Positions 1 to 64,000 of a stretch of 64,000 nt of DNA are shown piece by piece. Under the pieces are notes generated by a model. That model saw nothing but the letters and a program-made list of their open reading frames with translations, had not been told where the DNA came from and did no database searches. Both the position numbers and the translations under genes were made by a program. This DNA is from Lepidostoma basale. Lineage: Eukaryota > Arthropoda > Insecta > Trichoptera > Lepidostomatidae. The stretch covers positions 1,178,001-1,242,000 of the forward strand of contig JAHDVF020000880.1 in the NCBI GenBank assembly GCA_022606425.2, in the 5' to 3' direction. Numbering within the stretch: position 1 is the stretch's first letter; each line of letters begins with the position of its first letter.

Positions 1-158
1 TCACTTCTTATATTTGCATTTGACACTCTATCATATACAAATATACTACACATTTGTCTAAGAGATCTAATTTCTACTACATTTATTTTTCTTTTATTCT
101 TCCTTTGCCATTTCCATTCTTCACTTCTATATAAAAGGGTGGGTACAAGAACATCATC
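1..158 (-). mobile_element. GTTA-tailed RTE-like LINE fragment
   Basis: Read on the minus strand this matches the C-terminal region of the window's commonest LINE family (the stretch encoding 'LPTLMYGSEAWNWQ' and 'RRMCG'). It is cut by the window edge and is heavily mutated, with no usable frame. Assignment rests on similarity to the longer copies at 11818-12505 and 57796-58650. Confidence 0.75.
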
Positions 159-668
159 GAGATCCACTCTGGATTCTAAAAACAAATAAATCATATTAAT
201 ATAAAATATTATATATTTTTTAATAATCAAACACCAAAAATATTGAATTAAGTTGAACTGATTTATGTCATCGTAAATCTGTAGATAAAAAAATTAATTA
301 ATTAAATTTTCAATAAATTGTGAAACCCTCCCAGGAACTTCCGAATTCAGAACATGTTTTATAATAAACAAAGATAATGATGGAAGAACAAAGCGCTCGT
401 CGACTTGGCCTCTCGTTCGCGCCACAATGAGCTCTACGGCACTAGTTAGAGGGGTTGGGTTTGACTGCTGCAATGTGGGTGAGACGGAGTTAAAAGTTTT
501 CAAACTAAAAGTTCCCTGTCGGTAGTGTATTTATGAAAAATCCTTTCTTGACAGTCCGTTGTTAAGACAGTGCGGTACATAGGCAAAGTTCCAAGTCCGA
601 GAGTTAGGATGGTTTTGGCAGGGTGACCATCATAAGAATACCTCTTGAGACTAGACTTTCAAATAAAA
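159..668. other. AT-rich spacer, nothing recognised
   Basis: Contains a short minus-strand open frame (294-503) with no recognisable motif. I see no repeat family from elsewhere in the window. Confidence 0.4.
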
Positions 669-670
669 TA

Positions 671-1293
671 CAGTAAAATCTCGATATAACGGACTAATTG
701 GGGGGAGGGGGTTTCCGTTAAAGCCGAAAGTCCGTTTTATGAAAATATGTTTAAAATATTTTTATTTTTTTAAATGTGTACACTTTATTTAGATCTAAAT
801 AAACACTAAGACATTCATCGTGAAGTGACATTGCTGTTTAATATCGACGTGCTTGCTTTCGGTAATCCTGCTTTTGAAAAAGGAATCAAATTTTGTGTGC
901 ACTTTTGAAGTTTGCTGTTTTTTATTAACCAACTCTCTAAAATTACAAAACATGCGAATAATATAGTTGAACTTCGTTATCTGATGAATAGTCAATTAAT
1001 AGTTATTAGATCGTCGAGATGTGATCTTACCACTGATAACTTAATTGTTGTCAGTAATGTTTCTCCTTCATCGCTATCATCACTTCCATCCTCGTCATTA
1101 TGTCTCAAATTCTAGTGCTAGATGTATGACGTGATTATCATGGCCGCTAAAATGGTTTACGTGCGACGACACTTGAATTTAAGCATGTATAATATTAACA
1201 GGACGCGTTTAATTTTTTTACATTTGACCGAATTTTTTGGCCGTTATATCTAAATTTCGTAAAATAGAGGTCCGTTATATCAAGGTTTGACTG
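671..1293 (-). mobile_element. pogo/Tigger-like DNA transposon relic
   Basis: The ends are inverted repeats: CAGTAAAATCTCGATATAAC on the left, and on the right the reverse complement of CAGTCAAACCTTGATATAAC. A TA dinucleotide duplication sits at 669-670 and 1294-1295, as expected for the Tc1/mariner/pogo superfamily. The minus strand holds what looks like the end of a pogo transposase: an acidic stretch (EDGSDDSDEGE) and, further on, 'TKFDSFFKS', similar to the C-terminal tail of Tigger proteins. The catalytic domain is absent. Terminal-repeat type and target site support the class; the protein match is weaker. Confidence 0.72.
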
Positions 1294-1344
1294 TACTGTA
1301 TTCTCAATTTACCCAAGGAAAACTTTCACACGGCAGACAGAGGA

Positions 1345-1562
1345 AATGTATTTATTCCTGACATACTTTTTTCATTTACTCTACATTAATACATCGTGTT
1401 ATGCACGCGTGTCGATTCTCCGTCTCCTTACGTGGTCGACATTTAATATTTGATTGATTTGATTATGTCACGTTTTCTTCGGCCTTCCTCTCTTTCTTTT
1501 TCCGTATTCTTCGTTAAAATGTACTTTTTTTTACCATGTTTACTTCACTCACGTGTTTTCCC
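1345..1562 (-). mobile_element. RTE-like LINE 3' fragment
   Basis: The minus strand corresponds to the 3' end of the GTTA-tailed family (region encoding 'NVGHVRSQRNRRACMTRCMNVEE'). It lacks the terminal GTTA tail and is separated from the next copy (1749-2195) by about 190 bases. Confidence 0.75.
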
Positions 1563-1748
1563 CTAAAAGCAAACCTCCAAAGGACGATATTAATTAAAGC
1601 AAACCTCCAAAGGACGTTAATGTCTGGAAAGGACTTCAGAGGATGGCCTAGTTTGATAACAGCCGATAGTGCAATCGACTTGTTTTTATCTTCTCTAAAT
1701 CTGTAAAAAATAGCAAAAGCTTTGTAGACGCACATATAAAAATATAAA
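1563..1748. repeat. short direct duplication and spacer
   Basis: The 21-base string AAAGCAAACCTCCAAAGGAC(G) occurs twice, at about 1566 and 1597, 31 bases apart. The rest of the interval shows nothing recognisable. Confidence 0.5.
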
Positions 1749-2195
1749 TTAACTAACTAACCAAGTAATACGTCGTCTCCCCGAACGGATGAATGGTCTG
1801 ACATACTTATCACTCTTCCTCAAAATTTATACATCGTGTCTTGCACGCACGTCTATTTCTCCGACTCCTCACGCGGCGGATATTATTATATATTATATTT
1901 TCTTTTTTTGACAGTGCCTCATTTTTCTCGGTTTTCATCTATTTTAGTTACGTTTACATCGTTAACATATTCTTATATTACCATTCTTACTTCATTCTTT
2001 ATTTCCATGTGTTTTAACCATCTTAAAGATCCTATTATTATTTTGTTCATTAGATTTTAATTTGCATTGCATTTTTTTATTATATTTTCATTCGATACTC
2101 TATAATATATAGATTATCAACACATTTCTACTGCATTTATTCTACTTTCATCCTTCTTTTCCAGTTCCATACTTTATATCCATACAGTACTATCA
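1749..2195 (-). mobile_element. RTE-like LINE 3' end with tail
   Basis: Starts on the plus strand with the antisense tail AACTAACTAACC and runs through the C-terminal coding region to the 'SEAWNWQ' part. Many substitutions and small indels leave no open frame. The (GTTA)n tail marks the true 3' end; the 5' side is truncated, as is usual for target-primed reverse transcription. Confidence 0.8.
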
Positions 2196-2736
2196 TTTTT
2201 GTAATTTTGTAACACAAAACACAAGTATTATGTTTCAAAGTTAAAAAATATTGTTTAACCATGTAATCAATCAATAAAATATGAAAAATATGATTGTTTC
2301 AAATAGATGGTCACCCTATTTCTGAAAAGGGCGGGAGAGTTCCGTGAGACGTGATTAGGGTTTGCGGAAGAGCTCTATCCCAAGTTTTTCTACATTTTGT
2401 AACGCAATGGTGTAAACAATCCGCGATTTTCAACTTTTAATGAAGATAGTTGGAAAAGTGATTTCTCTACTTGTTATCAAACTTTATCCCGTAAACTACT
2501 AATTTGCTTTTTGGACTCTTGTACTTAATTACATTCAGTCTACGTCCTCGCTTGACATTTGTACACCCTGGTGTAAGAAATGTATAATAATAACCTTAAC
2601 CAAAGATGAGAATACATAATGGGGTTATTTTGGCAATGCCATGTATGTATGGAAGTTAAGTAGTATAAAATAAAATGTGCAGAAACAAAAACACAAAGAT
2701 ACACAAAGCTAATAGAAATCCAATTAATATTTTGAT
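2196..2736. other. AT-rich spacer, nothing recognised
   Basis: No reading frame, repeat family or inverted repeat was recognised in this interval. Confidence 0.4.
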
Positions 2737-2740
2737 AATA

Positions 2741-3194
2741 CAGGCTGCGGCAACATAACTTCCTTTTCTGTTACGGGATGGCTGTTTTGAGGGAACACTT
2801 CCCAGAGCGCTTCATCTCAATTAGGGGCGATTTGAAGTGGCCGGCCCGCTCTCCCGATTTGTCCCCTTGAGATTTTTTTCTATGGGGTTTATTGTAATCC
2901 TGTGTTTATGTAAACCGTTCAGGGACCCTAAAAGATTTGAAGACCAACATCCAGGAAGAAATTGCTAAGATAACGCCTGATATGCTGGCAAGAGTCATGA
3001 CAAAACGCCAGAAATCGGTTTACTCAGTGTATGGAGAATGGAGAACGTCACCTATCTGATTTCATCTTCAAAAACTAAGTAAAATGAAACTTTAAGTATG
3101 TGCCTACATTATATTAAACAAATAAAAAAAAAAAAAATTTATACACTGAGTTTTATCAAGTTTAGAAAAAAGGAAGTTATGCTGTCGCACCCTG
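2741..3194 (+). mobile_element. internally deleted DDE transposon
   Basis: Bounded by imperfect inverted repeats: CAGGCTGCGGCAACATAACT on the left, and the reverse complement of CAGGGTGCGACAGCATAACT on the right. The same four bases, AATA, flank both sides (2737-2740, 3195-3198). Inside is the C-terminal third of a transposase: 'HFPERFISIRGDLKWPARSPDLSP', then a stop, then 'DFFLWGLL', followed by 'LKDLKTNIQEEIAKITPDMLARVM'. The SPDLSPxDFFLWG stretch is the third catalytic aspartate region of IS630/Tc1/mariner-type enzymes; a TGA replaces the residue just before that aspartate. The N-terminal two thirds are missing, so this copy is non-autonomous. Confidence 0.75.
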
Positions 3195-3202
3195 AATAAT
3201 AT

Positions 3203-3333
3203 CAACCCATCACACCGCGTCTCCCGAGGGGGCGAAAAGAGAAGGATGGAGTGTCGCATCGGTTAAAGTGTGGCAGTCCATTCTTTCTGCCAACCCCTTC
3301 GAGGAGACGGCGTGATGGTTAGTTAGTTAGTTT
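3203..3333 (+). mobile_element. foldback RTE-tail element, copy 1
   Basis: The right half (3270-3333) is the RTE-like 3' terminus (GTGTGGCAGTCCATTC through the GTTA tail). The left half (3205-3258) is an imperfect reverse complement of that same sequence, beginning CCATCACACCGCGTC, so the whole element folds back around the short loop GGTTAAA. It sits eight bases from the right end of the DDE element. Three other copies (40115, 40369, 26369) share the same joint, so it moves as one unit. Confidence 0.72.
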
Positions 3334-3364
3334 AAAGTAATGTCTTTGTGTGTATATGTTGATC

Positions 3365-3736
3365 ATTTCGCGCCGCAATCTTTTCTTACCTACGGCACAC
3401 AAAAGTTCTTCCTAGAATTCGCCGGTACATCAAAAGCTAAAATTCAGTCTGTACGTGGGCGTTAATCAGACCAGGAAACATTGGTGACCTTTTTTAGCTC
3501 ATTCAGCTTTTTCCTAAAAATCTGACGGGATCTATATATTTTTTTTGACAAAAGATCGAACGTCCGATTTTTACGAATGAGCTAAAAATAGGTAACCAAC
3601 GTCTCCTGAGCTGATTAACGAAAAACTCGAGTCTTTCGCAATTCACGACTTCCGACTAAAACTTAATATTTTTTCATTATGTATTTGACCGCGGCACGCC
3701 TGCATCCGGCTCACGGCACACTGGTTGCGGAGCACT
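3365..3736. mobile_element. probable hAT-like foldback element
   Basis: The right end, read on the minus strand, is CAGTGCTCCGCAACCAGTGT, which resembles hAT terminal inverted repeats, followed by subterminal GTGCCG repeats. Internally, CGTTAATCAG... (about 3460) and ...GCTGATTAACG (about 3610) form a long imperfect inverted repeat that includes TAGCTCATTC / GAATGAGCTA. No transposase and no clear 8-bp target duplication were found; the left border is approximate. Confidence 0.45.
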
Positions 3737-3739
3737 GAT

Positions 3740-4095
3740 CTAGCACAGTAATACAATGAGATTTAATAGTTAAAACGCGATATGATATTAATTGGTAAAA
3801 AATCTGGTTATGCAGTGGGAAGAGCAATCAAACTGCTAAACATGATAGCTTCGGAGATCGACGTTTTTCATATTAGAGAAAGTACGTTCAGGAGACAAAT
3901 ACTTTTGACTCTAGAATGTATCTTGTATTCCTAATGTCGATCCATCCCTCATGCGTTCCTGGTAATAGAGTGTTTATTATATTTTACATATTCTCAATAG
4001 ATGCCTAAAACTTTATTTTTGTATACAACAGGTATTTTTGAATACAATCAAAATATACGAGTACCATTTGTTTTTAACTATTATACTGATTTTTA
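3740..4095. other. AT-rich spacer, nothing recognised
   Basis: No frame, repeat or inverted repeat recognised. Confidence 0.4.
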
Positions 4096-4097
4096 TG

Positions 4098-4255
4098 AGA
4101 TGTGATTGATAGCTAATATATCGCCGTTTTATTGTCACGTGAATTCTACACCAGACCAAATACAGTGTGACAATCATACTGTCATCACTGAGAATCGAAC
4201 CCGGGACCATTGGTATGATAGTCGGAGCTCTTACCACTCTGCTACGAAGGTCGTC
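4098..4255 (-). mobile_element. tRNA-derived SINE, copy S1
   Basis: On the minus strand it begins GACGACCTTCGTAGCAGAGT (A-box region) and continues with a GGTCCCGGGTTCGATTCTC B-box, then a conserved body (GACAATAAAACGGCGATATA) and CATCTCATAAA. The pol III box spacing and resemblance to the other six copies define the family. Confidence 0.8.
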
Positions 4256-4479
4256 AATGTTTTTTTAAAAATATATTTTACGAACATAAACTGAGTTGAT
4301 TTGATTTTATCTGATTTTATTACACAAAACCACAACATTTTAACAAATGAAACAATTAGCTAAAGCATTTTTTATTATCATTGTTGATATGTTTTGGAGC
4401 TAATTAATCTTTAGTATAAACACGGTTTATTTAATACTAAAAATTCACATTATTTAATTTGTTGTTAAATAGTTAGATA

Positions 4480-4716
4480 ATACCTTGTTTTGGTGGAAGC
4501 AATTTGATATTTCAACATTTTAAACTATTTAATTAAAACACTGTTATATAAAAACACAATTGATTTAATTTCTTTAAAATTGTCGATGTGTTGATTGAAA
4601 CACCCGATGACTCTAACATTCGTTAGCGCAACAGCTGTCTTGACAATTTAATAGAAATTAAATAAATTGTGATACAAACAGTGTTTCAATTAAACAGTGT
4701 ATAAAATAAAACATTG
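4480..4716 (+). mobile_element. hammerhead foldback family B, copy 1
   Basis: Palindromic arms: TTGTTTTGGTGGAAGC... and AACACTGTTATATAAAAACAC on the left; GTGATACAAACAGTGTTT on the right. Between them is a worn hammerhead-like core: CCGATGA (4608-4614), helix II TCTAAC/GTTAGC, GCAAC in place of GAAAC, then AGCTGTC. Five of six helix II pairs are retained even though the bases differ from other copies. Confidence 0.6.
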
Positions 4717-4719
4717 AGT

Positions 4720-5570
4720 AATAAATTAATTATGGTATAGCAGATATGAATGATTTAATGGGAGATCTAAGAGATTAATAACTTTTTATATTTTTTTATG
4801 TGACAAGTTTTTCTCTGTGAGTTTTCTTGTCAAAACAATTCCACCAACTTTTCACCGCTATCTCGGCTCGTTAACAAAACCTTTGTGTGAAATAATGTAT
4901 TTTTTAAAGTTAATGTCGTTTCTCGCCTTCCGACTTCACTTCATAAAGGGGAAGGATGAGTAATATTAAACCGCAATTGCGAGAGAAACCGAAAAGTCCA
5001 CAATACAACTATGATCCCCGAGATGTCTTTTGTTATTCATATTCCGTAATCCTTCGCCTTGCTTTCGTGAACTGAGACTTCTTTCGGGAATAATATTTCT
5101 CAAGTGTCCCGTTCTTGCGTTTTAGAATAAAATCCAGTACTTAGCTGTGCTGTGAACGTACCCTTTTTTACGAAACATGGCGGGTTCGCTAATCCGGAAA
5201 TGAATAACGAAAACAAAATGGCAGAAAGCCTTTTCTATTTAAATAAGTAAGGAAGTGGCATCCGGGACAAGAATAAGCGATGAATCGATTAATAAGTCGT
5301 CGCTTTATTTACTACCCCAATTCCGTTAGAATTAACACTGAATATCTACTAAAAATATACTGTTAAATTCTTTATTTGAAAATCTTCTGATGCATCTACT
5401 TTGGTATATATGGTATATTCTCGAGAGAGTAGCGAGATTCATTTTATACTTAGAATTTTATACTGTAAGATTAAAAAAAAAATTTGAAAATCTATCATTT
5501 AAACCCTTTTTAGCGCCATCTCTTGGTGACGTACACTACAAACAATAAAACATTTGCCTAATAAAAAGGG
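4720..5570. other. unique AT-rich spacer
   Basis: No element family from elsewhere in the window recurs here and there is no supported reading frame. Composition is mixed, with moderate-GC patches around 4915-5060 and 5160-5280. It could be host intergenic sequence. Confidence 0.35.
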
Positions 5571-5572
5571 GT

Positions 5573-5842
5573 TCACATTGTCTTTTGAAGAAAGATTGCA
5601 TTTTCACAACACTTTTTTATACCTTTCACAAACATATTTCGGGACACAGACTTCACTTCTTTAGTGTATGAGTTTTAATTTAATTTTTAATTTTAAAGTT
5701 AAAATTCAAACACTGAAAAAGGGAAGTCTGTATCCCGAAATATGTTTGTGAAATGTGCAAAAAAGTGTTGTCAAAATACAACCTTTTCAAAAAGTTATTC
5801 AAATGTGAATCCACAACACAAAGTGTTGGCGAATATAGAAGA
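5573..5842. mobile_element. hammerhead foldback family D, copy 1
   Basis: Inverted arms about 120 bases long: TTTCACAAACATATTTCGGG on the left, CCCGAAATATGTTTGTGAAA on the right, extending to an outer CATTGTCTTTTGAAG... / ...TTTTCAAAAAGTTATTC. The plus-strand core reads CTGAAAA (5712-5718), GGG/CCC helix II, then GAAATATGTTT (5737-5747). The minus-strand core has CTAAAGA. Two other copies (29008, 49628) share arms and borders. Confidence 0.65.
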
Positions 5843-6540
5843 AAAAAATATTTGTCTGTCTAAGGATTAATTTATATTCATTTTAAAAGTACCTTATATC
5901 TCGGTCCATATGATATCCATTTTTCATATCTTTGCCAAAGTATTATAATACAAGTTTAAATAAACAAGGAAAATTTCGTCGAAATCGGTTCAGTATCTGT
6001 CAAATCTATCGGTCCTATAGTCACGAACATTGCTTTTTTTTATCATAAAAATGAAGCTAATCAATTCCCTAATGTGCTCGTTTCAACGTGATGCATGCAA
6101 TAACGTGGTAAAATGATTTTTCGTACAAATTGACACCGCACCGTGTGCTCATGTACGTATAAATTCAGATCGGAGAATGCGAAATGACGTTGGATTTCGA
6201 TTATGCCCGAATCACCTACGGATATTGCTTCGCAGATAGGTTTGGTCGGCGGGTCCTGTCGGATGATAGCAGTTGCTGGATGGAGACGGTAGTTATAGTA
6301 TAGTGAGGGGAGGGCGTTGGAAATGTCGGAGAAGGGGTAGGGGGGCGCAGTTAATATAATATCGACAGCGACGTAGGCATCCAGAAGCCCAAATTCCAAA
6401 ATAGTGTTGTATTGAAATTTATTCAGACGTTTCGTTCGTATTACGATCGCGGGAGATGAATAAATTGATTTTGATACATATTAGAATACGTAGAATTATA
6501 ATACTCGTACGTCGAATGAAAATACGAGTATAAGATATGA
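5843..6540. other. spacer with an unassigned 112-codon frame
   Basis: A minus-strand open frame at 6061-6399 encodes 112 residues rich in Tyr, Pro and Ile. It matches no family I recognise, has no signal peptide or repeat, and is not duplicated here; I do not call it a gene. The interval also contains a 'GTCGAAATCGGTTCAG' motif near 5976 of the kind seen in insect repeats. Confidence 0.35.
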
Positions 6541-6786
6541 ATGCGGTGCGAATAAAAGTGTTATGAGAATAATAATGAAAGGTTTTCTAGCTCCGTTCAC
6601 CTTCTTCACCATTCTGTCTTCACTCATTCTTTCCATGTGTCCAAACTATCTTGATCATCGTCCGGACCGGAAGAGTTTCATATACTCAAGTGGAATCGAG
6701 AGAAGTATGTCAGGACAGAACAGTGTGGATGTCCATTCTTTCTGCTTACCCCTCCGGAGAGACGGCGCGATGGTTAGCTGGTTATA
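6541..6786 (+). mobile_element. RTE-like LINE fragment with inverted middle
   Basis: Three pieces of the GTTA-tailed family: 6541-6588 is plus-strand (region 'CGANDGVMNKIMKG'), 6588-6655 is minus-strand (reverse of the 'WFGHMERMNEER' region), and 6656-6786 is plus-strand again and ends in the tail (GATGGTTAGCTGGTTA). The middle part is inverted relative to its neighbours. Confidence 0.72.
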
Positions 6787-6789
6787 ATA

Positions 6790-7345
6790 AAAGGTTCTTT
6801 AATTTGGTTTAGACTCATGGTAAGAATGCAAGAAGAAAGATTAGTAAAATAGTTTATATAATATGTTAACGATGTCAACGGAACCAGAAATCAAAGAAGA
6901 CCAAGGAAAACGTAGCACGATCAAATAAATTGAATTGCCGATATTCGTGGCAGAGTGGTAAGAGCTCGGACTTCCATACCGAATTCTCGGCGATGGCAGT
7001 GTGATTGTCAACACTGTCTTTGATCTGGTGTAGAATTCACATGTCAATAAAATGGCGATAGATTGGCTACCTATCACATGTCACGAGAATCATCAATATA
7101 ATAGCTAAAAATAATGTGTATACGGTTATTGGGTTCAAACGACCTGTTGTATACAAGAAAAAAAAATAATAAAAAAAATGCAATGTCGGCCGTTTGATGA
7201 GTCGGATAAATGGACGTGCGTTCATTACCCGATGCATGAATGTTGAGGAATCGAGAGAAGACTGTCTGGAAAGAAAAGTGTGGCAGTCCATTATTTTTGT
7301 CTACCCCTTCGGGGAGACGGCGTGACGGTTAGTTAGTTAGTTTAA
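6790..7345 (+). mobile_element. RTE-like LINE 3' end split by a SINE
   Basis: Plus-strand fragment encoding remnants of 'MVRMQEERLVK', 'NDVNGTRNQRRPRKT' and, after the SINE, 'NVGR...MNVEESRED'. It ends CCCCTTCGGGGAGACGGCGT and a triple GTTA tail at about 7345. The SINE S2 interrupts it at 6936-7179, so the LINE inserted first. Confidence 0.8.
6936..7179 (+). mobile_element. tRNA-derived SINE, copy S2
   Basis: Starts near TTCGTGGCAGAGTGGTAAGA (tRNA-like A box, 6945-6964). The B box is partly decayed (ATTCTCGGCGATGG). Body includes TCAATAAAATGGCGATAGAT and CTATCACATGTCACGAGAAT, and it finishes in an A-rich tail (about 7156-7179). It is nested in the RTE-like copy at 6790-7345. Confidence 0.8.
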
Positions 7346-7375
7346 AAATTATTATTTTCTTATACTTTACTCATA

Positions 7376-7730
7376 TTCAAAATCTATTGGCCCCAAACAG
7401 TGTCAAATGCCGTTCTCTGGACCATGGCAGGCGAAAAGCCAATTAGAGAACAAGTCGCTAGGCGCAAGTGGCAGTGGATCGGTCACACTCTGAGACGGAA
7501 CCCAGCCTGCATCGCTCAGGGCGCACTAGACTGGTCCCCTATGGGGGGAAAGAGAAAGCGAGGCAGACCTAGAGCCACCTGGCGAAGAGCCCTGCAGGAC
7601 GAGGTTAAGGCAGCAGGTCTCACTTGGGACGATGTTAAGCATCAGGCATGCGATAGAGTCGGGTGGAGAAGATTCCTTGAGGCCCTATGCACCACGGAGG
7701 TGTGACAGGACAAAAAGAGAGAGAAGAGAG
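7376..7730 (+). mobile_element. LINE-X 3' end, recent insertion with 14-bp duplication
   Basis: A 5'-truncated non-LTR retrotransposon copy flanked by perfect direct repeats ATACTTTACTCATA (7362-7375 and 7731-7744), the mark of target-primed reverse transcription. The 3' tail is a run of GAGA/AAAAAGAGAG. The frame ending at 7705 is intact (see next entry). The clean duplication and open frame make this one of the youngest insertions in the window. Confidence 0.85.
7388..7705 (+). pseudogene. LINE-X ORF2 C-terminal segment
   Basis: Encodes about 105 residues with 'RRKWQWIGHTLRRNPACIAQGALDW', 'KRKRGRPRATWRRALQDEVKAAGLTWDDVK' and 'RFLEALCTTEV' before a natural TGA. This is the region after the reverse-transcriptase domain in RTE-like LINE proteins: K/R-W-x-W-x-GH and RGRPRxTWRR motifs are standard there. 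The RT and endonuclease domains are missing by 5' truncation, so it cannot encode an active enzyme. A second, more mutated copy is at 47812-48125. Confidence 0.75.
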
Positions 7731-7784
7731 ATACTTTACTCATAAGCTAAATTCGATAGTTGAAGAATATTCAATGAAAAATAT

Positions 7785-8110
7785 ATTTATTATATTCTGC
7801 CCCTCTGTCTCTTTTTCTTCCTCTCATTCATGTAGATCTAGCGATCTTTTTAGACAGAATATAAAATTTAGTACTATGATGAAGACGTCAAGCTTTTTCT
7901 TTATCTCTTTGGTGGACATCCCGGTGGTCGACAGCCCTCTGGAGTCTCATGCATTACGATCAATCCTTTTGGTGTCCTCCCTCCAGAATTGTCTTATATG
8001 CCTACTCGATAGGTCGAAATGTTTTCATACCCGCTGTTCTTAGGAGATGTTTGGTTCTTACGGTGTCTGCTCTTGCTTCTTGCTGATGCATGTATTATAG
8101 ATTCTTCCCT
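7785..8110 (-). mobile_element. LINE-V 3' fragment
   Basis: Minus-strand relic of a LINE whose C-terminal region reads like 'RPAEIKTLRPI...RRRFWRDHIERMDQ...MRENPEGHRPPGWPTKRW' in the better copy at 44338-44725. Recognisable plus-strand landmarks are GGTGGTCGACAGCCCTCTGG and TCTGGAGTCTCATGCATTAC. Frame is lost. Confidence 0.65.
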
Positions 8111-8399
8111 CCCTATCTATTTTATATAATTTTTGTAAGATTTTAATTCTCATGACGATGAAAGCTGTTAACTTTCAAAACATGGTGAGAAGAATGTACA
8201 AAAAGTGGAAAATACAGTGTTTTAATTCAAATGTTTATCAATATTATGAAATTCTACGGTGTTATCGCCATAAGCTTATAAGAAAGATTTAATATGAATT
8301 ATTAAATATCTGCATTTTTATTACTTATAAAAAAGAATTAATGATTATTAGAGCTAAACAACAACAATTTGTATCATATTATTGTTGTATTGGTTTCAT

Positions 8400-8556
8400 G
8401 ACAAGTGATGCTTAGCTAATCTTTCGCCATTTTATTGTCGCATGAATACTTCACCAGACCAAATACAGTGTGACGATCTCACTACCATCGCCAGGAATCG
8501 AATTCGATACATTCGATGAGGTAGTCACAGCTCTTGCCACTCTGTTTTCGTAACAG
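8400..8556 (-). mobile_element. tRNA-derived SINE, copy S3
   Basis: Minus-strand copy of the SINE family: landmarks on the plus strand are CATGACAAGTGATGCTTAGC, CACCAGACCAAATACAGTGT and AGCTCTTGCCACTCTG. The B box is altered (CAGGAATCGAATTCGATAC). Confidence 0.75.
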
Positions 8557-8743
8557 GAGAGTAATTAAGTTAGCTCTTTGCATTATTTCACAATGTCTAT
8601 TTTAATCTATTAGTCTGTTTTTGTGACTACTCTAAATATTGTATATTGCGACATTAAGTTCAAGTATAACGTACATTTAAACAAAACTAAAAGTAAGAAT
8701 GAATGTAAAAAAAAAAAGTTTTTACAAACGAAGATTACGAGTA

Positions 8744-9466
8744 CAGTAGAACCTGGATATTTTGAATCTGGTTAATTGGAAAAACTCTATAATTGGCAGA
8801 AATGTTCAGGTCCCACCCCTTTGGAGCACTAAAATCTCTTTGATTGGAAAAAATAAACCTATTTAATTGAACTCCACATTCGGGCCCTAAACTTCTGTAA
8901 TTGGATAGCACTGCCTTCTTGACCTCTGTAATTGGCCGGAGAGTACCTCTGAAATTGGAGAGCATTGCTTTTTCGACCTCTTTAATTGGAGAGCACTGCC
9001 TTCTCGATCTCTGTAAACTGCCAACTCCTCTGTATTTGTTCTGTAATCATCGAAGGTGGTCCATTTAGATCGCAATGTTTCACATACGTAAATAAAACGG
9101 CCTTGATTTGAGCTCGAAGCTAAAACTAATCCAAGAACTTGACGCCGGTAAGTCTCGCGAAGAGCTGGACAACATTTTTAGCTTGTGAAACAGGCCATAT
9201 AACTGATTTTTTCAAACCACAATAATCAAAGTTATTGTTTGTATGTGTGTGCACGTATGTACAATTACAATTTACATATTTAATGTTTATTGATTGTTTT
9301 ATGCATCAAACCATTTGCTTTTCTGTTAATGTGGTCACAAAACCTAGTTAAAAAACCAAAGCACAATCTGGACCTGGATACATGAAAAATCAGATAATTA
9401 AAAAATCTGGTTAATTGACCATCGTAGGCCTGGTACCTTGGAATGCCAATTATCCAGATTCTACTG
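8744..9466 (+). mobile_element. pogo/Tigger-like element with internal minisatellite
   Basis: Ends are inverted repeats beginning CAGTAGAACCTGGATA (left) and CAGTAGAATCTGGATAAT (right, minus strand), with TA at 8742-8743 and 9467-9468. From 8880 to 9020 a degenerate unit of about 35-40 bases (…TAATTGGAGAGCACTGCCTT…) is repeated four times, built from the subterminal ATTGG motif. At 9098-9187 a short relic encodes 'DLSSKLKLIQELDAGKSREELDN', matching the N-terminal helix-turn-helix of pogo/CENP-B type transposases. No catalytic domain remains. Confidence 0.8.
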
Positions 9467-9469
9467 TAT

Positions 9470-10598
9470 ATTGAAAAATGAATGCTTTTTAAATGAAAAA
9501 AAAAGGAGAATTTTATATTATATTTCTTCTATGTTCTCCATACTTTGTGTTGTAGATGTGTTATTAGTGTTTTTCTTTTTTATATACTTTGTATATACAC
9601 CACAAACTTTAAAAAAAATACATATGACACATGTTTCGGACAACCGGTCCTTCCACAGTGATATTATAAAGGTACATATTTAAAATATTATAAAATTGTT
9701 TACAAATATGATCAGTGTTGACAGATGTTATAAAGATTTATAAAGTTTTATTATACTTTTTTTTCTATGGCCGGAGCTTCGTCAGGGTTACAAAAACAAG
9801 CTTTTTAATTGAAATATTAAAGCACCAAAATAATGAGAACTTAGACTGAAATATAAAGCTCAGTCAGTTAGTGATTTCTTAGCACCACAAAAGTAATGAA
9901 CCGATTAAGGAACCTCGTGTTTCTAAATTATCACAAGAGAAAGGTAAACTTAATCCTGGCATAATAAAATAAATACAATTTTCAGCAATAAATTAACATT
10001 ACACGCAGGATTCGGAAAATGTTGGCGGCGCGCTATACACGAACCACCTTAATAAGATAATAATGTGTTATTATTTATGGCTGTGTTAATGTAATAAGGT
10101 TGAACTTTCGAGATAAGTTAGCTCGCGTGTATTAACTTACTCAGCGACACCGAATTATTGCGTAAATTGATTAAAATACGTAAGATTTACGGCGCAAGTG
10201 TCAGCGGTTGTCAACCATTTGTCTAATAACATCTAAAATATTGTAATTAAATTCCGCTTTGGATTATATGATCACGCGTCACGACGATACGAGTTTAATT
10301 CAATTGTTGGAGCAGTACATGTCACTGGAAATGATTAAATGCTCATTACTAAAGAACATATTATTTGTGATGGCTGCTGGAATCGTTATATTCGCCTTCA
10401 TTTTGGGATGTAAATTTGCGTATAAATCTATTTTAATAATTATGTTTTTCCAACGCTTAAATATTCAAATAAAAATCTTATAAGATATCATTTATCTGAA
10501 ACATGTCAGATAATTTATTTTTAAAACAAAAAAAAAACACAAACTTGAGTCCTGTGAATTATTTATTATTTTTAACCGGAAAAGTTTACTACTTTAAT
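9470..10598. other. AT-rich spacer, nothing supported
   Basis: Two short open frames occur: 9438-9683, which overlaps the pogo-like end, and 10259-10483, which would have one hydrophobic segment. Neither has a recognisable family, start context or duplicate, so I do not call them genes. Confidence 0.35.
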
Positions 10599-10600
10599 TT

Positions 10601-10844
10601 ATTGTTTCTTAATCAATGCTGTAAAACTCCATATTAAATAATGAATACGAATGAAAACGTCTGTTTTCTAGAAGTTTAATGATATTTTATGTGAATGAAA
10701 TGTTTCGCCTGTCTAAGCCATTTAATGATAATACATTAATAGCCTTAGACATGCGAAACATGTCATTAAACTTCTAGAAAACAGACGTTTTCATTTGTAT
10801 AATTTATTTAATATGGATTTGTACATTTGTGTTCAAGAAATAAT
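10601..10844. mobile_element. hammerhead foldback family A, copy 1
   Basis: Near-complete palindrome. The left arm runs TGTAAAACTCCATATTAAAT... GAAAACGTCTGTTTTCTAGA... AAATGTTTCGCC; the right arm is its reverse complement, ending ATATGGATTTGTACATTTGT. The plus-strand core is GCCTTAGACATGCGAAACATGTC, with GAAAC and the self-complementary ACATGT plus C. The CTGANGA box has decayed (ATTAATA). Confidence 0.7.
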
Positions 10845-10849
10845 ATTTC

Positions 10850-11290
10850 AACATAAAACATTAAAAGATATTACAAAGTTTTAGTTTATTGTATTAGAAA
10901 TCATATATACATGATATGTGAACGTTAATGTTAACGAACAGCGTGGCGGTACATATTAAATGTGAATGACATGTTTTGCTTATTTTTGATAACGCCTTAG
11001 ACATCGAAGGTTTGGCAACATCATTGCGACTTTTGATTTTGACACAGCAGCTCTAAATGGCGATGTTGTGCCCCAACTGAACCATTCTTGAAGGATTTCT
11101 AACCGTGATCTTTTTCTTCTCATGACGCTTTTCAAACACTTCATTGACAATATAAAAATAATATTAATTGTGATTATTTCTACGTAAGTTAATCGTATGT
11201 ACGTTTGTATGGAATATCATACGCACGATGAAACAAAAAAAAAATGGCAGATTATTGTTGCAAAACGGAATTTGAACTATTTACTAGTAG
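10850..11290. other. AT-rich spacer, nothing recognised
   Basis: No reading frame or repeat was identified. A short GC-balanced patch at about 11000-11130 matches nothing else in the window. Confidence 0.35.
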
Positions 11291-11291
11291 C

Positions 11292-11711
11292 AAGCAGTTC
11301 ATCATCATTGGCTGTCCCTCGTGTCCGAGGAAGACTGTCCTACACGGTTGTGGGTAGGCATGTGACTAAAGAGCTCGATCCTGGACCCACTATTCTGGGG
11401 CATCTGAGGCAGGGGAAGACGCTGGTAGTGGAGCTGACACCGTCACCCGATGGTCTCTCCATTCTCCTCCCTGTCCTCTTTGTGGCATCGTCTCTGCGCT
11501 GTTCTTTAAAGTCCTGTGTGCCTGTATGTGCTATTATTCTCCACATAGATCTGTCTTCTACAGTCTTTTCCCAGCAATAATAATCAATGTTTGTTTTTTG
11601 GTGGTTTGCTTTAAAGGAATCCATGAAAAGTTTCCTCCGACTACCGTGTGTAGTTATAGCATTACTCGGACACGTGTCAGCGTAGATTCTGTGAAGCTCC
11701 ACCCCGACCAA
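11292..11711 (-). pseudogene. LINE C-terminal relic with zinc-finger-like end
   Basis: The minus strand has an open frame of about 124 residues: 'DRSMWRIIAHTGTQDFKEQRRDDATKRTGRRMERPSGDGVSSTTSVFPCLRCPRIVG'. The last part resembles the C-x2-C finger plus downstream His/Cys found at the C-terminus of several non-LTR retrotransposon proteins; here the pattern is FPCLRC...TCLP and the histidines are lost. The upstream 'W R ... H ... FKEQRRDDATKR' fits the basic linker in those proteins. This is inference from motif layout; the element is truncated. Confidence 0.5.
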
Positions 11712-11817
11712 ATTTATTCTTTTTCCGATGATGACTATAAAAAAAGCATTTTACATAAAGCCAAATAAGTTTTTTTATTCAAGACATCAGCACTAAAGAA
11801 ACAATTGTATTACCAAC

Positions 11818-12505
11818 TAACGAACTAACTAACCAACTATCACGCCGTCTCCCTGAAGAGGTAGGCAGAAATAATGGACTGCCACACTTTTCTTTCCTGG
11901 CATATTTCTCTCGATTCCTCAACATTCATACATCGTGTCATGCACGCGCTTCGATATCTCTGACTCCTCACATGGCCGACATTCAATATTTTATGTATTT
12001 GATCGTGCCACGTTTTTCTCCGTCTTCCTCTATTTCTGATTCCATTTACATCGTTAACATATAATTTTTTAACCATTCTTTCCATATGTTCAAACCATTT
12101 TAATGATCCTTTCATTATTTTGTTCATAACACCATCATTCGCACCGCATTCACTTCTTATATTTTCATTCGACACTCTTTAATACACAGAGTATCCACAC
12201 ATTCGTCTGAGAAATCTCATTTCTACTGCATTTACTCTACTTTCATCCTTCTGTTGCCAGTTCCATGCTTCGCTTCCATACATAAGCGTCGGTAGAAGAA
12301 CACCATTGTGCACTGCCATTCTAGCTTTTTTGGATAGGTTTTTGTTTGCGATGACAACTTTAAGTGCACCATTCACTTTGTTGCCTGCCCCAACCCTTCT
12401 TTCAATATCTCTCTCCACTCGCTCATCTCTTGTTAACATGCTACCTAAATGCACGAACTCATCTACTTGCTCCAAATTTTCACCATTCACGATGATTGTA
12501 TTACT
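11818..12505 (-). pseudogene. RTE-like LINE ORF2 C-terminus with one stop
   Basis: The second longest copy of the dominant LINE family. From about 12500 down to 11840 a single reading frame encodes 'EQVDEFVHLGSMLTRDERVERDIERRVGAGNKVNGALKVVIANKNLSKKARMAVHNGVLLPTLMYGSEAWNW...RRMCGYSVY', then a stop at 12176-12178 where other copies have Asp, then 'RVSNENIRSECGANDGVMNKIMKG' to the natural end. This is the thumb/C-terminal region after the RT active site. Terminal tail (AACTAACTAACC on the plus strand) is present. Good preservation suggests a fairly young pseudogene. Confidence 0.85.
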
Positions 12506-13040
12506 GATTACTATATAACCATAGTTAATTAAAAACATTTCTTTCTCTAAGTAAACCAGATCTGCTTTCATATTACTAGTAAGATGTATTTTATATATCG
12601 CGACGAATTGTAACAAATGTGTTAATATATTCGAGAATCCGACTGAGGGTACTTGTGATATTTCTCATTACGAATTACCCCCATTTACAGGGGGGTAGGC
12701 CGGGGATGCTGGGGCAGGCAGACTACTCGTGGTACAGTGGCGCTCCAGATATAAGTGTCGGCTAAAAACGGAAACGTTTATAGCGCGTATGAATATCGCT
12801 GAGGGAGCCAGTGTTAGGAGATCTATGGCCGTTGCCGTGAAACTGTGGCGCGAAATTCAAAAATCAATTGTTGATAATTTTGAATTATCTCTTTTATGAA
12901 ACACAATTCTTTATTCAATGAAGATATAATGTAATCAAATAACTAACAATCATTTTTTTTGATTCTGGAGGTGTAAATAAATGTGATTGTTTCACACATC
13001 TCTTCATTTTTTACATTGCTGGTAAATTATGTACTTACTT
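12506..13040. other. spacer with a GC-balanced patch
   Basis: About 12620-12880 is more GC-rich than its surroundings (GGGGGGTAGGCCGGGG...) but has no open frame or repeat partner here. Its origin is unknown. Confidence 0.35.
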
Positions 13041-13044
13041 TATT

Positions 13045-13614
13045 TAAAGTGAATAGTGCACGTAAAGTTGTCATCGCACATAAAATCCTATTAAAAAAAG
13101 CTAGCATGGCAGTGCACAATGGTGTTCTTCTACCGACCCTTATGTATGAAAGCGAAGCATGGAATTGGCAACAGGAGGATGAAAGTAGAATAAATGCAGT
13201 AGAAATGAGATATCTTAGACGAATGTGTGGATACTCTGTGTATGATAGAGTGTCGAATGAAAATATAATAAGTGAATGCGGTGCGAATGATGGTGTTATC
13301 AACAAATGAAAGGATCATTAAGATGGTTTGGACACATAGAAATAATGAATGAAGAAAGAATGGTAAAAAAATAGCATGTTAACGATGTAATTGGAACTAG
13401 AAATAGAGGAAGACCGAGAAAAACGTGGCACGATCAAATAAACCAAATATTGAAATTCGGCCACGTGAGGAGTCAGAGAAATCGACGCGCGTGCCTGACA
13501 CGATGTATGAATGTTGAGGAAGCGAGAGAAATATGCCAGGAAAGAAAATTGTGGCAGTCCATTCATTCTGCCAACCTCTTCAGGGAGACGGCGTGATGGT
13601 TAGTTAGTTAGTTT
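13045..13614 (+). pseudogene. RTE-like LINE ORF2 C-terminus, frameshifted
   Basis: Plus-strand copy encoding 'ARKVVIAHKILLKKASMAVHNGVLLPTLMYESEAWNWQQEDESRINAVEMRYLRRMCGYSVYDRVSNENIISECGANDGVINK'. A small deletion after 13300 shifts the frame; the sequence continues to CCTCTTCAGGGAGACGGCGT and the GTTA tail. 5'-truncated within the palm/thumb region. Confidence 0.82.
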
Positions 13615-13850
13615 TACTTTACTTATACAGCCGATGTCGTCCACTGCTGGACATAGGCATCCCCCATTCTTCTCCCTACACTCCTATCTTGTGCCTTCTG
13701 CAACCAGTCACTAGCAATATTCCTTATGCTATCAGACTATCTTGTAGGAGGTCTCCCTATACTTCTTCTTTCTTAACGCGTTCTACACTCCACTATCATT
13801 CTGGTCCATCTTTGGTCTACCAGTCTGACAACATTTTCCGCAAATGTACT
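13615..13850 (-). mobile_element. LINE-Z 3' fragment
   Basis: The minus strand gives degraded 'VDQRWTRMIVEC...RRSIGRPPTR', 'SDSIRNIASDWLQKAQDR' and 'MGDAYVQQWTTSAV', the typical end of a LINE protein of the 'WAGHVAR / GRPPTRWTDDI / YVQQWT' type. Related fragments are at 22494, 32826, 39205 and 47495. It abuts the tail of the RTE-like copy at 13614. Confidence 0.7.
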
Positions 13851-13982
13851 AGGTAGTTTTGAATCAAATAATTTTAGTACATATTGAACGCTAAGGCATT
13901 AACAATGCGGAATTCCAAAATAAAATACTTAGAAAATTGAAAAACTGTATTTAATCCACTATTTATTAAAAAATATTAAAAA

Positions 13983-14018
13983 ACACGACACGATTCGGAG
14001 GATACCATCTTCAGGTGT
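13983..14018 (-). ncRNA. hammerhead-ribozyme-like motif, family H left arm
   Basis: Minus strand: helix I ACAC/GTGT (14018-14015 with 13986-13983), core CTGAAGA (14014-14008), one extra T, a damaged helix II, GAATC in place of GAAAC, then GTGTC with cleavage predicted after the complement of 13987. The core heptamer fits CUGANGA exactly; the GAAAC box and helix III are mutated, so it is probably dead. Confidence 0.5.
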
Positions 14019-14525
14019 AAAAATATAATAAAAACTAAACAATGAAAGACTAATAAAAAACGTATTTAAAATTCGATACAATAATTCAAATTTAAATCTG
14101 GGCTATTTGTTATAAGTAGGTACTAACATTTATTTTTTAACAGTAAGAACTAATAAATAATATTAAATAATAATACTTATACATGATGATAACATCAAAA
14201 ATATTAAAAAAAAATTGTAATTTAAAAAAAAACATGCATTTTTATGTAGAAATTAATAAATGATTAATTTGCATTTGATTGGAAATGGGAGCTTGGGAGA
14301 TTAAGTGTAGACTAAGTATTTAAGGAGAAAGGAGTAAAAGGAGGAATCTGATTATAAATTATGTTATGAAAACATTATTATGAATCGGATTATTGGTAAA
14401 AATAATTGTTAGTACCTACCTACTTATAACAAAAAGCCCAGATTAATTTAAAAATTTGAATTATTGTATCGAATTTTAAAAGCGTTTTTATTAGTATTTC
14501 ATTGTTTAGTTTTAATTATATTTTT

Positions 14526-14564
14526 ACATCTGAAGATGGAGGTATTCTCTGAAACATGTCGTGT
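14526..14564 (+). ncRNA. hammerhead-ribozyme-like motif, family H right arm
   Basis: Helix I ACAT/GTGT (14526-14529 with 14561-14564, one G-U pair), core CTGAAGA (14530-14536), extra T, helix II GGAG.../...CTCT, GAAAC (14551-14555), ATGTC, predicted cleavage after 14560. Layout is that of a minimal type I hammerhead with a loopless three-pair helix III (ACA/TGT). Activity not shown. Confidence 0.6.
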
Positions 14565-14689
14565 TTTTTAATATTTAAAAAAAAAATAGTGGATTAAACA
14601 AAGTTTTTCAATTTCCTAAGTACAACTTTAGTACAGTTAGTTTGTTTGTCTTAGTAGTAATCAATTAGTATTTTAATTAAAAACATAAT

Positions 14690-15150
14690 GAACTAACTGT
14701 CAAACAAAGAGCCATTATCTGAAGGGGTAAGCAGAGAAGATTTACCACCGCATGTTTTATTTATCGTCACATTTACCACCATTGTTCAATCCTTAAATGT
14801 TATTCTAGATTATTTAATATTTATATAACGTGACACACACACAATAGACGATTTTCTCAATTCAGAATATGGCTTTATACAGTACACGATTAACTTGGTC
14901 ATGCTAATTTTCTTGGCCTTTCTTAACTTCGTATAACTTTAATATTTATGTATAATTTTATGACAATTTTTACTTCATTCATTCGTTTCACATGTTCAAA
15001 ACACCACAAAAGCCCTTCATTAACTTTCTCGAGGAACCCTTTTTTACCTTATATCTCTTCCTTATTTATTCGTCTGGTATTATATCCTACGTCTTTTCGA
15101 AAATTCTTCTTAATGATCTAATTTTTAGGCATTTATTCTGCTTTCATAGA
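14690..15150 (-). mobile_element. diverged RTE-like LINE fragment
   Basis: Minus-strand fragment of a divergent subfamily: landmarks AACTAACTGTC (tail), GATTAACTTGGTCATGC, CATTCGTTTCACATGTTC and TAGGCATTTATTCTGCTTTC on the plus strand match the layout of other copies, especially 35550-36080. Coding frame is lost. It ends where foldback A2 begins. Confidence 0.6.
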
Positions 15151-15196
15151 TATTCAATGAAAGAAAGACTCGGGTATTGTTCAGTTTCTTATCTTT

Positions 15197-15428
15197 TTTT
15201 AGTATCAAAAACGATAGTTTTCAAGGAGTTTTATTATAATATTTATATATGACATGTTTCGTCCTTCCAAGTCATTTTCAAAATGTCATTATTTTGAAAA
15301 TGCCTTAGAAGGGCAAAACATGTCATACATAAATATTATGATAAAACTCCTTGAAAACTATCGTTTTTCATACATATTTATAATTTAATTTGGAGTTTTA
15401 CATCATTGTTTAAGAAACAATAAATAAA
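15197..15428. mobile_element. hammerhead foldback family A, copy 2
   Basis: Palindrome with arms AACGATAGTTTTCAAGGAG...ATATGACATGTTTCG and the reverse complement, plus the family end TGGAGTTTTACATCATTGTT. The right core reads GCCTTAGAAGGGCAAAACATGTC (GAAAC to AAAAC). Left GTTTCG is intact. Confidence 0.7.
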
Positions 15429-15544
15429 TTATAAGTGTCATTCAAAAATCCAAAAAAAAACGCTTTATAATAATAGTAAGCACATGCACACTCGCACACA
15501 CACACACATATATTACTTTCTCATTATGATGAAGAATATTTAGA

Positions 15545-15805
15545 ATTAATATGCAAAGTACGTGTCTCGAGCCAGGGTTTGAGAAACAGAAATCCCGAGC
15601 ACCCCGCAGGCCTAAGAGTGGAGAGCATTTCACCGTGTTTCCCGCCCATTCGATCTGTAAATTACCAGGAAACCAGACTGCCGCCCGAGGAAGCTCTCGG
15701 CATCCGCCCACCCCACTTGTCAACTACCGCCTTCTCCCCGCTCAACTCTGCCTCCACTGGACTTGAGCCACCCCGACCACAACGTGCACCCGCTATGCTT
15801 AACTG
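15545..15805. other. GC-rich island of unknown origin
   Basis: About 260 bases clearly richer in GC than the surroundings, ending AACTGAACTC. Open frames run through it in several phases, as expected for a GC-rich patch, and none resembles a known protein. It could be the edge of an unrecognised repeat or a host exon/regulatory patch. No CpG count was made. Confidence 0.3.
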
Positions 15806-15959
15806 AACTCATACATATAGTACCATATATATCCTACATTTAAATATTAATAGAACCATTTGGGGTTTATTTATTCTATTGATTGATTTCGGTTTTTCCG
15901 ACTACTTAAATTAAATGACGATTATTTCTAAAAAAAATGTTGCAAGTTTAAGAAGTAAT

Positions 15960-16165
15960 TTATTATTATTATTGATAATAATAATTTTATTATATTCGCA
16001 TCAATGGCATGAAAGCTTTATGTGTCGCAGGGGTGGCGGTTAATTTGGCTATTTTCTCCTCTTTCTCTTGCAATGTGGTGGAAGATTTGGCCGACATTGT
16101 ATCGTTTCTAAGGGCACCGGGTGTTAAACTAACATCACACCTGGAGGCGCCTTGCCCATGAAAAT
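15960..16165 (-). mobile_element. possible LINE 3' UTR with (TAA)n tail
   Basis: Begins with a TTATTATTATTATTG run (an antisense TAA-type tail) and continues through GCAGGGGTGGCGGTTAATTT to AGGCGCCTTGCCCATG. Layout suggests the 3' untranslated end of a non-LTR element in minus orientation, but there is no second copy here to confirm it. Confidence 0.35.
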
Positions 16166-16339
16166 TATTTCTGTTTTAACCATTATAATACCTAAAAACC
16201 AATTAATTTGAAGATATTTTTCTGGAAAAATATATATTAAAAAAAAAAAACTAAAATTTTGTATACCTACACAATTTTTTAATATTCTAACTTAAAGCTT
16301 AAATAAAATAGTTCAGAAACTAAAATGTTTATTTTTTTA

Positions 16340-16600
16340 AATTAAAACACAGTCCAGGTTTGTCTCCATCTCTTGGATGTTTGTCCTGGAGGTCGACGGT
16401 CCTCTGGAGTCTCGTGCATCACGATCTTGAGATTTGTCCTGGTTCCACCTCTCGATTTGGTTCCTCCAGAATCGCCTTCTCACCTGCTCTATTTCAATAT
16501 TGTCGATTCCTCGAATCTCTTTGTAAGGTATCCTACGATGGAACCCAATGTTTTCATATCTCGTGGTCTAAAAATATGTTCTAAAGAGTTAGTTCCATAT
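16340..16600 (-). mobile_element. LINE-V 3' fragment
   Basis: Landmarks on the plus strand TCCTGGAGGTCGACGGTCCT and CTGGAGTCTCGTGCATCACG match the LINE-V copies at 7785, 27835, 44338 and 60955. Frame is lost. Confidence 0.65.
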
Positions 16601-16604
16601 TGAG

Positions 16605-17588
16605 TTAAAAACAAAGGATATCGATCATGTTCAGGTATTTAATTTCTATTAAAATTGGCATTACCAAAGGAAAGTTCTTCAAGGTGGGAGATAAAAAATA
16701 ATTTTGTGACGCTAATATCTGAAAAATAATGATCTGATGATTTTTTAATACACAAGTATTAAAAAAATTTCCAATTTTATTAATAAAGTTTTTCTGTAGA
16801 AATCGAAAACATTTTTAATATTATATTTACGGTAAATGCAGTTGGGTAGTGCTAGAGATAGCAATTCTATGTTGAAGAATACGACAAAAGTGACTTGTAT
16901 GTGACAATATGAAATATTTCATTTAAAAAAAACTAGAATTAGGTTTTAAATTAAATTAAATCAGTTTATTATCTCAACAAACAAAATTAATGTTTATTGA
17001 GTACAGGTGAAATATGATACATAAAATATAGTACTCGTACAATAAACGTAAGTTAATACTATTGATGCTATTGCTGAAACTACAAATTAGATAAAATATG
17101 TATTTTAATTAACCTAATTAACTTTGAATTTGTCACAACTAAATGTACAACTTAAATCTAATTTTAAAGTTATAAGTGAAAAACCAATTCGACTACCTAG
17201 GACGGACATTTTGCCTATAATACGATAATTACTTTATTGTACGCTATGCCACCCTTGCACTTACCCCAACTTATCCCCCACACTTGTACCCCACCACGTC
17301 CCTTACGCTGCCACCACCCAGCAGCCCCCAGTTGCACTTGGCTTCCGGTTTTACCGCCCTGGCACCTTTGTGCACCTCTCACAATCCTCTCATCCTTGAT
17401 TGCAATTTTTATGAGGACTTTCGTGAAAACAATGACCGTTAATTTTATCTGCTCATAACTATTTAAATGAACTTAAAAATAAAATTGAAAATTCAATTTG
17501 AATGTAAAACAATAATTAATCAAGAAAAAAAAACTATAATATTTTATAAAATTGCCAAATACTTTAATTTAGTAACAAGATAATTAAT
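16605..17588. other. AT-rich spacer with a C-rich patch
   Basis: At about 16940-17010 a TTAAATTAAATCAGTTTATT stretch resembles the tail of the (TCAAA)n family at 43430 and 60484. At 17236-17420 lies a C-rich pocket (CACCACCCAGCAGCCCCC) with a 73-codon frame that matches nothing known. The rest shows nothing. Confidence 0.35.
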
Positions 17589-17589
17589 A

Positions 17590-17765
17590 TTCCATTGTTT
17601 TGGCCGAAACACTATGATACTTTAACATTTTAAACTGTTAAATTAAGAAAAACTTTGTTTTATGTATCACAATTGTATTTTTATAAATAACAATACAATT
17701 TTGATACATAAAACAAAGTTTTATAATTAAGCAGTTTATAAAATAATCAATATTTCATCATTGAG
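17590..17765. mobile_element. foldback family B, copy 2 (no ribozyme core)
   Basis: Palindrome: AAAACTTTGTTTTATGTATC...ATACAATTTTGATACATAAAACAAAGTTT with outer TTTTGGCCGAAACACTATGA. The central core has been lost, so the arms almost meet. Confidence 0.65.
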
Positions 17766-17776
17766 AATAAAACGTT

Positions 17777-19078
17777 CTACAACATCGTTCTACCACACAT
17801 ACGTCTTAGGGACCTCATCTCTACCGCATTTATTCTGCTCTCATCTTTCTTCTGCCAGTTCCATGCTTCGCTTCCATACATAAGGGTTGGGACCAGAACT
17901 CCATTGTTAACGGCCATTTTCGCTTTCATTGATAAATTCTTGTTTTCAATAACTACTTTTAAAGCTCCATTCACTTTGTTACCCGCACCAACCCTTCATT
18001 CAATATCACTGTCCGTTCGGCCATCCGCTATGAACGTGCTACCTAAATACACGAATTCCCTCACCTGTTTCAAGTTCTCTTCATTTACACTTATATCACA
18101 AACTGTCATTTGCTCTTCCCTTTCAAAAACTAACACCTTTGACTTTCCAACATTCATCATTAAATCGTTCGACTTGCATGCCTCATACATTCTCGACACC
18201 AAGACTAGTAATTCGTCCGCACTATCCGCAACGAGAACGGTATCGTCCGCGTAAAGCAGACAATTTACAGACAGATCACGCATCTTAGCACCAGCATTTA
18301 TACCTTTGGGTTCTTTCATACACTTGTCCATATACAGATTGAACAACCATGGAGACATCACGCAGCCCTGCTTGACACCCTTCGTGATATCAAACCAGGG
18401 CGTGATGTCCCCATTTACCCTAACACTGGCAGTGCTCCCTTCGTAGAGAGAAGCAACCGCCCGTATCAGTTTTGTGCTCACTCCGTATTCGGACAAGATT
18501 GACCACAGTTTATCTCTGTTCACTCGATCATAGGCTTTTTGCAAATCGACAAACGCACAGAAAAGCTTACGGTTTTTGGCCATAAACTTCTCCGCAAGCG
18601 TTCGAAGTGCAAAAATCTGACCCAAACATCCTCTTTCGGTCATAAAAGCGCCTTGAACATCCCATACTCTTTCAGTCGTCGTCTTTTTTACTCTTTCTAT
18701 TAAAATTCGACCGTAGAGTTTACCAACGGCGCTTAATATACTTATTGCCCGGTGATTTCCACAGTCCATACGGGACCTCTTTCCCTTATATAGAGGCATG
18801 ATAACAGCCCTCCTCCAGTCGAACGGCGTATATCCCTCCTCTAAACACTGGTTAAAGAGTCAATATAACCATGCTGAAACCACCGGCCCACTTTTTTTGA
18901 TTAACTCCAAGGCTACACAGTCATATCCGACAGCTTTTCCACCTTTCATAAATTTTACAACACTTTCTATCTCGTTCAAATTTATTTCAGTCATTTCACT
19001 TCCGCTGTTCATGCAACTCTCATTTGTAAAGCTCATTCTTAATGAACCTTCAGTCATTTCACTGCCATACATATCTTC
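17777..19078 (-). pseudogene. RTE-like LINE reverse transcriptase relic
   Basis: The only sizeable reverse-transcriptase domain in the window. One minus-strand frame from 19072 to 17777 encodes 'GYTPFDWRRAVIMPLYKGKRSRMDCGNHRAISIL', 'FCAFVDLQKAYDRVNRDKLW' (first catalytic Asp), 'GVKQGCVMSPWLFNLYMD', 'CLLYADDTVLVADS' (YADD catalytic pair) and 'FVYLGSTF'. It then continues into 'VGAGNKVNGALKVVI' and 'LPTLMYGSEAWNW'-type thumb sequence. Two premature stops break it: TGA at 18860 and TGA at 17996 (AGA to TGA). The endonuclease domain and 5' half are gone, and a (TA)n run bounds the 5' side at 19080. The 3' side is cut by foldback B2. An RTE-type enzyme would nick target DNA and copy its own RNA; this copy cannot. 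Confidence 0.88.
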
Positions 19079-19079
19079 T

Positions 19080-19725
19080 CATATATATATATATTTAAAA
19101 AACGATAATAAATTCTATATCAACAAGTTGAGCTCTACGGTGAAAAATTCAACTCATAAACGAAAACCACAGTATTTGGATTCAAGTTAAGTTATTTTTA
19201 TTTTTAAACCGTAGCCATGAAATGAAATACCTTATAAAAACATTTGTGCGAGGTTTAAGTTGAGCACGTGTTCCCTATATCATGTAAACATCAATGTTAC
19301 CCTTAAATCATTTCGTGTTTCACCCTGTGAACATATTCTTTATCACGAACCAAAACAAAATAACGATTAATGTGGTTTGTGGTTCGGGAAATGTAGAGTA
19401 ACGTTCGGTGTCACCTCTTCATTATGTTATACAGCAAATACCAGTATGCTCTATTTAAGGTAAAAGTAATGTTACATGTCTTTGAACATTCCCACAATTT
19501 CCCACAAATTCCAAGAACTCCCACAATTTCTAAGGTAATTGAATAGTCAGAAAATCAAGATATTTCATTACAAGTAAAATTAATTTGTGATTCGCACAGT
19601 TCCTACTGTAGTAATTATTAATCAAAGGAAGTCGATAAATTGTTGTAAATACAATAGTAAATCAAAGTTAATATTTTAAATTGTCAATGTATTTACACGT
19701 AAGATTACAAAAAAGCAAATTTAAA
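19080..19725. other. (TA)n and AT-rich spacer
   Basis: Starts with ATATATATATATAT (19081-19094). Nothing else recognisable apart from a short series of CCCACAATTTC / CCCACAAATTC / CCCACAATTTC near 19490-19530. Confidence 0.4.
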
Positions 19726-19727
19726 CG

Positions 19728-19935
19728 TAAACGTGGAAGGACGAGAAAAACGTTGCATGATCAAATTAATAAAATTGTAAATGTCTGCTGCTTCAAGAGA
19801 CGGAGAATAAGACGTGTGTGCACGACACGATGTATGATTGATGAGGAATCCAGGGAATTATGCCAAGAAAGAACAATATCGTGATTCATTCTTTGTGCTT
19901 TTAAGGATACTTTTTAAGGCTCGGAAGACGGGGTT
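19728..19935 (+). mobile_element. old RTE-like LINE 3' fragment
   Basis: Plus-strand, strongly diverged: encodes 'KRKRGRTRKTLHDQINKIVNVCCFKRRRIRRVCTTRCMIDEESRELCQERT', clearly homologous to 'RNRGRPRKTWHDQINQILNVGHVRSQRNRRACMTRCMNVEE' of the younger copies. The tail is eroded. Confidence 0.7.
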
Positions 19936-20060
19936 ATATAATATAATAGTCGTATATTAGTTAGTTTTTTTTATGTTTGTGAAATTATGAAGAATTATCG
20001 TATTGATGGTTGAGGTATTAGTTTTGTAGAACTCCATATTAACTTAATAATAATAAATAC

Positions 20061-20245
20061 GATTGTTTAGTGGCTTTGCTTGGATTTAATTTATATACAC
20101 AATTTCATCTTTGTTTCACCTTGCGATGGCATTCTTAAGAATGAAAGAAAACTCAAACAGAGATTGAGAATGCCCTCGCAAAGCGAAACAAATTTGTCAC
20201 AATTTACATAAATTAAATCTAAGTAAAACCACTAAGCAATCGTGT
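20061..20245. mobile_element. hammerhead foldback family A variant
   Basis: Palindrome with arms ATTGTTTAGTGGCTTTGCTT / AAGTAAAACCACTAAGCAAT. The plus-strand core reads TTGAGAA, extra T, GC.../...GC, GAAAC, AAATTTGTC, so helix III is ACAAA/TTTGT (five pairs), different from but structurally equivalent to ACA/TGT in family A. C17 is retained. Confidence 0.65.
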
Positions 20246-20420
20246 GTACTATTATTAAAACAAATATGTTATTCTTATTCCTGTACGATCATTTCTTTTA
20301 CTTTTGAGAGTCAAAATTGTTATTATTTTTTAAAGTTATAATTATATTAATATGTATATGGTATAACATCCTTAAAAAAAGCTTACTTGTGAGGTCTAAG
20401 GGTAAACCATACCATACATT

Positions 20421-20932
20421 GTGACCTTCTGAGAATAATTCAATGTTATGTTTTTTTTACCATAGATGGCGCTGATTTCAAATTCTGTGTTTAAGCATGC
20501 CCAAATCACTTGCGGTGTTGCGTGGCGTAGAATTAAAATTTTAACTCAATGTCAAATGTCATTAAGTAAATAGTTTATCGAAAAAACAAATATCGAAAAA
20601 AAGGTTTGCTGAACGAAGCCAATGTTCGGGAAGGACAACGTCTGTTTGGTCTGCAAGTATAATATAAATTTGTTACGTGACCTTCTGAGAATAATTCAAA
20701 GCTATGTTTTTTTACCATAGATGGCGCTGATCTCGAATTCTGTGATTAATCATGCCCAAATCACTTGCGTTGTAGCGTGGCGTAGATTAAATATTTAAAC
20801 TCAATGTCAAATGTCATTAATTAAATAGTTTATCGAAAAAACAAATATCGAAAAAAAGGTTTGCTGAACGAAGCCAATGTTCGGGCAGGACAACGTCTGT
20901 TTGGTCTGCAAGTATAATATAAATTGGTTACG
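20421..20932. repeat. 256-bp tandem duplication
   Basis: Two adjacent units (20421-20676 and 20677-20932) start GTGACCTTCTGAGAATAATT and contain ACCATAGATGGCGCTGAT and GAACGAAGCCAATGTTCGGG. They differ by a handful of substitutions and one or two indels. No open frame. The motif ATAGATGGCGCT also appears in inverted form near 5511. Confidence 0.85.
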
Positions 20933-20939
20933 TGCGTAT

Positions 20940-21390
20940 TAGTTTTCTCGTATCGTAGGCGTTAATTTAATTTAATCTTCATGTTTTCCTTTGTACAAAA
21001 GTATAATAATTCTGTTGACACAATATTCCACGTGACCGAGCGATCTCAGAGCCATTAGGCAACCTTTTCGCAAATTAGATAGTGACGTCACACTCCATTA
21101 ACAATAAGTTAGCAGCGGTAGTTCTAAAAGTTGTGGTACACGTAATTTTCCAATGTCGAGGCAAAGTTGCCCGAAATCCCATTACACTCCGGTTGACAGG
21201 TGAAATGAGGCAGCCGTGATGAGTGTGTCATATACAGAAACGATCAGACTCCACGAAACTTGGGCGGAGTTGGGTCTAGGGTTAGCGAAAACTTTAATCG
21301 ATTACAACTTTTACCGATAATTGTTTTGTTGTTTTTCAAAAATTTCTAATTTCTCAACGTCCAGTTATTTTGAACATTTCAGATTGTATA
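20940..21390. other. spacer, nothing recognised
   Basis: Moderate GC near 21050-21260, no frame or repeat partner found. Confidence 0.35.
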
Positions 21391-21518
21391 AGAAACTTAT
21401 TATTATTATTATTATTATTATTCTTATTTTTCTTCTTCTTCTTTTTCTTTTTCTTCTTCTTCTTCTTCTTTTTTTTCTTTTTCTTTTTCTTCTTCTTCTT
21501 CTTCTTCTTCTTCTTCCT
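21391..21518. repeat. (TTA)n(TTC)n microsatellite
   Basis: A TTATTATTATTATTATTATT run passes into about 100 bases of TTC/TTTTTC repeats. On the minus strand this is a (GAA)n tail directly following the LINE-W 3' end at 21519-21605, so it probably grew from that tail. Confidence 0.85.
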
Positions 21519-21605
21519 TATTGTAGACCTATGTGGTCTGTTCTCCAGAGTGTTGCTCCTCCTGTGAGGTAGACTCCCAGTTGTCCTTCCATCTTTTAGG
21601 AGGAA
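21519..21605 (-). mobile_element. LINE-W 3' terminus
   Basis: The plus-strand strings CCTATGTGGTCTGTTCTCCA, GAGTGTTGCTCCTCCTGTGA and CCATCTTTTAGGAGG match the 3' ends at 43551-43630 and (inverted) 61640-61710. Only the last 85 bases of the LINE remain. Confidence 0.7.
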
Positions 21606-21659
21606 ACTTATTAAAAATATAAATTGTATATTACATAGAAAAATATATATTGCAAAAAG

Positions 21660-21985
21660 AGTGCCCTTGTAATGAATGTGTCCAAGTCTAAAGTGATGGT
21701 ATTTGAAAAGAAAAAATGTATTAAAATTTGTGACATAAGCGCAAACGGTGAGAAACTGGAGCAAATCTGGAAAGCATGTTTATAATAAATGGAAAAACGG
21801 ATAAAGATATCAAAAGAAGCGTTGGTGCTGGGAACAAAATTAATGGCGCTCTCAAAGTCATCACTGTAATTATAAATCATAATATACAGTACATAATGGA
21901 GTTCTAGTGCCAACCCTCGTGTGAGGGTTGGCACTAGAACTTCATTATGGTGTAGAATTGAGATCATTGAGAATAATGTGCGGGT
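21660..21985 (+). mobile_element. diverged RTE-like fragment with snap-back end
   Basis: Encodes relics of 'MNVSKSKVMVFEKKKC', 'KICDISANGEKLEQIWK' and 'DIKRSVGAGNKINGALKVI', homologous to the family's C-terminal half. The coding similarity stops at 21918, where the last 27 bases (21892-21918) are repeated as a reverse complement at 21923-21949 around a GTGT loop. A short extension resembles the fragment at 38505-38575. Confidence 0.68.
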
Positions 21986-22139
21986 AAACAATATATGTTA
22001 TAATACCGAATAGCTTAAAAAACAAATTGAAAACAATAATTCGGTTCAATTGACTTGTTTTATACCATATACATGTATGTATAAAAAAACATGTGTATGT
22101 GATAGACTTCAATTTGAAAAAAAATATGTGGAGGCATTA

Positions 22140-22388
22140 TATAAATATTTTATTGTTGAATCGCTCTCAACATCTTTAAAACGTTAGCCAAATCGATGTA
22201 AAGGATAAAGCTATCATATTGATTCTCGTGACATGTGATAGGTAGCTAATCTATCGCCATTAACTGTCACTTGAATGCTACACCAGACCAAAAATAGTGT
22301 AAAAATCACACTGCCATAACCAGGAATCGAACCCGAGACCTTAGGTGTGCCAGTCAAAGAAGTTACCACTCGTACACGAAGGTCGTCA
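22140..22388 (-). mobile_element. tRNA-derived SINE, copy S4
   Basis: A longer copy, including the 3' part (TGTTGAATCGCTC, CAAATCGATGTAAAGGATAA) and the body ACATGTGATAGGTAGCTAAT. B box on the minus strand: GGTCTCGGGTTCGATTCCTG; A-box region GTGTACGAGTGGTAACTTC. Confidence 0.82.
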
Positions 22389-22493
22389 TAAGTGATATAT
22401 TATGTTGAAGTTTCGATACTTTCCGCATTTAGGTAATATGTATATATGGGATCGCCATAAAAAATGCTTCGATTGACAACGGATCACAGTACA

Positions 22494-23285
22494 ATTCTTC
22501 TTCTTCTTCTTCCTCAGCCTATTCCCGTCCACTCCTGGACAAAGGCCTCCTCCATTTGCTTCCATGTCATTCTGTCCTGTGCAGACTGCATCCAGGTTAT
22601 TCCGACGTGTCTGTTTAGATCATCCTTCTACCGTAGTTGCTGTCGCCCTGCATTACTCTTCGCCATCCACGGTCTCCAAGTCAGTAGTCTTCTTGTCCAT
22701 TTTTCATCTGAGCTTCTGGCTACGTGCCCCGCCCATTGCCATTTTAGAGTCGCCACCCGGTGGATGATGTCAGTGACCCTCTTTTTTTTTTCTCTCACCG
22801 TATCGTTTCTGACTCTGTCTCTTAGGCTTATTCCTAACATGGCTCTTTCCATGGCTCTTTTGGGTCACTTTTTGGACAATGTATCAGTTTCAAGACCATA
22901 AGTATCAACTGGCAGAAAGCAGGCTTCATAGACTTTTCGTTTCAGGTAGGTCGGTATTTTCCAGTTTTTAAGGATGTAGCTCAGGTTTCCGAAAGCTGCC
23001 CAGCTTAGTCCAATTCTTCTTTTTAGCCTTGCGGCCTGGTTATCTCGGCCCAATCAAATATTGTGTCCCAGGTGTATATATTCTTGGACATTCTCAATTC
23101 TGTTACCGTCCACGTTGATTTCAAGCCTTTCTGTGCCCATCACCTTGGTCTTTGCCAGGTTCATATTCAAACCTACAAATTTGGATTCATCGTTCAGTTC
23201 TTTCAGCATTTCAGCTAGTTCCTCCGGAGTGTTGCTCACGAGTACGATGTCGTAGGCAAAGCGTAGTAACAACAGTAACAAACAG
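22494..23285 (-). pseudogene. LINE-Z RT/C-terminal relic
   Basis: Minus-strand relic split over frames. It starts with a palm segment 'RFAYDIVLVSNTPEELAEMLKELNDESKFVGLNMNLAKTKVM'. The normal FADD is FAYD, so one catalytic Asp is replaced by Tyr. It continues with 'ERLEINVDGNRIENVQEYIHLGHNI', 'RLKRRIGLSWAAFGNLSYILKNWKIPTYLKRKVYEACFLPVDTYGLET', 'MERAMLGISLRDRVRNDTVREKKKRVTDIIHRVATLKWQWAGHVAR' and a final 'GGGLCPGVDGNR'-region with a (GAA)n tail at 22494-22512. Stops and frameshifts separate the segments; the 5' two thirds are missing. Clearly a different LINE family from the GTTA-tailed one. Confidence 0.82.
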
Positions 23286-23289
23286 TACA

Positions 23290-23835
23290 ATTAATAATAC
23301 TTAAATCAAAATAAAAATGCTCTTAAAGAAGTAACGCACAATGTGAGTTTTTAGCAATGATAATAAACGTTTATAATATGTATATCAAAAATCAATATTT
23401 CATTTTATTTATGTTCTTAATTACTGGACTCCGCTGTAATAAAAAAGCAATTAATTTCCGAAATTACTTTCAGAGTAGAAGTCGTTAAACTGTGAAATCT
23501 GTAATTAAAATTTATAATAATAATCGAGTGATTGGCACCCCTGCCACAGAGTAAGTTAGAAGCGTTGAAATTGAAATTCAACTTTCCCGCCACTTCGGAA
23601 ACCGTTCACATTTTGTCAACGTTTCTAAGTACGTAATTAGTGTTTCTCGATTCAGCTCTTTTAGACAATAAATCCTTGGAATTTAGATCGCGGGAGTAAG
23701 TTTGAATGTTAGGAATATCCGTTATCGGGAACTATATACTCGGCTTTTGTTCAATAAATTATTTATGTGACCTTTGAATATTATAAATTGGTAGTAAAAT
23801 GTGTTTACGGATATTTGACTTAGTTTAATTGACAC
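23290..23835. other. AT-rich spacer, nothing recognised
   Basis: No frame, repeat partner or inverted repeat identified. Confidence 0.35.
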
Positions 23836-24013
23836 AATAAGTTGTCATCGTAAACAAAAGCCTATCCTAGTAAATCTAATTGTGTTTTTGTACCGACCTT
23901 TATGTATGGAAGCAAAGCATGGAATTGGCAAAAGAAGAATAAATGTAAAATAAACGCAGTAGAAGTGAGATCTCTTAGACGAACGTGTGTAAAATCTGTG
24001 TATGATAGAATAT
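23836..24013 (+). mobile_element. RTE-like LINE internal fragment
   Basis: Carries AGTTGTCATCGTAAACAAAA, CTTTATGTATGGAAGC and TGAGATCTCTTAGACGAACG, the 'VVIANKN ... YGSEAWNW ... RSLRRMC' part of the dominant family. It ends abruptly where foldback H2 begins. Confidence 0.7.
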
Positions 24014-24130
24014 CGATTTGATAATGTTTCGAAGGTGACCTAGATCCTCAGGTATAAATTATAAGCGATGGATGATGGAGCTCATCTCCGAAACATTGTC
24101 GTGTTTTCATATTTTATTTATTAACTGTTT
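24014..24130. mobile_element. hammerhead foldback H-like, copy 2
   Basis: Two hammerhead-like cores in opposite orientation: minus strand CTGAGGA (24051-24045) with GAAAC (24030-24026), and plus strand TGGATGA (24069-24075), helix II GGAG/CTCC, GAAAC (24090-24094), ATTGTC, then GTGTTTTC. CTGAGGA fits the CUGANGA consensus exactly. Confidence 0.6.
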
Positions 24131-24134
24131 AAAT

Positions 24135-24310
24135 AAAAATCTTTGTGATAAATTTCACAATTGATTATATTTTGTCGCGACAGCTGTTTCGCTTACCGAT
24201 GTTCGCATCGTCAAGTCTTACAATTAACTGTTAATTCTAAGACCTGACGATGCTTACATCGGTTAGCGAAACAGCTGTCGTTACAAAATAAATATAATCA
24301 ATTGTAAATA
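24135..24310. mobile_element. hammerhead foldback family B, copy 3
   Basis: Palindrome with arms CAATTGATTATATTTTGTCG...CAGCTGTTTCGC / GCGAAACAGCTGTCGTTACA...ATAATCAATTG. Plus core: CTGACGA (24244-24250), extra T, helix II GCTTAC/GTTAGC (5 of 6 pairs), GAAAC (24268-24272), AGCTGTC. The minus-strand mate has TTGACGA. Confidence 0.7.
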
Positions 24311-24324
24311 ATAATTAAATAGTC

Positions 24325-24600
24325 CATTGTTTTGGCAGAAACACTATGATACTTTAACATTTTGAACGGTTAATGAATAAACTTTATTTTTTGTATCACA
24401 ATTATTCAAATTGACATAGGAACAAATACACATAAAGATCCGAAAAATCGCGAAAATTTGACATTCGATATGTAATTGTAGCACCCGATGATGTCAACAT
24501 TGGTTGATGAAACAGCTGTCCCGTAAAATAAAATACAATTGTGATACAAAAAACAATGTTTTATTCATTAACAGTTTAAAATAATAATTAAGTAAAACGA
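24325..24600 (+). mobile_element. hammerhead foldback family B, copy 4
   Basis: Left arm TTGTTTTGGCAGAAACACTA...AACTTTATTTTTTGTATCAC and right arm GTGATACAAAAAACAATGTT. The plus strand carries the best family B core (next entry); the left-arm mate has degraded to AATCGCGAAAATTT. Confidence 0.7.
24485..24520 (+). ncRNA. hammerhead-ribozyme-like motif, family B
   Basis: CCGATGA (24485-24491), extra T, perfect six-pair helix II GTCAAC/GTTGAT (24493-24498 with 24503-24508, one G-U pair, loop ATTG), GAAAC (24509-24513), AGCTGTC, predicted cleavage after 24520. The only core departure is C for U at position 4. Helix I is weak, so activity is doubtful. Confidence 0.55.
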
Positions 24601-25024
24601 TGTTTTTTAACTACTTCCACTTTTGTATAATATTTATATCGACACCTGGAGAGACAGCTAGACAGCTGAAGACAAAAGTGGAAGAAGTTAAAAAACATCG
24701 TTTTATTTAATTATTATTTAAAATGAACTTCCATCAAGAGATTTCAGTAAAATCATTTGATTTGTTATAAATGTCACAATTGATTATGCTAATCAAATGA
24801 TTTTACTGAAATCTCTTGATGGAAGTTCATTTTAAATAATAATTAAATAAAATGATGTTTTTTAACTACTTGAACTTTTGTATTTATTTCGACAGCGACC
24901 GGTTTCGCCAGGCTCGCATCGACAGACCAGTGTGTCGATGCCAGCGAGCCTGGCGAAACCGGTCGCTGTCGAAATAAAGACAAAAGTTCAAGTAGTTAAA
25001 AAACATCGTTTCATTGAATTATTT
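24591..25024. mobile_element. hammerhead foldback family C array
   Basis: Alternating inverted arms. Arm: AACTACTTCCACTTTTGTCT...CGACCGGTTTCGCC, extending outward to ATCTCTTGATGGAAGTTCAT. Order is arm, inverse (24591-24762), a 28-base spacer, arm, inverse (24791-25024). The two central arm ends (24721-24762 and 24791-24832) are perfect 42-base reverse complements. The first pair has lost its ribozyme core (ACACCTGGAGAGACAG), the second keeps it. Confidence 0.78.
24932..24964 (+). ncRNA. hammerhead-ribozyme-like motif, family C
   Basis: Core GTGTCGA (other copies CTGTCGA), extra T, perfect five-pair helix II GCCAG/CTGGC (24940-24944 with 24950-24954, loop CGAGC), GAAAC (24955-24959), then helix III ACC/GGT and C17 at 24964. 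A6 is replaced by T in all family C copies, which would be expected to weaken catalysis. Confidence 0.45.
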
Positions 25025-25207
25025 TTTTTAAACTAAGTTTTTTATTTATTTAAACAATTAATATTGTTGAAATATCTATGTGTTTCAACTAAAACAGTAG
25101 ATTATATCATATTTTTATTGTATAAAGATATTTAATAAATAAAAGTGGAACATTAACAGCGTTGTTTTTCAATTGCAAAACATTCAATGACAGCTAGGGA
25201 TTATAAT

Positions 25208-25456
25208 ATCGTTGGTTCAAAGGTAAAACTCATTAAGTGACATTTAATTTTTTTTTTGCAATTTCTGTATCAGACTTGTAAATTCTACGTCAGAAAATAA
25301 TCACCAAGTGTTTTTTTTAAAGAATAACTCTTATTCTTTAATAAATACACTTGGTGATTATTTTCTGACGTAGAATTCACAAGTCTGATATAGAAATTGC
25401 AAAAAATATATATATTTTTTAAATGTCACTTAATGAGTTTTACATTTGAACCGATA
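25208..25456. repeat. foldback family G, long palindrome without ribozyme
   Basis: Arms of about 105 bases: AAACTCATTAAGTGACATTT...CTACGTCAGAAAATAATCAC and the reverse complement ending at GAACCGAT, with a 40-base AT-rich loop. Identity is high apart from loop-side poly-T changes. No CTGANGA or GAAAC core is present, and it is a single copy in the window. Confidence 0.75.
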
Positions 25457-26365
25457 ATACGAGTATATACCTTTTTTAGTTGTGCTTTCATGCGTTGTAT
25501 CAAATTAACCCAAAAATGTATTCAGCACTTTTTCAATGGTACAATCTGAGATAAATACATTTATAGGGTATTATGTGTTCTCGGCTCACCAACGGGCACG
25601 TTTTTCCGTTAAACTACAATGAGCACTGTCTAGGGAGCAGACAAAGGAGATAACGCAAAGTGAGAAAAGTTCAGTACTCAGATTAAAGCATAGCACATTG
25701 AAAAATTAGACTCGACTTTCTTCTCTCCGTGTAGCTGAATTAGTAAAATAATCGCGTAGTTCCGATAAGAATCTGAAATGTTTATACATAGAGAGATAGT
25801 TCCTAACTTCGCATTATTAATGCGACTTGTCGCCGAAGGTAAGTGGAAATTTAGGCTAACAGTTATTTTAACGAGTTGGAGCATTACGTCCGCGCTCGGG
25901 AAGGGAAACTTCGTGGATTCGCGGTTAGGAGGATACTTCACGCAGCCGAACCGCGCGGTATTATATCTGCTGTAAGCCTTCTGCTCGAGATAAGATAATA
26001 TTCCAATAGCTTTTCTCAATTTTCCGAAACTCCAAATAGCCTTTAATGTTTTATGGTAAGTGAGAATCGGAAGAGCCTAGCTGTGCCCGCGCATATTTAT
26101 TGAATACATTTTTGTTATGTGTACATATGTAATAAAATACATTGAGTCTATTTTATTATATTGGTTTCTATACTGATTTTTACGTGACCAGTAATTATAT
26201 AAAAACACAATATTTTTCTAATTAAATATTATATTATCAAACATATTAATAAAATAATAAGAAAAACAGTCATCTTTTCCATCGTATCAATAACCAAAAT
26301 TTTGAACATTATCTTTTTTATCACAAAAAATAATGGTCGGTTTCTGGTAAATGTGCTATAAAAAT
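25457..26365. other. unique spacer, nothing supported
   Basis: A minus-strand frame of 113 codons (25678-26019) contains no recognised motif. The patch around 25840-25960 is GC-balanced. Possibly host intergenic sequence. Confidence 0.35.
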
Positions 26366-26368
26366 ATA

Positions 26369-26460
26369 ACTAACTAACTAACCATCATACCGTCTTCCCG
26401 AAGGGGTAGGCAGAAAGAATGGACTGCCACATTTTAACCGATGCGGCACTCCATCCGTAT
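26369..26460 (-). mobile_element. foldback RTE-tail element, copy 4 (truncated)
   Basis: In minus orientation: part of the left arm (GGATGGAGTGCCGCATC), the loop GGTTAAA, then GTGGCAGTCCATTCTTTCTG and the GTTAGTTAGTTAGTT tail. The 5' side is cut within the left arm, as expected if the chimeric unit retrotransposes and truncates like a LINE. Confidence 0.7.
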
Positions 26461-26539
26461 AAAAATATTTAAAAATAAGAAATGCTCTTAAATTATGTAG
26501 TAACATCCAAATTAAGATGTCAAAAACCTCACAAATTGT

Positions 26540-26755
26540 TATTAATACGAATAAAAACGCCTGTTGTCTAGAAGTGTTATTGTAATTAATGTGAGTGAAA
26601 TGTTTCGCCTTTCTAAGGCATTATCAAATGTGGCATTTAGACAGGCGAAACAAATTATTCATATTAATTACAATAAAACTGATAGGAAACAGATGTTTTC
26701 ATACATAATATTTATTGAATGAGTTTGAAATCATTGTTTAAGAATCATTAAATTG
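26540..26755. mobile_element. hammerhead foldback family A, copy 4
   Basis: Arms AAAACGCCTGTTGTCTAGAA...GAAATGTTTCGCC and the reverse complement GGCGAAACAAATTATTCATA...; the right core is CATTTAGACAGGCGAAACAAAT, so helix III is broken (ACAAAT). Confidence 0.65.
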
Positions 26756-26759
26756 CTAG

Positions 26760-27620
26760 CTTAATGTATTTAATGTTCTGATCAATTATCAAATTTATAT
26801 CTTATGCTCTTATACTACTTTATTCAATGTTTTAAACTGACAAATGGATTCTCTTCCATCTGAGTATTGTGTGGGTACAAAACATATGATTATGTGTGAA
26901 TGTGAAATGTGAATTTTAAAAAAACGTGTTTTATTTCATTAAAAACACGACAAAATATAATAATATCCTAAAGAATTTCGTAAATTTCACCTGTTCATTT
27001 ATCTGGAATGTATCACATCTCATTAAATATGTATTTGCTTTACCTTCATAGCGCCAAGACATGGGTGTAAGCTTGAAAGAGTTTCAATGCTCTTCGTTAT
27101 ATTTTCAGGATATCAACTGATAAGGGTTCTCGTATGTCAATATGTCACTCCCTTAGATCTTCTTCCGGAAATGGAACCCGATTTTCCTCCCCGAAAATGA
27201 TTCAGGGCGTGAACGTGTGATATGAGTCAAAACTTTACGTAATCTTGTGTAGGAATCAATCTGAAGCTTCGAAAACTTTGACAACGACAATAAAGCTGTA
27301 ATTCAACTGGTTTGATATCACTTGATTGTATTAAAATATATCTTACAAAGTACAATTAAGTAATTGTTAAGTACAATAAATACAGAAGAACAACTAACAA
27401 TGAACAAAATATTTAAAAAAATGTAATAAATCTTTTTAAAATGTAAATGTAATTCACTAATGTATGTGTCTTCGACCAAACGTTTATCTCGGATTTAAGC
27501 TAAAAATAAATTAAAAAAAAATATATATTTTTTTTTTCATTATTTACAATGAACTTCTATCATGAAATTTCAAATAACAACATTAACCTTATATGCAAAA
27601 CCTTTTTCAAATGTAGTAGG
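26760..27620. other. AT-rich spacer, nothing recognised
   Basis: A moderate-GC patch at 27040-27230 has no frame and no second copy in the window. Confidence 0.35.
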
Positions 27621-27624
27621 TTCT

Positions 27625-27836
27625 AACTTAATAAGAATGAAAATGTCTGTTTTCTAGAAGTTTTATTATATTTTTTAAGAATAAATTTTTCGCATATTTA
27701 AGGCATTATCAAGTGACATTTTATAATGCCTTAGACGGGTGATGATACATGTCATATAAATAAAATATAATAAGAATTCGTATTAATTATTAAATATAGA
27801 TTTTTACCTCATTGTTCAAGAAACGATAAATTATTT
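27625..27836. mobile_element. hammerhead foldback family A, copy 5
   Basis: Arms with TGTCTGTTTTCTAGAAGTTT and the family end AGATTTTTACCTCATTGTTC. The ribozyme cores are damaged on both sides (TTTTTCGC, GGGTGATGATACATGTC). Confidence 0.6.
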
Positions 27837-27837
27837 C

Positions 27838-28260
27838 TTCTTTTTTTATCTTTTGGTCTATTTCAAGAGTATCAATCTTGGTACTGTAAAAAAGGCGTTC
27901 AGCTTTGTATCCATTTTTTTGTTGTCCTGGTAGTCTACGGCCCTCTGGAGTCTCGTGCATTACGATCTTGGGATTCGCTGGGTCCATCATCTCAACTTGG
28001 TCTCTCGTGAATATTCTTTTTCATCTAATCCATCTCACATTGTCATCTATATAACAGGTTCGAAGACTCTCTCCGTTAGGTATTCTATCTCTAGTAGTTC
28101 TACCCACAGTAGTTCACAATCTTTTCATTTCTATTCTAAGAACATGTTTCGTTCTGAGAGTTTCTGCTCTTACATAATTTTTTTAAGTAATTATGAGTCG
28201 GATGCACATTTTAAATATCCTGATTTTGTTTTCTGCTAGCTTATATTTATTACCACACAC
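27838..28260 (-). mobile_element. LINE-V 3' fragment
   Basis: Minus-strand frame at 27790-27990 retains 'MMDPANPKIVMHETPEGRRLPGQQKNGYKAE', matching the 'EGxRPPGxPTKRW' motif of LINE-V. Plus-strand landmark TCTGGAGTCTCGTGCATTAC. Frameshifted upstream. Confidence 0.68.
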
Positions 28261-28261
28261 A

Positions 28262-29005
28262 ATGGCTTCAGAGATCCCGAGATATCCAAAAAACGTCAAT
28301 TGATGAAGAGAAGTTACATGGATATACCCAAAATCCCAAAAAATACATATTGCAACCGTGAAAATCTACGCATATACAATTTATTAAATATACATTTAAA
28401 GGCAATTGAATATATATTTTTTTATTCGGCTACTATAGGAGTCTCATAATACCACATTGAAAAGAACCGGATATTTCCATCTACTTTGGCATATAAAATA
28501 ATTTGAAATGAAATTATTGATGGAAGTATTAGTTTTAAAAATAAAATATTTCTTTAAAGGAAGAAGAAAATTTAAATAAGGGCTGTTGGGTAAACCTGAG
28601 TAGGCATACTGGCCCACAAGGGATACCGTGGTAATAATGATGTAGATTAACTATACAAAAAGATGTAATCAATTGTGGGTTATTGAAAAGGGTTCTATAA
28701 GAATCTAGAAGAATACGTTCGTACATTTTTACGATATTCAACAGAATTCTTTTCTTGAACAGAATCAGTATTTTTTTCGTATTTAATTATATGATAAAAT
28801 AAATAAAATTAGTCGTTATAGTTTATCAATTCCATATTCAAATTATCATAGTTTTTGTGAATCTTTTTGAGTTTTTTCAAGATGGCGTCCGTGGGAAAGC
28901 TGTCTTTGAATTAAAAAAAATGGGTTCTGCAATTTTAACAATTCTCAATGGATTTAGGCACAATGTTTTTATTTTATTTGTGTACATAAGAGAAGGTAAT
29001 ATTTT
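28262..29005. other. AT-rich spacer, nothing supported
   Basis: No recognised repeat or frame. The last 20 bases approach the border of foldback D2. Confidence 0.35.
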
Positions 29006-29007
29006 CT

Positions 29008-29275
29008 TCTATATTCGCCATCACTTTGTGTTATGGATTCACATTTGAATAACTTTTTGAAAACGTTGTATTTTCACAACGCTTTTGTGCACCTTTCACA
29101 AACATGTTGCGGAACACAGATCCCTTTCTTCAGTATACGAATTAATGAATTTTGTGTTAAAATTCATTGATTCATATACTGAAGGGAAGTCTGTGTCTCT
29201 CAACATTTTGGTGAAAGGTACAAAAAAATGTTGTGAAAATAAAATCTTTTCAAAAAGTTATTCAATAGATAAATA
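29008..29275. mobile_element. hammerhead foldback family D, copy 2
   Basis: Begins ATATTCGCCATCACTTTGTG, the same outer border as copies D1 and D3. Arms AACTTTTTGAAAACGTTGTA / TTTTCAAAAAGTTATTCAAT. The minus-strand core is a perfect CTGAAGA (29133-29127) but is followed by GCAAC instead of GAAAC. The plus-strand core has CTGAAGG. Confidence 0.68.
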
Positions 29276-29279
29276 TTTA

Positions 29280-29754
29280 TAACATCGCTAGGGGCGTTAC
29301 AGTCTACATTGATATATGACTCAGAAATCCAACATTGCAAAACATATCTCTGTGTAGTACTGAATAAAAACAATGTATTATTTTTAAACAAACTGAAATA
29401 ATTTTTGGTGAAATGCCATACTGCAGATTGCATCTAACTTTGCATATTGTACATTTCAAGTCTTGAAATAACAAAGTTAACTCAAATAAAAAAATGCAAA
29501 GAGCATTGTTTCATATGTAGTTTAGAATTGCCATTCCACAAAGTCGAGCTCAACTCCCCTTTGCTCTGGAATAAATTACACGCTGTTTGTAAATTAAATC
29601 ATTACTTTAAGGAAGTAAAGGAGAATTATGAAATAGAATCAGAGAGAACGTATTTCTCTAGAGTAAATGAAATCAAAATTCGTGAGACTGCAAATGTGCA
29701 ATTACTTTTAACGTATATTTCAAATATGATAAATTATATATTAAAACATCATCA
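29280..29754. other. spacer with an unassigned 120-codon frame
   Basis: A plus-strand frame at 29447-29809 encodes 'CKEHCFICSLELPFHKVELNSPLLWNKLHAVCKLNHYF...', which I do not recognise. Its last 20 residues come from foldback C2, so at least the end is accidental. Codon content is AT-driven. It may be a pseudogene of unknown origin. Confidence 0.3.
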
Positions 29755-29845
29755 ACAGACAGACCAGTCTGCCGATTCCAGCTTGCCTCGTGAAACCGGT
29801 CGCCGTTGAAATAATTTCAAAAAGTTGAAGTGGTTATTAAGTTAT
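29755..29845 (+). mobile_element. foldback family C half-copy
   Basis: Only one arm: CTGCCGATTCCAGCTTGCCT, GTGAAACCGGTCGCCGTTG, then AAAGTTGAAGTGGTTA. Core eroded (CTGCCGA) but GAAACCGGTC intact. Confidence 0.6.
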
Positions 29846-29857
29846 TTGTTAATTAAT

Positions 29858-29945
29858 ATTTAAAAAAACGTCTGTCTTTTAAGAGTTTTATTAAATATTA
29901 TTATATATGGAATGAAATGTTTTGCTCTTCTAAGGCATTATAATG
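29858..29945 (+). mobile_element. foldback family A half-copy
   Basis: One arm (ACGTCTGTCTTTTAAGAGTT...GAAATGTTTTGCTCTTCTAA) ending at ATTATAATG, directly followed by an RTE-like fragment. Confidence 0.6.
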
Positions 29946-29959
29946 AATAATGTTAATTA

Positions 29960-30612
29960 TAGGTAGTATGTTTACAAGAGATGGACGAGTGGAGAGGGAT
30001 ATTGAAAGAAGGGTTGGGGCAGGCAACAAAGTGAATGGTGTACTTAAAGTTGTCATCGCAAACAAAAACCTATCCAAAAAAGCTAGAATGGCAGTGCACA
30101 ATGGTGTTCTTCTACCGACCCTTATGTATGGAAGCGAAGCATGGAACTGGCAAAGAAGGATGAAAGTAGAATAAATGCAGTAGAAATGAGATCTCTTAGA
30201 CGAATGTGTGGATACTCTGTATGATAGAGTGTCGAATGAAAATATAAGAAGTGAATGCGGTGCGAATGATGGTGTCATGAACAAAATAATGAAAGGATCA
30301 TTAAGATGGTTTGGACATATGGAAAGAATGAATGAAGAAAGAATGGTAAAAAAATTATATGTTAATGATGTAAATGGAACCAGAAATAGAGGAAGACCGA
30401 GGAAAACGTGGCACGATCAAATAAATCAAATATTGAATGTCGGCCATGTGAGGAGTCAGAGAAATCGACGCGCGTGCATGACACGATGTATGAATGTTGA
30501 GGAAACGAGAGAAATATGTCAGGAAAGAAAAGTGTGGCAGTCCATTCTTTCTGCCTACCCCTTCGGGCAGACGGCGTGATGGTTAGTTAGTTGGTTAGTT
30601 ATGTTAATGGTC
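29960..30612 (+). pseudogene. RTE-like LINE ORF2 C-terminus, well preserved
   Basis: Encodes 'GSMFTRDGRVERDIERRVGAGNKVNGVLKVVIANKNLSKKARMAVHNGVLLPTLMYGSEAWNWQ', then a one-base deletion (GGCAAAGAAGG) shifts frame. A further 2-base loss before TATGATAG restores reading as 'DRVSNENIRSECGANDGVMNKIMKGSLRWFGHMERMNEERMVKKLYVNDVNGTRNRGRPRKTWHDQINQILNVGHVRSQRNRRACMTRCMNVEETREICQERKVWQSILSAYPFGQTA' to the natural stop. The 3' end has the (GTTA)n tail. It is the best guide to the family's C-terminal sequence; the basic RGRPRKTW patch is typical of LINE C-termini. Confidence 0.88.
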
Positions 30613-31625
30613 TAATTTAGAATAACGAGGATCCCACTAAAACCAGAAAAATAATTACAACAGCCAACAAAATATTTTTTTCTTTGCTCCCAGTATTCAA
30701 TCACGTATTGGAAAATCACTTTAACAAAAAAAAATAATGCATGTATATGAAAGTTTTTTTTACATTAAATTTAAACAAAACAACGCAATGGTTGCTTATT
30801 AAACATAATTAAGGGGTTATACTCAGTCAAAAAGCCGATTTTTTCCTGGAAAGACATTTTCAAAGCTACTATAGCCGACCTCCGGGAGCTCATCTAAAAA
30901 AGAGCATCTGGCGGTGAACACTATATCTCTTAATTGGATCTCCTAAAAAGATGAAGATACCTTAAATATTTCGTTAATATAAGATATTATTTAAGCAAAA
31001 TATAAATTTTAAATAAAATGACGGCCTTTCAGACAAAAAAATTAATTTTAGATAAAAATTTTGGCCTTAAATTATTTATGGAATAGAAAATATTAAGTAA
31101 AACTTTCGATCAACTACTAAAAAATATATCAAAAATGCTTATATAAAAATTAAGACTGATCGATTTAGTCGTTTTTGAGAAATCTTACTCACCAATTTTA
31201 CGAACACAGTTTTGAGAAAACCACATTTAAAGTTTTAAAAGCACTGCTAAATGATTTTAAATGCTCCTAGATGTTTTTACAAATATCCGAGTAACTTTAA
31301 GAATGATTGACATGAAATTTTTATATATGTTTTGAAATAGATGTTAATTACGATTTTTTTTAAAATCCAAAATCCTGACCCTTACCCTTAATACAAATAT
31401 TGGCGTAAAATATGTACGTTAGCAAGTAGGTACTAAATGTTTTTTTTTATTTTGTTTATATATTTGACACATTCACAATAGAGTATTCAGTATCACATAG
31501 GTATTAAAACATTAACGTTACATATTTACATACAAACAATTAGTAAAATTTGAAAACGCAATGTTTTAGTAAGTATAACTAACTTAAATATTGAATAACT
31601 CTAATGAAGCATTCGAAATTAGATA
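30613..31625. other. AT-rich stretch, possible TTAA-flanked element
   Basis: TTAAGGGGTTATACTCAG (30809) and CCCTTACCCTTAA (31379-31391) could be the ends of a TTAA-targeting (piggyBac-like) non-autonomous element of about 580 bases, but the terminal similarity is short. No frame is open. Confidence 0.25.
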
Positions 31626-31627
31626 AT

Positions 31628-32249
31628 TAATACCAGTTAAAATGTCAGTTTTCTAGAAGTTTTATTATAATTGATGGGAATGACATGTTTCGCCCTTCTA
31701 AGGCATTATCAAATGTGTTGATAATGTCTTAGAAGGGCGAAACATGTCATTTCCATAAAATATAATAAAACTTCTAGAAAACTGACATATTCATTTAAAT
31801 CTATTATTTAATATGGAGTTTTACATCATTGTTCAAGAAAGAATAAATAACTAAAAATTTGGTTTAATTGTATATTTTGAATTTGGAATTAACGAACGAT
31901 CTCCGGATGTCAAGAAATGAGTAAACATATTTGTACAATATTAAAACTATTTGTTAAAAAGTATGACATGTTTCGCCCTTCAAAGGCATTATCAAATGTT
32001 TTGATAATGCCTTAGAAGGGCGAAACATGTCATTCCCATAAAATATAATAAAACTTCTAGAAAACTGACGTTTTCATTCGAATCAATAATTAAATATGGA
32101 GTTTTAAATCATTGTTCAAGAAACAATAAATAACTGGAAATTAGGTTTAATTGTATATTTTGAATTTGGAATCAACGAACGATCTCCGGATGTCAAGAAC
32201 TGAGTAAACATATTATGTACAATATTAAAACTGGTTGTTAAAAAGTATG
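31628..32249. mobile_element. hammerhead foldback family A, tandem dimer
   Basis: A complete palindrome (left arm from 31640 CAGTTTTCTAGAAGTTTTAT) is followed by a second unit. Units are 31682-31964 (283 bp) and 31965-32248 (284 bp), each starting GACATGTTTCGCCCTT and ending TTGTTAAAAAGTAT. They share a tail not seen in other family A copies (GAACGATCTCCGGATGTCAA). The joint falls at the minus-strand hammerhead cleavage position. The downstream border (AAGTAT/G) is the same sequence as the internal joint. Confidence 0.8.
32001..32031 (+). ncRNA. hammerhead-like motif, family A
   Basis: TTGATAA (32001-32007) in place of CTGANGA, extra T, helix II GCCTT/AAGGGC, GAAAC (32022-32026), ATGTC with C17 at 32031. 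G8, normally essential, is A in this and most family A copies, so activity of the present sequence is unlikely; the fold is retained. Confidence 0.45.
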
Positions 32250-32254
32250 CTCAC

Positions 32255-32738
32255 AACGGCATTATTAAGTAATAAATTGTAGTGCGTACCCGGATGCCCT
32301 GAAAAAAAGAAATTGCCCATCAATAACCAGTTTTTCCTGCGAAAAATAAGTTATTTTACTCCCGGGACCAATTCAAAATTTTAATTTTCTGCCCCAAACC
32401 TATGGACGTTTATATTTACAGCGTTCACATTTCATAACTGTGTTATTTTTTTACTCGTAACTGAAATATGTAACGTAATAGCTAATTAATTAAAGCGAAA
32501 AACGTATTATAAATTAGAATGATACAATTTACTTAATTAAAATTGCGTGTATGCTAGTTTTGTGTCAACTAATTCATATTATTATAACTCATTTTTAAGT
32601 TATTTAATAGGTCACGCGTGTGAAAACGGTCTCTAACGTAATTGAATTTTAGTATTGGATAAATTTATATTTCATCGGTTCAATTTATACAATGTGATAA
32701 TAGTGTATACCTACATGTAATATATAAAAAATAATATT
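32255..32738. other. AT-rich spacer, nothing recognised
   Basis: No frame or repeat partner seen. Confidence 0.35.
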
Positions 32739-32739
32739 T

Positions 32740-32822
32740 TTTTTTTCAACAATTTATTTATTTTTATAATGTCACAACAACAGTTTCGCCAACCGATTCT
32801 CGCATCACCGAGTTAAAATTGA
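32740..32822 (-). mobile_element. foldback family B half-copy
   Basis: Minus strand: GTGATGCGAGAATCGGTTGG, CGAAACTGTTGTTGTGAC. The GAAAC box is kept; the CTGANGA box is CGGTGATG. It abuts a LINE-Z fragment. Confidence 0.55.
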
Positions 32823-32825
32823 ATG

Positions 32826-33212
32826 ATTTATTGCGATGCCTGATGAGACTCCGTGTAGCAAAGAAGAAACACGAAAGAGCCATGCTCAGACCGGAAAATA
32901 AATACTGAAATACGTAGAAGGTCGGGAGTAACAGATGTCGTCTCAAGGGTAAAAATTTGCGGGACATGTTACCAGATGTAAGATGACGTAGACGTAAGAT
33001 GGACCAGAAATGTGGTAGAGTAGAGACCCCGCGAAGACCAACGAAAAAGAGGGAACAGAATCATCTTCTTGTAATGTCATCGTCCGATGACATTACAAGA
33101 ATTGCTGGCGATTAGATGCAAAAGGCACAAAATAGGGATACGTGGAGAAGTATGGGGGAGACCTATGTCCAGTAGTGGACGACAACGGCTGTCTAAGTAA
33201 ATAAGTAAGATG
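32826..33212 (+). pseudogene. LINE-Z C-terminal relic
   Basis: Plus-strand relic with 'KKHERAMLRPENK', 'EIRRRSGVTDVVSRVKICGTCYQ', 'DVRWTRNVVEWRPREDQRKRG' and an end equivalent to 'WGRPMSSSGRQRLSK' from GGGGGAGACCTATGTCCAGT. A small internal palindrome TGTAATGTCATCG/CGATGACATTACA lies at 33075-33100. Confidence 0.68.
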
Positions 33213-33419
33213 ATCTAAGTATAAACCTGATTGGAGGAGCTGATCTGTGTGTTGAAATTGAAGCCCATTTCAACAAGGTAGCTGCAACCTCTGGTGCTTT
33301 AAAATTCATAATATAGATTTAAATACGTGGCCATTATGAGTAAGATGAGAATTTATATAGTGTACGTAATAGCGCTGAAGCACGTATAAACACCACTAGG
33401 AAAAAAACAGTTTTCAAGA

Positions 33420-33745
33420 CTTACAATATGATGACTCTGAAATGATCGCAGGCAGGACACTTAGATATCGCGTGTGAAATACCAGAATAATAGATACATG
33501 TGAGGTCAAAATATTATATGTTGAATTAGATAGTAAAGGGGGGCTAGTACGGTCATGTTAAAAAATTGGACATCAGACTCCTCTATTTTGCACTATATAA
33601 TCATTCACACGGGACTCGTATTGGTAGAAAACCCCCTAAAAGAGGGAATGACAGCTGGAAATCGAACTAAGAGAAGGAGCAATCTTTGAATAACATACCA
33701 CATGGGTCCTTAGCAAAGAAGGAGAAGAAAAGCATTAATTATGCT
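33420..33745 (+). pseudogene. LINE-W C-terminal relic
   Basis: Matches 43551-43860 and 61432-61735: CACTTAGATATCGCGTGTGA (…GRTLRYRV…), GGTCAAAATATTATATG, GTACGGTCATG, CACACGGGACTCGTATTGG and CCTAAAAGAGGGAATGACAG. Ends in a GAAGGAGAAGAAAAG tail. Frame is broken. Confidence 0.62.
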
Positions 33746-33819
33746 CCAGCAATACCACAATTTTATGAAATGGGGTGGAGTCTATTTTATTGAAATAATC
33801 ATGTGTATGTAAAACACTT

Positions 33820-34017
33820 CAACTGATGGAACTAAGACCAAAGAAAACGTGACACGATCAAATATATCAAATATTTAATGTCGTGCATGTGAAGAGTCTC
33901 AGAAAACGACGTGCGTGCATGACATGATGTGTGATGTATGTCAGGAAAGAATAGTGTGGTCCATTCTTTCAGCCTACAACTTTGTCGTGACCACGTAATG
34001 GTTAGTTAGCTGCTGCT
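33820..34017 (+). mobile_element. RTE-like LINE 3' fragment
   Basis: Plus strand, from ACTAAGACCAAAGAAAACGT to GTAATGGTTAGTTAGC; about 30 bases of the 'MNVEEAREICQ' region are deleted. Confidence 0.72.
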
Positions 34018-34586
34018 TAAATTGCTTTAAAACATTTTTTTTAATGTAAAATTTTAAAATATAAATGAAATTCTGACAACTATGAACTTTTATGATGTAT
34101 TAATGAAAGCGTGCACTCGAAACAAGAGGTAGTGTCTGCGGCATTAATTTCTAACTAAAGTCATATTATCTAACTCGCTAACCTCACCAGCATGCGAGGG
34201 CTGTGGCGGGAATAAGTTAGATGGAAGTTATTCGACACTTTGATCTAGATAGGGTTGTTTTGCAGAACTTTGTTCCTGGGGTCAAATAAATGTATGTAAC
34301 CCCGCAACACAAGCACAATGGGCAGGGATGAATAATAATACATGACGCTTAAAGTTCTGATTTTTGATATGATAGGTGACTCGAAAAGCTCAAAACTTTT
34401 CAGACTGATAAGTGAAGTCATTTTTAACATTTTGTTTGATAAGTTGTTTTATTTTGCCGGGTATTTTAGATCTCTTTACACCTAGAACATCCAAATCCAA
34501 AAGCATTTTTATATAACAAAAATACAATGAATATATATAAGTCTAAGATAATGTTTTTTCGAAAAATAAGAAATTATGACAGTCTG
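34018..34586. other. AT-rich spacer, nothing recognised
   Basis: No frame or repeat partner seen. Confidence 0.35.
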
Positions 34587-34587
34587 C

Positions 34588-34775
34588 AACATTTGCGTGA
34601 ATGCAGAAAATTTGGAACAAATAGATGAGTTTGTAAATTCAGATAGTATTTTAAAAAGGATAGATGAGAGGAGAAGGATATTCTTCTGTGATATTGGAAA
34701 GAAGGGTTAGGGCAGGCAACAAAGCTTATGGTGCACTTAAAGTTGTCATCGCAAACAAAAGCGCATCCAAAAAGC
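34588..34775 (+). mobile_element. RTE-like LINE internal fragment
   Basis: Covers 'NICVNAENLEQIDEFVNSDSIL' through 'RRVRAGNKAYGALKVVIANKSASKK', with a short insertion near 34665. 3' part missing. Confidence 0.7.
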
Positions 34776-34914
34776 TTGTTATAATAAGTAAATTTTTTGT
34801 AATAAGGCACATTGTAATTGTAATGTGGTGGAAAAATATATTTTTCAATGGGGATTATAAAGTGAATAAAAGTTATACAAAACGTAATCAATAATTCAAA
34901 TATATATTATTATT

Positions 34915-35105
34915 AACAATGAACTGTCAACAGGATTTTACAAATATTTTTTAGATATACTTAAGGCGTTAATAGTGTGGAATTCCATAATGTCGACATT
35001 CTGACATAAACTCAGTTCATATCGTTCTCCTGATGAAGAAGGTGTAAAGCCTTCGAAACATGTCGAGAAAAATAAACTTAAGAGTGGAAGTTTAATTCAT
35101 AAAAA
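34915..35105 (+). mobile_element. hammerhead-bearing element, family I, copy 1
   Basis: Shares GGCGTTAATAGTGTGGAATTCC with the outer part of family H and the block CGAGAAAAATAAACTTAAGA with the element at 42485. A complete hammerhead motif sits at 35025-35069. The inverted mate arm is not complete here. Confidence 0.6.
35025..35069 (+). ncRNA. minimal type I hammerhead ribozyme candidate
   Basis: Every conserved position of a hammerhead is present. Helix I TTCTC/GAGAA (35025-35029 with 35065-35069, five Watson-Crick pairs); core CTGATGA (35030-35036); one extra A; helix II GAAGG/CCTTC (35038-35042 with 35050-35054, five pairs, loop TGTAAAG); GAAAC (35055-35059). Helix III is ACA/TGT without a loop, and the cleavage triplet is GTC, with the cut predicted after 35064. 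The loopless helix III would favour a dimeric fold, as described for very short helix III hammerheads in other retroelements. The extra base between A9 and helix II is a departure from the classic form. Activity is inferred, not shown. Confidence 0.72.
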
Positions 35106-35549
35106 AATCCCCAAACAATATTTTATTTGCTTATCTTCGAGTTGAAAATTGCCTTGTGAATTATTCAGTAAAGCTTGCCTTAAGAAGTCACGTCTGTAAT
35201 CGTAAAAGGAACTTAAACTTTGTACGGGAGTATAATTGAAAAGTGTAGGGAATTTGGGTTGTTAAATTGTTCGTAGTTTAAAGAAAAATTAAATACTTTT
35301 GTCTTTAAGTCGTTTTGTAATTAAAATCATTTTTTTTTAAAAACATCTACACAGAAATATGAAATTATTGTATTGTACAATCTGTATAGAAAATATTTTC
35401 TCCATCAGCATAGTATTATTGTGAACTGTTTTAAGAGTCTTTCAGTAGTCGTGGATACTTTAGGGATATATTTTCTTTTACCATTTAACTTCCTACATCG
35501 TAATTCATTAACGTTGTGTGCATTATTTGCCACTTAGAACAAGAAGAAA

Positions 35550-36080
35550 CTTACTAACTAACCATCTCGCCGTTTCTCCGTGGTGGTAAATAAATAGGAT
35601 GGAATGCTACACTGTTAAATGCTGAAAAAACGCTCGTTCTTCTTCTTTTGTCATACATCGTGACATGCACGCTCGTCGATTGTTCCGATTTCAAACATGG
35701 CCGTCTTTCAGTATTTGTTGAATTTGGTCAAGCCATGTCTTTTTTGGCCTTCTTCGACTTTTTCCATTCACACTACTTGTATATACATATTTTTTTAACC
35801 ATTCTTTCCTCATCCATTCGTTTTTTATGTCCAAAACATTTAATTACCTCTTTCTTAATTTTGTTTAGGGTGCATTCATCTTCCGTACAATCCTTGCCGA
35901 CTTCTTTATTATGTATTAAATCACACATTGTTTTTCTGCACATTCTTTAGTGACCTCATTTCAACAGCATTTATCATTTTTTCATCCTTCTTCTCTCAAC
36001 TTTAAGCTTCGATTCCATATAAGGGTCGGCACTATAACCCTATTGTGCACTGCCATATTTGCTTTAATATATTTCCGTTT
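35550..36080 (-). mobile_element. diverged RTE-like LINE 3' half
   Basis: Minus-strand, older subfamily: antisense tail AACTAACCATCTCGCCG, then TACATCGTGACATGCACGCT, AATTTGGTCAAGCCATGTCT, CATATTTTTTTAACCATTC and GGTCGGCACTATAACCCTAT. Frames are lost. Confidence 0.72.
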
Positions 36081-36084
36081 GGAG

Positions 36085-36685
36085 TAGTACTAAATAAAAT
36101 TATTTTTGGCGAATAGATACTAGAAATTTAATATCAGAAAGGGCAAAATTATACGTAAATTGTTATCAAGATAATACAATAAAGACAAATTAGAGTCTTT
36201 TGTTCATAATGTTGAAAGAATTTATTTCAATTTAACTATAAATCTAGAATGAACAAAAGAAAGTTACATCTACAATTTTGAATGAAAATGTCTGAATGAG
36301 AAATTTATTTTAATTAAGATACAAATTTTCTCGTAATTAACCCTTTGAGACACATTAAATACCCTTTTTATCGCATTTCAAATACAAACAATTCAATTTT
36401 GAACGCTTTAACACTCACTTGAGTAGCTTGAAATTAATTTCGGACGTAAATGAAACTTTTAAACTCATGAAATATGCAATCCAGTAGCTCCATATTTCAT
36501 AATTCAAAGCGGGGGAATATGACTCCACTTGCGCGATCAGCGGCGGTCGGCGGAATTTTGTGAAAAACGAAATCAAAACCATTTAATTAATTACCAGTAA
36601 AATAATTTAAAAAAACGATTTAATTCCAAAAGATTAAATTTAGCATTGTTAAGGTTATGCCAGGTTTGATTTCAATAAAGTCAAA
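36085..36685. other. unique spacer
   Basis: No repeat partner. A GC-balanced patch around 36510-36560 (ATCAGCGGCGGTCGGCGG) may be host-derived. No frame. Confidence 0.35.
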
Positions 36686-36689
36686 CAAG

Positions 36690-36885
36690 TTTACGTCATG
36701 TCCCCGTGGTTTTTTAATCTATATTTGCACAAGGTATGAAAGATGTGGGAGGGCTGGATGTAGGTGCCAAAAAGAGAAGAGTGTCATTAAACTGACTTTT
36801 GTATGCGGGTGACCCTGTCCTACTTGCAGACAGTTCTGCATCATTATTTTGCCAGTTTCATGCTTCACTTCATATATTTAAAAAT
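36690..36885 (+). pseudogene. RTE-like LINE RT palm fragment
   Basis: Encodes 'VMSPWFFNLYLHKV', then in shifted frame 'GLDVGAKKRRVSLN' and 'LLYAGDPVLLADSSA', matching 'CVMSPWLFNLYMDKCM... GINAGAKMRDLSVNCLLYADDTVLVADS' of the relic at 17777-19078. YADD has become YAGD, so the catalytic pair is broken. The last 35 bases (TTGCCAGTTTCATGCTTCAC) are minus-strand sequence from the family's 'SEAWNW' region. Confidence 0.7.
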
Positions 36886-36889
36886 TAAT

Positions 36890-37622
36890 ATTGAAACAAT
36901 TCTAGCATTGGTTCTTACATATAATATATCGTGAATATATTTTGGTATGATAAAATAAAGGTCCGGAAAAATATAATATGGTCTTACTTAAATAATGAAA
37001 AAAAAAAATGATCTAAAATTATATTTTTAGTAGGCTTCCGTAGGTATACCGGTTTCGGTAGCTACTTCTGGTACCTACATTAACATTTAATTAGTTTATA
37101 TAATAAGTGCTAATGGTGGGGGTTACATTTTTTAATGATTCTTAATATTTCATTTCTGTTGTTTGTTCATTAAGGGTTGTTGTTTTCTATAAATATATAT
37201 ATATAGAAAGCACTTATAAAGGTGACTTATTTTATAAATGATTCCATATAATGTAAATTTTTGGTGTTTTGGGTTAGTTTGTTTACTATATAATTAAAAA
37301 TCAGTTACGATGGTGGCTAATTGGTTTGGATTAGTTAAGATTAAATATTTCATATGTCTTGTGGCCCGGTTACTAGTGTCTGCGAACTTCCCCCTGAAGT
37401 TTTGAAACATAGATAATTACGGCAGATTGCATATTCTTTAGAAGGTTAATACCTACATATTAGTTAAATATTGATTGGAATTGAATTTCATTGTTGACAA
37501 TAGATAAATTAGTGGTGATTGTACGTGCATCAGTTGATCATTCAATATTGTTTTACGCGTGTTATTTTTAATCGGTCAATTTCTAAGATTTCTAACCTAC
37601 CTTATTTTGGGCCTTTAGGTTG
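36890..37622. other. AT-rich spacer, nothing recognised
   Basis: Contains a TATATATATATAT-type run near 37190 and no supported feature. Confidence 0.35.
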
Positions 37623-37627
37623 AATAT

Positions 37628-38097
37628 TAGTGTTCTTCTACCGACCCTTATGTATGGAAGCGAAGCTTGGAACTGGCAAAAGGAGGATGAAAGTAGAATA
37701 AATGCAGTAGAAATGAGATCTCTTAGACGAATGTGTAATACTCTGTGTATTATAGAGTGTCGAATGAAAATATAATAATTGAATGCGGTGCGAATGATGG
37801 TGTTATGAACAAAATAATGAAAGGATCATTAAGATGGTTTAGACAAATGGAAAGAATGAATGAAGAAAGAATGGTAAAAAAATTATATGTTAACGATGTA
37901 AATGGAACCAGAAAAAGGGGAAGACCGAGGAAAACGTGGCACAAAAATAAATCAAATATTGAATGTCAGCCATGTGAAGAGTCGGAGAAATCGACGCGCG
38001 TACATGACACGATGTATGAATGTTAAGGAAGCGAGAGAAATATGTCAGGAAAGAAAAGTGTGGCAGTCCATTCTTTCTGCCTACCCTTTCGGGGAGG
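37628..38097 (+). pseudogene. RTE-like LINE ORF2 C-terminus
   Basis: From 'LPTLMYGSEAWNWQ' through 'SNENIIIECGANDGVMNKIMKGSLRWFRQMERMNEERMVKKLYVNDVNGTRKRGRPRKTWH', a frameshift at AAAAATAAATC, then 'INQILNVSHVKSRRNRRAYMTRCMNVKEAREICQERKVWQSILSAYPFGE'. The GTTA tail itself has been lost. Confidence 0.82.
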
Positions 38098-38099
38098 AT

Positions 38100-38730
38100 A
38101 AAATATTAGCGGTGTTGCTATTACAAAAGCTATGATTAGATTCTATTAGATGTTCTGCAAAATTAGAATTGTATTTCTGATTAGGCCAAATACTGATGTG
38201 TTCATTTATTCTTATTTTCAAAAGAAAACTTTTCATACATTGCAACTGCCTACCAATGGGAATGAATAAGAAGAAACAATTTTGACGTTTGAAGCTTTAA
38301 GCTCAGAAAGTTACCGTTTTTACGAGCGTAAAAATTCCATAAAATTTCATCCAATGACCCATTAAAGTTCATACGAAATGAATGTAGTGCTTTATCAAGA
38401 TTAATCAATCACAAAGTTTGCCTCGATCCGTTTATATATATAGCGTAACTGTGTGAGAGTCGTACGTCTGAGGCAATTGTATATCAAAAAAAAATTAAGG
38501 GAATGAATTAGTAAGTAGGATAAATGAGATCACTGAGAATAATGTGTAGGAAAACGGTATATAATAGACTACTGAACTACAAAGTAATACAGATATGAAC
38601 ACATATTATATATACATACATACATGTATCACATATCTACATCATATCCATTGAAGCAAATATGGCAGCACGTAATTGAATATAACTGACGAAATAGCTG
38701 TCACGAAAAATAAAAAAATAAAATACATAA
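38100..38730. other. spacer with a small RTE-like remnant
   Basis: 38505-38575 (GATAAATGAGATCACTGAGA) matches the extension of the diverged RTE copy near 21960. Otherwise nothing. Confidence 0.4.
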
Positions 38731-38732
38731 TA

Positions 38733-38888
38733 CATTTTGAATGTACACAAATTCTTGTAGTGTAGAGTGGACTAAAAAAATTGAAGATAGGCGCAGCATA
38801 TTAGCATATATACAACCACCATATTCTGTTCACAGAAAACAATTTACATCTTCGTCTCTATTGAGATACAATTATTCCTTATAAAAAA
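38733..38888. repeat. family K fragment pair, inverted
   Basis: TTTTGAATGTACACAAATTC (plus orientation, end of unit K) is joined to the K start in minus orientation (ACAGAAAACAATTTACATCT...TTGAGATACAATTATTCCTT). See the copies at 46418 and 51877. Confidence 0.6.
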
Positions 38889-38972
38889 TACATAAATTAT
38901 GATACATAAATAAGTTTTTCAATTTAATTGTTTATGTTAAAGTATCATAGTGTTTCGGTCAAAACAATAGAC
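38889..38972 (+). mobile_element. foldback family B half-copy
   Basis: TTATGATACATAAATAAGTT, AGTATCATAGTGTTTCGGTC, AAAACAATAGACTAAAATA: one arm without the ribozyme core. Confidence 0.55.
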
Positions 38973-39119
38973 TAAAATAAAACTCTATTTCTATTTCATT
39001 CATTGATAAGTAATTTTGTGATGCCCGGTGTATATATCTTAATCGCTTTGTACTCAACACAGTTCGTTTATTTTTATAAATAGATCTATATCCTTTTGAT
39101 TAAGATCTAGACGAACTAA

Positions 39120-39204
39120 ACGCAACTATATAAGTGTAAGTGGTTTGACTGCCATACCGAAGGTCCCGGGTTCGTTTCCTGGCGATGGCAGCTTGAAACT
39201 GTGG
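39120..39204 (+). mobile_element. tRNA-derived SINE, copy S6 (fragment)
   Basis: B-box half: CTGCCATACCGAAGGTCCCG, GGTTCGTTTCCTGGCGATGG, followed by a short decayed body. The A box region is GTAAGTGGTTTG only. Confidence 0.65.
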
Positions 39205-39570
39205 TCTTCATAGTCAATACCATATGTATGAGAAATGTGCACAATATGCTATGAAGAGACAAACGATTGGCATAAGTTTGAGGGACAAAATACCCAATAC
39301 TGAAATCAGATGCCGGAGAAACCACGACCATGTTGCCAAACTGAAGTGCAAATGAGCAAGATATATCGCCAGACAGGGAACAGAGAGATGGGGACCCAGA
39401 GTATTGACGTGGAGACCATTGGAGGAAAAAGGACCATCGTTCGACCTCGGAAAATATGGGCTGACCACGTAATTCCAGTCGTGGATGAAGAAAATGGATA
39501 AGAGTCGCACAAAAGAAAAATAGAGAATGTGTAAAGAGGCCTACATCCAGCAGTTGAAAGATGGCGAAGG
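39205..39570 (+). pseudogene. LINE-Z C-terminal relic
   Basis: ATGCTATGAAGAGACAAACG ('AMKRQTIGISLRDKIPNTEIRCR' region), 'RNHDHVAKLKCK', 'RQTGNREMGTQSIDVETIGGKRTIVRPRKIWADHVIPV' and a closing AGAGGCCTACATCCAGCAGT ('EAYIQQL'). Several frameshifts. Confidence 0.68.
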
Positions 39571-39631
39571 AAGAAGAAAATTAATACATCCTAATTTGTA
39601 ATTTCAACCAAAAAACTATAAAAAAATAAAA

Positions 39632-39908
39632 TAATGGCCCTGCACAATGGTGCTCTTCTACCGACCCTTATGTATGGAAGCGAAGCATGGAACTGGCAAA
39701 AGAAGGATGAAAGTACAATAAATGCAGTAGAAATGAGATATCTTCGACGAATGTGTGGATACTCTGTGTATGAGTGTCGAATGAAAATATTATATAAGAA
39801 GTGAATGGGGTGCGAATGATGGTGTTATAAACAAAATAATAAAAGGATCATTAAGATGGTTTGGACATATGGAAAGAATAAATAAAGAAAGAAAAAATGG
39901 TAAAAAAA
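39632..39908 (+). mobile_element. RTE-like LINE internal fragment
   Basis: 'MALHNGALLPTLMYGSEAWNWQKKDES' to 'GSLRWFGHMERINKER', ending in GGTAAAAAAAAA. Small deletions disrupt the frame at TGTGTATGAGTGTCG. Confidence 0.78.
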
Positions 39909-40114
39909 AATTTTCATTTGTTCCAATGAAAATTTGAATCAATTCTTCAATAAGATTTTAATGTTCTTGCTGGTGTTGGATTGTTTTAAGTGCCTACTTA
40001 CAGTAAATAAAAAAACAGTGGATAACGTGGAATAAAAATTAAATAAACACAAATGTCCGGATCGTCCGGCTGACGACAAGTGCATTATCTAAAATAACAA
40101 TATTTGTTAAATTA

Positions 40115-40258
40115 GTGGCGATGAGGTTCGCAACCCATCACACCGCGTCTCCCGCGGGGCGAAAAGAGGAGGATGGAGTGCCACATCAGTAAAAGTGTGA
40201 CAGTCCATTCTTTCTGCCTACCCTTTCGGGGAGACGGCGTGATGGTTAGTTAGTTAGT
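40115..40258 (+). mobile_element. foldback RTE-tail element, copy 2
   Basis: Unit starts TAGTGGCGATGAGGTTCGCA, continues with the inverted half CCATCACACCGCGTCTCCCG, loop CAGTAAAA and the sense half GTGTGACAGTCCATTCTTTC with GTTA tail. The leader GTGGCGATGAGGTTCG is shared with copy 3 and defines the 5' border. Confidence 0.75.
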
Positions 40259-40368
40259 TTTTTGTTCTTTGTTATTTTATTGTATTGTATCATTGTATTT
40301 CAGATAATTTGTTTTAGATTTGTTATGTAAACGTTGAACGATCGAAGTGTGCGCGGGAGATGCCTTTT

Positions 40369-40519
40369 GGTGGCGATGAGGTTCGCGACCCATCACACCG
40401 CGTCTCTCGCGATGGCGAAAAGAGAAGGATGGAGTGTCGCATCGATTCAAGTGTGGCAGTCCATTCTTTCTGCCTACCCTTTTGGGGAGACGGCGTGATG
40501 GTTAGTTAGTTAGTTAGTT
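40369..40519 (+). mobile_element. foldback RTE-tail element, copy 3
   Basis: Same layout as copy 2, 110 bases downstream in the same orientation: GGTGGCGATGAGGTTCGCGA leader, inverted half, loop CGATTCAA, sense half and a GTTAGTTAGTTAGTTA tail. Confidence 0.75.
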
Positions 40520-40529
40520 AAGAATGTTA

Positions 40530-40722
40530 AAATAATCATAAAAAACGATGTAAATGGAACTAGAAATAGGAGAAGACCGAGGAAAACGTGACATGATCAA
40601 ATAAATCAAATATTAGATTTCGGACACGTGAGACGTCAAATAAATGACGCGCGTGCACGATGTATGTATGTTGAGGAAGTGAGAGAAATATTTCAGGAAA
40701 GAAAAGTGTAGCAGACCATTAA
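40530..40722 (+). mobile_element. RTE-like LINE 3' fragment
   Basis: ACGATGTAAATGGAACTAGA through AAATATTTCAGGAAAGAAAA, without the terminal tail. Small deletions only. Confidence 0.75.
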
Positions 40723-40724
40723 TT

Positions 40725-41185
40725 TTTTTGAAATTTCAGCAATAATTCGTATAAAGAATGACAGAAAATAATGTTTTTAATTTAATTATTAATACTGCAG
40801 GCACGGAAATTTCCAACGGAAAAGTATCATATGGCAAAATTTCCACAACGTCTGCTCATTTCTTACATGAAACAACTTAGCTTGCAATACATTCAGTATG
40901 GGCAATAAAAGAACCTCAATATAATTTACATCGCATTCACTATGGGACTGCTGAAACTGCCATTTTTACGGCGCCTTACCACGGGCAGATAGATGGGGAG
41001 TCGTGTAACTATGCGCTTATTGCTGTATTAGCATCCACCATGAACAACACTGGACGTGTTTTTGTTATATTAATTATAACGACATACATGTTGTAATTTC
41101 AAAAGGAAAAATCTATATTTTCAAACTCTGGCGTGTTCAACTTAAGAATTATTTTAAATTGTCATTTTTTATTATACAACAAACA
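40725..41185. other. spacer, nothing recognised
   Basis: GC-balanced between 40900 and 41050 but without an open frame or repeat partner. Confidence 0.35.
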
Positions 41186-41188
41186 AAC

Positions 41189-41372
41189 AAACCATCACGC
41201 CGTTACCCCGCAAGGGCGGGCAGAGAGAATGGACCGCCACACTACTTTATCCTGGAACACCTCTCTAGTTTCCTCCACATCCACCCAGCGAGTCATACCC
41301 GCACGTCGATTCTTCCGACTTCTAATATGACCAACCTTTAAAATTTCATGAATTTGGTCATGCCATTTTTTT
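41189..41372 (-). mobile_element. RTE-like LINE 3' end, distinct subfamily
   Basis: Minus-strand 3' end (CCATCACGCCGTTACCCCGC...CATGAATTTGGTCATGCCAT) with a C-rich, less mutated sequence than most copies. It directly abuts the mariner relic, whose 5' inverted repeat is missing. Confidence 0.7.
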
Positions 41373-41375
41373 ATT

Positions 41376-42409
41376 TTATTTTTTGTTATTTATTCCACCG
41401 TGGCACCAGTGCTGCAGAAACGGCTCGAAGGATTAATGATGTGTATGGCGACGGTGCCGCAAAATAAAACATAGTGCGTTTTTGGTTCCAACGTTTTCGT
41501 TCTGGAAATTTCGACCTGCAGAACAAGTCCCGTGGACGGCCGGAGACCATCGCAAACCACGTCCGAGTTAGCTGCAGGCTGCGGTGTTAGTGATAAAACT
41601 GTTTTAATCCACTTGAAGCAAATTGGGAAGGTGAAAAAGCTTGAAAGGTGGGTACCTCACGAATTGAGTGAAGCAAATCAACAAACGCGCGTTGACTGCT
41701 GCGTTGCATTACTCAACCGGCACAATAATGAAGAGATTTTGAATCGAATCATTACCTGTGATGAAAAATGGATCCTGCATGATAATCGGAAGCGCTCATC
41801 GCAATGGCTGAACCCTGCCGAACCAGCCGAACCATGCTACAAGCAAAAATTGACTCCAAAAAAGTTACTTGTGAGCGTTTGGTGGACTAGTGCTGGTGTC
41901 GTTCACTACAGCTTTCTTAAATCTGGCCAGACGATTACGACAGATATCAATGTCAGCAACTGCAAACCATGATGGAAAAGCTAGCTGCTAAACAACCGAG
42001 GCTGGTTAATCGCTCTAGGCCACTGCTGCTTCATGAAAACGCTCGACCACACACTGCACAACAAACGGCTGCCAAATTAGAAGAGCTTCAATTGGAATGT
42101 CTAAGACATCCACCGTACTCTCCGGACCTTGCCCCATTTGATTACTATTTTTTTCGAAATTTGGATAACTTCTTGCAAGGGAAAAAATTCAACTCCGATG
42201 GGGCAGTCCAAACCGACTTCAAAGATTTTATTGATTCCCGTCCGAATGGTTTTTTTTAGTAAAGGGATCGATGAACTACCTATGAGATGGCAAAAGTGCA
42301 TAGATAGCAATGGTATATACTTTGATTTAATAAATATATTTTATTAAAAAAAAATCAACTTTATGTTCCTCCCATACAAAACGCCAATTTCATATGTAAG
42401 GACCTAATA
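41376..42409 (+). mobile_element. mariner-like element, 5'-truncated
   Basis: The 3' inverted repeat is present (CATATGTAAGGACCTAA at 42393-42409, i.e. TTAGGTCCTTACATATG on the other strand). No equivalent is found at the 5' side, where the element starts within coding sequence next to an RTE-like fragment. It belongs to the Tc1/mariner superfamily, which normally excises and inserts at TA. It carries the broken transposase below. Confidence 0.85.
41393..42334 (+). pseudogene. mariner transposase pseudogene (D34D type)
   Basis: Segments lie in alternating frames. 41393-41550: 'SAAETARRINDVYGDGAA', stop, 'RFWFQRFRSGNFDLQNKSRGRP' (second helix-turn-helix). 41532-41970: 'ELAAGCGVSDKTVLIHLKQIGKVKKLERWVPHEL' and 'TCDEKWILHDN' (first catalytic Asp, CDEKW). 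41969-42259: 'HENARPHTA' and 'HPPYSPDLAPFDYYFF' (third Asp). Then a frame change and 'LPMRWQKCIDSNGIYFD', the mariner C-terminus. Spacing between the second and third catalytic positions is 34 residues, the mariner D34D pattern. The second Asp (HDN) is Glu here. Frame changes, one stop and this substitution make it inactive. Confidence 0.88.
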
Positions 42410-42484
42410 TATTATTTTTTTTTATTATAAATTATCGTTCATTTACAACTTATTATTACAAATACAATTACAATTAATTTTTGA

Positions 42485-42640
42485 GAAACTTCAACATTGT
42501 GAAATTCGATAATGACAATTTTTTTGCCACTTTTGAGTTTATTTTTCTTGACATCTTTCGAAGGTTTTACACCTTTAGTGTCGAAACACGTCGAGAAAAA
42601 TAAACTCAAAAATGGAATAAAAAAATGTGTTTTAACACCT
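42485..42640. mobile_element. hammerhead foldback family I, copy 2
   Basis: Arms TTTTGAGTTTATTTTTCTTG / CGAGAAAAATAAACTCAAAA. The minus-strand side retains GGTGTAAAACCTTCGAAAGA (helix II as in the 35025 motif) but lost the CTGATGA box. The plus-strand side has CGAAACACGTCGAG. Confidence 0.6.
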
Positions 42641-43430
42641 AAAAATGTTTGTCTTATTTATTTTTCATTATAATGAGTATTTTAGATGTATAAATAAGTT
42701 TATAAAAATGCAATTGTAATGTTGAAAAGTTAATAGATTATACATATTTAACGTTTTGCAGTTTACAAAGTTAGATTAAGTGATTCGCTTTATACGAATC
42801 GCTTGCATGAAGACCAAAGTAACGTTATCTGAAAGCGGGTCGGTTCAGATATGTACCATTCAAACAATCCTCTCAGCTTGGATGCGGGCAAAAGTGCACT
42901 GGGGAGGAATGCAACGGCACATAAATAATGGCAATGGGCTGTACCCGCTGACCGGCTCAGCTCTAGCCCCTGGCCTCTGGCCTCCCCGGAGAGCCATTCC
43001 GCCGACAGGGATGGTCAAGAAGGGATGGAAATACGGCGCTCCTTTTGATACTTTATTTTTGATAGTTAGTTCGGATGATATACGGATAAAATTTAAGAAA
43101 CGGCTTAAAGTAAAAAGATAACGTTTTATTCATATATGTTTTTCTAGGTGTAACCAGAAAATACCGTTTGATAAAAAATTTAACGTAGTAAATGTACTAT
43201 GTAATTAAATTATCTACCTTATTTTCTATTTTTTAAGTTTTTTTTATATTTTATTCAATTTGAATGTAAACACCCGTTGTCTAGTTTTATTATTTTAAGG
43301 CAATATCAAAAGTATAACGCTATAAAGCTAGTAAAAAAACTTTTTTATTCGTATTTAATATTAAAAATGGAGTTTATTGCTAAAATTAAATATGGCGAAC
43401 GAGATCGTTGATTTGAAGGCAAAAGTAAAA
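42641..43430. other. spacer with degraded family A remnant
   Basis: 42880-43060 is a GC-balanced pocket with a 113-codon frame (42780-43121) that resembles nothing known. 43255-43385 keeps the outer parts of a family A element (AACACCCGTTGTCTAGTTTT, AATATTAAAAATGGAGTTTA). Confidence 0.35.
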
Positions 43431-43548
43431 TCAAATCAAAATCAAATCAAATCAGTTTATTTTCTCAAAAGATATAACAAAGAATTTTCTCAATAGATAT
43501 TACAGAGACCAAAGCTCGATTTGGCCTGTAGCGCTGAAGCATAAATAT
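43430..43548 (-). mobile_element. LINE-like 3' end with (TTTGA)n tail
   Basis: AATCAAATCAAATCAGTTTA followed by TTTTCTCAAAAGATATAACA and a 60-base body. The same layout occurs at 60484-60610 and in decayed form at 16940. A pentanucleotide tail followed by a constant sequence is typical of a non-LTR 3' end in antisense. Confidence 0.5.
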
Positions 43549-43550
43549 TC

Positions 43551-43860
43551 TTCATGACCTATGTGGTCTGTTCTTCAGAGTGTTGCTCCTCCTGTGAGGA
43601 AGACTCCCAGCTGTCCTTCCATATTTTAGGAGGTCTTCCGCGAGGACGAGTCCCATGAGGCTGATTATGCAATGCAGTATAGGGGAGTCTGGTGGAGTCC
43701 ATTCTTTGAACATGGTCGTACCAGTCCATTTTTCGCTGTCTGCTCCATCTTATAATATCCTTAACCTCATATACCACTCCTATTCTGGGTTTCCTCACGC
43801 GGTCTCTCAGTGTCTTGCCTGCTATCGTCCTGCATAAATATAATAATGTTTTAATCGACA
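43551..43860 (-). pseudogene. LINE-W C-terminal segment
   Basis: Open minus-strand frame, about 100 residues: 'CRTIAGKTLRDRVRKPRIGVVYEVKDIIRWSRQRKMDWYDHVQRMDSTRLPYTALHNQPHGTRPRGRPPKIWKDSWESS'. 'GKTLRDRVR', 'W..HVxRM' and 'GRPPKxWxD' are standard in the C-terminal region of RTE/Jockey-like LINE proteins. Upstream domains missing. Confidence 0.75.
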
Positions 43861-44065
43861 TCTCTTTTTTCGTTATAAATATAATACTAGTACCAAAGAT
43901 TTATATCACCGTTTTTTATTTTATGAACAATCTCTAATGTGAACATAAAAAGCTCCAAATTATGATAATGGAATCCGATCATGTCCAAGACCCAGCCCAG
44001 TTCATCCCCAGCCCAGTTCCCCAAAATCAGAAGCCATGCCTTCTCTCCCCTAGATTATTACTGAT

Positions 44066-44335
44066 AAATATTTTTCTTGAATAATGATGTGAAACTCCAT
44101 ATTAAATCATTAATATTAATGAAAATGTCTTCTAGGAGTTTAATTACCATATATTTTTGATAGAATGACATGCTTCCATGATGGTACAATTTACAAATAA
44201 TGTTACATTTTGTTACATTTTGGTAATGCTTTAGAAGGATGAAACGTGTCTTTTCTTGAAAAATGTAATAAAACTACTAGAAGACAAACGTTTTCATTAA
44301 TATTAATTATTAAATAAATTCATAAAATTGTTTAT
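44066..44335. mobile_element. hammerhead foldback family A, copy 9
   Basis: Full-length arms: TCTTGAATAATGATGTGAAA...AGGAGTTTAATTACC / AATAAAACTACTAGAAGACA...ATTAATATTAATTATT. Right core: GGTAATGCTTTAGAAGGATGAAACGTGTC. Helix II is mostly lost, helix III changed to ACGTGT (one pair altered). Confidence 0.65.
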
Positions 44336-44337
44336 AT

Positions 44338-44725
44338 TATTCTTCTTCTTTTCCTTAGTGTAGATCTTGCAATCTGTTAAGACGGGATATCAAATTTCGT
44401 CCTGTGATGAAGACGTGCAGCTTTCCCTCCATCTCTTTGTTGGTCATCCTGGTGGTCGATGGCCCTCTGGATTCTCCCGCATCACAATCTTGCGAATTCT
44501 CGCTTGATCCATCCTCTCAATGTGGTCCCTTCAGAATCGTCTTCTCTCGCATAGGATAGGTCGCAATGTTTTAATTTCTGCTGGTCTTATGATGTCTTTG
44601 GTTCTGACAGTATCTGCTCTTGCTTCGATTCCGTAAGTAATTATGGACCTGATGCATGTTTTGTAGATCCTGACTTTGGTTTCATGCTTATTGTTCTGAA
44701 TAGGGTCTCTCAGCCATTAATTTAT
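44338..44725 (-). pseudogene. LINE-V C-terminal relic, longest copy
   Basis: Begins with a TTCTTCTTCTTTTCC antisense tail. The minus strand gives 'AETLFRTISMKPKSGSTKHASGP', 'EARADTVRTKDIIRPAEIKTLRPI', 'RRRF.RDHIERMDQARIRKIVMRENPEGHRPPG.PTKRWRES', interrupted by frameshifts. It is the reference for fragments at 7785, 16340, 27838 and 60955. Confidence 0.68.
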
Positions 44726-44729
44726 ATAT

Positions 44730-45685
44730 TTTTATAAATTCATATATATATAATAACATTCTACCTCTTATGAGTAAATTTAAGCCTCTTAAAATATAAA
44801 AGGGATTACCATAAGCAAGCCCCTTACCAAATTATATAATTGTATGCATTAGAAAAATGTTGTCCATAACATCTGTTGAAATGTGTTGATAAAAGTAAAC
44901 AAATATGTATTATCTTTAAAGACTTTAAGCTTCGGATTATTCAATAAGCTAATTAAAACGTTATTCTTTTAATACTTCCACTAAACAACTACATCAAATG
45001 ATATAATTGGATCATGGATAGATTATATACGAGTACATACGAATACATAAAAAATCTAAATATTCTCACTGTGAATTTATTTTAATAAAAAAAATTACAC
45101 TTTGACTAGTAAATTTGATAAACCAAAACAAATTTAGAATAAATTTTTGATATTCAAATTTGCAACTCAAAGTTCCGTATACGTAATTTATATGTGCATA
45201 CATATATGTCGTCTATCATATATTTTTACCCCTCCAAATTCAGCGTCATGGTTAGTTAGTTAGTTATTGACAATTTGCCGCCACGCTCGTTCAAAAGACG
45301 TCAGGTGATAGCGTTGAATTTTCAATCTCGTCCTTTTGAAAAATCTCGCCCACGGGAAAATTGAAAATACGCGAACGTGATAGAAACTTCACTCAAATAA
45401 AAGACAACACGAAATTATGTAGGGAAAAGTTGAAAAAGTAGTTACTTTTTTAAAGGATCGTAAAGGGAATATCTTCGTTACGCGAGCCTACTCTTTCTAC
45501 GTTTTCTTTCCAATTGTTAGAAAGTAGGTAACCTTGTTTTTATTGAAAAATATTTCCGTTCGATACTGTTTAAATGAAGAAAAGAGTACCGGTGACGTAC
45601 CTATATAATTTACATTTTTTTATTCTCTTTTATAAAAGCTCGGTTTTAAGCTTTGTAAATAAGAAGGAAGAGGCCTATTAATTTT
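44730..45685. other. AT-rich spacer with an RTE tail remnant
   Basis: 45227-45267 (CCCTCCAAATTCAGCGTCAT plus GGTTAGTTAGTTAGTTA) is a solitary tail of the GTTA family. Nothing else recognised. Confidence 0.45.
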
Positions 45686-45689
45686 ATTC

Positions 45690-45830
45690 ACTTATTTTTA
45701 ACACTTTAGAAAAATCGTTACCAAAGCGGTGAATCGAATGTATATTTTTAACACTTAAGAATAAAGCATTCATAAGTGTTAAAAATATATATTCGATTCA
45801 TGAAGCGAAATCACGTATTTTTGATAAAAT
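45690..45830. repeat. palindrome around 45766
   Basis: Arms GAATCGAATGTATATTTTTA and TAAAAATATATATTCGATTC (45732-45799), with AACACTTAAG / CATAAGTGTT near the loop. No GAAAC core. A second ACTTATTTTTAACACTTTAG repeat lies just upstream. Confidence 0.55.
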
Positions 45831-45999
45831 AAACTTGGAAAAAAATCTATTGAAAAGTTTTTATCAAATATTTATAAATAGACATTGAAATATGATTCTC
45901 TTATACTAAATATATTTAAACACAAAGATATGAACATAAGAAAATAATTAATTTAGAAACAATTGTGGTGTGGAATTATCAGAAATATATTTTTAAAAC

Positions 46000-46160
46000 T
46001 TTTACTTACTATTATTGTCTAGTTATTTTTTGTTTTATCAAACCAACTGGTTTCGATTACACCGGAGCTTTTACTGTTCAGTTTTTTTTGTTACATTGAC
46101 AAAGTTCCGGTGGGAGTAAAGCGAGTTGGTTTGACAAAACAAAATTAAAATGATGAGAAA
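46000..46160. mobile_element. foldback family F, copy 1
   Basis: Arms TTGTTTTATCAAACCAACTG...GTTTCGATTACACCGGAGCT / GTTCCGGTGGGAGTAAAGCG...AGTTGGTTTGACAAAACAAA. The minus strand of the left arm has TCGAAACCAGTTGG. Related in style to the hammerhead families but lacks a convincing helix II. Confidence 0.55.
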
Positions 46161-46284
46161 AGTTTTTATAAATATTTTTATTTATTTCAAGCTTTCATTT
46201 TTTTATATTTTTGTATGAAACACTTAATTTGTGGGGTGACATTATTAAATGTAATATTTAAATACTAGTAAATTTGTACTTAAA

Positions 46285-46390
46285 ACACTTTATTCTTTAC
46301 AACAACCAACCGGTTTCTCTCCCAACAAAGTTCCGGCGGGAGCAAAACCTGTTGGTTCATACAAAGAATAAGGTAGTTAAAATTTAAATT
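46285..46390. mobile_element. foldback family F, copy 2
   Basis: Shorter palindrome: CTTTATTCTTTACAACAACC, AACCGGTTTCTCTCCCAAC / GTTCCGGCGGGAGCAAAACC, TGTTGGTTCATACAAAGAAT. Shares the GTTCCGGYGGGAG core with copy 1. Confidence 0.55.
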
Positions 46391-46417
46391 TACAATGGTA
46401 TAAATATTATATTTTAT

Positions 46418-46945
46418 AAGGATTAATTGTATCTCAATAGAGACGTAGATGTAAATTGTTTTCTAGGAACAGAATGTGGTGGCCGAGGCGCTTACAGGAC
46501 TTACGGTTGTTGGGTTGAGCTTATATTGGTTGGATTGAGCGATCGCTTTATGTTTAACAACATTCCCCATTCCGACTTTTTTCTTATGACCACCACGTCT
46601 GAAAATTTTTTGGAACTTGTATATATGGTAGGACTCCACGCCTATCTTTACATATTTAAGTTCACTCTACACTAGCGTCATCTATTAAGATTGGAAAGCA
46701 TTAAGCAAAAAATCTTTATTAATGTACTGTGAAAGTCTCTGCAAATCATACAGTACTAGACTACGCCTGGAGATGTCTCACCAATTTTATGGCTACTTGG
46801 ACCAGTTATTTTATACAACATTTTGAATGTATACAAATTCTTTTAGACAAATACTGGATTTCACCCATTGCGGATAAATTATTTTTATTTTATAAGGATT
46901 AATTGTATCTCAATAGAGACCAAGATGTAAATTGTTTTCTGCGAA
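46418..46945 (+). repeat. family K unit plus start of a second unit
   Basis: Unit of about 478 bases from ATAAGGATTAATTGTATCTC to TTGCGGATAAATTATTTTTA. At 46897 the same starting sequence (TAAGGATTAATTGTATCTCA) begins again and runs about 50 bases. The body matches 51877-52345 with roughly 90% identity by eye. A plus-strand frame (46427-46675) is not conserved between copies. Confidence 0.7.
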
Positions 46946-47019
46946 CACATCGGGTACACAATAGGTACCGCCTCTGACTAGTAGACTTTTATTGTAACTG
47001 TTAAAGTTACATTAACTTT

Positions 47020-47104
47020 TTCATAATCCATTATTTTGGCCGAAACGTTATGACAATTTGACATTATTAAATGTTTGACCTGATGATGTCAGCATAGGTT
47101 GGAA
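47020..47104 (+). mobile_element. foldback family B half-copy
   Basis: TTATTTTGGCCGAAACGTTA, then CCTGATGATGTCAGCATAGG and TTGGAAAAATAG: CTGATGA, extra T, helix II GTCAGC/GTTGG, but GAAAC has become AAAAA. Confidence 0.55.
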
Positions 47105-47495
47105 AAATAGTATAAAGTATGAAGATATTTTTTACAAGTAAGAAACAAGTACATTATTTCCAAAATCGGGAAAATTGCTCCAAAAACAATATTACAATTG
47201 AACGAAATGAGTCGTATGAATTAACTCTGGTCGTCAGGGTGGTCCGATACCTGCCGATCCATTAATATTGATACAGAACACAGTGCTCGTACCGTTTAAG
47301 TATCTATCGGGATTGCCACTCGACCCTTTGTCTGATTAAACTCTCTACCACGGTCGTTAGCGGCCTCTGGCGTCTGCCCGACACTACGGACTATTGAGTA
47401 CAGTGATACCTCCGAGTTCACGGGGGTTATTTTAAATTAATACCGCGAACACGGAATCAAAAATTTTACACAATATTTAAATAAAACTTTTTCCG
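47105..47495. other. spacer with a possible Tigger-like end
   Basis: TACAGTGATACCTCCGAGTT (47399) resembles a pogo/Tigger terminal repeat (CAGTG..ACCTC) followed by an ACACGGAATC motif; the opposite end is not seen. Flanking GC-balanced sequence is unassigned. Confidence 0.3.
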
Positions 47496-47748
47496 AGAAT
47501 TAGTTCATAACGGCAATATTTTTAATGTCGTCCCTCCACCGACTTTTGGGACATCCTTGGTTAAGGGTAACAGTTCTAGGACACCAGCAAAGGAGGTGTT
47601 TTGTCCATTTATCATCAGAACTGCAAGCGACATACCTGCTACTCTTCCGATTACATCTGAAACTTCTGTTCTGGCTCTGACTGTGATGTTTCTCACCCTG
47701 TCCGCTATACTGCTCTTTAGAAAATTCTCGATTTCTTGGCGCTTTTCT
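47495..47748 (-). pseudogene. LINE-Z-type C-terminal relic
   Basis: Minus strand: 'KNREFSKEQYSGQGEKHHSQSQNRSFRCNRKSSRYVACSSDDKWTKHLLCW' in shifted frames; the readable one gives 'MRNITVRARTEVSDVIGRVAGMSLAVLMINGQNTSFAGVLELLPL'. 'RVRN.TVR.RTEVSDVI.RVA' matches the LINE-Z 'RVRNDTVREKKKRVTDIIHRVA' region. Confidence 0.6.
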
Positions 47749-47804
47749 GAGTATGGTTAGGACACATGGAAAAAATTAATAAAGATAGAATGTTAAAAAA
47801 GTAT

Positions 47805-48142
47805 ATATTCACCAAACAGTGACAAATGCCGCTCTCTGAACCATGGCAGGCGAAAAAACAATTAGAAAACAAGTTGCTTGACGCAAATGGTAGTGGATCG
47901 GTCATACTCTGAGACGGAACCCAGCCTGCATCCCTCAGGGCGCACTAAACTGGTCCCTTATGGGGGGAAAGAGGAAGCGAGATAGACCTAGAGCCACCTG
48001 GAGAAGAGCCCTGCAGGACGAGGTAAAAGCAGCATACCTCACTTGGGATGATGATAAGTATCAGGCATGCGATAGAGTCGGTGGAGATGGTTCCTTAAGG
48101 CCCTTTGCACCACGAGGATGTGACAGGTCAAAAAGAAGAAGA
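47805..48142 (+). pseudogene. LINE-X C-terminal copy 2
   Basis: Second copy of LINE-X, nested in the RTE-like element. 'MGGKRKRDRPRATWRRALQDEVKAAYLTWDDDKYQACDRVGGDGSLRPFAPRGCD' with a frameshift near GTCGGTGGAG (one base missing relative to copy 1). About 92% like copy 1 by eye. Tail AAAAAGAAGAAGAAAT. Confidence 0.75.
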
Positions 48143-48236
48143 AATCTCACTAGAAATTGAGGAAAGCCTAGGAAAACGTGTCACGATCAGATATATCGAA
48201 TATTAAATGTCAGCCACGCGAGGAGTAGGAGAAATT

Positions 48237-48478
48237 ATTATTATTTTGTTGAATCGCTCATTACATCATTACAGCGCAAGCAAAATCGATGTAAAGGGTA
48301 TAGCTATCATATTGATTCTCGTGACATGTGATAGGTAGCTAATCAATCGCCATTTTATTGTCACGTGAATTCTGCACCAGACCAGATACAGTTTAACAAT
48401 CACACTGCTATCCCCGGAATCAAACCCGATACCTTCGGGTGGTAGTCAAAATACTTACCACTTGGCCATGATGGATGG
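48237..48478 (-). mobile_element. tRNA-derived SINE, copy S5
   Basis: Complete copy in minus orientation with ATTATTATTATT tail. Body ATTTTATTGTCACGTGAATT and ACATGTGATAGGTAGCTAAT; B box ACCCGATACCTTCGGG region altered. Flanked by AGAAAT on both sides (about 48231 and 48482), a short target duplication in the host LINE. Confidence 0.8.
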
Positions 48479-48540
48479 CCAAGAAATCGACGCGCGTGCA
48501 TGACACGATGTGTCAATGTTGAGGAATCGAGAGCATTCAT

Positions 48541-48915
48541 TTATTTAATTTTTTTTTAATTTAATTTATTTTGATAAAAATCACAAACATTACAGACAAA
48601 CAATTCCAAATCGTTTGCAATTACATTATAAAAAGAGAAGCATTAAAAAAAATTAAGCTTAAGAATAAGAAAAAATCATAACATTGATATTGCATCCCAG
48701 AGGCAACTCACACTATCACGAAATATGTCGACCTCCGAGGCGATCCGATTAAGCAATAAGATTGCCCTACCCACAGGCATAACCATTGGCAGGTTGGTTC
48801 TGCAGCGTGGCAAATAAAACAATCTGTGCTGTCTTTGACGAAGGTAATTATCAGGGACAAATAGACCTACATCACTCAGGACATCCGAGTTCTGTATAGC
48901 ATATGTGGCTGTTGA
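48541..48915 (-). pseudogene. CR1-like LINE C-terminal fragment
   Basis: Minus strand encodes 'DVGLFVPDNYLRQRQHRLFYLPRCRTNLPMVMPVGRAILLLNRIASEVDIFRDSVSCL', resembling the end of CR1-clade ORF2 proteins ('RxxxxLxxPxxRTxxxxxSxxxRxxxLLNxL...DIF'). AT-rich 3' UTR follows. Inserted in the RTE-like composite; clade assignment is from motif layout only. Confidence 0.6.
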
Positions 48916-48965
48916 TTATTTCTGCCTACCCCTTCGGCGAGACGGCGTGACGGTTTTTTAGTTTT

Positions 48966-49625
48966 TTTCTCTCTATAAGTTGATAGCCTATAAGAACCAA
49001 ACCGTGCTACATATCTCTAATCGGCAAACAAGCTGAGAGCGCCGACGGGAAATGCGCGAATTCGGAGGCTTTCGTGTGCTGTGTACAGAGCGCGGCCATA
49101 TCTCCCCGGAACACTCCATCCCGGGCAGTTAAAAGTTAAGTGGCTCATGAAATTGTGTGTCCGGCGGATGGAAAAATCCCGCCGTAAAATTGTAGCCCTT
49201 TGACTTGGCCTCCTCTTCATAACTTTGTAGCAGCAAATATGCAATTATTTTCCGGTGGCTTTGATCCGTAGTTCGGTTCACTTTGTTAGCCGGGCGCCCC
49301 TAGCGCTAATCGCAAAAGCACTTGCGCTAAATGTATGCAGGCTAACTTTTAAAGAACATTATGCTAAGTATGCAAGTGGGTTAAAGTACATTAATTTATC
49401 CGCTTGGCTCACAAAGGTTCAACAACATCTGCTCGGTACGAGAACAACATAATCAAAACGTAATTTTTGTTTATGTTAAGAAACCGCCCGCTTATATTAA
49501 AAATCTGATTATATGAGTATGTTTTACATATGGGTATATATCCGTACCCAAAACTAATTGTATTGTTTATGTCTGGTTTAAAAAAATACAGTGACTTGGC
49601 TTAAATATGAAGCAATCTTGTGTGT
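48966..49625. other. GC-balanced unique stretch
   Basis: 49010-49460 is the longest GC-balanced segment without any repeat partner (GCCGGGCGCCCCTAGCGC). Short frames on both strands (49017-49244, 49255-49452) have no recognised motif. It may be host intergenic or regulatory sequence. Confidence 0.35.
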
Positions 49626-49627
49626 TT

Positions 49628-49890
49628 TATGTTCGCCATCACTCTATGAGGTGGATTCGCGGTTGAATAATGTTTTGAAAACATTGTATTTATACAACAA
49701 TTTCCACAATATTTTTTTCTAACACGGAAGTCCTTTCTCAGTGTAGATATTTTTACCTCATCAATTATCATCTTCAGTTTATTATATAAACATTTTTTTC
49801 TACACTTAAGAAGGGCTTCCGTGTCCTGAAATATGTTTGTTACAAAAAGTATTGTGAAAATAAAATATTTTCAAATATTTATTCAAGCCT
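49628..49890. mobile_element. hammerhead foldback family D, copy 3
   Basis: Border GTTCGCCATCACTCTATGAG as in D1/D2; arms TAATGTTTTGAAAACATTGT / AAAATATTTTCAAATATTTA. Plus core: CTTAAGA, helix II AGG/CCT, GAAATATGTTT. The minus core box is CTGAGAA. Confidence 0.65.
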
Positions 49891-49923
49891 ATTTGATCAT
49901 TACAGCTGAAGCTACTTTATATA

Positions 49924-50212
49924 CTTATTTATTGTTTCTTGAACAGTATGCATAACTCTATATTAAATAATTAATATCAATGAAAACGTCAGTCTTCTAG
50001 GAGTTTTATTATGTTTTACATGTTTCGCCCTTCTAAGGCATTATCAAATATAGACACTTCTAGGAGACAGATGTTTTCATTCATATTAATTATTTAATAT
50101 AAAGTTTTACATCACTGTTCAAGAAAAAATATTATATATAAAATATTAAATAATTAATACGAAAGAAAACGGTTTTCTAGAAGTTTTATTATATTTTATG
50201 CGAATTGATTAC
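49924..50212. mobile_element. foldback family A, copy 10 plus half-copy
   Basis: Palindrome 49924-50134 with only one ribozyme side left (ACATGTTTCGCCCTTC, minus strand), joined to a second partial arm (50150-50212: ACGAAAGAAAACGGTTTTCT). Confidence 0.62.
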
Positions 50213-50332
50213 AGAAACACTGATCTAAGAGATCTCATTTCTAGTGAATTTATTTTATTCTCATCCTTATTTTGCCAGTTACATGCTTCACTTTCATATA
50301 ATAGGGTCGGCACACGAACACTATTGTAAAAT
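50213..50332 (-). mobile_element. RTE-like LINE internal fragment
   Basis: ATCTAAGAGATCTCATTTCT, TTATTTTGCCAGTTACATGC and AGGGTCGGCACACGAACACT correspond to the 'LPTLMYGSEAWNWQ...RSLRRM' region in reverse. Confidence 0.7.
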
Positions 50333-50485
50333 ATTTAAAAAAAATCAAAAAAAGTTAATTAAAAAACAATACTCAAAAAAGTGTGGAACCAATATTGAGT
50401 TATATGTATTTAATTAACAGATAATTTTAAAACTTATATTGAATTACTTTTTTTAAAGGCCAGACTGATACCAAAGAGTCATTTC

Positions 50486-50625
50486 GTATTAATACGAAAG
50501 AAAACATCTGTTTTCTAAAAGTTTTATTATATTTTATGCGAATGACGCGTTTCACCTTAAATCAAATATATCTATCTAATACATTTGATAATGGCTTAGC
50601 AAGGCTTGATACAGGTAGATGTTTT
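50486..50625. mobile_element. foldback family A, eroded copy
   Basis: Left arm ATTAATACGAAAGAAAACAT to GCGAATGACGCGTTTCACC; right side TTTGATAATGGCTTAGCAAG and little more. Confidence 0.55.
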
Positions 50626-50639
50626 GGCAAAACAATATA

Positions 50640-51345
50640 TTTATATTATAACTATAGAATAATGTTTTAATGTTTCGATATTCACTCGTAATACAAGTAC
50701 GGTCATAAAATTATTAGGGTTTACACATTTCCCGAGTTTTTTCTCTTTTAAAATATGGTGACGTCGCAATATTCGCAAACACATTTTACAAAAGCGCCCC
50801 CGAAACCACTCACCTAAAAATCGAATACGTGTAAATTCATGTTGTCTCTTCATCACGTAAAGTGCGAATTTACACTTCATCAGTTTATCTCCAAAATTCT
50901 GAATTTTTGGCTATTTGTACCACCGAACAAAGGCCTCTTGTGTCAGAATAATTAATAAAATACGTTTTGGCGCCATGGCTTCAGTGCGTTGTATAATACA
51001 ATCATATTTTTGAATCAGAATGGCCGATCGTATGTCAGGATTAGTCTTGACAGTGATTGGATTTATTTATGATTAAACATTTGTTATTAAATCTTTGCAC
51101 AGAATTTTTAATCACAGCGCGCCGTAGCGCCCATTTATTAAACAGAAGTGGATTATGAACCTTTAAAATTATATCCAGATAAATAGGGCAACATTTACTT
51201 CAACGGGTAGTGATTTTTCAGCTTGAGTAAACGAAATTTTCAGCCATATTTTTAATTAGAGAATTATCATACATTCTTGTATGAGGTAGGTTTTTTATGT
51301 CCATGGCCAATATATTAAAATAAAAATCTAAATTGAACATAAAAA
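50640..51345. other. AT-rich spacer, nothing recognised
   Basis: A minus-strand frame at 50641-50880 is basic but matches nothing known. Confidence 0.3.
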
Positions 51346-51346
51346 T

Positions 51347-51450
51347 GAAATAAAACGATGTTTTTTTTTACTACTTCCACTTTTTTCTTTATTTCGACAG
51401 GGAATTGTTTTGCCAGGCTCGCTGATATCGACAGATTGTTAACACTGTTA
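51347..51450 (-). mobile_element. foldback family C, left arm
   Basis: AAAACGATGTTTTTTTTTAC, ACTTCCACTTTTTTCTTTAT, GACAGGGAATTGTTTTGCCA, GGCTCGCTGATATCGACAGA. The matching right arm is at 51780-51880; 330 bases including a family B arm separate them. Confidence 0.6.
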
Positions 51451-51574
51451 TAAACTGACTCATTTATATACATACAGATCAGGGGTGGTAAACATGATTC
51501 TGTATAAAAATAAACTTAAAATAATTATGTAAAATTTACTGAAATTAAATATTGGTATTGAAGTTATTGAAGAG

Positions 51575-51728
51575 CATTGTGTTTTAAATATAATGAAATT
51601 TAGATTAACCACCTGATGACGAAACAGCTGTCGCGTAAAATAAAATACAATTGTGATACCTAAAACAAAGTAATTTAATTTAACAGTTTAAAATGTTAAT
51701 GTATCGGCCAAAACAATGGAATAAATTT
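51575..51728 (+). mobile_element. foldback family B, half-copy in C
   Basis: CACCTGATGACGAAACAGCT: CTGATGA directly followed by CGAAAC, so helix II has been deleted, then AGCTGTCGCG and GTGATACCTAAAACAAAGTA, TCGGCCAAAACAATGGAATA. Confidence 0.58.
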
Positions 51729-51779
51729 AGATTTATTACAGCTGACATATTTTTAACCATTTATTCACAGTTTGTAACA

Positions 51780-51880
51780 GTGTCATCAGTCTGTCGATGC
51801 TAGTGAGCCTGACGAAATCGGCCACTGTCGAAATAAAGTCAAAAGTGGAAGTAGTTAGAAAACATCGTTTTATTGATTTA
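51780..51880 (+). mobile_element. foldback family C, right arm
   Basis: CTGTCGATGCTAGTGAGCCT, GACGAAATCGGCCACTGTCG, AAGTGGAAGTAGTTAGAAAA. Core CTGTCGA; GAAAT for GAAAC. Confidence 0.6.
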
Positions 51881-52345
51881 TAAGGATTAATTGTATCTCA
51901 ATAGAGACGAAGATGTAAATTGTTTTTCTGGGAACAGAATGTGGTGGCCGAGGCGCTTACAGGACTTATGACCTATCATTGGTTGGGTTGAGCGATCGCT
52001 TTATGTTTAACAACATTCCTAATTCCGCCCTACTTATGACCACCACATCTGACAATTTTTGGAACTTGTATATTTGCTAGAATCCCGCGCTTAACTTTAC
52101 ATATTTTAGTTCACTCTACACTAGCGTCATCTATTAAGATTGCGAAGCATTAAGCAGAAAATCTTTATTAATGCACTGTGAAAGTCTCTGCAAATCATAC
52201 AGTACTAGATTACGCCTGGAGATGCCTCTCCAATTTTTATACCTACTTGGACCAGTTATTTTATACAACATTTTGAATGTTTACAAATTCTTGTAGACAA
52301 TTACTGGATTTTACCCATTGCGGATAAATTATTTTTTATAACGAT
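51881..52345 (+). repeat. family K unit, copy 2
   Basis: ATAAGGATTAATTGTATCTC to TTGCGGATAAATTA, followed at 52338 by ATAACGATTAATTGTATCTC, the start of a further unit. Shared landmarks with copy 1: CCACTCTA-type CAGTACTAGATTACGCCTGG and TTGGACCAGTTATTTTATAC. Confidence 0.7.
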
Positions 52346-52364
52346 TAATTGTATCTCACTTCCA

Positions 52365-53025
52365 TCAAGAGGTGAAAACAGCCATAAAAATGTAAGATGG
52401 ATTTTATAAAAAAAAATCGAATCAAATCATCTAACAAAATAATACGTGTTGCCTTGAACAATATATGTGTGTTCGTTAAACATATCTACCTTTTTGTAAT
52501 AAATATAATAAAATTTCGGAAAAAAATGTAAAAATACTATATTACGATAAAGTATTCTTTTCAATATTGGGTCTTGAATGGTTTCCATTTCAGATTCCCG
52601 TTTTATTCAATGTGCAAATGATTTTTTCTTCGCTTTCGTGGGAATAAAAGATTTATTCATCTGAAGATAATAACTGGAATGGTTCTGTGGCATAAATTTC
52701 GTCTCTTTTTTTACGAGCGACCCTAGGCCTAGACTGATCCTATTTGATTTTTCCGAGCAAACGCGCATCCGAACATTAAATAGAGCTCCATTGAATATAA
52801 CAAAGCCCTTTTTTAAAACGATAAAGAATGCCAAATATTTGACCTCGCCGGCAAATGGCGATTGGCAAAGCGTAAATAATTTCCTCGGATATTGACCTTT
52901 ATTAAAATTTTTAATGTAAGATCTCCATTCACGTGACTAAAGATTAGAAAATTATTAATGTCGTTATTTGAATTATTTTGGTTTATTATAAAAAAGTTCA
53001 TTACACATAATGAAAACACATTTTT
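52365..53025. other. AT-rich spacer, nothing recognised
   Basis: Two short minus-strand frames (52607-52834 and 52813-53019) have no recognised motif. Confidence 0.35.
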
Positions 53026-53029
53026 TTAA

Positions 53030-53365
53030 ACATTGATACGACGCCATTACGCATCGTTGCCATCTTAGACCACAAGATGGCAGCGAGCTGCCGAAACCGA
53101 CCAGAGCCGTTAATCTAAGTGGATTTAAACTAAAGACATTTTCAATAAAAAAAAAACGGTTGGCGCTACTAACTAAATAATGTCCTATTTTTAAACATAT
53201 TTTTTTTTAAATTCCGTTGTAGTATATCTTGAGTTTAATTTCACTTAGATTTATGACTTTAACCGGTTTCGGCAGCTCGCTGCCATCTTGTGGTCCAAGA
53301 TTTCAGCTAATGTGGAAACCGATCAAACTATAAAACCAAGTGGAATTAAAACAAATATATCTATA
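53030..53365. mobile_element. hammerhead foldback family E, copy 1
   Basis: Plus-strand motif at 53071-53100 and minus-strand motif at 53262-53292 point toward each other across about 160 bases. A third, worn plus copy follows (TGGAAACCGATCAAAC, 53311-53327). Both main motifs share GGCAG/CTGCC helix II and GAAACC. Confidence 0.65.
53071..53101 (+). ncRNA. hammerhead-like motif, family E
   Basis: CACAAGA box (two changes from CUGANGA), extra T, perfect five-pair helix II GGCAG/CTGCC with CGAG loop, GAAAC (53093-53097), CGAC. The minus-strand mate keeps GAAACCGGTT, i.e. helix III ACC/GGT. Core box changes make activity unlikely. Confidence 0.4.
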
Positions 53366-53369
53366 TAAC

Positions 53370-54178
53370 TATCAAGAAATGTTAATATATTTTCCGAATT
53401 TTTAATTATATTAATTATATTAAGATCAAACTAAAGAAATAATAATGAATCTTTTTCATAAGAACACTTATTCCATACTATATCTACACTCACAATTTAT
53501 TGTGGATAAATATTTAAATAATTTATATAAAATGTTTTTGCACTCTTCACAATCGAACCCAAGATTTGAACACCAAGGAATGATGAGAACTATCTGAAAG
53601 GGTATAATTTAGTGCTGTGAACATACAATATTTTTCAAATGTTATATGATATATTTTTAAAATTTCAAGTTTATAAGTAGAAATATAATGTGCTTAATGG
53701 TAATAAATTCTTCTTTATAAACCAGCATAACTCTTCTCAAATCAAGTTAAATTTTACGTTAGCAGTAAGCCTAAAACCTTCTAAATACAACTTTATGCTT
53801 AAATTTTACGTACACCAACTAACTGGTCGCGAACATTAATTTAGTAAAAAACTTTTCGTTTGTTCAATTATAATTAGTGTTTATTTACAACTTTAAAAAG
53901 GTTTATCTTGCTTTATTCTAACTCAGGGGAATTTTAGAGTCTCTTTAAATTTTCGGCACAATATGTTGGAGGGATTTATTTTTGCTAAGCAAGGGTTACT
54001 AGGGTGGAGATCATTGGCTATTATTTAATATCACAAATTTATTCAAAATTCTGTTACGAATAACGAATACGCGTTGTTATATACCCTTACATTCCACCCA
54101 TCTAAAATGAACATTTTGCTACGCCGGTTACTAAAGAAACCAGTGAGATTTCAAACACTTTTCTATTAAATACCATCC
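53370..54178. other. AT-rich spacer, nothing recognised
   Basis: No frame, repeat partner or inverted repeat identified. Confidence 0.35.
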
Positions 54179-54184
54179 ATCACT

Positions 54185-54668
54185 TACAACCCATCACACC
54201 GTTTCCCCGGAGGGATAGGCAGAAATACTGGACCGTCACACTGTTCTGTCCTGACATAATTCTCTCGCTTCGATTACATTCATACATCGTTTCATCCACG
54301 CGCATCGATTTCTCCGACTTCTTTCGTGACCAATATTTAATATTTGATTGATTTGAACGTGTCAAGTTTTCTTCGACCTTCCTCTATTTCTAGATCCGTT
54401 CACGTCGTTTACATATACTTTCTTCACCATTCTGTCTTCACTCATTTATTCCATGTATCCAAACCATTTTAACGACCCTTTCATTATTTTGTTCATAGCA
54501 CTTTCATTCGCACTGCATTCAATTCTTATATTTTCATTCGACACTTTCATACACAGTTTTTACCTGCATTCGTCTAAAATATCTAATTTCTACTGCATTT
54601 TCTTTCCGTTGCTAGTTCCATGTTTCACTTCCATACAAAAGGGTAGGCACACGAACGCCATTGTACAG
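54185..54668 (-). mobile_element. RTE-like LINE 3' half
   Basis: Minus strand from CCCATCACACCGTTTCCCCG (3' terminus, tail lost) to GGTAGGCACACGAACGCCAT. Readable pieces: 'RMDETMYECNRSERIMSGQ' and 'SNENIRIECSANESAMNKIMKGSLKWFGYMEX'. Multiple indels. Confidence 0.75.
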
Positions 54669-54669
54669 T

Positions 54670-55588
54670 CAATACTTAATATAATGTATTGCCAAAATTG
54701 AATTAAGTTTTTTTAATCATCAGATTAAAAAAAACAATATTGAATTACTTATTTGTAAGAAGCCAGAAAATTCATAAATATTTGACTAGAAAAAGTCTTT
54801 TCGTTTTGGATATTAATTTTCGGTAAGATTGGCTTTTTCTCCATTGATTCAATGTTTATAGATGTTTTTGCTTTTAAATAAAGATTTTAAAAATACATCT
54901 TAAAAGTAAATGTACTAAATAATAATCGTTTCAATGAAATTACATTTATTTTTAGAATCCCAGTAACTTTATTTGGGATAACGCGATATAGTGTAACAAC
55001 CTTAATAAAAAGGCTAGCCTTTATCTCCTTTAATTAATTTTATGTCAAATATAATTCAATATCTTACAAGAAACGGAAACGCTAGCGAAATAAATTAGTT
55101 TCATTAATCTTACAACAAGAAATAAGAAAGGGTTCTAGGTTCGTTCTTTGCAGATTTATTGAGACCGAATGGGCAATAAATCTACAAATAATAGATAAGA
55201 ATACCAAAAAGAATAAACAATGGGCGAAGGAATCTAGATAGAGGAGGGGTGTGATAATGGAACTGTTATTAAGAAAGTGAAGGATGTATTATGGAGAAAG
55301 AAACTAAAATAATAATATCTTCAATAAGTAGAAAAGGTTGTACGCTAAAAGAAAATGTATTTCTAACGTATGAATCCAATATTTTTAGTGAAAAAGCTTT
55401 GTTTCGCTTAAGTAATATAACAGATGTGCTGGAATTATTATGTAAAATCTTATTTATTTAGGGAGTGGGTTTTTCTTAATGTTTAATATAAAACTAATAC
55501 TAAAGATGCATTTTAAATAAATAATTCAATTATTTAATCATATAAGATATTTGTATAAAACATGTTAAAATAATCAGAATACATGGGA
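54670..55588. other. AT-rich spacer, nothing recognised
   Basis: No repeat partner or frame found. A 55130-55330 patch is purine-rich. Confidence 0.35.
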
Positions 55589-55589
55589 C

Positions 55590-55775
55590 ATACGAATGAA
55601 GACGTATATTTTCAAGAAATTTTATTATATTTTATGGGAATGACATACTTCGTTAAGGCATTATCGACATTGGATATTTTCTTTACAAGGCGAAATAGGT
55701 CATTCCCATAAAATTCGTTCGTATTTATATTTTAATATGGATTTTTACATCATTATTCAAGAAATAACTAATGAT
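55590..55775. mobile_element. foldback family A, eroded copy
   Basis: GAATGAAGACGTATATTTTC, TTATGGGAATGACATACTTC, AAGGCGAAATAGGTCATTCC, ATATGGATTTTTACATCATT. GAAAC has become GAAAT and helix III is lost. Confidence 0.6.
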
Positions 55776-55919
55776 CTATGGCGCTACCATCAGGAATGTG
55801 TCAGGACTATTTGAATGAATAAAAAATAATTAATATTGTTAAATGAAATTTCTAGATAAAAATTCATTGTAAATAATGAAAATATGCATTTTTTTAAATA
55901 AAATCTTCATTTTTAATGT

Positions 55920-56065
55920 GTATTAAATTTTATTCCACTTGATTTCTAGCTTTGACCGATTACGACAGCTCGTTCACCAAGCTCGTCTTCTGGAAGAACT
56001 AAAAGATGGTAGCGAGCTACTGAAACGAATCGAATCTAATAAAGAAGTGGAAAAAAACTAAATTC
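55920..56065. mobile_element. foldback family E, copy 2 (eroded)
   Basis: TTATTCCACTTGATTTCTAG, GACCGATTACGACAGCTCG / AAAGATGGTAGCGAGCTACT, GAAACGAATCGAATCTAATA, AAGTGGAAAAAAACTAAA. Helix II is GGTAG/CTACT, with compensating changes relative to E1 (GGCAG/CTGCC). Confidence 0.6.
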
Positions 56066-56249
56066 GTATATCATATATTAATTTAATACATATAATAAAG
56101 GAATTAATTTTTTGTTTTAGAATTTTTTTTTAATTTTAAAAGAAGAATACCATTGTTTTATTTAATTGTATACATGAATCGCGTTCATTGGCTATTGTCA
56201 AGTGCAGTTGAAGACTACAGGGGAAAAATAAGGAATGTCAGTTAAAATT

Positions 56250-56960
56250 CAAAATAAATCAAATGATTTAACTGAAATCTCTTGATGGAAGTTCATTTTA
56301 AATAATAATTAAATAAAATGATGTTTTTTAACTACTTCCACTTTTGTCTTTATTTAGACAGCGACCGGTTTCGCCAGGCTCGCTGGCATGTCCAGACCAG
56401 TCTGTCGATGCCAGCGAGCCTGACGAAACCGGTCGCTGTCTCTTCTCTTCTCTGGTTTCAATCCTGGGATTGGTTTGCAGCAATTTCCTCCATTATTCTC
56501 TTCCATTTTTCCCTGTCTTGTGCGGCTCTTTTGAGATCTGCATATGATGAGCAGCGTACGTCCACCAACAGGTCCTCCAGGTACTCTCGGCGTGGGCGTC
56601 CCCTAGAGTTTGTTCCCTCGATCATACCCTCCATTATGGCATGCAAGAGACCTTCTTGACGTATTACATGGTCGATCCATCTTGCACGCCTTTCGGACAA
56701 GGTCCTGAGCAGGTGCCTTCCTCCTTCGATTCCTTGAAGAACTTCCTCATTCGTGATGTGGTCTCTCCAGGAAATTCCAAAGAGTCTTCTATAGGACCAC
56801 ATCTCAAAAGCCTCTAGTCTCCGCTTATCCCTTTCGGATAGGCACCATGTCTCGCAGCCGTACATCAAGACACTCCATACATAGGTCGCTGTCTAAATAA
56901 AGACAAAAGTGGAAGTAGTTAAAAAACATCGTTTTATTTAATTATTATTCAAAATAAATG
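56250..56960. mobile_element. hammerhead foldback family C, split by a LINE
   Basis: Left arm 56250-56400 (ATCTCTTGATGGAAGTTCAT, ACTACTTCCACTTTTGTCTT, CGACCGGTTTCGCCAGGCTC), right core 56402-56434 (CTGTCGA, GCCAG/CTGAC, GAAAC, CGGTC). Then an inserted LINE, then the remaining arm from 56884 (GGTCGCTGTCTAAATAAAGA...AACATCGTTTTATTTAATTA). Confidence 0.75.
56442..56883 (-). pseudogene. LINE C-terminal insertion with 11-bp duplication
   Basis: Flanked by GGTCGCTGTCT at 56431-56441 and 56884-56894. The minus strand is an intact frame of 136 residues: 'MMYGCETWCLSERDKRRLEAFEMWSYRRLFGISWRDHITNEEVLQGIEGGRHLLRTLSERRARWIDHVIRQEGLLHAIMEGMIEGTNSRGRPRREYLEDLLVDVRCSSYADLKRAAQDREKWKRIMEEIAANQSQD', ending at a natural stop; tail (AGAGAAG)n. 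'YGCETW', 'RRLEAFEMW.YRR', 'W.DHV.R', 'GRPRR.YLEDL' and 'L..AAQDREKW' are typical of LINE ORF2 C-termini of another family. 5' truncation removed the RT. A young insertion. Confidence 0.82.
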
Positions 56961-56964
56961 TAAT

Positions 56965-57430
56965 AATGCCATCTAGCGGCATTTGTACGTATCTATCCAC
57001 AGTAAAAATTTTATATTCAAAAATCATCTGTGTCATCGACTATGGCCAGATAATCGATTGCTAATTGCTAAGAAATATATAGACTTTGATTAGCTTTATT
57101 CTCAATTTATTCAAATTAACCTTCTACTGACATTCCTTGTTTTTCCCCTGTAGTCTTCAGTTGATCTTCAATTTATAACAACAAAAGTTTGGTAGATATC
57201 CAAAATCATTCAACCAGAGCAACTTCGGTATGATATTTCTTTTGCGCAATACATTTTAGTTTACTACCGTCAAATACGATCTTACCAATAAACATATTTT
57301 AAGTGTAACATCGCCATGGCATCTCAAAACATGTGACACCCTCTCCATAAACCATCAATTCCAACTAGGCCATAAACATGTGAGATCTTTTTTTCTCGTA
57401 TTAACGATGAGGTACATTTCTTCGTAACGT
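56965..57430. other. spacer, nothing recognised
   Basis: Contains CATCTAGCGGC near 56971, an insect-repeat-like motif. No frame. Confidence 0.35.
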
Positions 57431-57434
57431 TAGT

Positions 57435-57642
57435 ATCCTTCTTTTTCTTCTTCTCCGGCGCTACAAACCTTGGTGGATCTTGGCCTCCTCCAAAAAACGT
57501 CTCGATCCCGTCCTATCTCTGGCCGCCACCTCCCAGTCTTGCTGCTCCAGGATCCGACAATCTGCCACGGCACCATCCAGCCATCGCAGTCTCGTCCTAC
57601 CGATGCTTTTTTGCCCTGCTAGATTGTCATACATTTAAAAAT
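57435..57642 (-). mobile_element. LINE 3' fragment of another family
   Basis: Minus strand: 'DNLAGQKSIGRTRLRWLDGAVADCRILEQQDWEVAARDRTGSRRFLEEAKIHQGL', a LINE C-terminus of the 'GRPRLRWLD...W...ARDRxxWRxxxEEAxTHxGL' type, followed by an (AAG)n tail (TTCTTTTTCTTCTTCTCC on plus). Only one copy here. Confidence 0.62.
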
Positions 57643-57795
57643 ACATGTTAGTATCCATGCTTTTAAAAATACATAACAAGTAACTAGCTTCCTTAACTGC
57701 ATTATGTAATTTATATTAATAGCTAATGTTATTATACAGCTACATGTTAAAAAATAGAATCAAAGTAACAAAATTATAGTTATAATTAATTATAC

Positions 57796-57918
57796 GGTGT
57801 TCTTCTACCGACCCTTCTGTATGAAAGCGAAGCATGAAACTGGCAAAAGAAGGATGAAAGTAGAATAAATGTAGCAGAAATGAGATCTCTTAGACGAATG
57901 TGTGAACACTCTATATAT
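57796..57918 (+). mobile_element. RTE-like LINE small fragment
   Basis: 'GVLLPTLLYESEA' to 'EMRSLRRMC', ending at ACACTCTATATATT. It is joined directly to the upstream part of the next copy, so the same region occurs twice in this cluster. Confidence 0.7.
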
Positions 57919-58650
57919 TTTTGAAAAAGAAGAAATCACGACAGTCTGCAACATTAGCGTGAATAGTGAAAATTTGGAGCAAGTAAATGAGTTCGTGTAT
58001 TTAGGTAGTATGTTTACCAGAGATGGGCGAGTGGAGAGGGATATTGATAGAAGGGTTAGGGCAGGCAACAAAGTGAATGGTGCACTTAAAGTTGTCATCG
58101 CAAACAAAAACCTAGCCAAAAAAGCTAGAATGGCACTGCACAATGGTGTTCTTCTACTGAACCTTATGTATAGTAGCGAAGCATGGAACTGGCAAAAGAA
58201 GGATGAAAGTAGAATAAATGCAGTAGAAATGAGATCTCTTAGACGAATGTGTGGATACTCTGTGTATGATAGAGTGTCGAATGAAAATATAAGAAGTGAA
58301 TGCGGTGCGAATGATGGTGTTATGAACAAAATAATGAAAGGATCATTAAGATGGTTTGGACATATGGAAGGAATGAATGAAGAAAGAATGGTAAATTAAT
58401 TATATGTTAACGATGTAAATGGAAGCAGAAATAGAGGAAGACCGAGGAAAACGTGGCACGATCAAATAAATCAAATATTGAATGTCGGCCATGTGAGGAG
58501 TCAGAGAAATCGACAGGCGTGCATGATACGATGTATGAATGTTGAGGAAGCGAGAGAAATATGTCTGGAAAAAAAGTGTGGCAGTCCATTATTTACTGCC
58601 TACCCCTTCGGAGAGACGTCATGATGGTTATTTAGTTAGTTAATTAAGAA
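57919..58650 (+). pseudogene. RTE-like LINE ORF2 C-terminus, long copy
   Basis: Encodes 'FEKEEITTVCNISVNSENLEQVNEFVYLGSMFTRDGRVERDIDRRVRAGNKVNGALKVVIANKNLAKKARMALHNGVLLLNLMYSSEAWNWQKKDESRINAVEMRSLRRMCGYSVYDRVSNENIRSECGANDGVMNKIMKGSLRWFGHMEGMNEERMVN', then a stop at 58397 (AAA to TAA). The same frame continues as 'LYVNDVNGSRNRGRPRKTWHDQINQILNVGHVRSQRNRQACMIRCMNVEEAREICLE', with a shift before the end. GTTA tail near 58640. One of the least damaged copies. Confidence 0.88.
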
Positions 58651-58654
58651 ACAA

Positions 58655-59258
58655 AAAATGGAAACTAAATAAAAGAACCAGAATAATAAAACGTTTGGCG
58701 TTTATATTAACTTACTTATTCACTGTAAAAAAATACATAGCACATACATCGTTCAAAAACTCTGAGCTTTTTCTATGACATAATGTTTTTAGAGTTGCCC
58801 GTATCTAAGGGGTTAACCTAGGAACGGGTTAGAAAAACGGAAATTTTATGAGGTTTTTATGCGGATGCTCTAAGCCATATAATGCTGTCGCTTAAATTTC
58901 ACAAAAAGGGTATGTTTTGACGACGCCATAAAAGAATACCAACAGTATCTTTCACTGGAAAAAAAGAAATAAAAAAAACAATCGCGTAAACTCTGTGTCC
59001 CGGGTAGTATCAATAGAAAAATGTATACGGACATGTCCTCGTGAGAATTTTTTTTTCAAGTAAATATGAGAATATATATTATATAACGAATAAACATTAA
59101 AATTAAATTTAAAAGTAAAAAATTACATGTTTGGATTCATGAAAAGAATGAATGGAAAAATAATGCAAAAGAAAGTGTACAGGTATGTAAACGACATAAA
59201 AGAAATTAGAAATGTAGGTAGATCTCAGCATATCAAAACATGTCGTTTCGATGAAATA
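58655..59258. other. spacer with a worn RTE remnant
   Basis: 59130-59255 (GGATTCATGAAAAGAATGAA, ATGTAAACGACATAAAAGAA) is an old RTE-like fragment. The GC-balanced part at 58790-59030 is unassigned. Confidence 0.4.
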
Positions 59259-59260
59259 AA

Positions 59261-59425
59261 ATTGACGACCTTCGTGGCAGAGAGGTAAAAGCTATACTGT
59301 CATACCGAAGGTCTCGGGTTCGATTTCTGGCGACGGCAGTGTTATTGTCACACTGTCAGTCAATAAAATGGCGATAGATTAGTTTCCTATCACATGTCAT
59401 GAGAATTAACATAATACAAAACAAA
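59261..59425 (+). mobile_element. tRNA-derived SINE, copy S7
   Basis: GACGACCTTCGTGGCAGAGA (A-box region), GGTCTCGGGTTCGATTTCTG (B box), TCAATAAAATGGCGATAGAT, CTATCACATGTCATGAGAAT. One of the clearest copies for recognising pol III boxes. Confidence 0.82.
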
Positions 59426-59449
59426 TTGTACAGTTATTTCGAACAAAAA

Positions 59450-59542
59450 AAAAATTAACTTCTGGAAAACAGACGTTTTCATTCGAATTCTATTTTTTGA
59501 TGTATAGTTTTTCATTATTGTTCAATAAATAATAAATATCTC
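59450..59542 (+). mobile_element. foldback family A half-copy
   Basis: AACTTCTGGAAAACAGACGT...TTCATTATTGTTCAATAAATAATAAAT: right arm only, no ribozyme. Confidence 0.55.
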
Positions 59543-59544
59543 AA

Positions 59545-60480
59545 TATCTTTTTCTTTCTGTGTCTTCTCAGGTCTCCCTAACGTTGACTATCACCATTGA
59601 GTTCTTCATAGGTATCCCTTGCCTTCTCTGGAGGATTTTCTGTCGAGGTTACCTTCCCTTAGCTGGGTGTATCTAGTTTAATGGCGCTGGAAGCTCGCCA
59701 TTCGTCCTCTCTCTATCTGCTTTGGCACTAAGTGTTATGTGCCACATTGCCCGGGGTTCGCGGGATCTTTAAAAAGACCTCTCGTGGACGCTAGGAGTTG
59801 GACTTGATAGTAGTGTTGCTGTTGTAAATGCAACATGGTGCCTTACGACATTTTGTAGAGGCAAATTTTCCAGCAAAACATTCCCCATCGTAGCCCTACT
59901 ACCCTTTTGAACCCCTATAGTCAATATAATATATGTAATGTCTCAATTTCTTTCGTTATTTAAATTGTAATATTTGTACTCATTCCCCTCGTACGAATAC
60001 ACGTGTAACACATACCATAATGAATTTCTTCTCGCCTGCTTTATATTTTGGGATAGGTACTAAAGCTTTTCGCGTTTTTCATTTGACTTTTACTTCCACA
60101 TTAATAAAAAATACATGAATTCAATATTCTACAATAAGGACGAGGGTACACCTGCTAACTCATGATTCCAGGAACCTCTATAACTTTACAAAATATAGAG
60201 AGTGATCACAGTGGCCCAGCAATCGACAACTAAATGGGGGTTACAAACATTTTTGTTTTTCGTATTTAAACACTTAATTTGTTCATGTTTAAATATGTTT
60301 TTTAACTAATTTTCTTTCGGAAATTTATAGTTCATTTATAACTACCAACCACTATCGAGCTAACTAATTCATTAATTCAACTTCAAGTTTAATTTTGTTA
60401 CCCTATTGAAGTTTGATGATGGTTAGTTAGTTAAAATATACAATGTCTAAATGCTATAGTATGTTTAATAGGAATAACCT
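59545..60480. other. spacer with an unassigned GC-balanced block
   Basis: 59570-59900 (GTGTCTTCTCAGGTCTCCCT ... TTGCCCGGGGTTCGCGGG) looks like an unrecognised repeat or LINE UTR in antisense. A solitary GTTA-family tail (GATGATGGTTAGTTAGTTA) lies at 60415-60435. The rest shows nothing. Confidence 0.35.
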
Positions 60481-60483
60481 TTT

Positions 60484-60612
60484 TTCAAATCAAATCAAAT
60501 CAAATCAAATCAAATCAAATCAGTTTATTTCATCAACAGACATTACAAAATTTATTTTTAAGGCATCTATTGAGAACAGGTAAAATAATATATTATATAT
60601 AGTATACTACCA
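60484..60612 (-). mobile_element. LINE-like 3' end with (TTTGA)n tail
   Basis: Seven TCAAA units, then CAGTTTATTTCATCAACAGA and a body shared with 43441-43510 (CTATTGAGAACAGGTAAAAT partly with 16985). Probably the 3' end of an unidentified non-LTR family. Confidence 0.55.
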
Positions 60613-60954
60613 GAAACGCATAAGAGATGGTTCAACATTAGGAAGACAGGATACTCTCCAGAATTAAGAGTTTTTTGCTGTTATCTTTATCTCAATCTAT
60701 TGAAGATACGCAAAAGTAACATAAAATCGGTTCAATCATAAAAAATATCTTTCAACAATCCATTTAGAAAAATCGTTGTTTTATCAAACACAACAATTAT
60801 TTTAAAATAATGTTAAAAACAGGCACCATTTTTAATAACTTGAAAGTATTATTGTTTTATAATTTCAATGATAGTTTTGTCTTGTGTTTCGATTTATTCA
60901 AATAGAACTTTAAAACTTCACTGTATTTAATTTAATAAGAAACTGAAGATTTTC

Positions 60955-61127
60955 TTCTTCTTATTGTTTTTCTTATTGAAGAACTTGCGATCTGTTTATG
61001 CAGGATATAAACTTTCTTCCTATCATGAAATCGACCAGCCTTCTCTTCATCTCTTTGTTGGTTGTCTTGGTGGTCGTGGGTTCTCTGGAGTCTCGTACAT
61101 CACGATCTTAGGAATCCTCGCTGATAC
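60955..61127 (-). mobile_element. LINE-V 3' fragment
   Basis: TTCTTCTTATTGTTTTTCTT tail side, CTTCATCTCTTTGTTGGTTG, TCTGGAGTCTCGTACATCAC match the copy at 44338. Confidence 0.62.
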
Positions 61128-61325
61128 TTCGACATTATAAACTGTAAAATTATAAAAGTAAGTTTTTATGTATCACAATTTTGTTTTTATTTTTTGCGAC
61201 AACTGTTTCGTCAACCAGCCGTTTGGTTGATGATGTCAATGTCGGTTGACTAAACAGTTGTGGCGAAAAATAGAAATTAAATTGTGATACAAAAAAACAG
61301 GGTTTTATAATTTTACAGTTTTTAA
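61128..61325. mobile_element. hammerhead foldback family B, copy 8
   Basis: Complete palindrome: TATAAACTGTAAAATTATAA...TATGTATCACAATTTTG / AAATTGTGATACAAAAAAAC...TAATTTTACAGTTTTTA. Plus core: TTGATGA (61227-61233), extra T, perfect helix II GTCAA/TTGAC, TAAAC (for GAAAC), AGTTGTG. Left arm mate: GACGAAACAGTTGTCGC on the minus strand. Confidence 0.7.
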
Positions 61326-61429
61326 ATATTGCGTTCAAAATTAAGGATATCCATCATGTTCAGGAATTTAAGTACTTATAACGCTGGCATTACCAAAGGA
61401 ACCGAGGTTCATGTATTTATCTCATGTTT

Positions 61430-61738
61430 TACTATATAGCAGGCAACACAGTGAGAGATCACGTCAGGAACACTAGAATAAGAGAGACATGTGAGGCTAA
61501 GGATATTATATGATTGAGCAGACAGCGAAAAAGGGACTGGTACGGGCATGTTCAAAGTATACAAACCACCAGACTCCACCATATTGCATTGCATAATCAG
61601 CCTCATGGGACTCGTCCTCGTGGAAGACCTCCTAAAAGATGGAAGAACAGCTGGGAAATCTACCTCACAGGAGGAGCAACACTCTGGAGAACAGACCACA
61701 TAGGTCTACAACAAGAAAGAAGAAGAAGAAGAATATGT
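61430..61738 (+). pseudogene. LINE-W C-terminal segment
   Basis: 'AGNTVRDHVRNTRIRETCEAKDII' then frameshift and open 'SRQRKRDWYGHVQSIQTTRLHHIALHNQPHGTRPRGRPPKRWKNSWEIYLTGGATLWRTDHIGLQQERRRRR', ending in AAGAAGAAGAAGAA. The clearest plus-strand copy of LINE-W. Confidence 0.75.
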
Positions 61739-61744
61739 TTTATT

Positions 61745-62325
61745 ACTTATCTACCTCAGCATCGTGGCAAGTGATGATAAATTAACTAAATTTTAATGAA
61801 GATTCAAATCTGAAAATTTTTCCTAGCAACAATTTTTAATTATAGCATTTTTCCGTAATTGCGCATATCCAAAGAAACATCTAAGCACTTTGTTGTATTA
61901 TATATTTTTATCATGCTAAAACATAAGAGAATGAAAACTTGTTTTGGAGCTTAACTTTGATCAGGAGAACTTATCCGTGCTACGAGGGATAATTGTTTTT
62001 GAGAATTTTTATACTTTGCATCACGGTAACCTTCCATAGTTTTTTCACAACTGCCTTTGTTCCGCTAGCTAGGTAAATACTTTAATATTACTCTTTGAAA
62101 GCTTCGTGATGTTAGAGAATAATCTTAACTTAATTCTACAAAGATTTTCAAAGTTACGTTGTTCATATTTTGTTATACATAAATTGTTATAATTAATTTT
62201 TAACTTGCTATATGTAAATTTATTAATGCATTTAAGATTTTTTCAGTCCATATAATAAAGCAATACCCGATTTCTTATTATTTCATAATTCGAAATTCAT
62301 AATAATATTTATTATTGTGATATTT
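61745..62325. other. AT-rich spacer, nothing recognised
   Basis: No frame or repeat partner recognised. Confidence 0.35.
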
Positions 62326-62329
62326 ATAA

Positions 62330-62675
62330 AATGGTACAGTTCTTCATATAAGAAGTTAATGCAATGCGAATGAAAGTGTTATGAGGAAAATAATAAGAGA
62401 GTCATTAAAATGGTTTAGACACATAGAAAGAATGAATGAAGAAATAATGATAAATAATGTATATGTAAACTATGTATCACAAATGTAACAAAAAAATAGA
62501 GCAAGACGTGGCATGATCAAATTAATCATATATAAAATGTTGGCCATATGAGGTGTCAGATAAAATGTCGAGCGTGCCTGATAAGATGTATAAATGTTGA
62601 GAAGCGTAAGAAGTAAGTGTGATATTGAATTATGCCTGCCTGAGACGGCGTGATGGTTAGTTTGTTAGTTAGTAA
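62330..62675 (+). mobile_element. old RTE-like LINE 3' end
   Basis: Plus strand, diverged: AAGTTAATGCAATGCGAATG, GAGTCATTAAAATGGTTTAG, GTGGCATGATCAAATTAATC and GAGACGGCGTGATGGTTAGT with a GTTTGTTAGTTAGT tail. About 30 bases before the tail are missing. Confidence 0.75.
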
Positions 62676-62679
62676 AATC

Positions 62680-63598
62680 CACATGTAATTTTTTAAAACG
62701 AGGATATTTTATTTTTTACGAATGAAATGTTACATTTAAAAAAAAATGTTTAACCATATGATGATGTGCACTTATACAAGTCTGTGCAGAAATTTTGACT
62801 TTAAAATCCAATAATCAATATATTTTATGTGTGCAGTATATTATCAGGGGGATTATAACATAAGTATCGAAAAAAGGAACATTAAATATAAAAAAAAACG
62901 TTTTAACTTAATGAATGTTCTGGTGGTCATATTTCGCTACGACACGCAGTATTCTTGCCAAATGATTCAAATTCTATCCGGGAAAAATCTCGATATATAC
63001 GAGGCTCATAAAGAAAGCCTTTGAATTGTTTGTGGAAAAGGGATTTTCAATATGTGATTTATAGGGAGGAGAGGCGGATATATTATCGTCGTCGCCCTTA
63101 AGGATGACAAACATGTTCGATAAAAACGATTTTTTAAGACGCATTTTGTGTGAATGTAAAATTCAAGTCATTGAATTTATTTTATTTTATTACAAGGATT
63201 TTTCGTTATTATTGAAACTAGGGTATTAACTTACTGCTAGGGCATTATCTGTCGTGTCTCCCATAATATATTGTATATTAACATATTATCAAAAATAAAT
63301 AATTAATACGGAGATAAACATCATTGTTCAAGAAAAAATCAATATAAATGTGTTATTAAAATATATTTAGTTTAAAAAAAATATTCGGAATAAAAAGCAT
63401 CTTCATTTATCTAATCAATCTTTAGATAATCCAAAATAATTATATCTATTTAGTATAATAGTGAAACGTTTTCCTTTGCCAGGGCTCTATTTTACCCAGC
63501 TACAATATGTCACTTCCAAAAAATATAGTTAGTCTTCTACAAAAACACAAATGATGCACTTGACACAAAGATGTGCTAAATTTAAATCAATATTTTAA
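62680..63598. other. AT-rich spacer with a family A remnant
   Basis: 63285-63350 (ATTAATACGGAGATAAACAT, CATTGTTCAAGAAAAAATCA) is the outer end of a family A arm. A short frame at 62827-63024 is unsupported. Confidence 0.4.
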
Positions 63599-63599
63599 G

Positions 63600-63770
63600 G
63601 TTAATAAAAACGATTAATTTCTAGAAGTTTTAATAAATTTTATGGAAGTGACATGTACGTACGTAACGCTTCGTAAAGGCACTCTGAAATAGACTTTAGA
63701 TAATATCTTAGCAAAGCGATACTATTACTCCAATAAAACTTATAGAAATCAATCGCTTTCACTAATATTA
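63600..63770. mobile_element. foldback family A, eroded copy
   Basis: AAAAACGATTAATTTCTAGA, GGAAGTGACATGTACGTACG / AGCAAAGCGATACTATTACT, TTATAGAAATCAATCGCTTT. Both GAAAC boxes are lost; arms still pair. Confidence 0.55.
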
Positions 63771-63777
63771 TTTGTAA

Positions 63778-63990
63778 TCCATAGTTTTGGCCGAAAACTA
63801 TGATACTTATTAAATGTTTTATTCATGAAAGATGTTATTATCGTATCACAATTTATTTTCTATGAGATTGTTGCAACAGCTGTTTCGCCAACCTATGGTG
63901 GTATTATCAGGTGTTACAAACTAATGATGCCAACATTGCTTACATAGTTAACAACATGAAGTGTTTCAAAATTAAATAGTTTAATATCAT
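63778..63990. mobile_element. hammerhead foldback family B, copy 9
   Basis: TAGTTTTGGCCGAAAACTAT outer arm; minus core: CACCTGATAATACCACCATA, GGTTGGCGAAACAGCTGTTG, with CTGATAA, extra T, helix II ACCACC/GGTTGG, GAAAC and AGCTGTT. Plus-side core eroded (ACTAATGATGCCAACATTGC). Confidence 0.65.
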
Positions 63991-64000
63991 AAGACGTAAA

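Follow-up and report, generated by a model that had tools for sequence, protein, structure and literature searches.

The window analysed here, a stretch of 64,000 nucleotides from Lepidostoma basale, contains foldbacks whose cores share one layout, namely a CTGANGA-like box, one extra base, helix II, GAAAC, helix III and a closing C or T. The single hammerhead-like architecture which the first-pass annotation had claimed across foldback families is borne out and extends to about ten labelled families. Some of these families are perhaps related. The best-preserved window copy is the family I core (35025..35069, plus strand), which combines helix I TTCTC/GAGAA with CTGATGA, an extra A, helix II GAAGG..CCTTC and GAA-ACATGT-C. 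The family D core (14526..14564, plus) consists of helix I ACAT/GTGT, CTGAAGA, T, GGAGG..TCTCT and GAA-ACATGT-C, while the core of the inverted arm (13975..14030, minus) has GAAT in place of GAAA. The family B/G core at 24244..24279 (plus; CTGACGA-T-GCTTAC..GTTAGC-GAA-ACAGCTGT-C) has its inverted partner in the same foldback at 24169..24230 (minus; TTGACGA); a family B core lies at 24485..24520 (plus; CCGATGA-T-GTCAAC..GTTGAT-GAA-ACAGCTGT-C), and a family B foldback with degenerate cores at 61135..61325. The family C core at 24932..24964 (plus; GTGTCGA-T-GCCAG..CTGGC-GAA-ACCGGT-C) belongs to a foldback of two head-to-head pLTR arms (24834..25027), adjoined by a tail-to-tail arm pair (24669-24884). 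Another family C foldback (56292..56958) is split by a truncated LINE, whose RT C-terminal frame (56458-56892, minus) found no match in plasmids; the LINE was considered as owner of this 56.4 kb foldback and rejected, the RT frame having been inserted later, with an 11-bp duplication (judged by eye).

Family A is represented by a core at 32001..32031 (plus; TTGATAA-T-GCCTT..AGGGC-GAA-ACATGT-C), by a foldback at 31597..31833 with a second, tandemly duplicated unit at 31963-32100, and by foldbacks at 10600..10845, 15202..15373 and 26543..26710. Two family E cores stand tail-to-tail at 53071..53102 (plus; CACAAGA-T-GGCAG..CTGCC-GAA-ACCGAC) and 53261..53292 (minus; CACAAGA-T-GGCAG..CTGCC-GAA-ACCGGT-T), whereas the family H core (24069..24100, plus; TGGATGA-T-GGAG..CTCC-GAA-ACATTGT-C) has core K (24009..24067, minus; CTGAGGA-T-..) as its head-to-head partner. 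Core J (20164..20198, plus; TTGAGAA-T-..-GAA-ACAAATTTGT-C) has a 10-nt palindrome as helix III. Core Q lies at 9616..9671 (minus; CTGTGGA-A-GGAC..GTCC-GAAACATGTG); Q-type genome copies, unlike this one, read CTGAAGA-T. A mariner transposase relic is also present in the window. The helix II strings named in the first-pass annotation are found in the window, except that the family A pairing is GCCTT/AGGGC.

The catalytic box C3 U4 G5 A6 N7 G8 A9 together with G12 A13 A14 is complete in the window cores I, D1, G1 and K and incomplete in C, E, H and B1; A and J fit solely with U3/A8. As U3/A8 is a compensated form of C3-G8 in natural hammerheads, according to passages of PMC3088659, the TTGATAA of family A is not simply mutated, as had been proposed. 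Window C copies read CTGTCGA, GTGTCGA or CTGGACA and E copies CACAAGA, so that the CTGANGA box is absent, while the genome list does include C- and E-type cores whose boxes read CTGACGA and CTGAAGA.

A descriptor scan of the window yielded 13 cores with GTH in 8 families, compared to a mean of 1.6 in 20 order-2 Markov windows, and all 13 carry exactly one extra base. A strict hammerhead descriptor without insertion found no exact-box core in the window and one core with one mismatch. In the 13 scan cores, helix II does not follow A9 directly; one base is inserted between A9 and position 10.1. In a tally of 23 rows, with letters hand-entered from the core sequences, this base is T in 20, A in 2, C in 1 and G in none, in agreement with the earlier description of it as almost always T. 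A test that started from palindromes was weaker (9/25 palindromes vs 55/400 random stretches). The Rfam hammerhead search proposed for the window came back empty: there was no match of any kind at the gathering score, the 32 matches at E ≤ 10 were chiefly miRNA-precursor models on palindromes with no hammerhead among them, and two short pieces compared with Rfam gave no hammerhead match either. In the 769 Mb host genome, the pattern box-T-GAAAC matched 5744 times, with the full box in all matches by construction of the pattern, and the reversed pattern not once. A family C DNA query gave no match in the host genome in a search which skips very common words, and the exact family C string was absent from viral and bacterial collections. 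A pattern search of viral contigs gave 8 matches, estimated at no more than chance and rejected; these contigs then served as model control.

To assess pairing, 23 rows were hand-picked from scan hits and homologues. For helix II and C3-G8, 78.5% of the cells are paired compared to 57.1% after shuffling, and the covariation score of 0.521 (shuffled: 0.202) was reached by none of 500 shuffles, in line with the earlier argument that the conserved pairing of helix II exceeds chance; when the register is slid, pairing drops to 25-43%. Two of the five covariation measures are unremarkable (both-side-changed pairs 5 vs 4.9; further pair types 17 vs 15.1). Two custom models, of the kind that had been suggested as a check, were also run. 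Model R1 gave 36 window matches at E ≤ 0.05, all 23 training rows included, and nothing below E 2.9 on the 76 kb of control contigs, which were scanned with R1 alone. Model R2, built without families A, J and I, recovered five A copies (E 0.0015-0.03) and the I copy at 35014 (E 0.009) in the window; J and the second I copy were missed at E ≤ 5, and the other A copies reach just E 0.65-4.1.

Helix III is mostly self-complementary across families. Counted from A15.1, it forms a perfect palindrome in 9 of 11 representatives compared to 7 of 139 other GAAAC sites, with H17 in eight of the nine and G in Q; it is not palindromic in H, nor, by eye, in K. The A15.1-U16.1 pair and H17 that define a type I hammerhead at this position are found. 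Helix I is more variable: in register, two I copies pair over 5 bp, two copies each of D and C over 4 bp and G1 over 3 bp, whereas the remaining 9 of 16 window copies (G2, two B, A, J, H, E, K and Q) have 0-1 bp. Among 34 genome core rows (30 distinct places), mostly of family D, it reaches at least 3 bp in 25, while the control shifted by +1 gives at most 1 bp. Shuffling helix I pairing between genome loci left the counts nearly unchanged; since most rows are family D, this shuffle is no test of covariation.

The suggested link to Penelope-like elements (PLEs) found support in the host genome, which has at least 62 GIY-YIG matches. Of 17 PLE-type loci, 14 have a core on the strand of the GIY-YIG domain and no more than 1 kb downstream of it. 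Two control positions give 3/17 (downstream, opposite strand) and 2/17 (upstream, same strand); the position expected for an inverted pLTR (upstream, opposite strand) holds a core in 8/17. The GIY-YIG-to-core spacing is 443-448 nt in six family C loci and 399 nt in one, 348-582 nt in five loci with family D cores (L012, L022, L024-L026), 536 nt in the divergent L013 and 90 nt in L023. At L029, a single 758-aa frame contains RVT_1 (1.4e-13) followed by GIY-YIG (6.6e-5) and is flanked head-to-head by family C cores (148-208 minus, 3153-3213 plus); as L030-L033 also have a core on each flank, pLTRs with a hammerhead core are found on both sides in L029-L033. At the level of sequence, cores of families C and D thus stand right behind ORFs of the PLE RT/GIY-YIG kind. 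In the window, no GIY-YIG domain occurs among the 150 longest stop-to-stop frames and only endonuclease relics are seen: three pieces (37504..38242, minus) are 50-67% identical to the genomic 758-aa frame (E 4e-8 and 8e-4), and about 450 nt downstream lies GAAAC with an ACCGGT palindrome (37047..37056, minus) whose box is unrecognisable. No RT/EN ORF was found ahead of cores of families A, E, H, I, J and Q, and no element turned up with a complete 5' end carrying a direct pLTR in front of its ORF; both points count against a PLE origin. C, D, I and one E copy have AGTGG in common, 25-37 nt after GAAA (background 1.2%); this motif did not show up in A, B, G, H, J, K and Q. Because of this shared motif and the position of C and D behind PLE endonuclease domains, the description of the families as unrelated is unsupported. 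The families other than C and D probably belong to PLEs as well.

A core in a PLE pLTR could by now be a mere RNA fold, serving protein recognition or start-codon context and no longer acting as a ribozyme. All seven family C cores that neighbour PLE ORFs have a changed A6, reading CTGTCGA (one CTGTCAA) where the window core at 24932 reads GTGTCGA, so that activity may not be needed; moreover, mutants of a lizard PLE ribozyme remain capable of insertion in vitro, as stated in parts of PMC11167929. However, genome cores of D, Q, E, I and some of C keep all catalytic box letters, and helix I extends to 8 bp at locus L043. We therefore regard a purely structural role as rather unlikely, albeit as the most serious alternative.

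We consider it highly probable that the foldbacks are head-to-head pairs of PLE pLTRs, each with a minimal type I hammerhead that has U, sometimes A, between A9 and 10.1. As read from the sequence, the shared architecture, the covarying helix II and C3-G8, the mostly palindromic helix III and a mainly head-to-head order form its basis. Wherever two opposite-strand cores overlap in the window (seven pairs), they are head-to-head; among opposite-strand core neighbours within 700 nt, 6 of 15 are tail-to-tail, including the E inverted repeat at 53.06-53.30 kb, which counts against this order. Family A arms end at consensus 107-112 in 14 of 25 cases and are spread over 53-99 in the other 11; the C foldback at 24930 ends at 116 and 73, and C51612 at 78 and 68. 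A search for target-site duplications at 17 foldbacks gave one above the 95% background, with three mismatches. Alternatively, the foldbacks could be non-autonomous retrozymes that spread as circular RNA, with PLEs merely lending enzymes. Unit size and type I hammerheads match published animal retrozymes (PMC7229834 and PMC7761336, in part), and families A, E, H, I, J and Q were not seen beside a PLE ORF here; yet retrozymes are direct tandem repeats, the direct repeat noticed here is the 31.6-32.1 kb duplication, the overlapping pairs are head-to-head and PLE ORFs precede cores of C and D, which renders this origin improbable. That the foldbacks are MITE-like DNA transposons moved by a transposase, the core being the residue of a conserved DNA hairpin, would suit their palindromic, small and AT-rich nature and the mariner relic, but can practically be dismissed given outer ends that differ between arms and between copies, no convincing target-site duplication, RNA-type covariation including C3-G8, and the association of cores with PLEs and their flanks.

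For head-to-head pLTR pairs, a route can be proposed from described PLE features, i.e. a hammerhead at the ORF start, cutting and extension of both strands and an internal RT start (sections of PMC11167929), as well as inverted pLTRs, an optional tail and palindromic junctions (excerpts of PMC3846280). The RNA would cleave as a dimer via its self-complementary helix III, probably helped by a PLE protein, and the element protein would nick both target strands. Reverse transcription would begin at an internal site of the RNA, some 60-125 nt downstream from the ribozyme. With both strands nicked and an internal start, two cDNAs would therefore converge and join immediately upstream of the ribozyme, and their junction would yield a palindrome whose cores point outward and whose arms end unequally. 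The stem-loop proposed as RT start was found only in A and in one representative of B (background 15%), and it is weak as a universal feature. Most window copies are presumably old, non-coding and dead.

The extra T and its neighbours spell ATG, which fits the PLE described in part of PMC11167929, where the ORF has its start at stem II. The inserted U would then be the middle letter of the ATG opening the PLE ORF. Tentatively, and with less than even confidence, we suggest that a group of PLE families fixed a core in which A9, the inserted U10 and G10.1 form the ORF start codon. With the start codon built into the catalytic core and predicted cleavage 25 nt downstream in family D, each cleavage would remove it and decide between messenger and template RNA. 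If true, the loss of A6 that the young family C has since undergone would uncouple its coding role from catalysis.

Minimal type I hammerhead motifs of PLEs were reportedly described by Cervera & De la Pena in 2014 and Lunse et al. in 2017. These published motifs, compared here via reviews, likewise have a weak or palindromic helix III, PLE flanking repeats and very high copy number; in the families here, a base (U or A) is fixed as an insert between A9 and 10.1. In the Poseidon PLE PAc of Anolis carolinensis (PMC11167929, consulted in extracts), likened by description, the hammerhead also overlaps the ORF start, the core lies in the pLTR and RT precedes GIY-YIG; unlike PAc, the present genome has many ORF-less solo pairs and several families. 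Inverted, mostly head-to-head pLTRs, an optional one-arm tail, junction palindromes and solo pLTRs are known from Adineta vaga Penelope families, whose pLTRs differ in measuring 181-218 bp and flanking ORFs (portions of PMC3846280); the available text of that paper does not contain the word 'ribozyme'. Palindromic carriers are hence not the new extension they were taken for. The extra base itself has a counterpart in the plus-strand hammerhead of CChMVd, a viroid and not a retroelement, with an A between A9 and G10.1 and U in a tested mutant; there, insertion at the 10.1 side of A9 is reported as tolerated, U speeding cleavage, A mildly slowing it and C or G being harmful (PMC3705267, in the passages at hand).

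In conclusion, the kind of element is mostly known, the core variant is notable, and this genome holds thousands of copies. A puzzling palindrome layer of one large genome is explained as PLE debris, and current Rfam hammerhead models appear to miss a population of U10-insertion cores. Thousands of natural variants of this core, with several families side by side, make two questions testable: whether the ribozymes of PLEs have to cleave in the first place, and whether ribozyme core and start codon act as one device.

The first-pass annotation described seven foldback families with a common hammerhead-like core, and the strings it named were located in the window. Such a core comprises a CTGANGA-like box, one extra base (U10, between A9 and 10.1), helix II, GAAAC, helix III and a closing C or T (H17). 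A scan of the window for a box with up to two mismatches, 0–2 extra bases, a hairpin and GAAAC yielded 21 sites, 13 of them followed by GTH, compared to means of 4.25 and 1.6 in order-2 Markov copies of the window. Hereby, all 13 GTH-followed cores, which represent eight families, carry exactly one extra base.

Covariation was evaluated on 23 rows under ten family labels, although A and J, and likewise D, H and K, may be related. In this alignment, which favours helix II because its rows were picked from scan hits and homologues, and in which misaligned family I rows blur the pairing counts, helix II and the tertiary pair C3-G8 are paired in 78.5% of cells (57.1% shuffled, 25–43% slid) and changed on both sides in 35 cells (13.4 in shuffles). 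The covariation score over helix II and C3-G8 is 0.521 versus 0.202, reached in 0 of 500 shuffles, though two further measures over the 23 rows stay close to the shuffled level, namely pairs changed on both sides (5 versus 4.9) and further pair types (17 versus 15.1). C3-G8 is CG in 11 rows, UA in 5 and UG in 2, with no pair in the other 5; the UA state belongs to families A and J, perhaps one lineage. A model built from all 23 rows (R1) reports 36 window hits at E ≤ 0.05, the training rows plus 13 others; on 76 kb of control contigs it gives no match below E 2.9. When A, J and I are left out of the training set, the resulting second model recovers five A copies (E 0.0015–0.03) and one I copy (E 0.009); other A copies reach only E 0.65–4.1, and J and the second I copy are missed at E ≤ 5.

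A minimal hammerhead that forms dimers requires a palindromic helix III. A perfect palindrome starts at A15.1 in 9 of 11 family representatives (ACATGT, ACAGCTGT, ACCGGT, ACAAATTTGT), followed by H17 in 8 of these 9. Among 139 other GAAAC sites it is present at 7, including a family A copy at 50553. Helix I has 5 bp in each of the two I copies; two D and two C copies have 4 bp, G1 has 3 bp, and the nine remaining window copies tested have 0–1 bp. Among 34 core rows from 30 loci of the host genome (30 distinct places), it reaches at least 3 bp in 25, with 8 bp in locus L043, while register +1 gives 0 bp and once 1 bp.

The pattern CTGANGAT-(10-16)-GAAACNNGTC has 2924 + 2820 matches in the host genome, and its backwards reading has none. 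Among the 100 matches listed are D, Q, E, I, K/H-like and C types. Of 49 distinct sequences taken from them, 42 pair at three or more of the first four helix II positions, a pairing that the pattern itself does not demand; neighbouring registers are paired in about 61–62% of cells, since many helices are G and C runs.

The extra base is T in 20 of the 23 aligned rows, A in 2, C in 1 and G in none. A viroid hammerhead is reported to carry an extra A at the equivalent place, where U accelerates cleavage 3–4 fold, A slows it moderately, and C or G strongly damages it (PMC3705267). A9, the extra T and the first helix II base form ATG in the representatives of A, B, C, D, E, G, H and J, and not in that of family I; in family D the stretch from this ATG to C17 measures 25 nt. 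In 2 of the 34 genome core rows, frames starting there stay open for 59 and 46 codons and have a peptide in common. Fragments of this peptide are met again in many of the loci (57 tblastn matches, E ≤ 0.1), but many contain stops, so coding from the core ATG is at most suggested.

The 768.8 Mb host genome, in which the window occupies C1518:1178001–1242000, holds at least 62 matches to GIY-YIG, the endonuclease (EN) domain that Penelope-like elements (PLEs) carry C-terminally; a family C DNA query gave 0 matches, in a search that skips very common words. Of 20 GIY-YIG loci sampled, 17 match a PLE frame by tblastn, and in 14 of these a same-strand core starts within 1 kb downstream. Six family C copies have it at 443–448 nt and a seventh at 399 nt; it lies at 348–582 nt in five D-type copies, at 90 nt in L023 and, with a divergent core, at 536 nt in L013. 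L018, L019 and L027 lack a same-strand core in that interval. Because cores are dense at the threshold used (0.31 per kb and strand), control positions were counted as well, giving 3/17 downstream on the other strand and 2/17 upstream on the same strand. The 8/17 found upstream on the other strand are what an inverted pseudo-LTR (pLTR) predicts; these locus counts are not independent, since the seven C loci represent copies of a single family. One 758-aa frame contains RVT_1 followed by GIY-YIG and has a near-identical second copy (99.5%), with an inverted core about 300 nt before and a direct core about 370 nt after it; as 158 codons are open without a methionine, these copies are probably 5'-truncated. 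In the window, three EN relics of a PLE (38242–37504, minus strand) lie about 450 nt upstream of GAAAC with palindromic ACCGGT at 37056, resembling the family C spacing. Two of the strongest GIY-YIG matches, L009 and L011, fall within long open frames (about 620 aa) of bacterial appearance by eye, and symbiont or contaminant DNA may therefore be present in the assembly.

Some results count against activity. The Rfam hammerhead check put forward in the first-pass annotation gave no match in the window, even at E 10. In the seven family C cores adjacent to PLE ORFs the box reads CTGTCGA (one CTGTCAA), a change at A6; a natural A6C hammerhead is described as slow (PMC3088659), and ribozyme mutants of PAc, the Poseidon PLE of Anolis carolinensis, are reported to retain insertion in vitro (PMC11167929). 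Thus, family C may be able to do without the ribozyme, which may still be active in D, Q and I.

All seven overlapping opposite-strand core pairs in the window are head-to-head; 15 opposite-strand neighbours within 700 nt comprise 9 head-to-head and 6 tail-to-tail pairs, the latter 58–667 nt apart and including two E cores. Six close pairs among the 100 genome matches listed are head-to-head by eye. Family A arms end at consensus 107–112 in 14 of 25 cases and at 53–99 in the other 11, and the C foldbacks at 24930 and 51612 end at 116 and 73 and at 78 and 68, respectively. PLE pLTRs are described as inverted, mostly head-to-head, with an optional tail at one pLTR, and palindromes at their junctions are attributed to self-priming (PMC3846280). 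The PAc protein is reported to cut and extend both strands and to begin reverse transcription at two neighbouring positions within the RNA (PMC11167929). We infer that two cDNAs, one primed per strand, would meet just upstream of the ribozyme; alternatively, the palindromes may stem from self-priming of a single cDNA, as published. A search for target-site duplications gave nothing convincing.

Two direct cores lie close together because a tandem duplication of about 283 bp (31560–32130) contains a family A foldback, and a truncated LINE (56366–56884) with a duplicated AGACAGCGACC (by eye) sits inside a family C foldback. Outside the families named initially, the palindromes 5591–5786 (CTGAAAA-A-GGGA..TCCC-GAAATATGTT) and 29045–29265 (CTGAAGA-AA-GGGA..TTCC-GCAACATGTT) hold related degenerate cores. 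The palindromes at 46242–46419 and 46028–46144 (the latter E 0.14 with R1) show a hairpin followed by GAAACCGGTT or GAAACCAGTTGGTT, and those at 25190–25460 and 45730–45800, where no core was seen, may be another element type. Further relics are a mariner-type transposase (41475–42256; Transposase_1, with DDE_3 in one of 150 frames), a LINE-type reverse transcriptase frame fragment (17999–18859; RVT_1) and, by eye, LINE-type reverse transcriptase fragments at 12182–12664, 30190–30576 and 57884–58396.

In conclusion, the core observation is real, and its reading as a ribozyme appears right in kind. Their carriers are most probably pLTR pairs of PLEs, an already known type. While we do not claim the insertion itself as unpublished, what is new here is the U10/ATG core and its scale in this genome.
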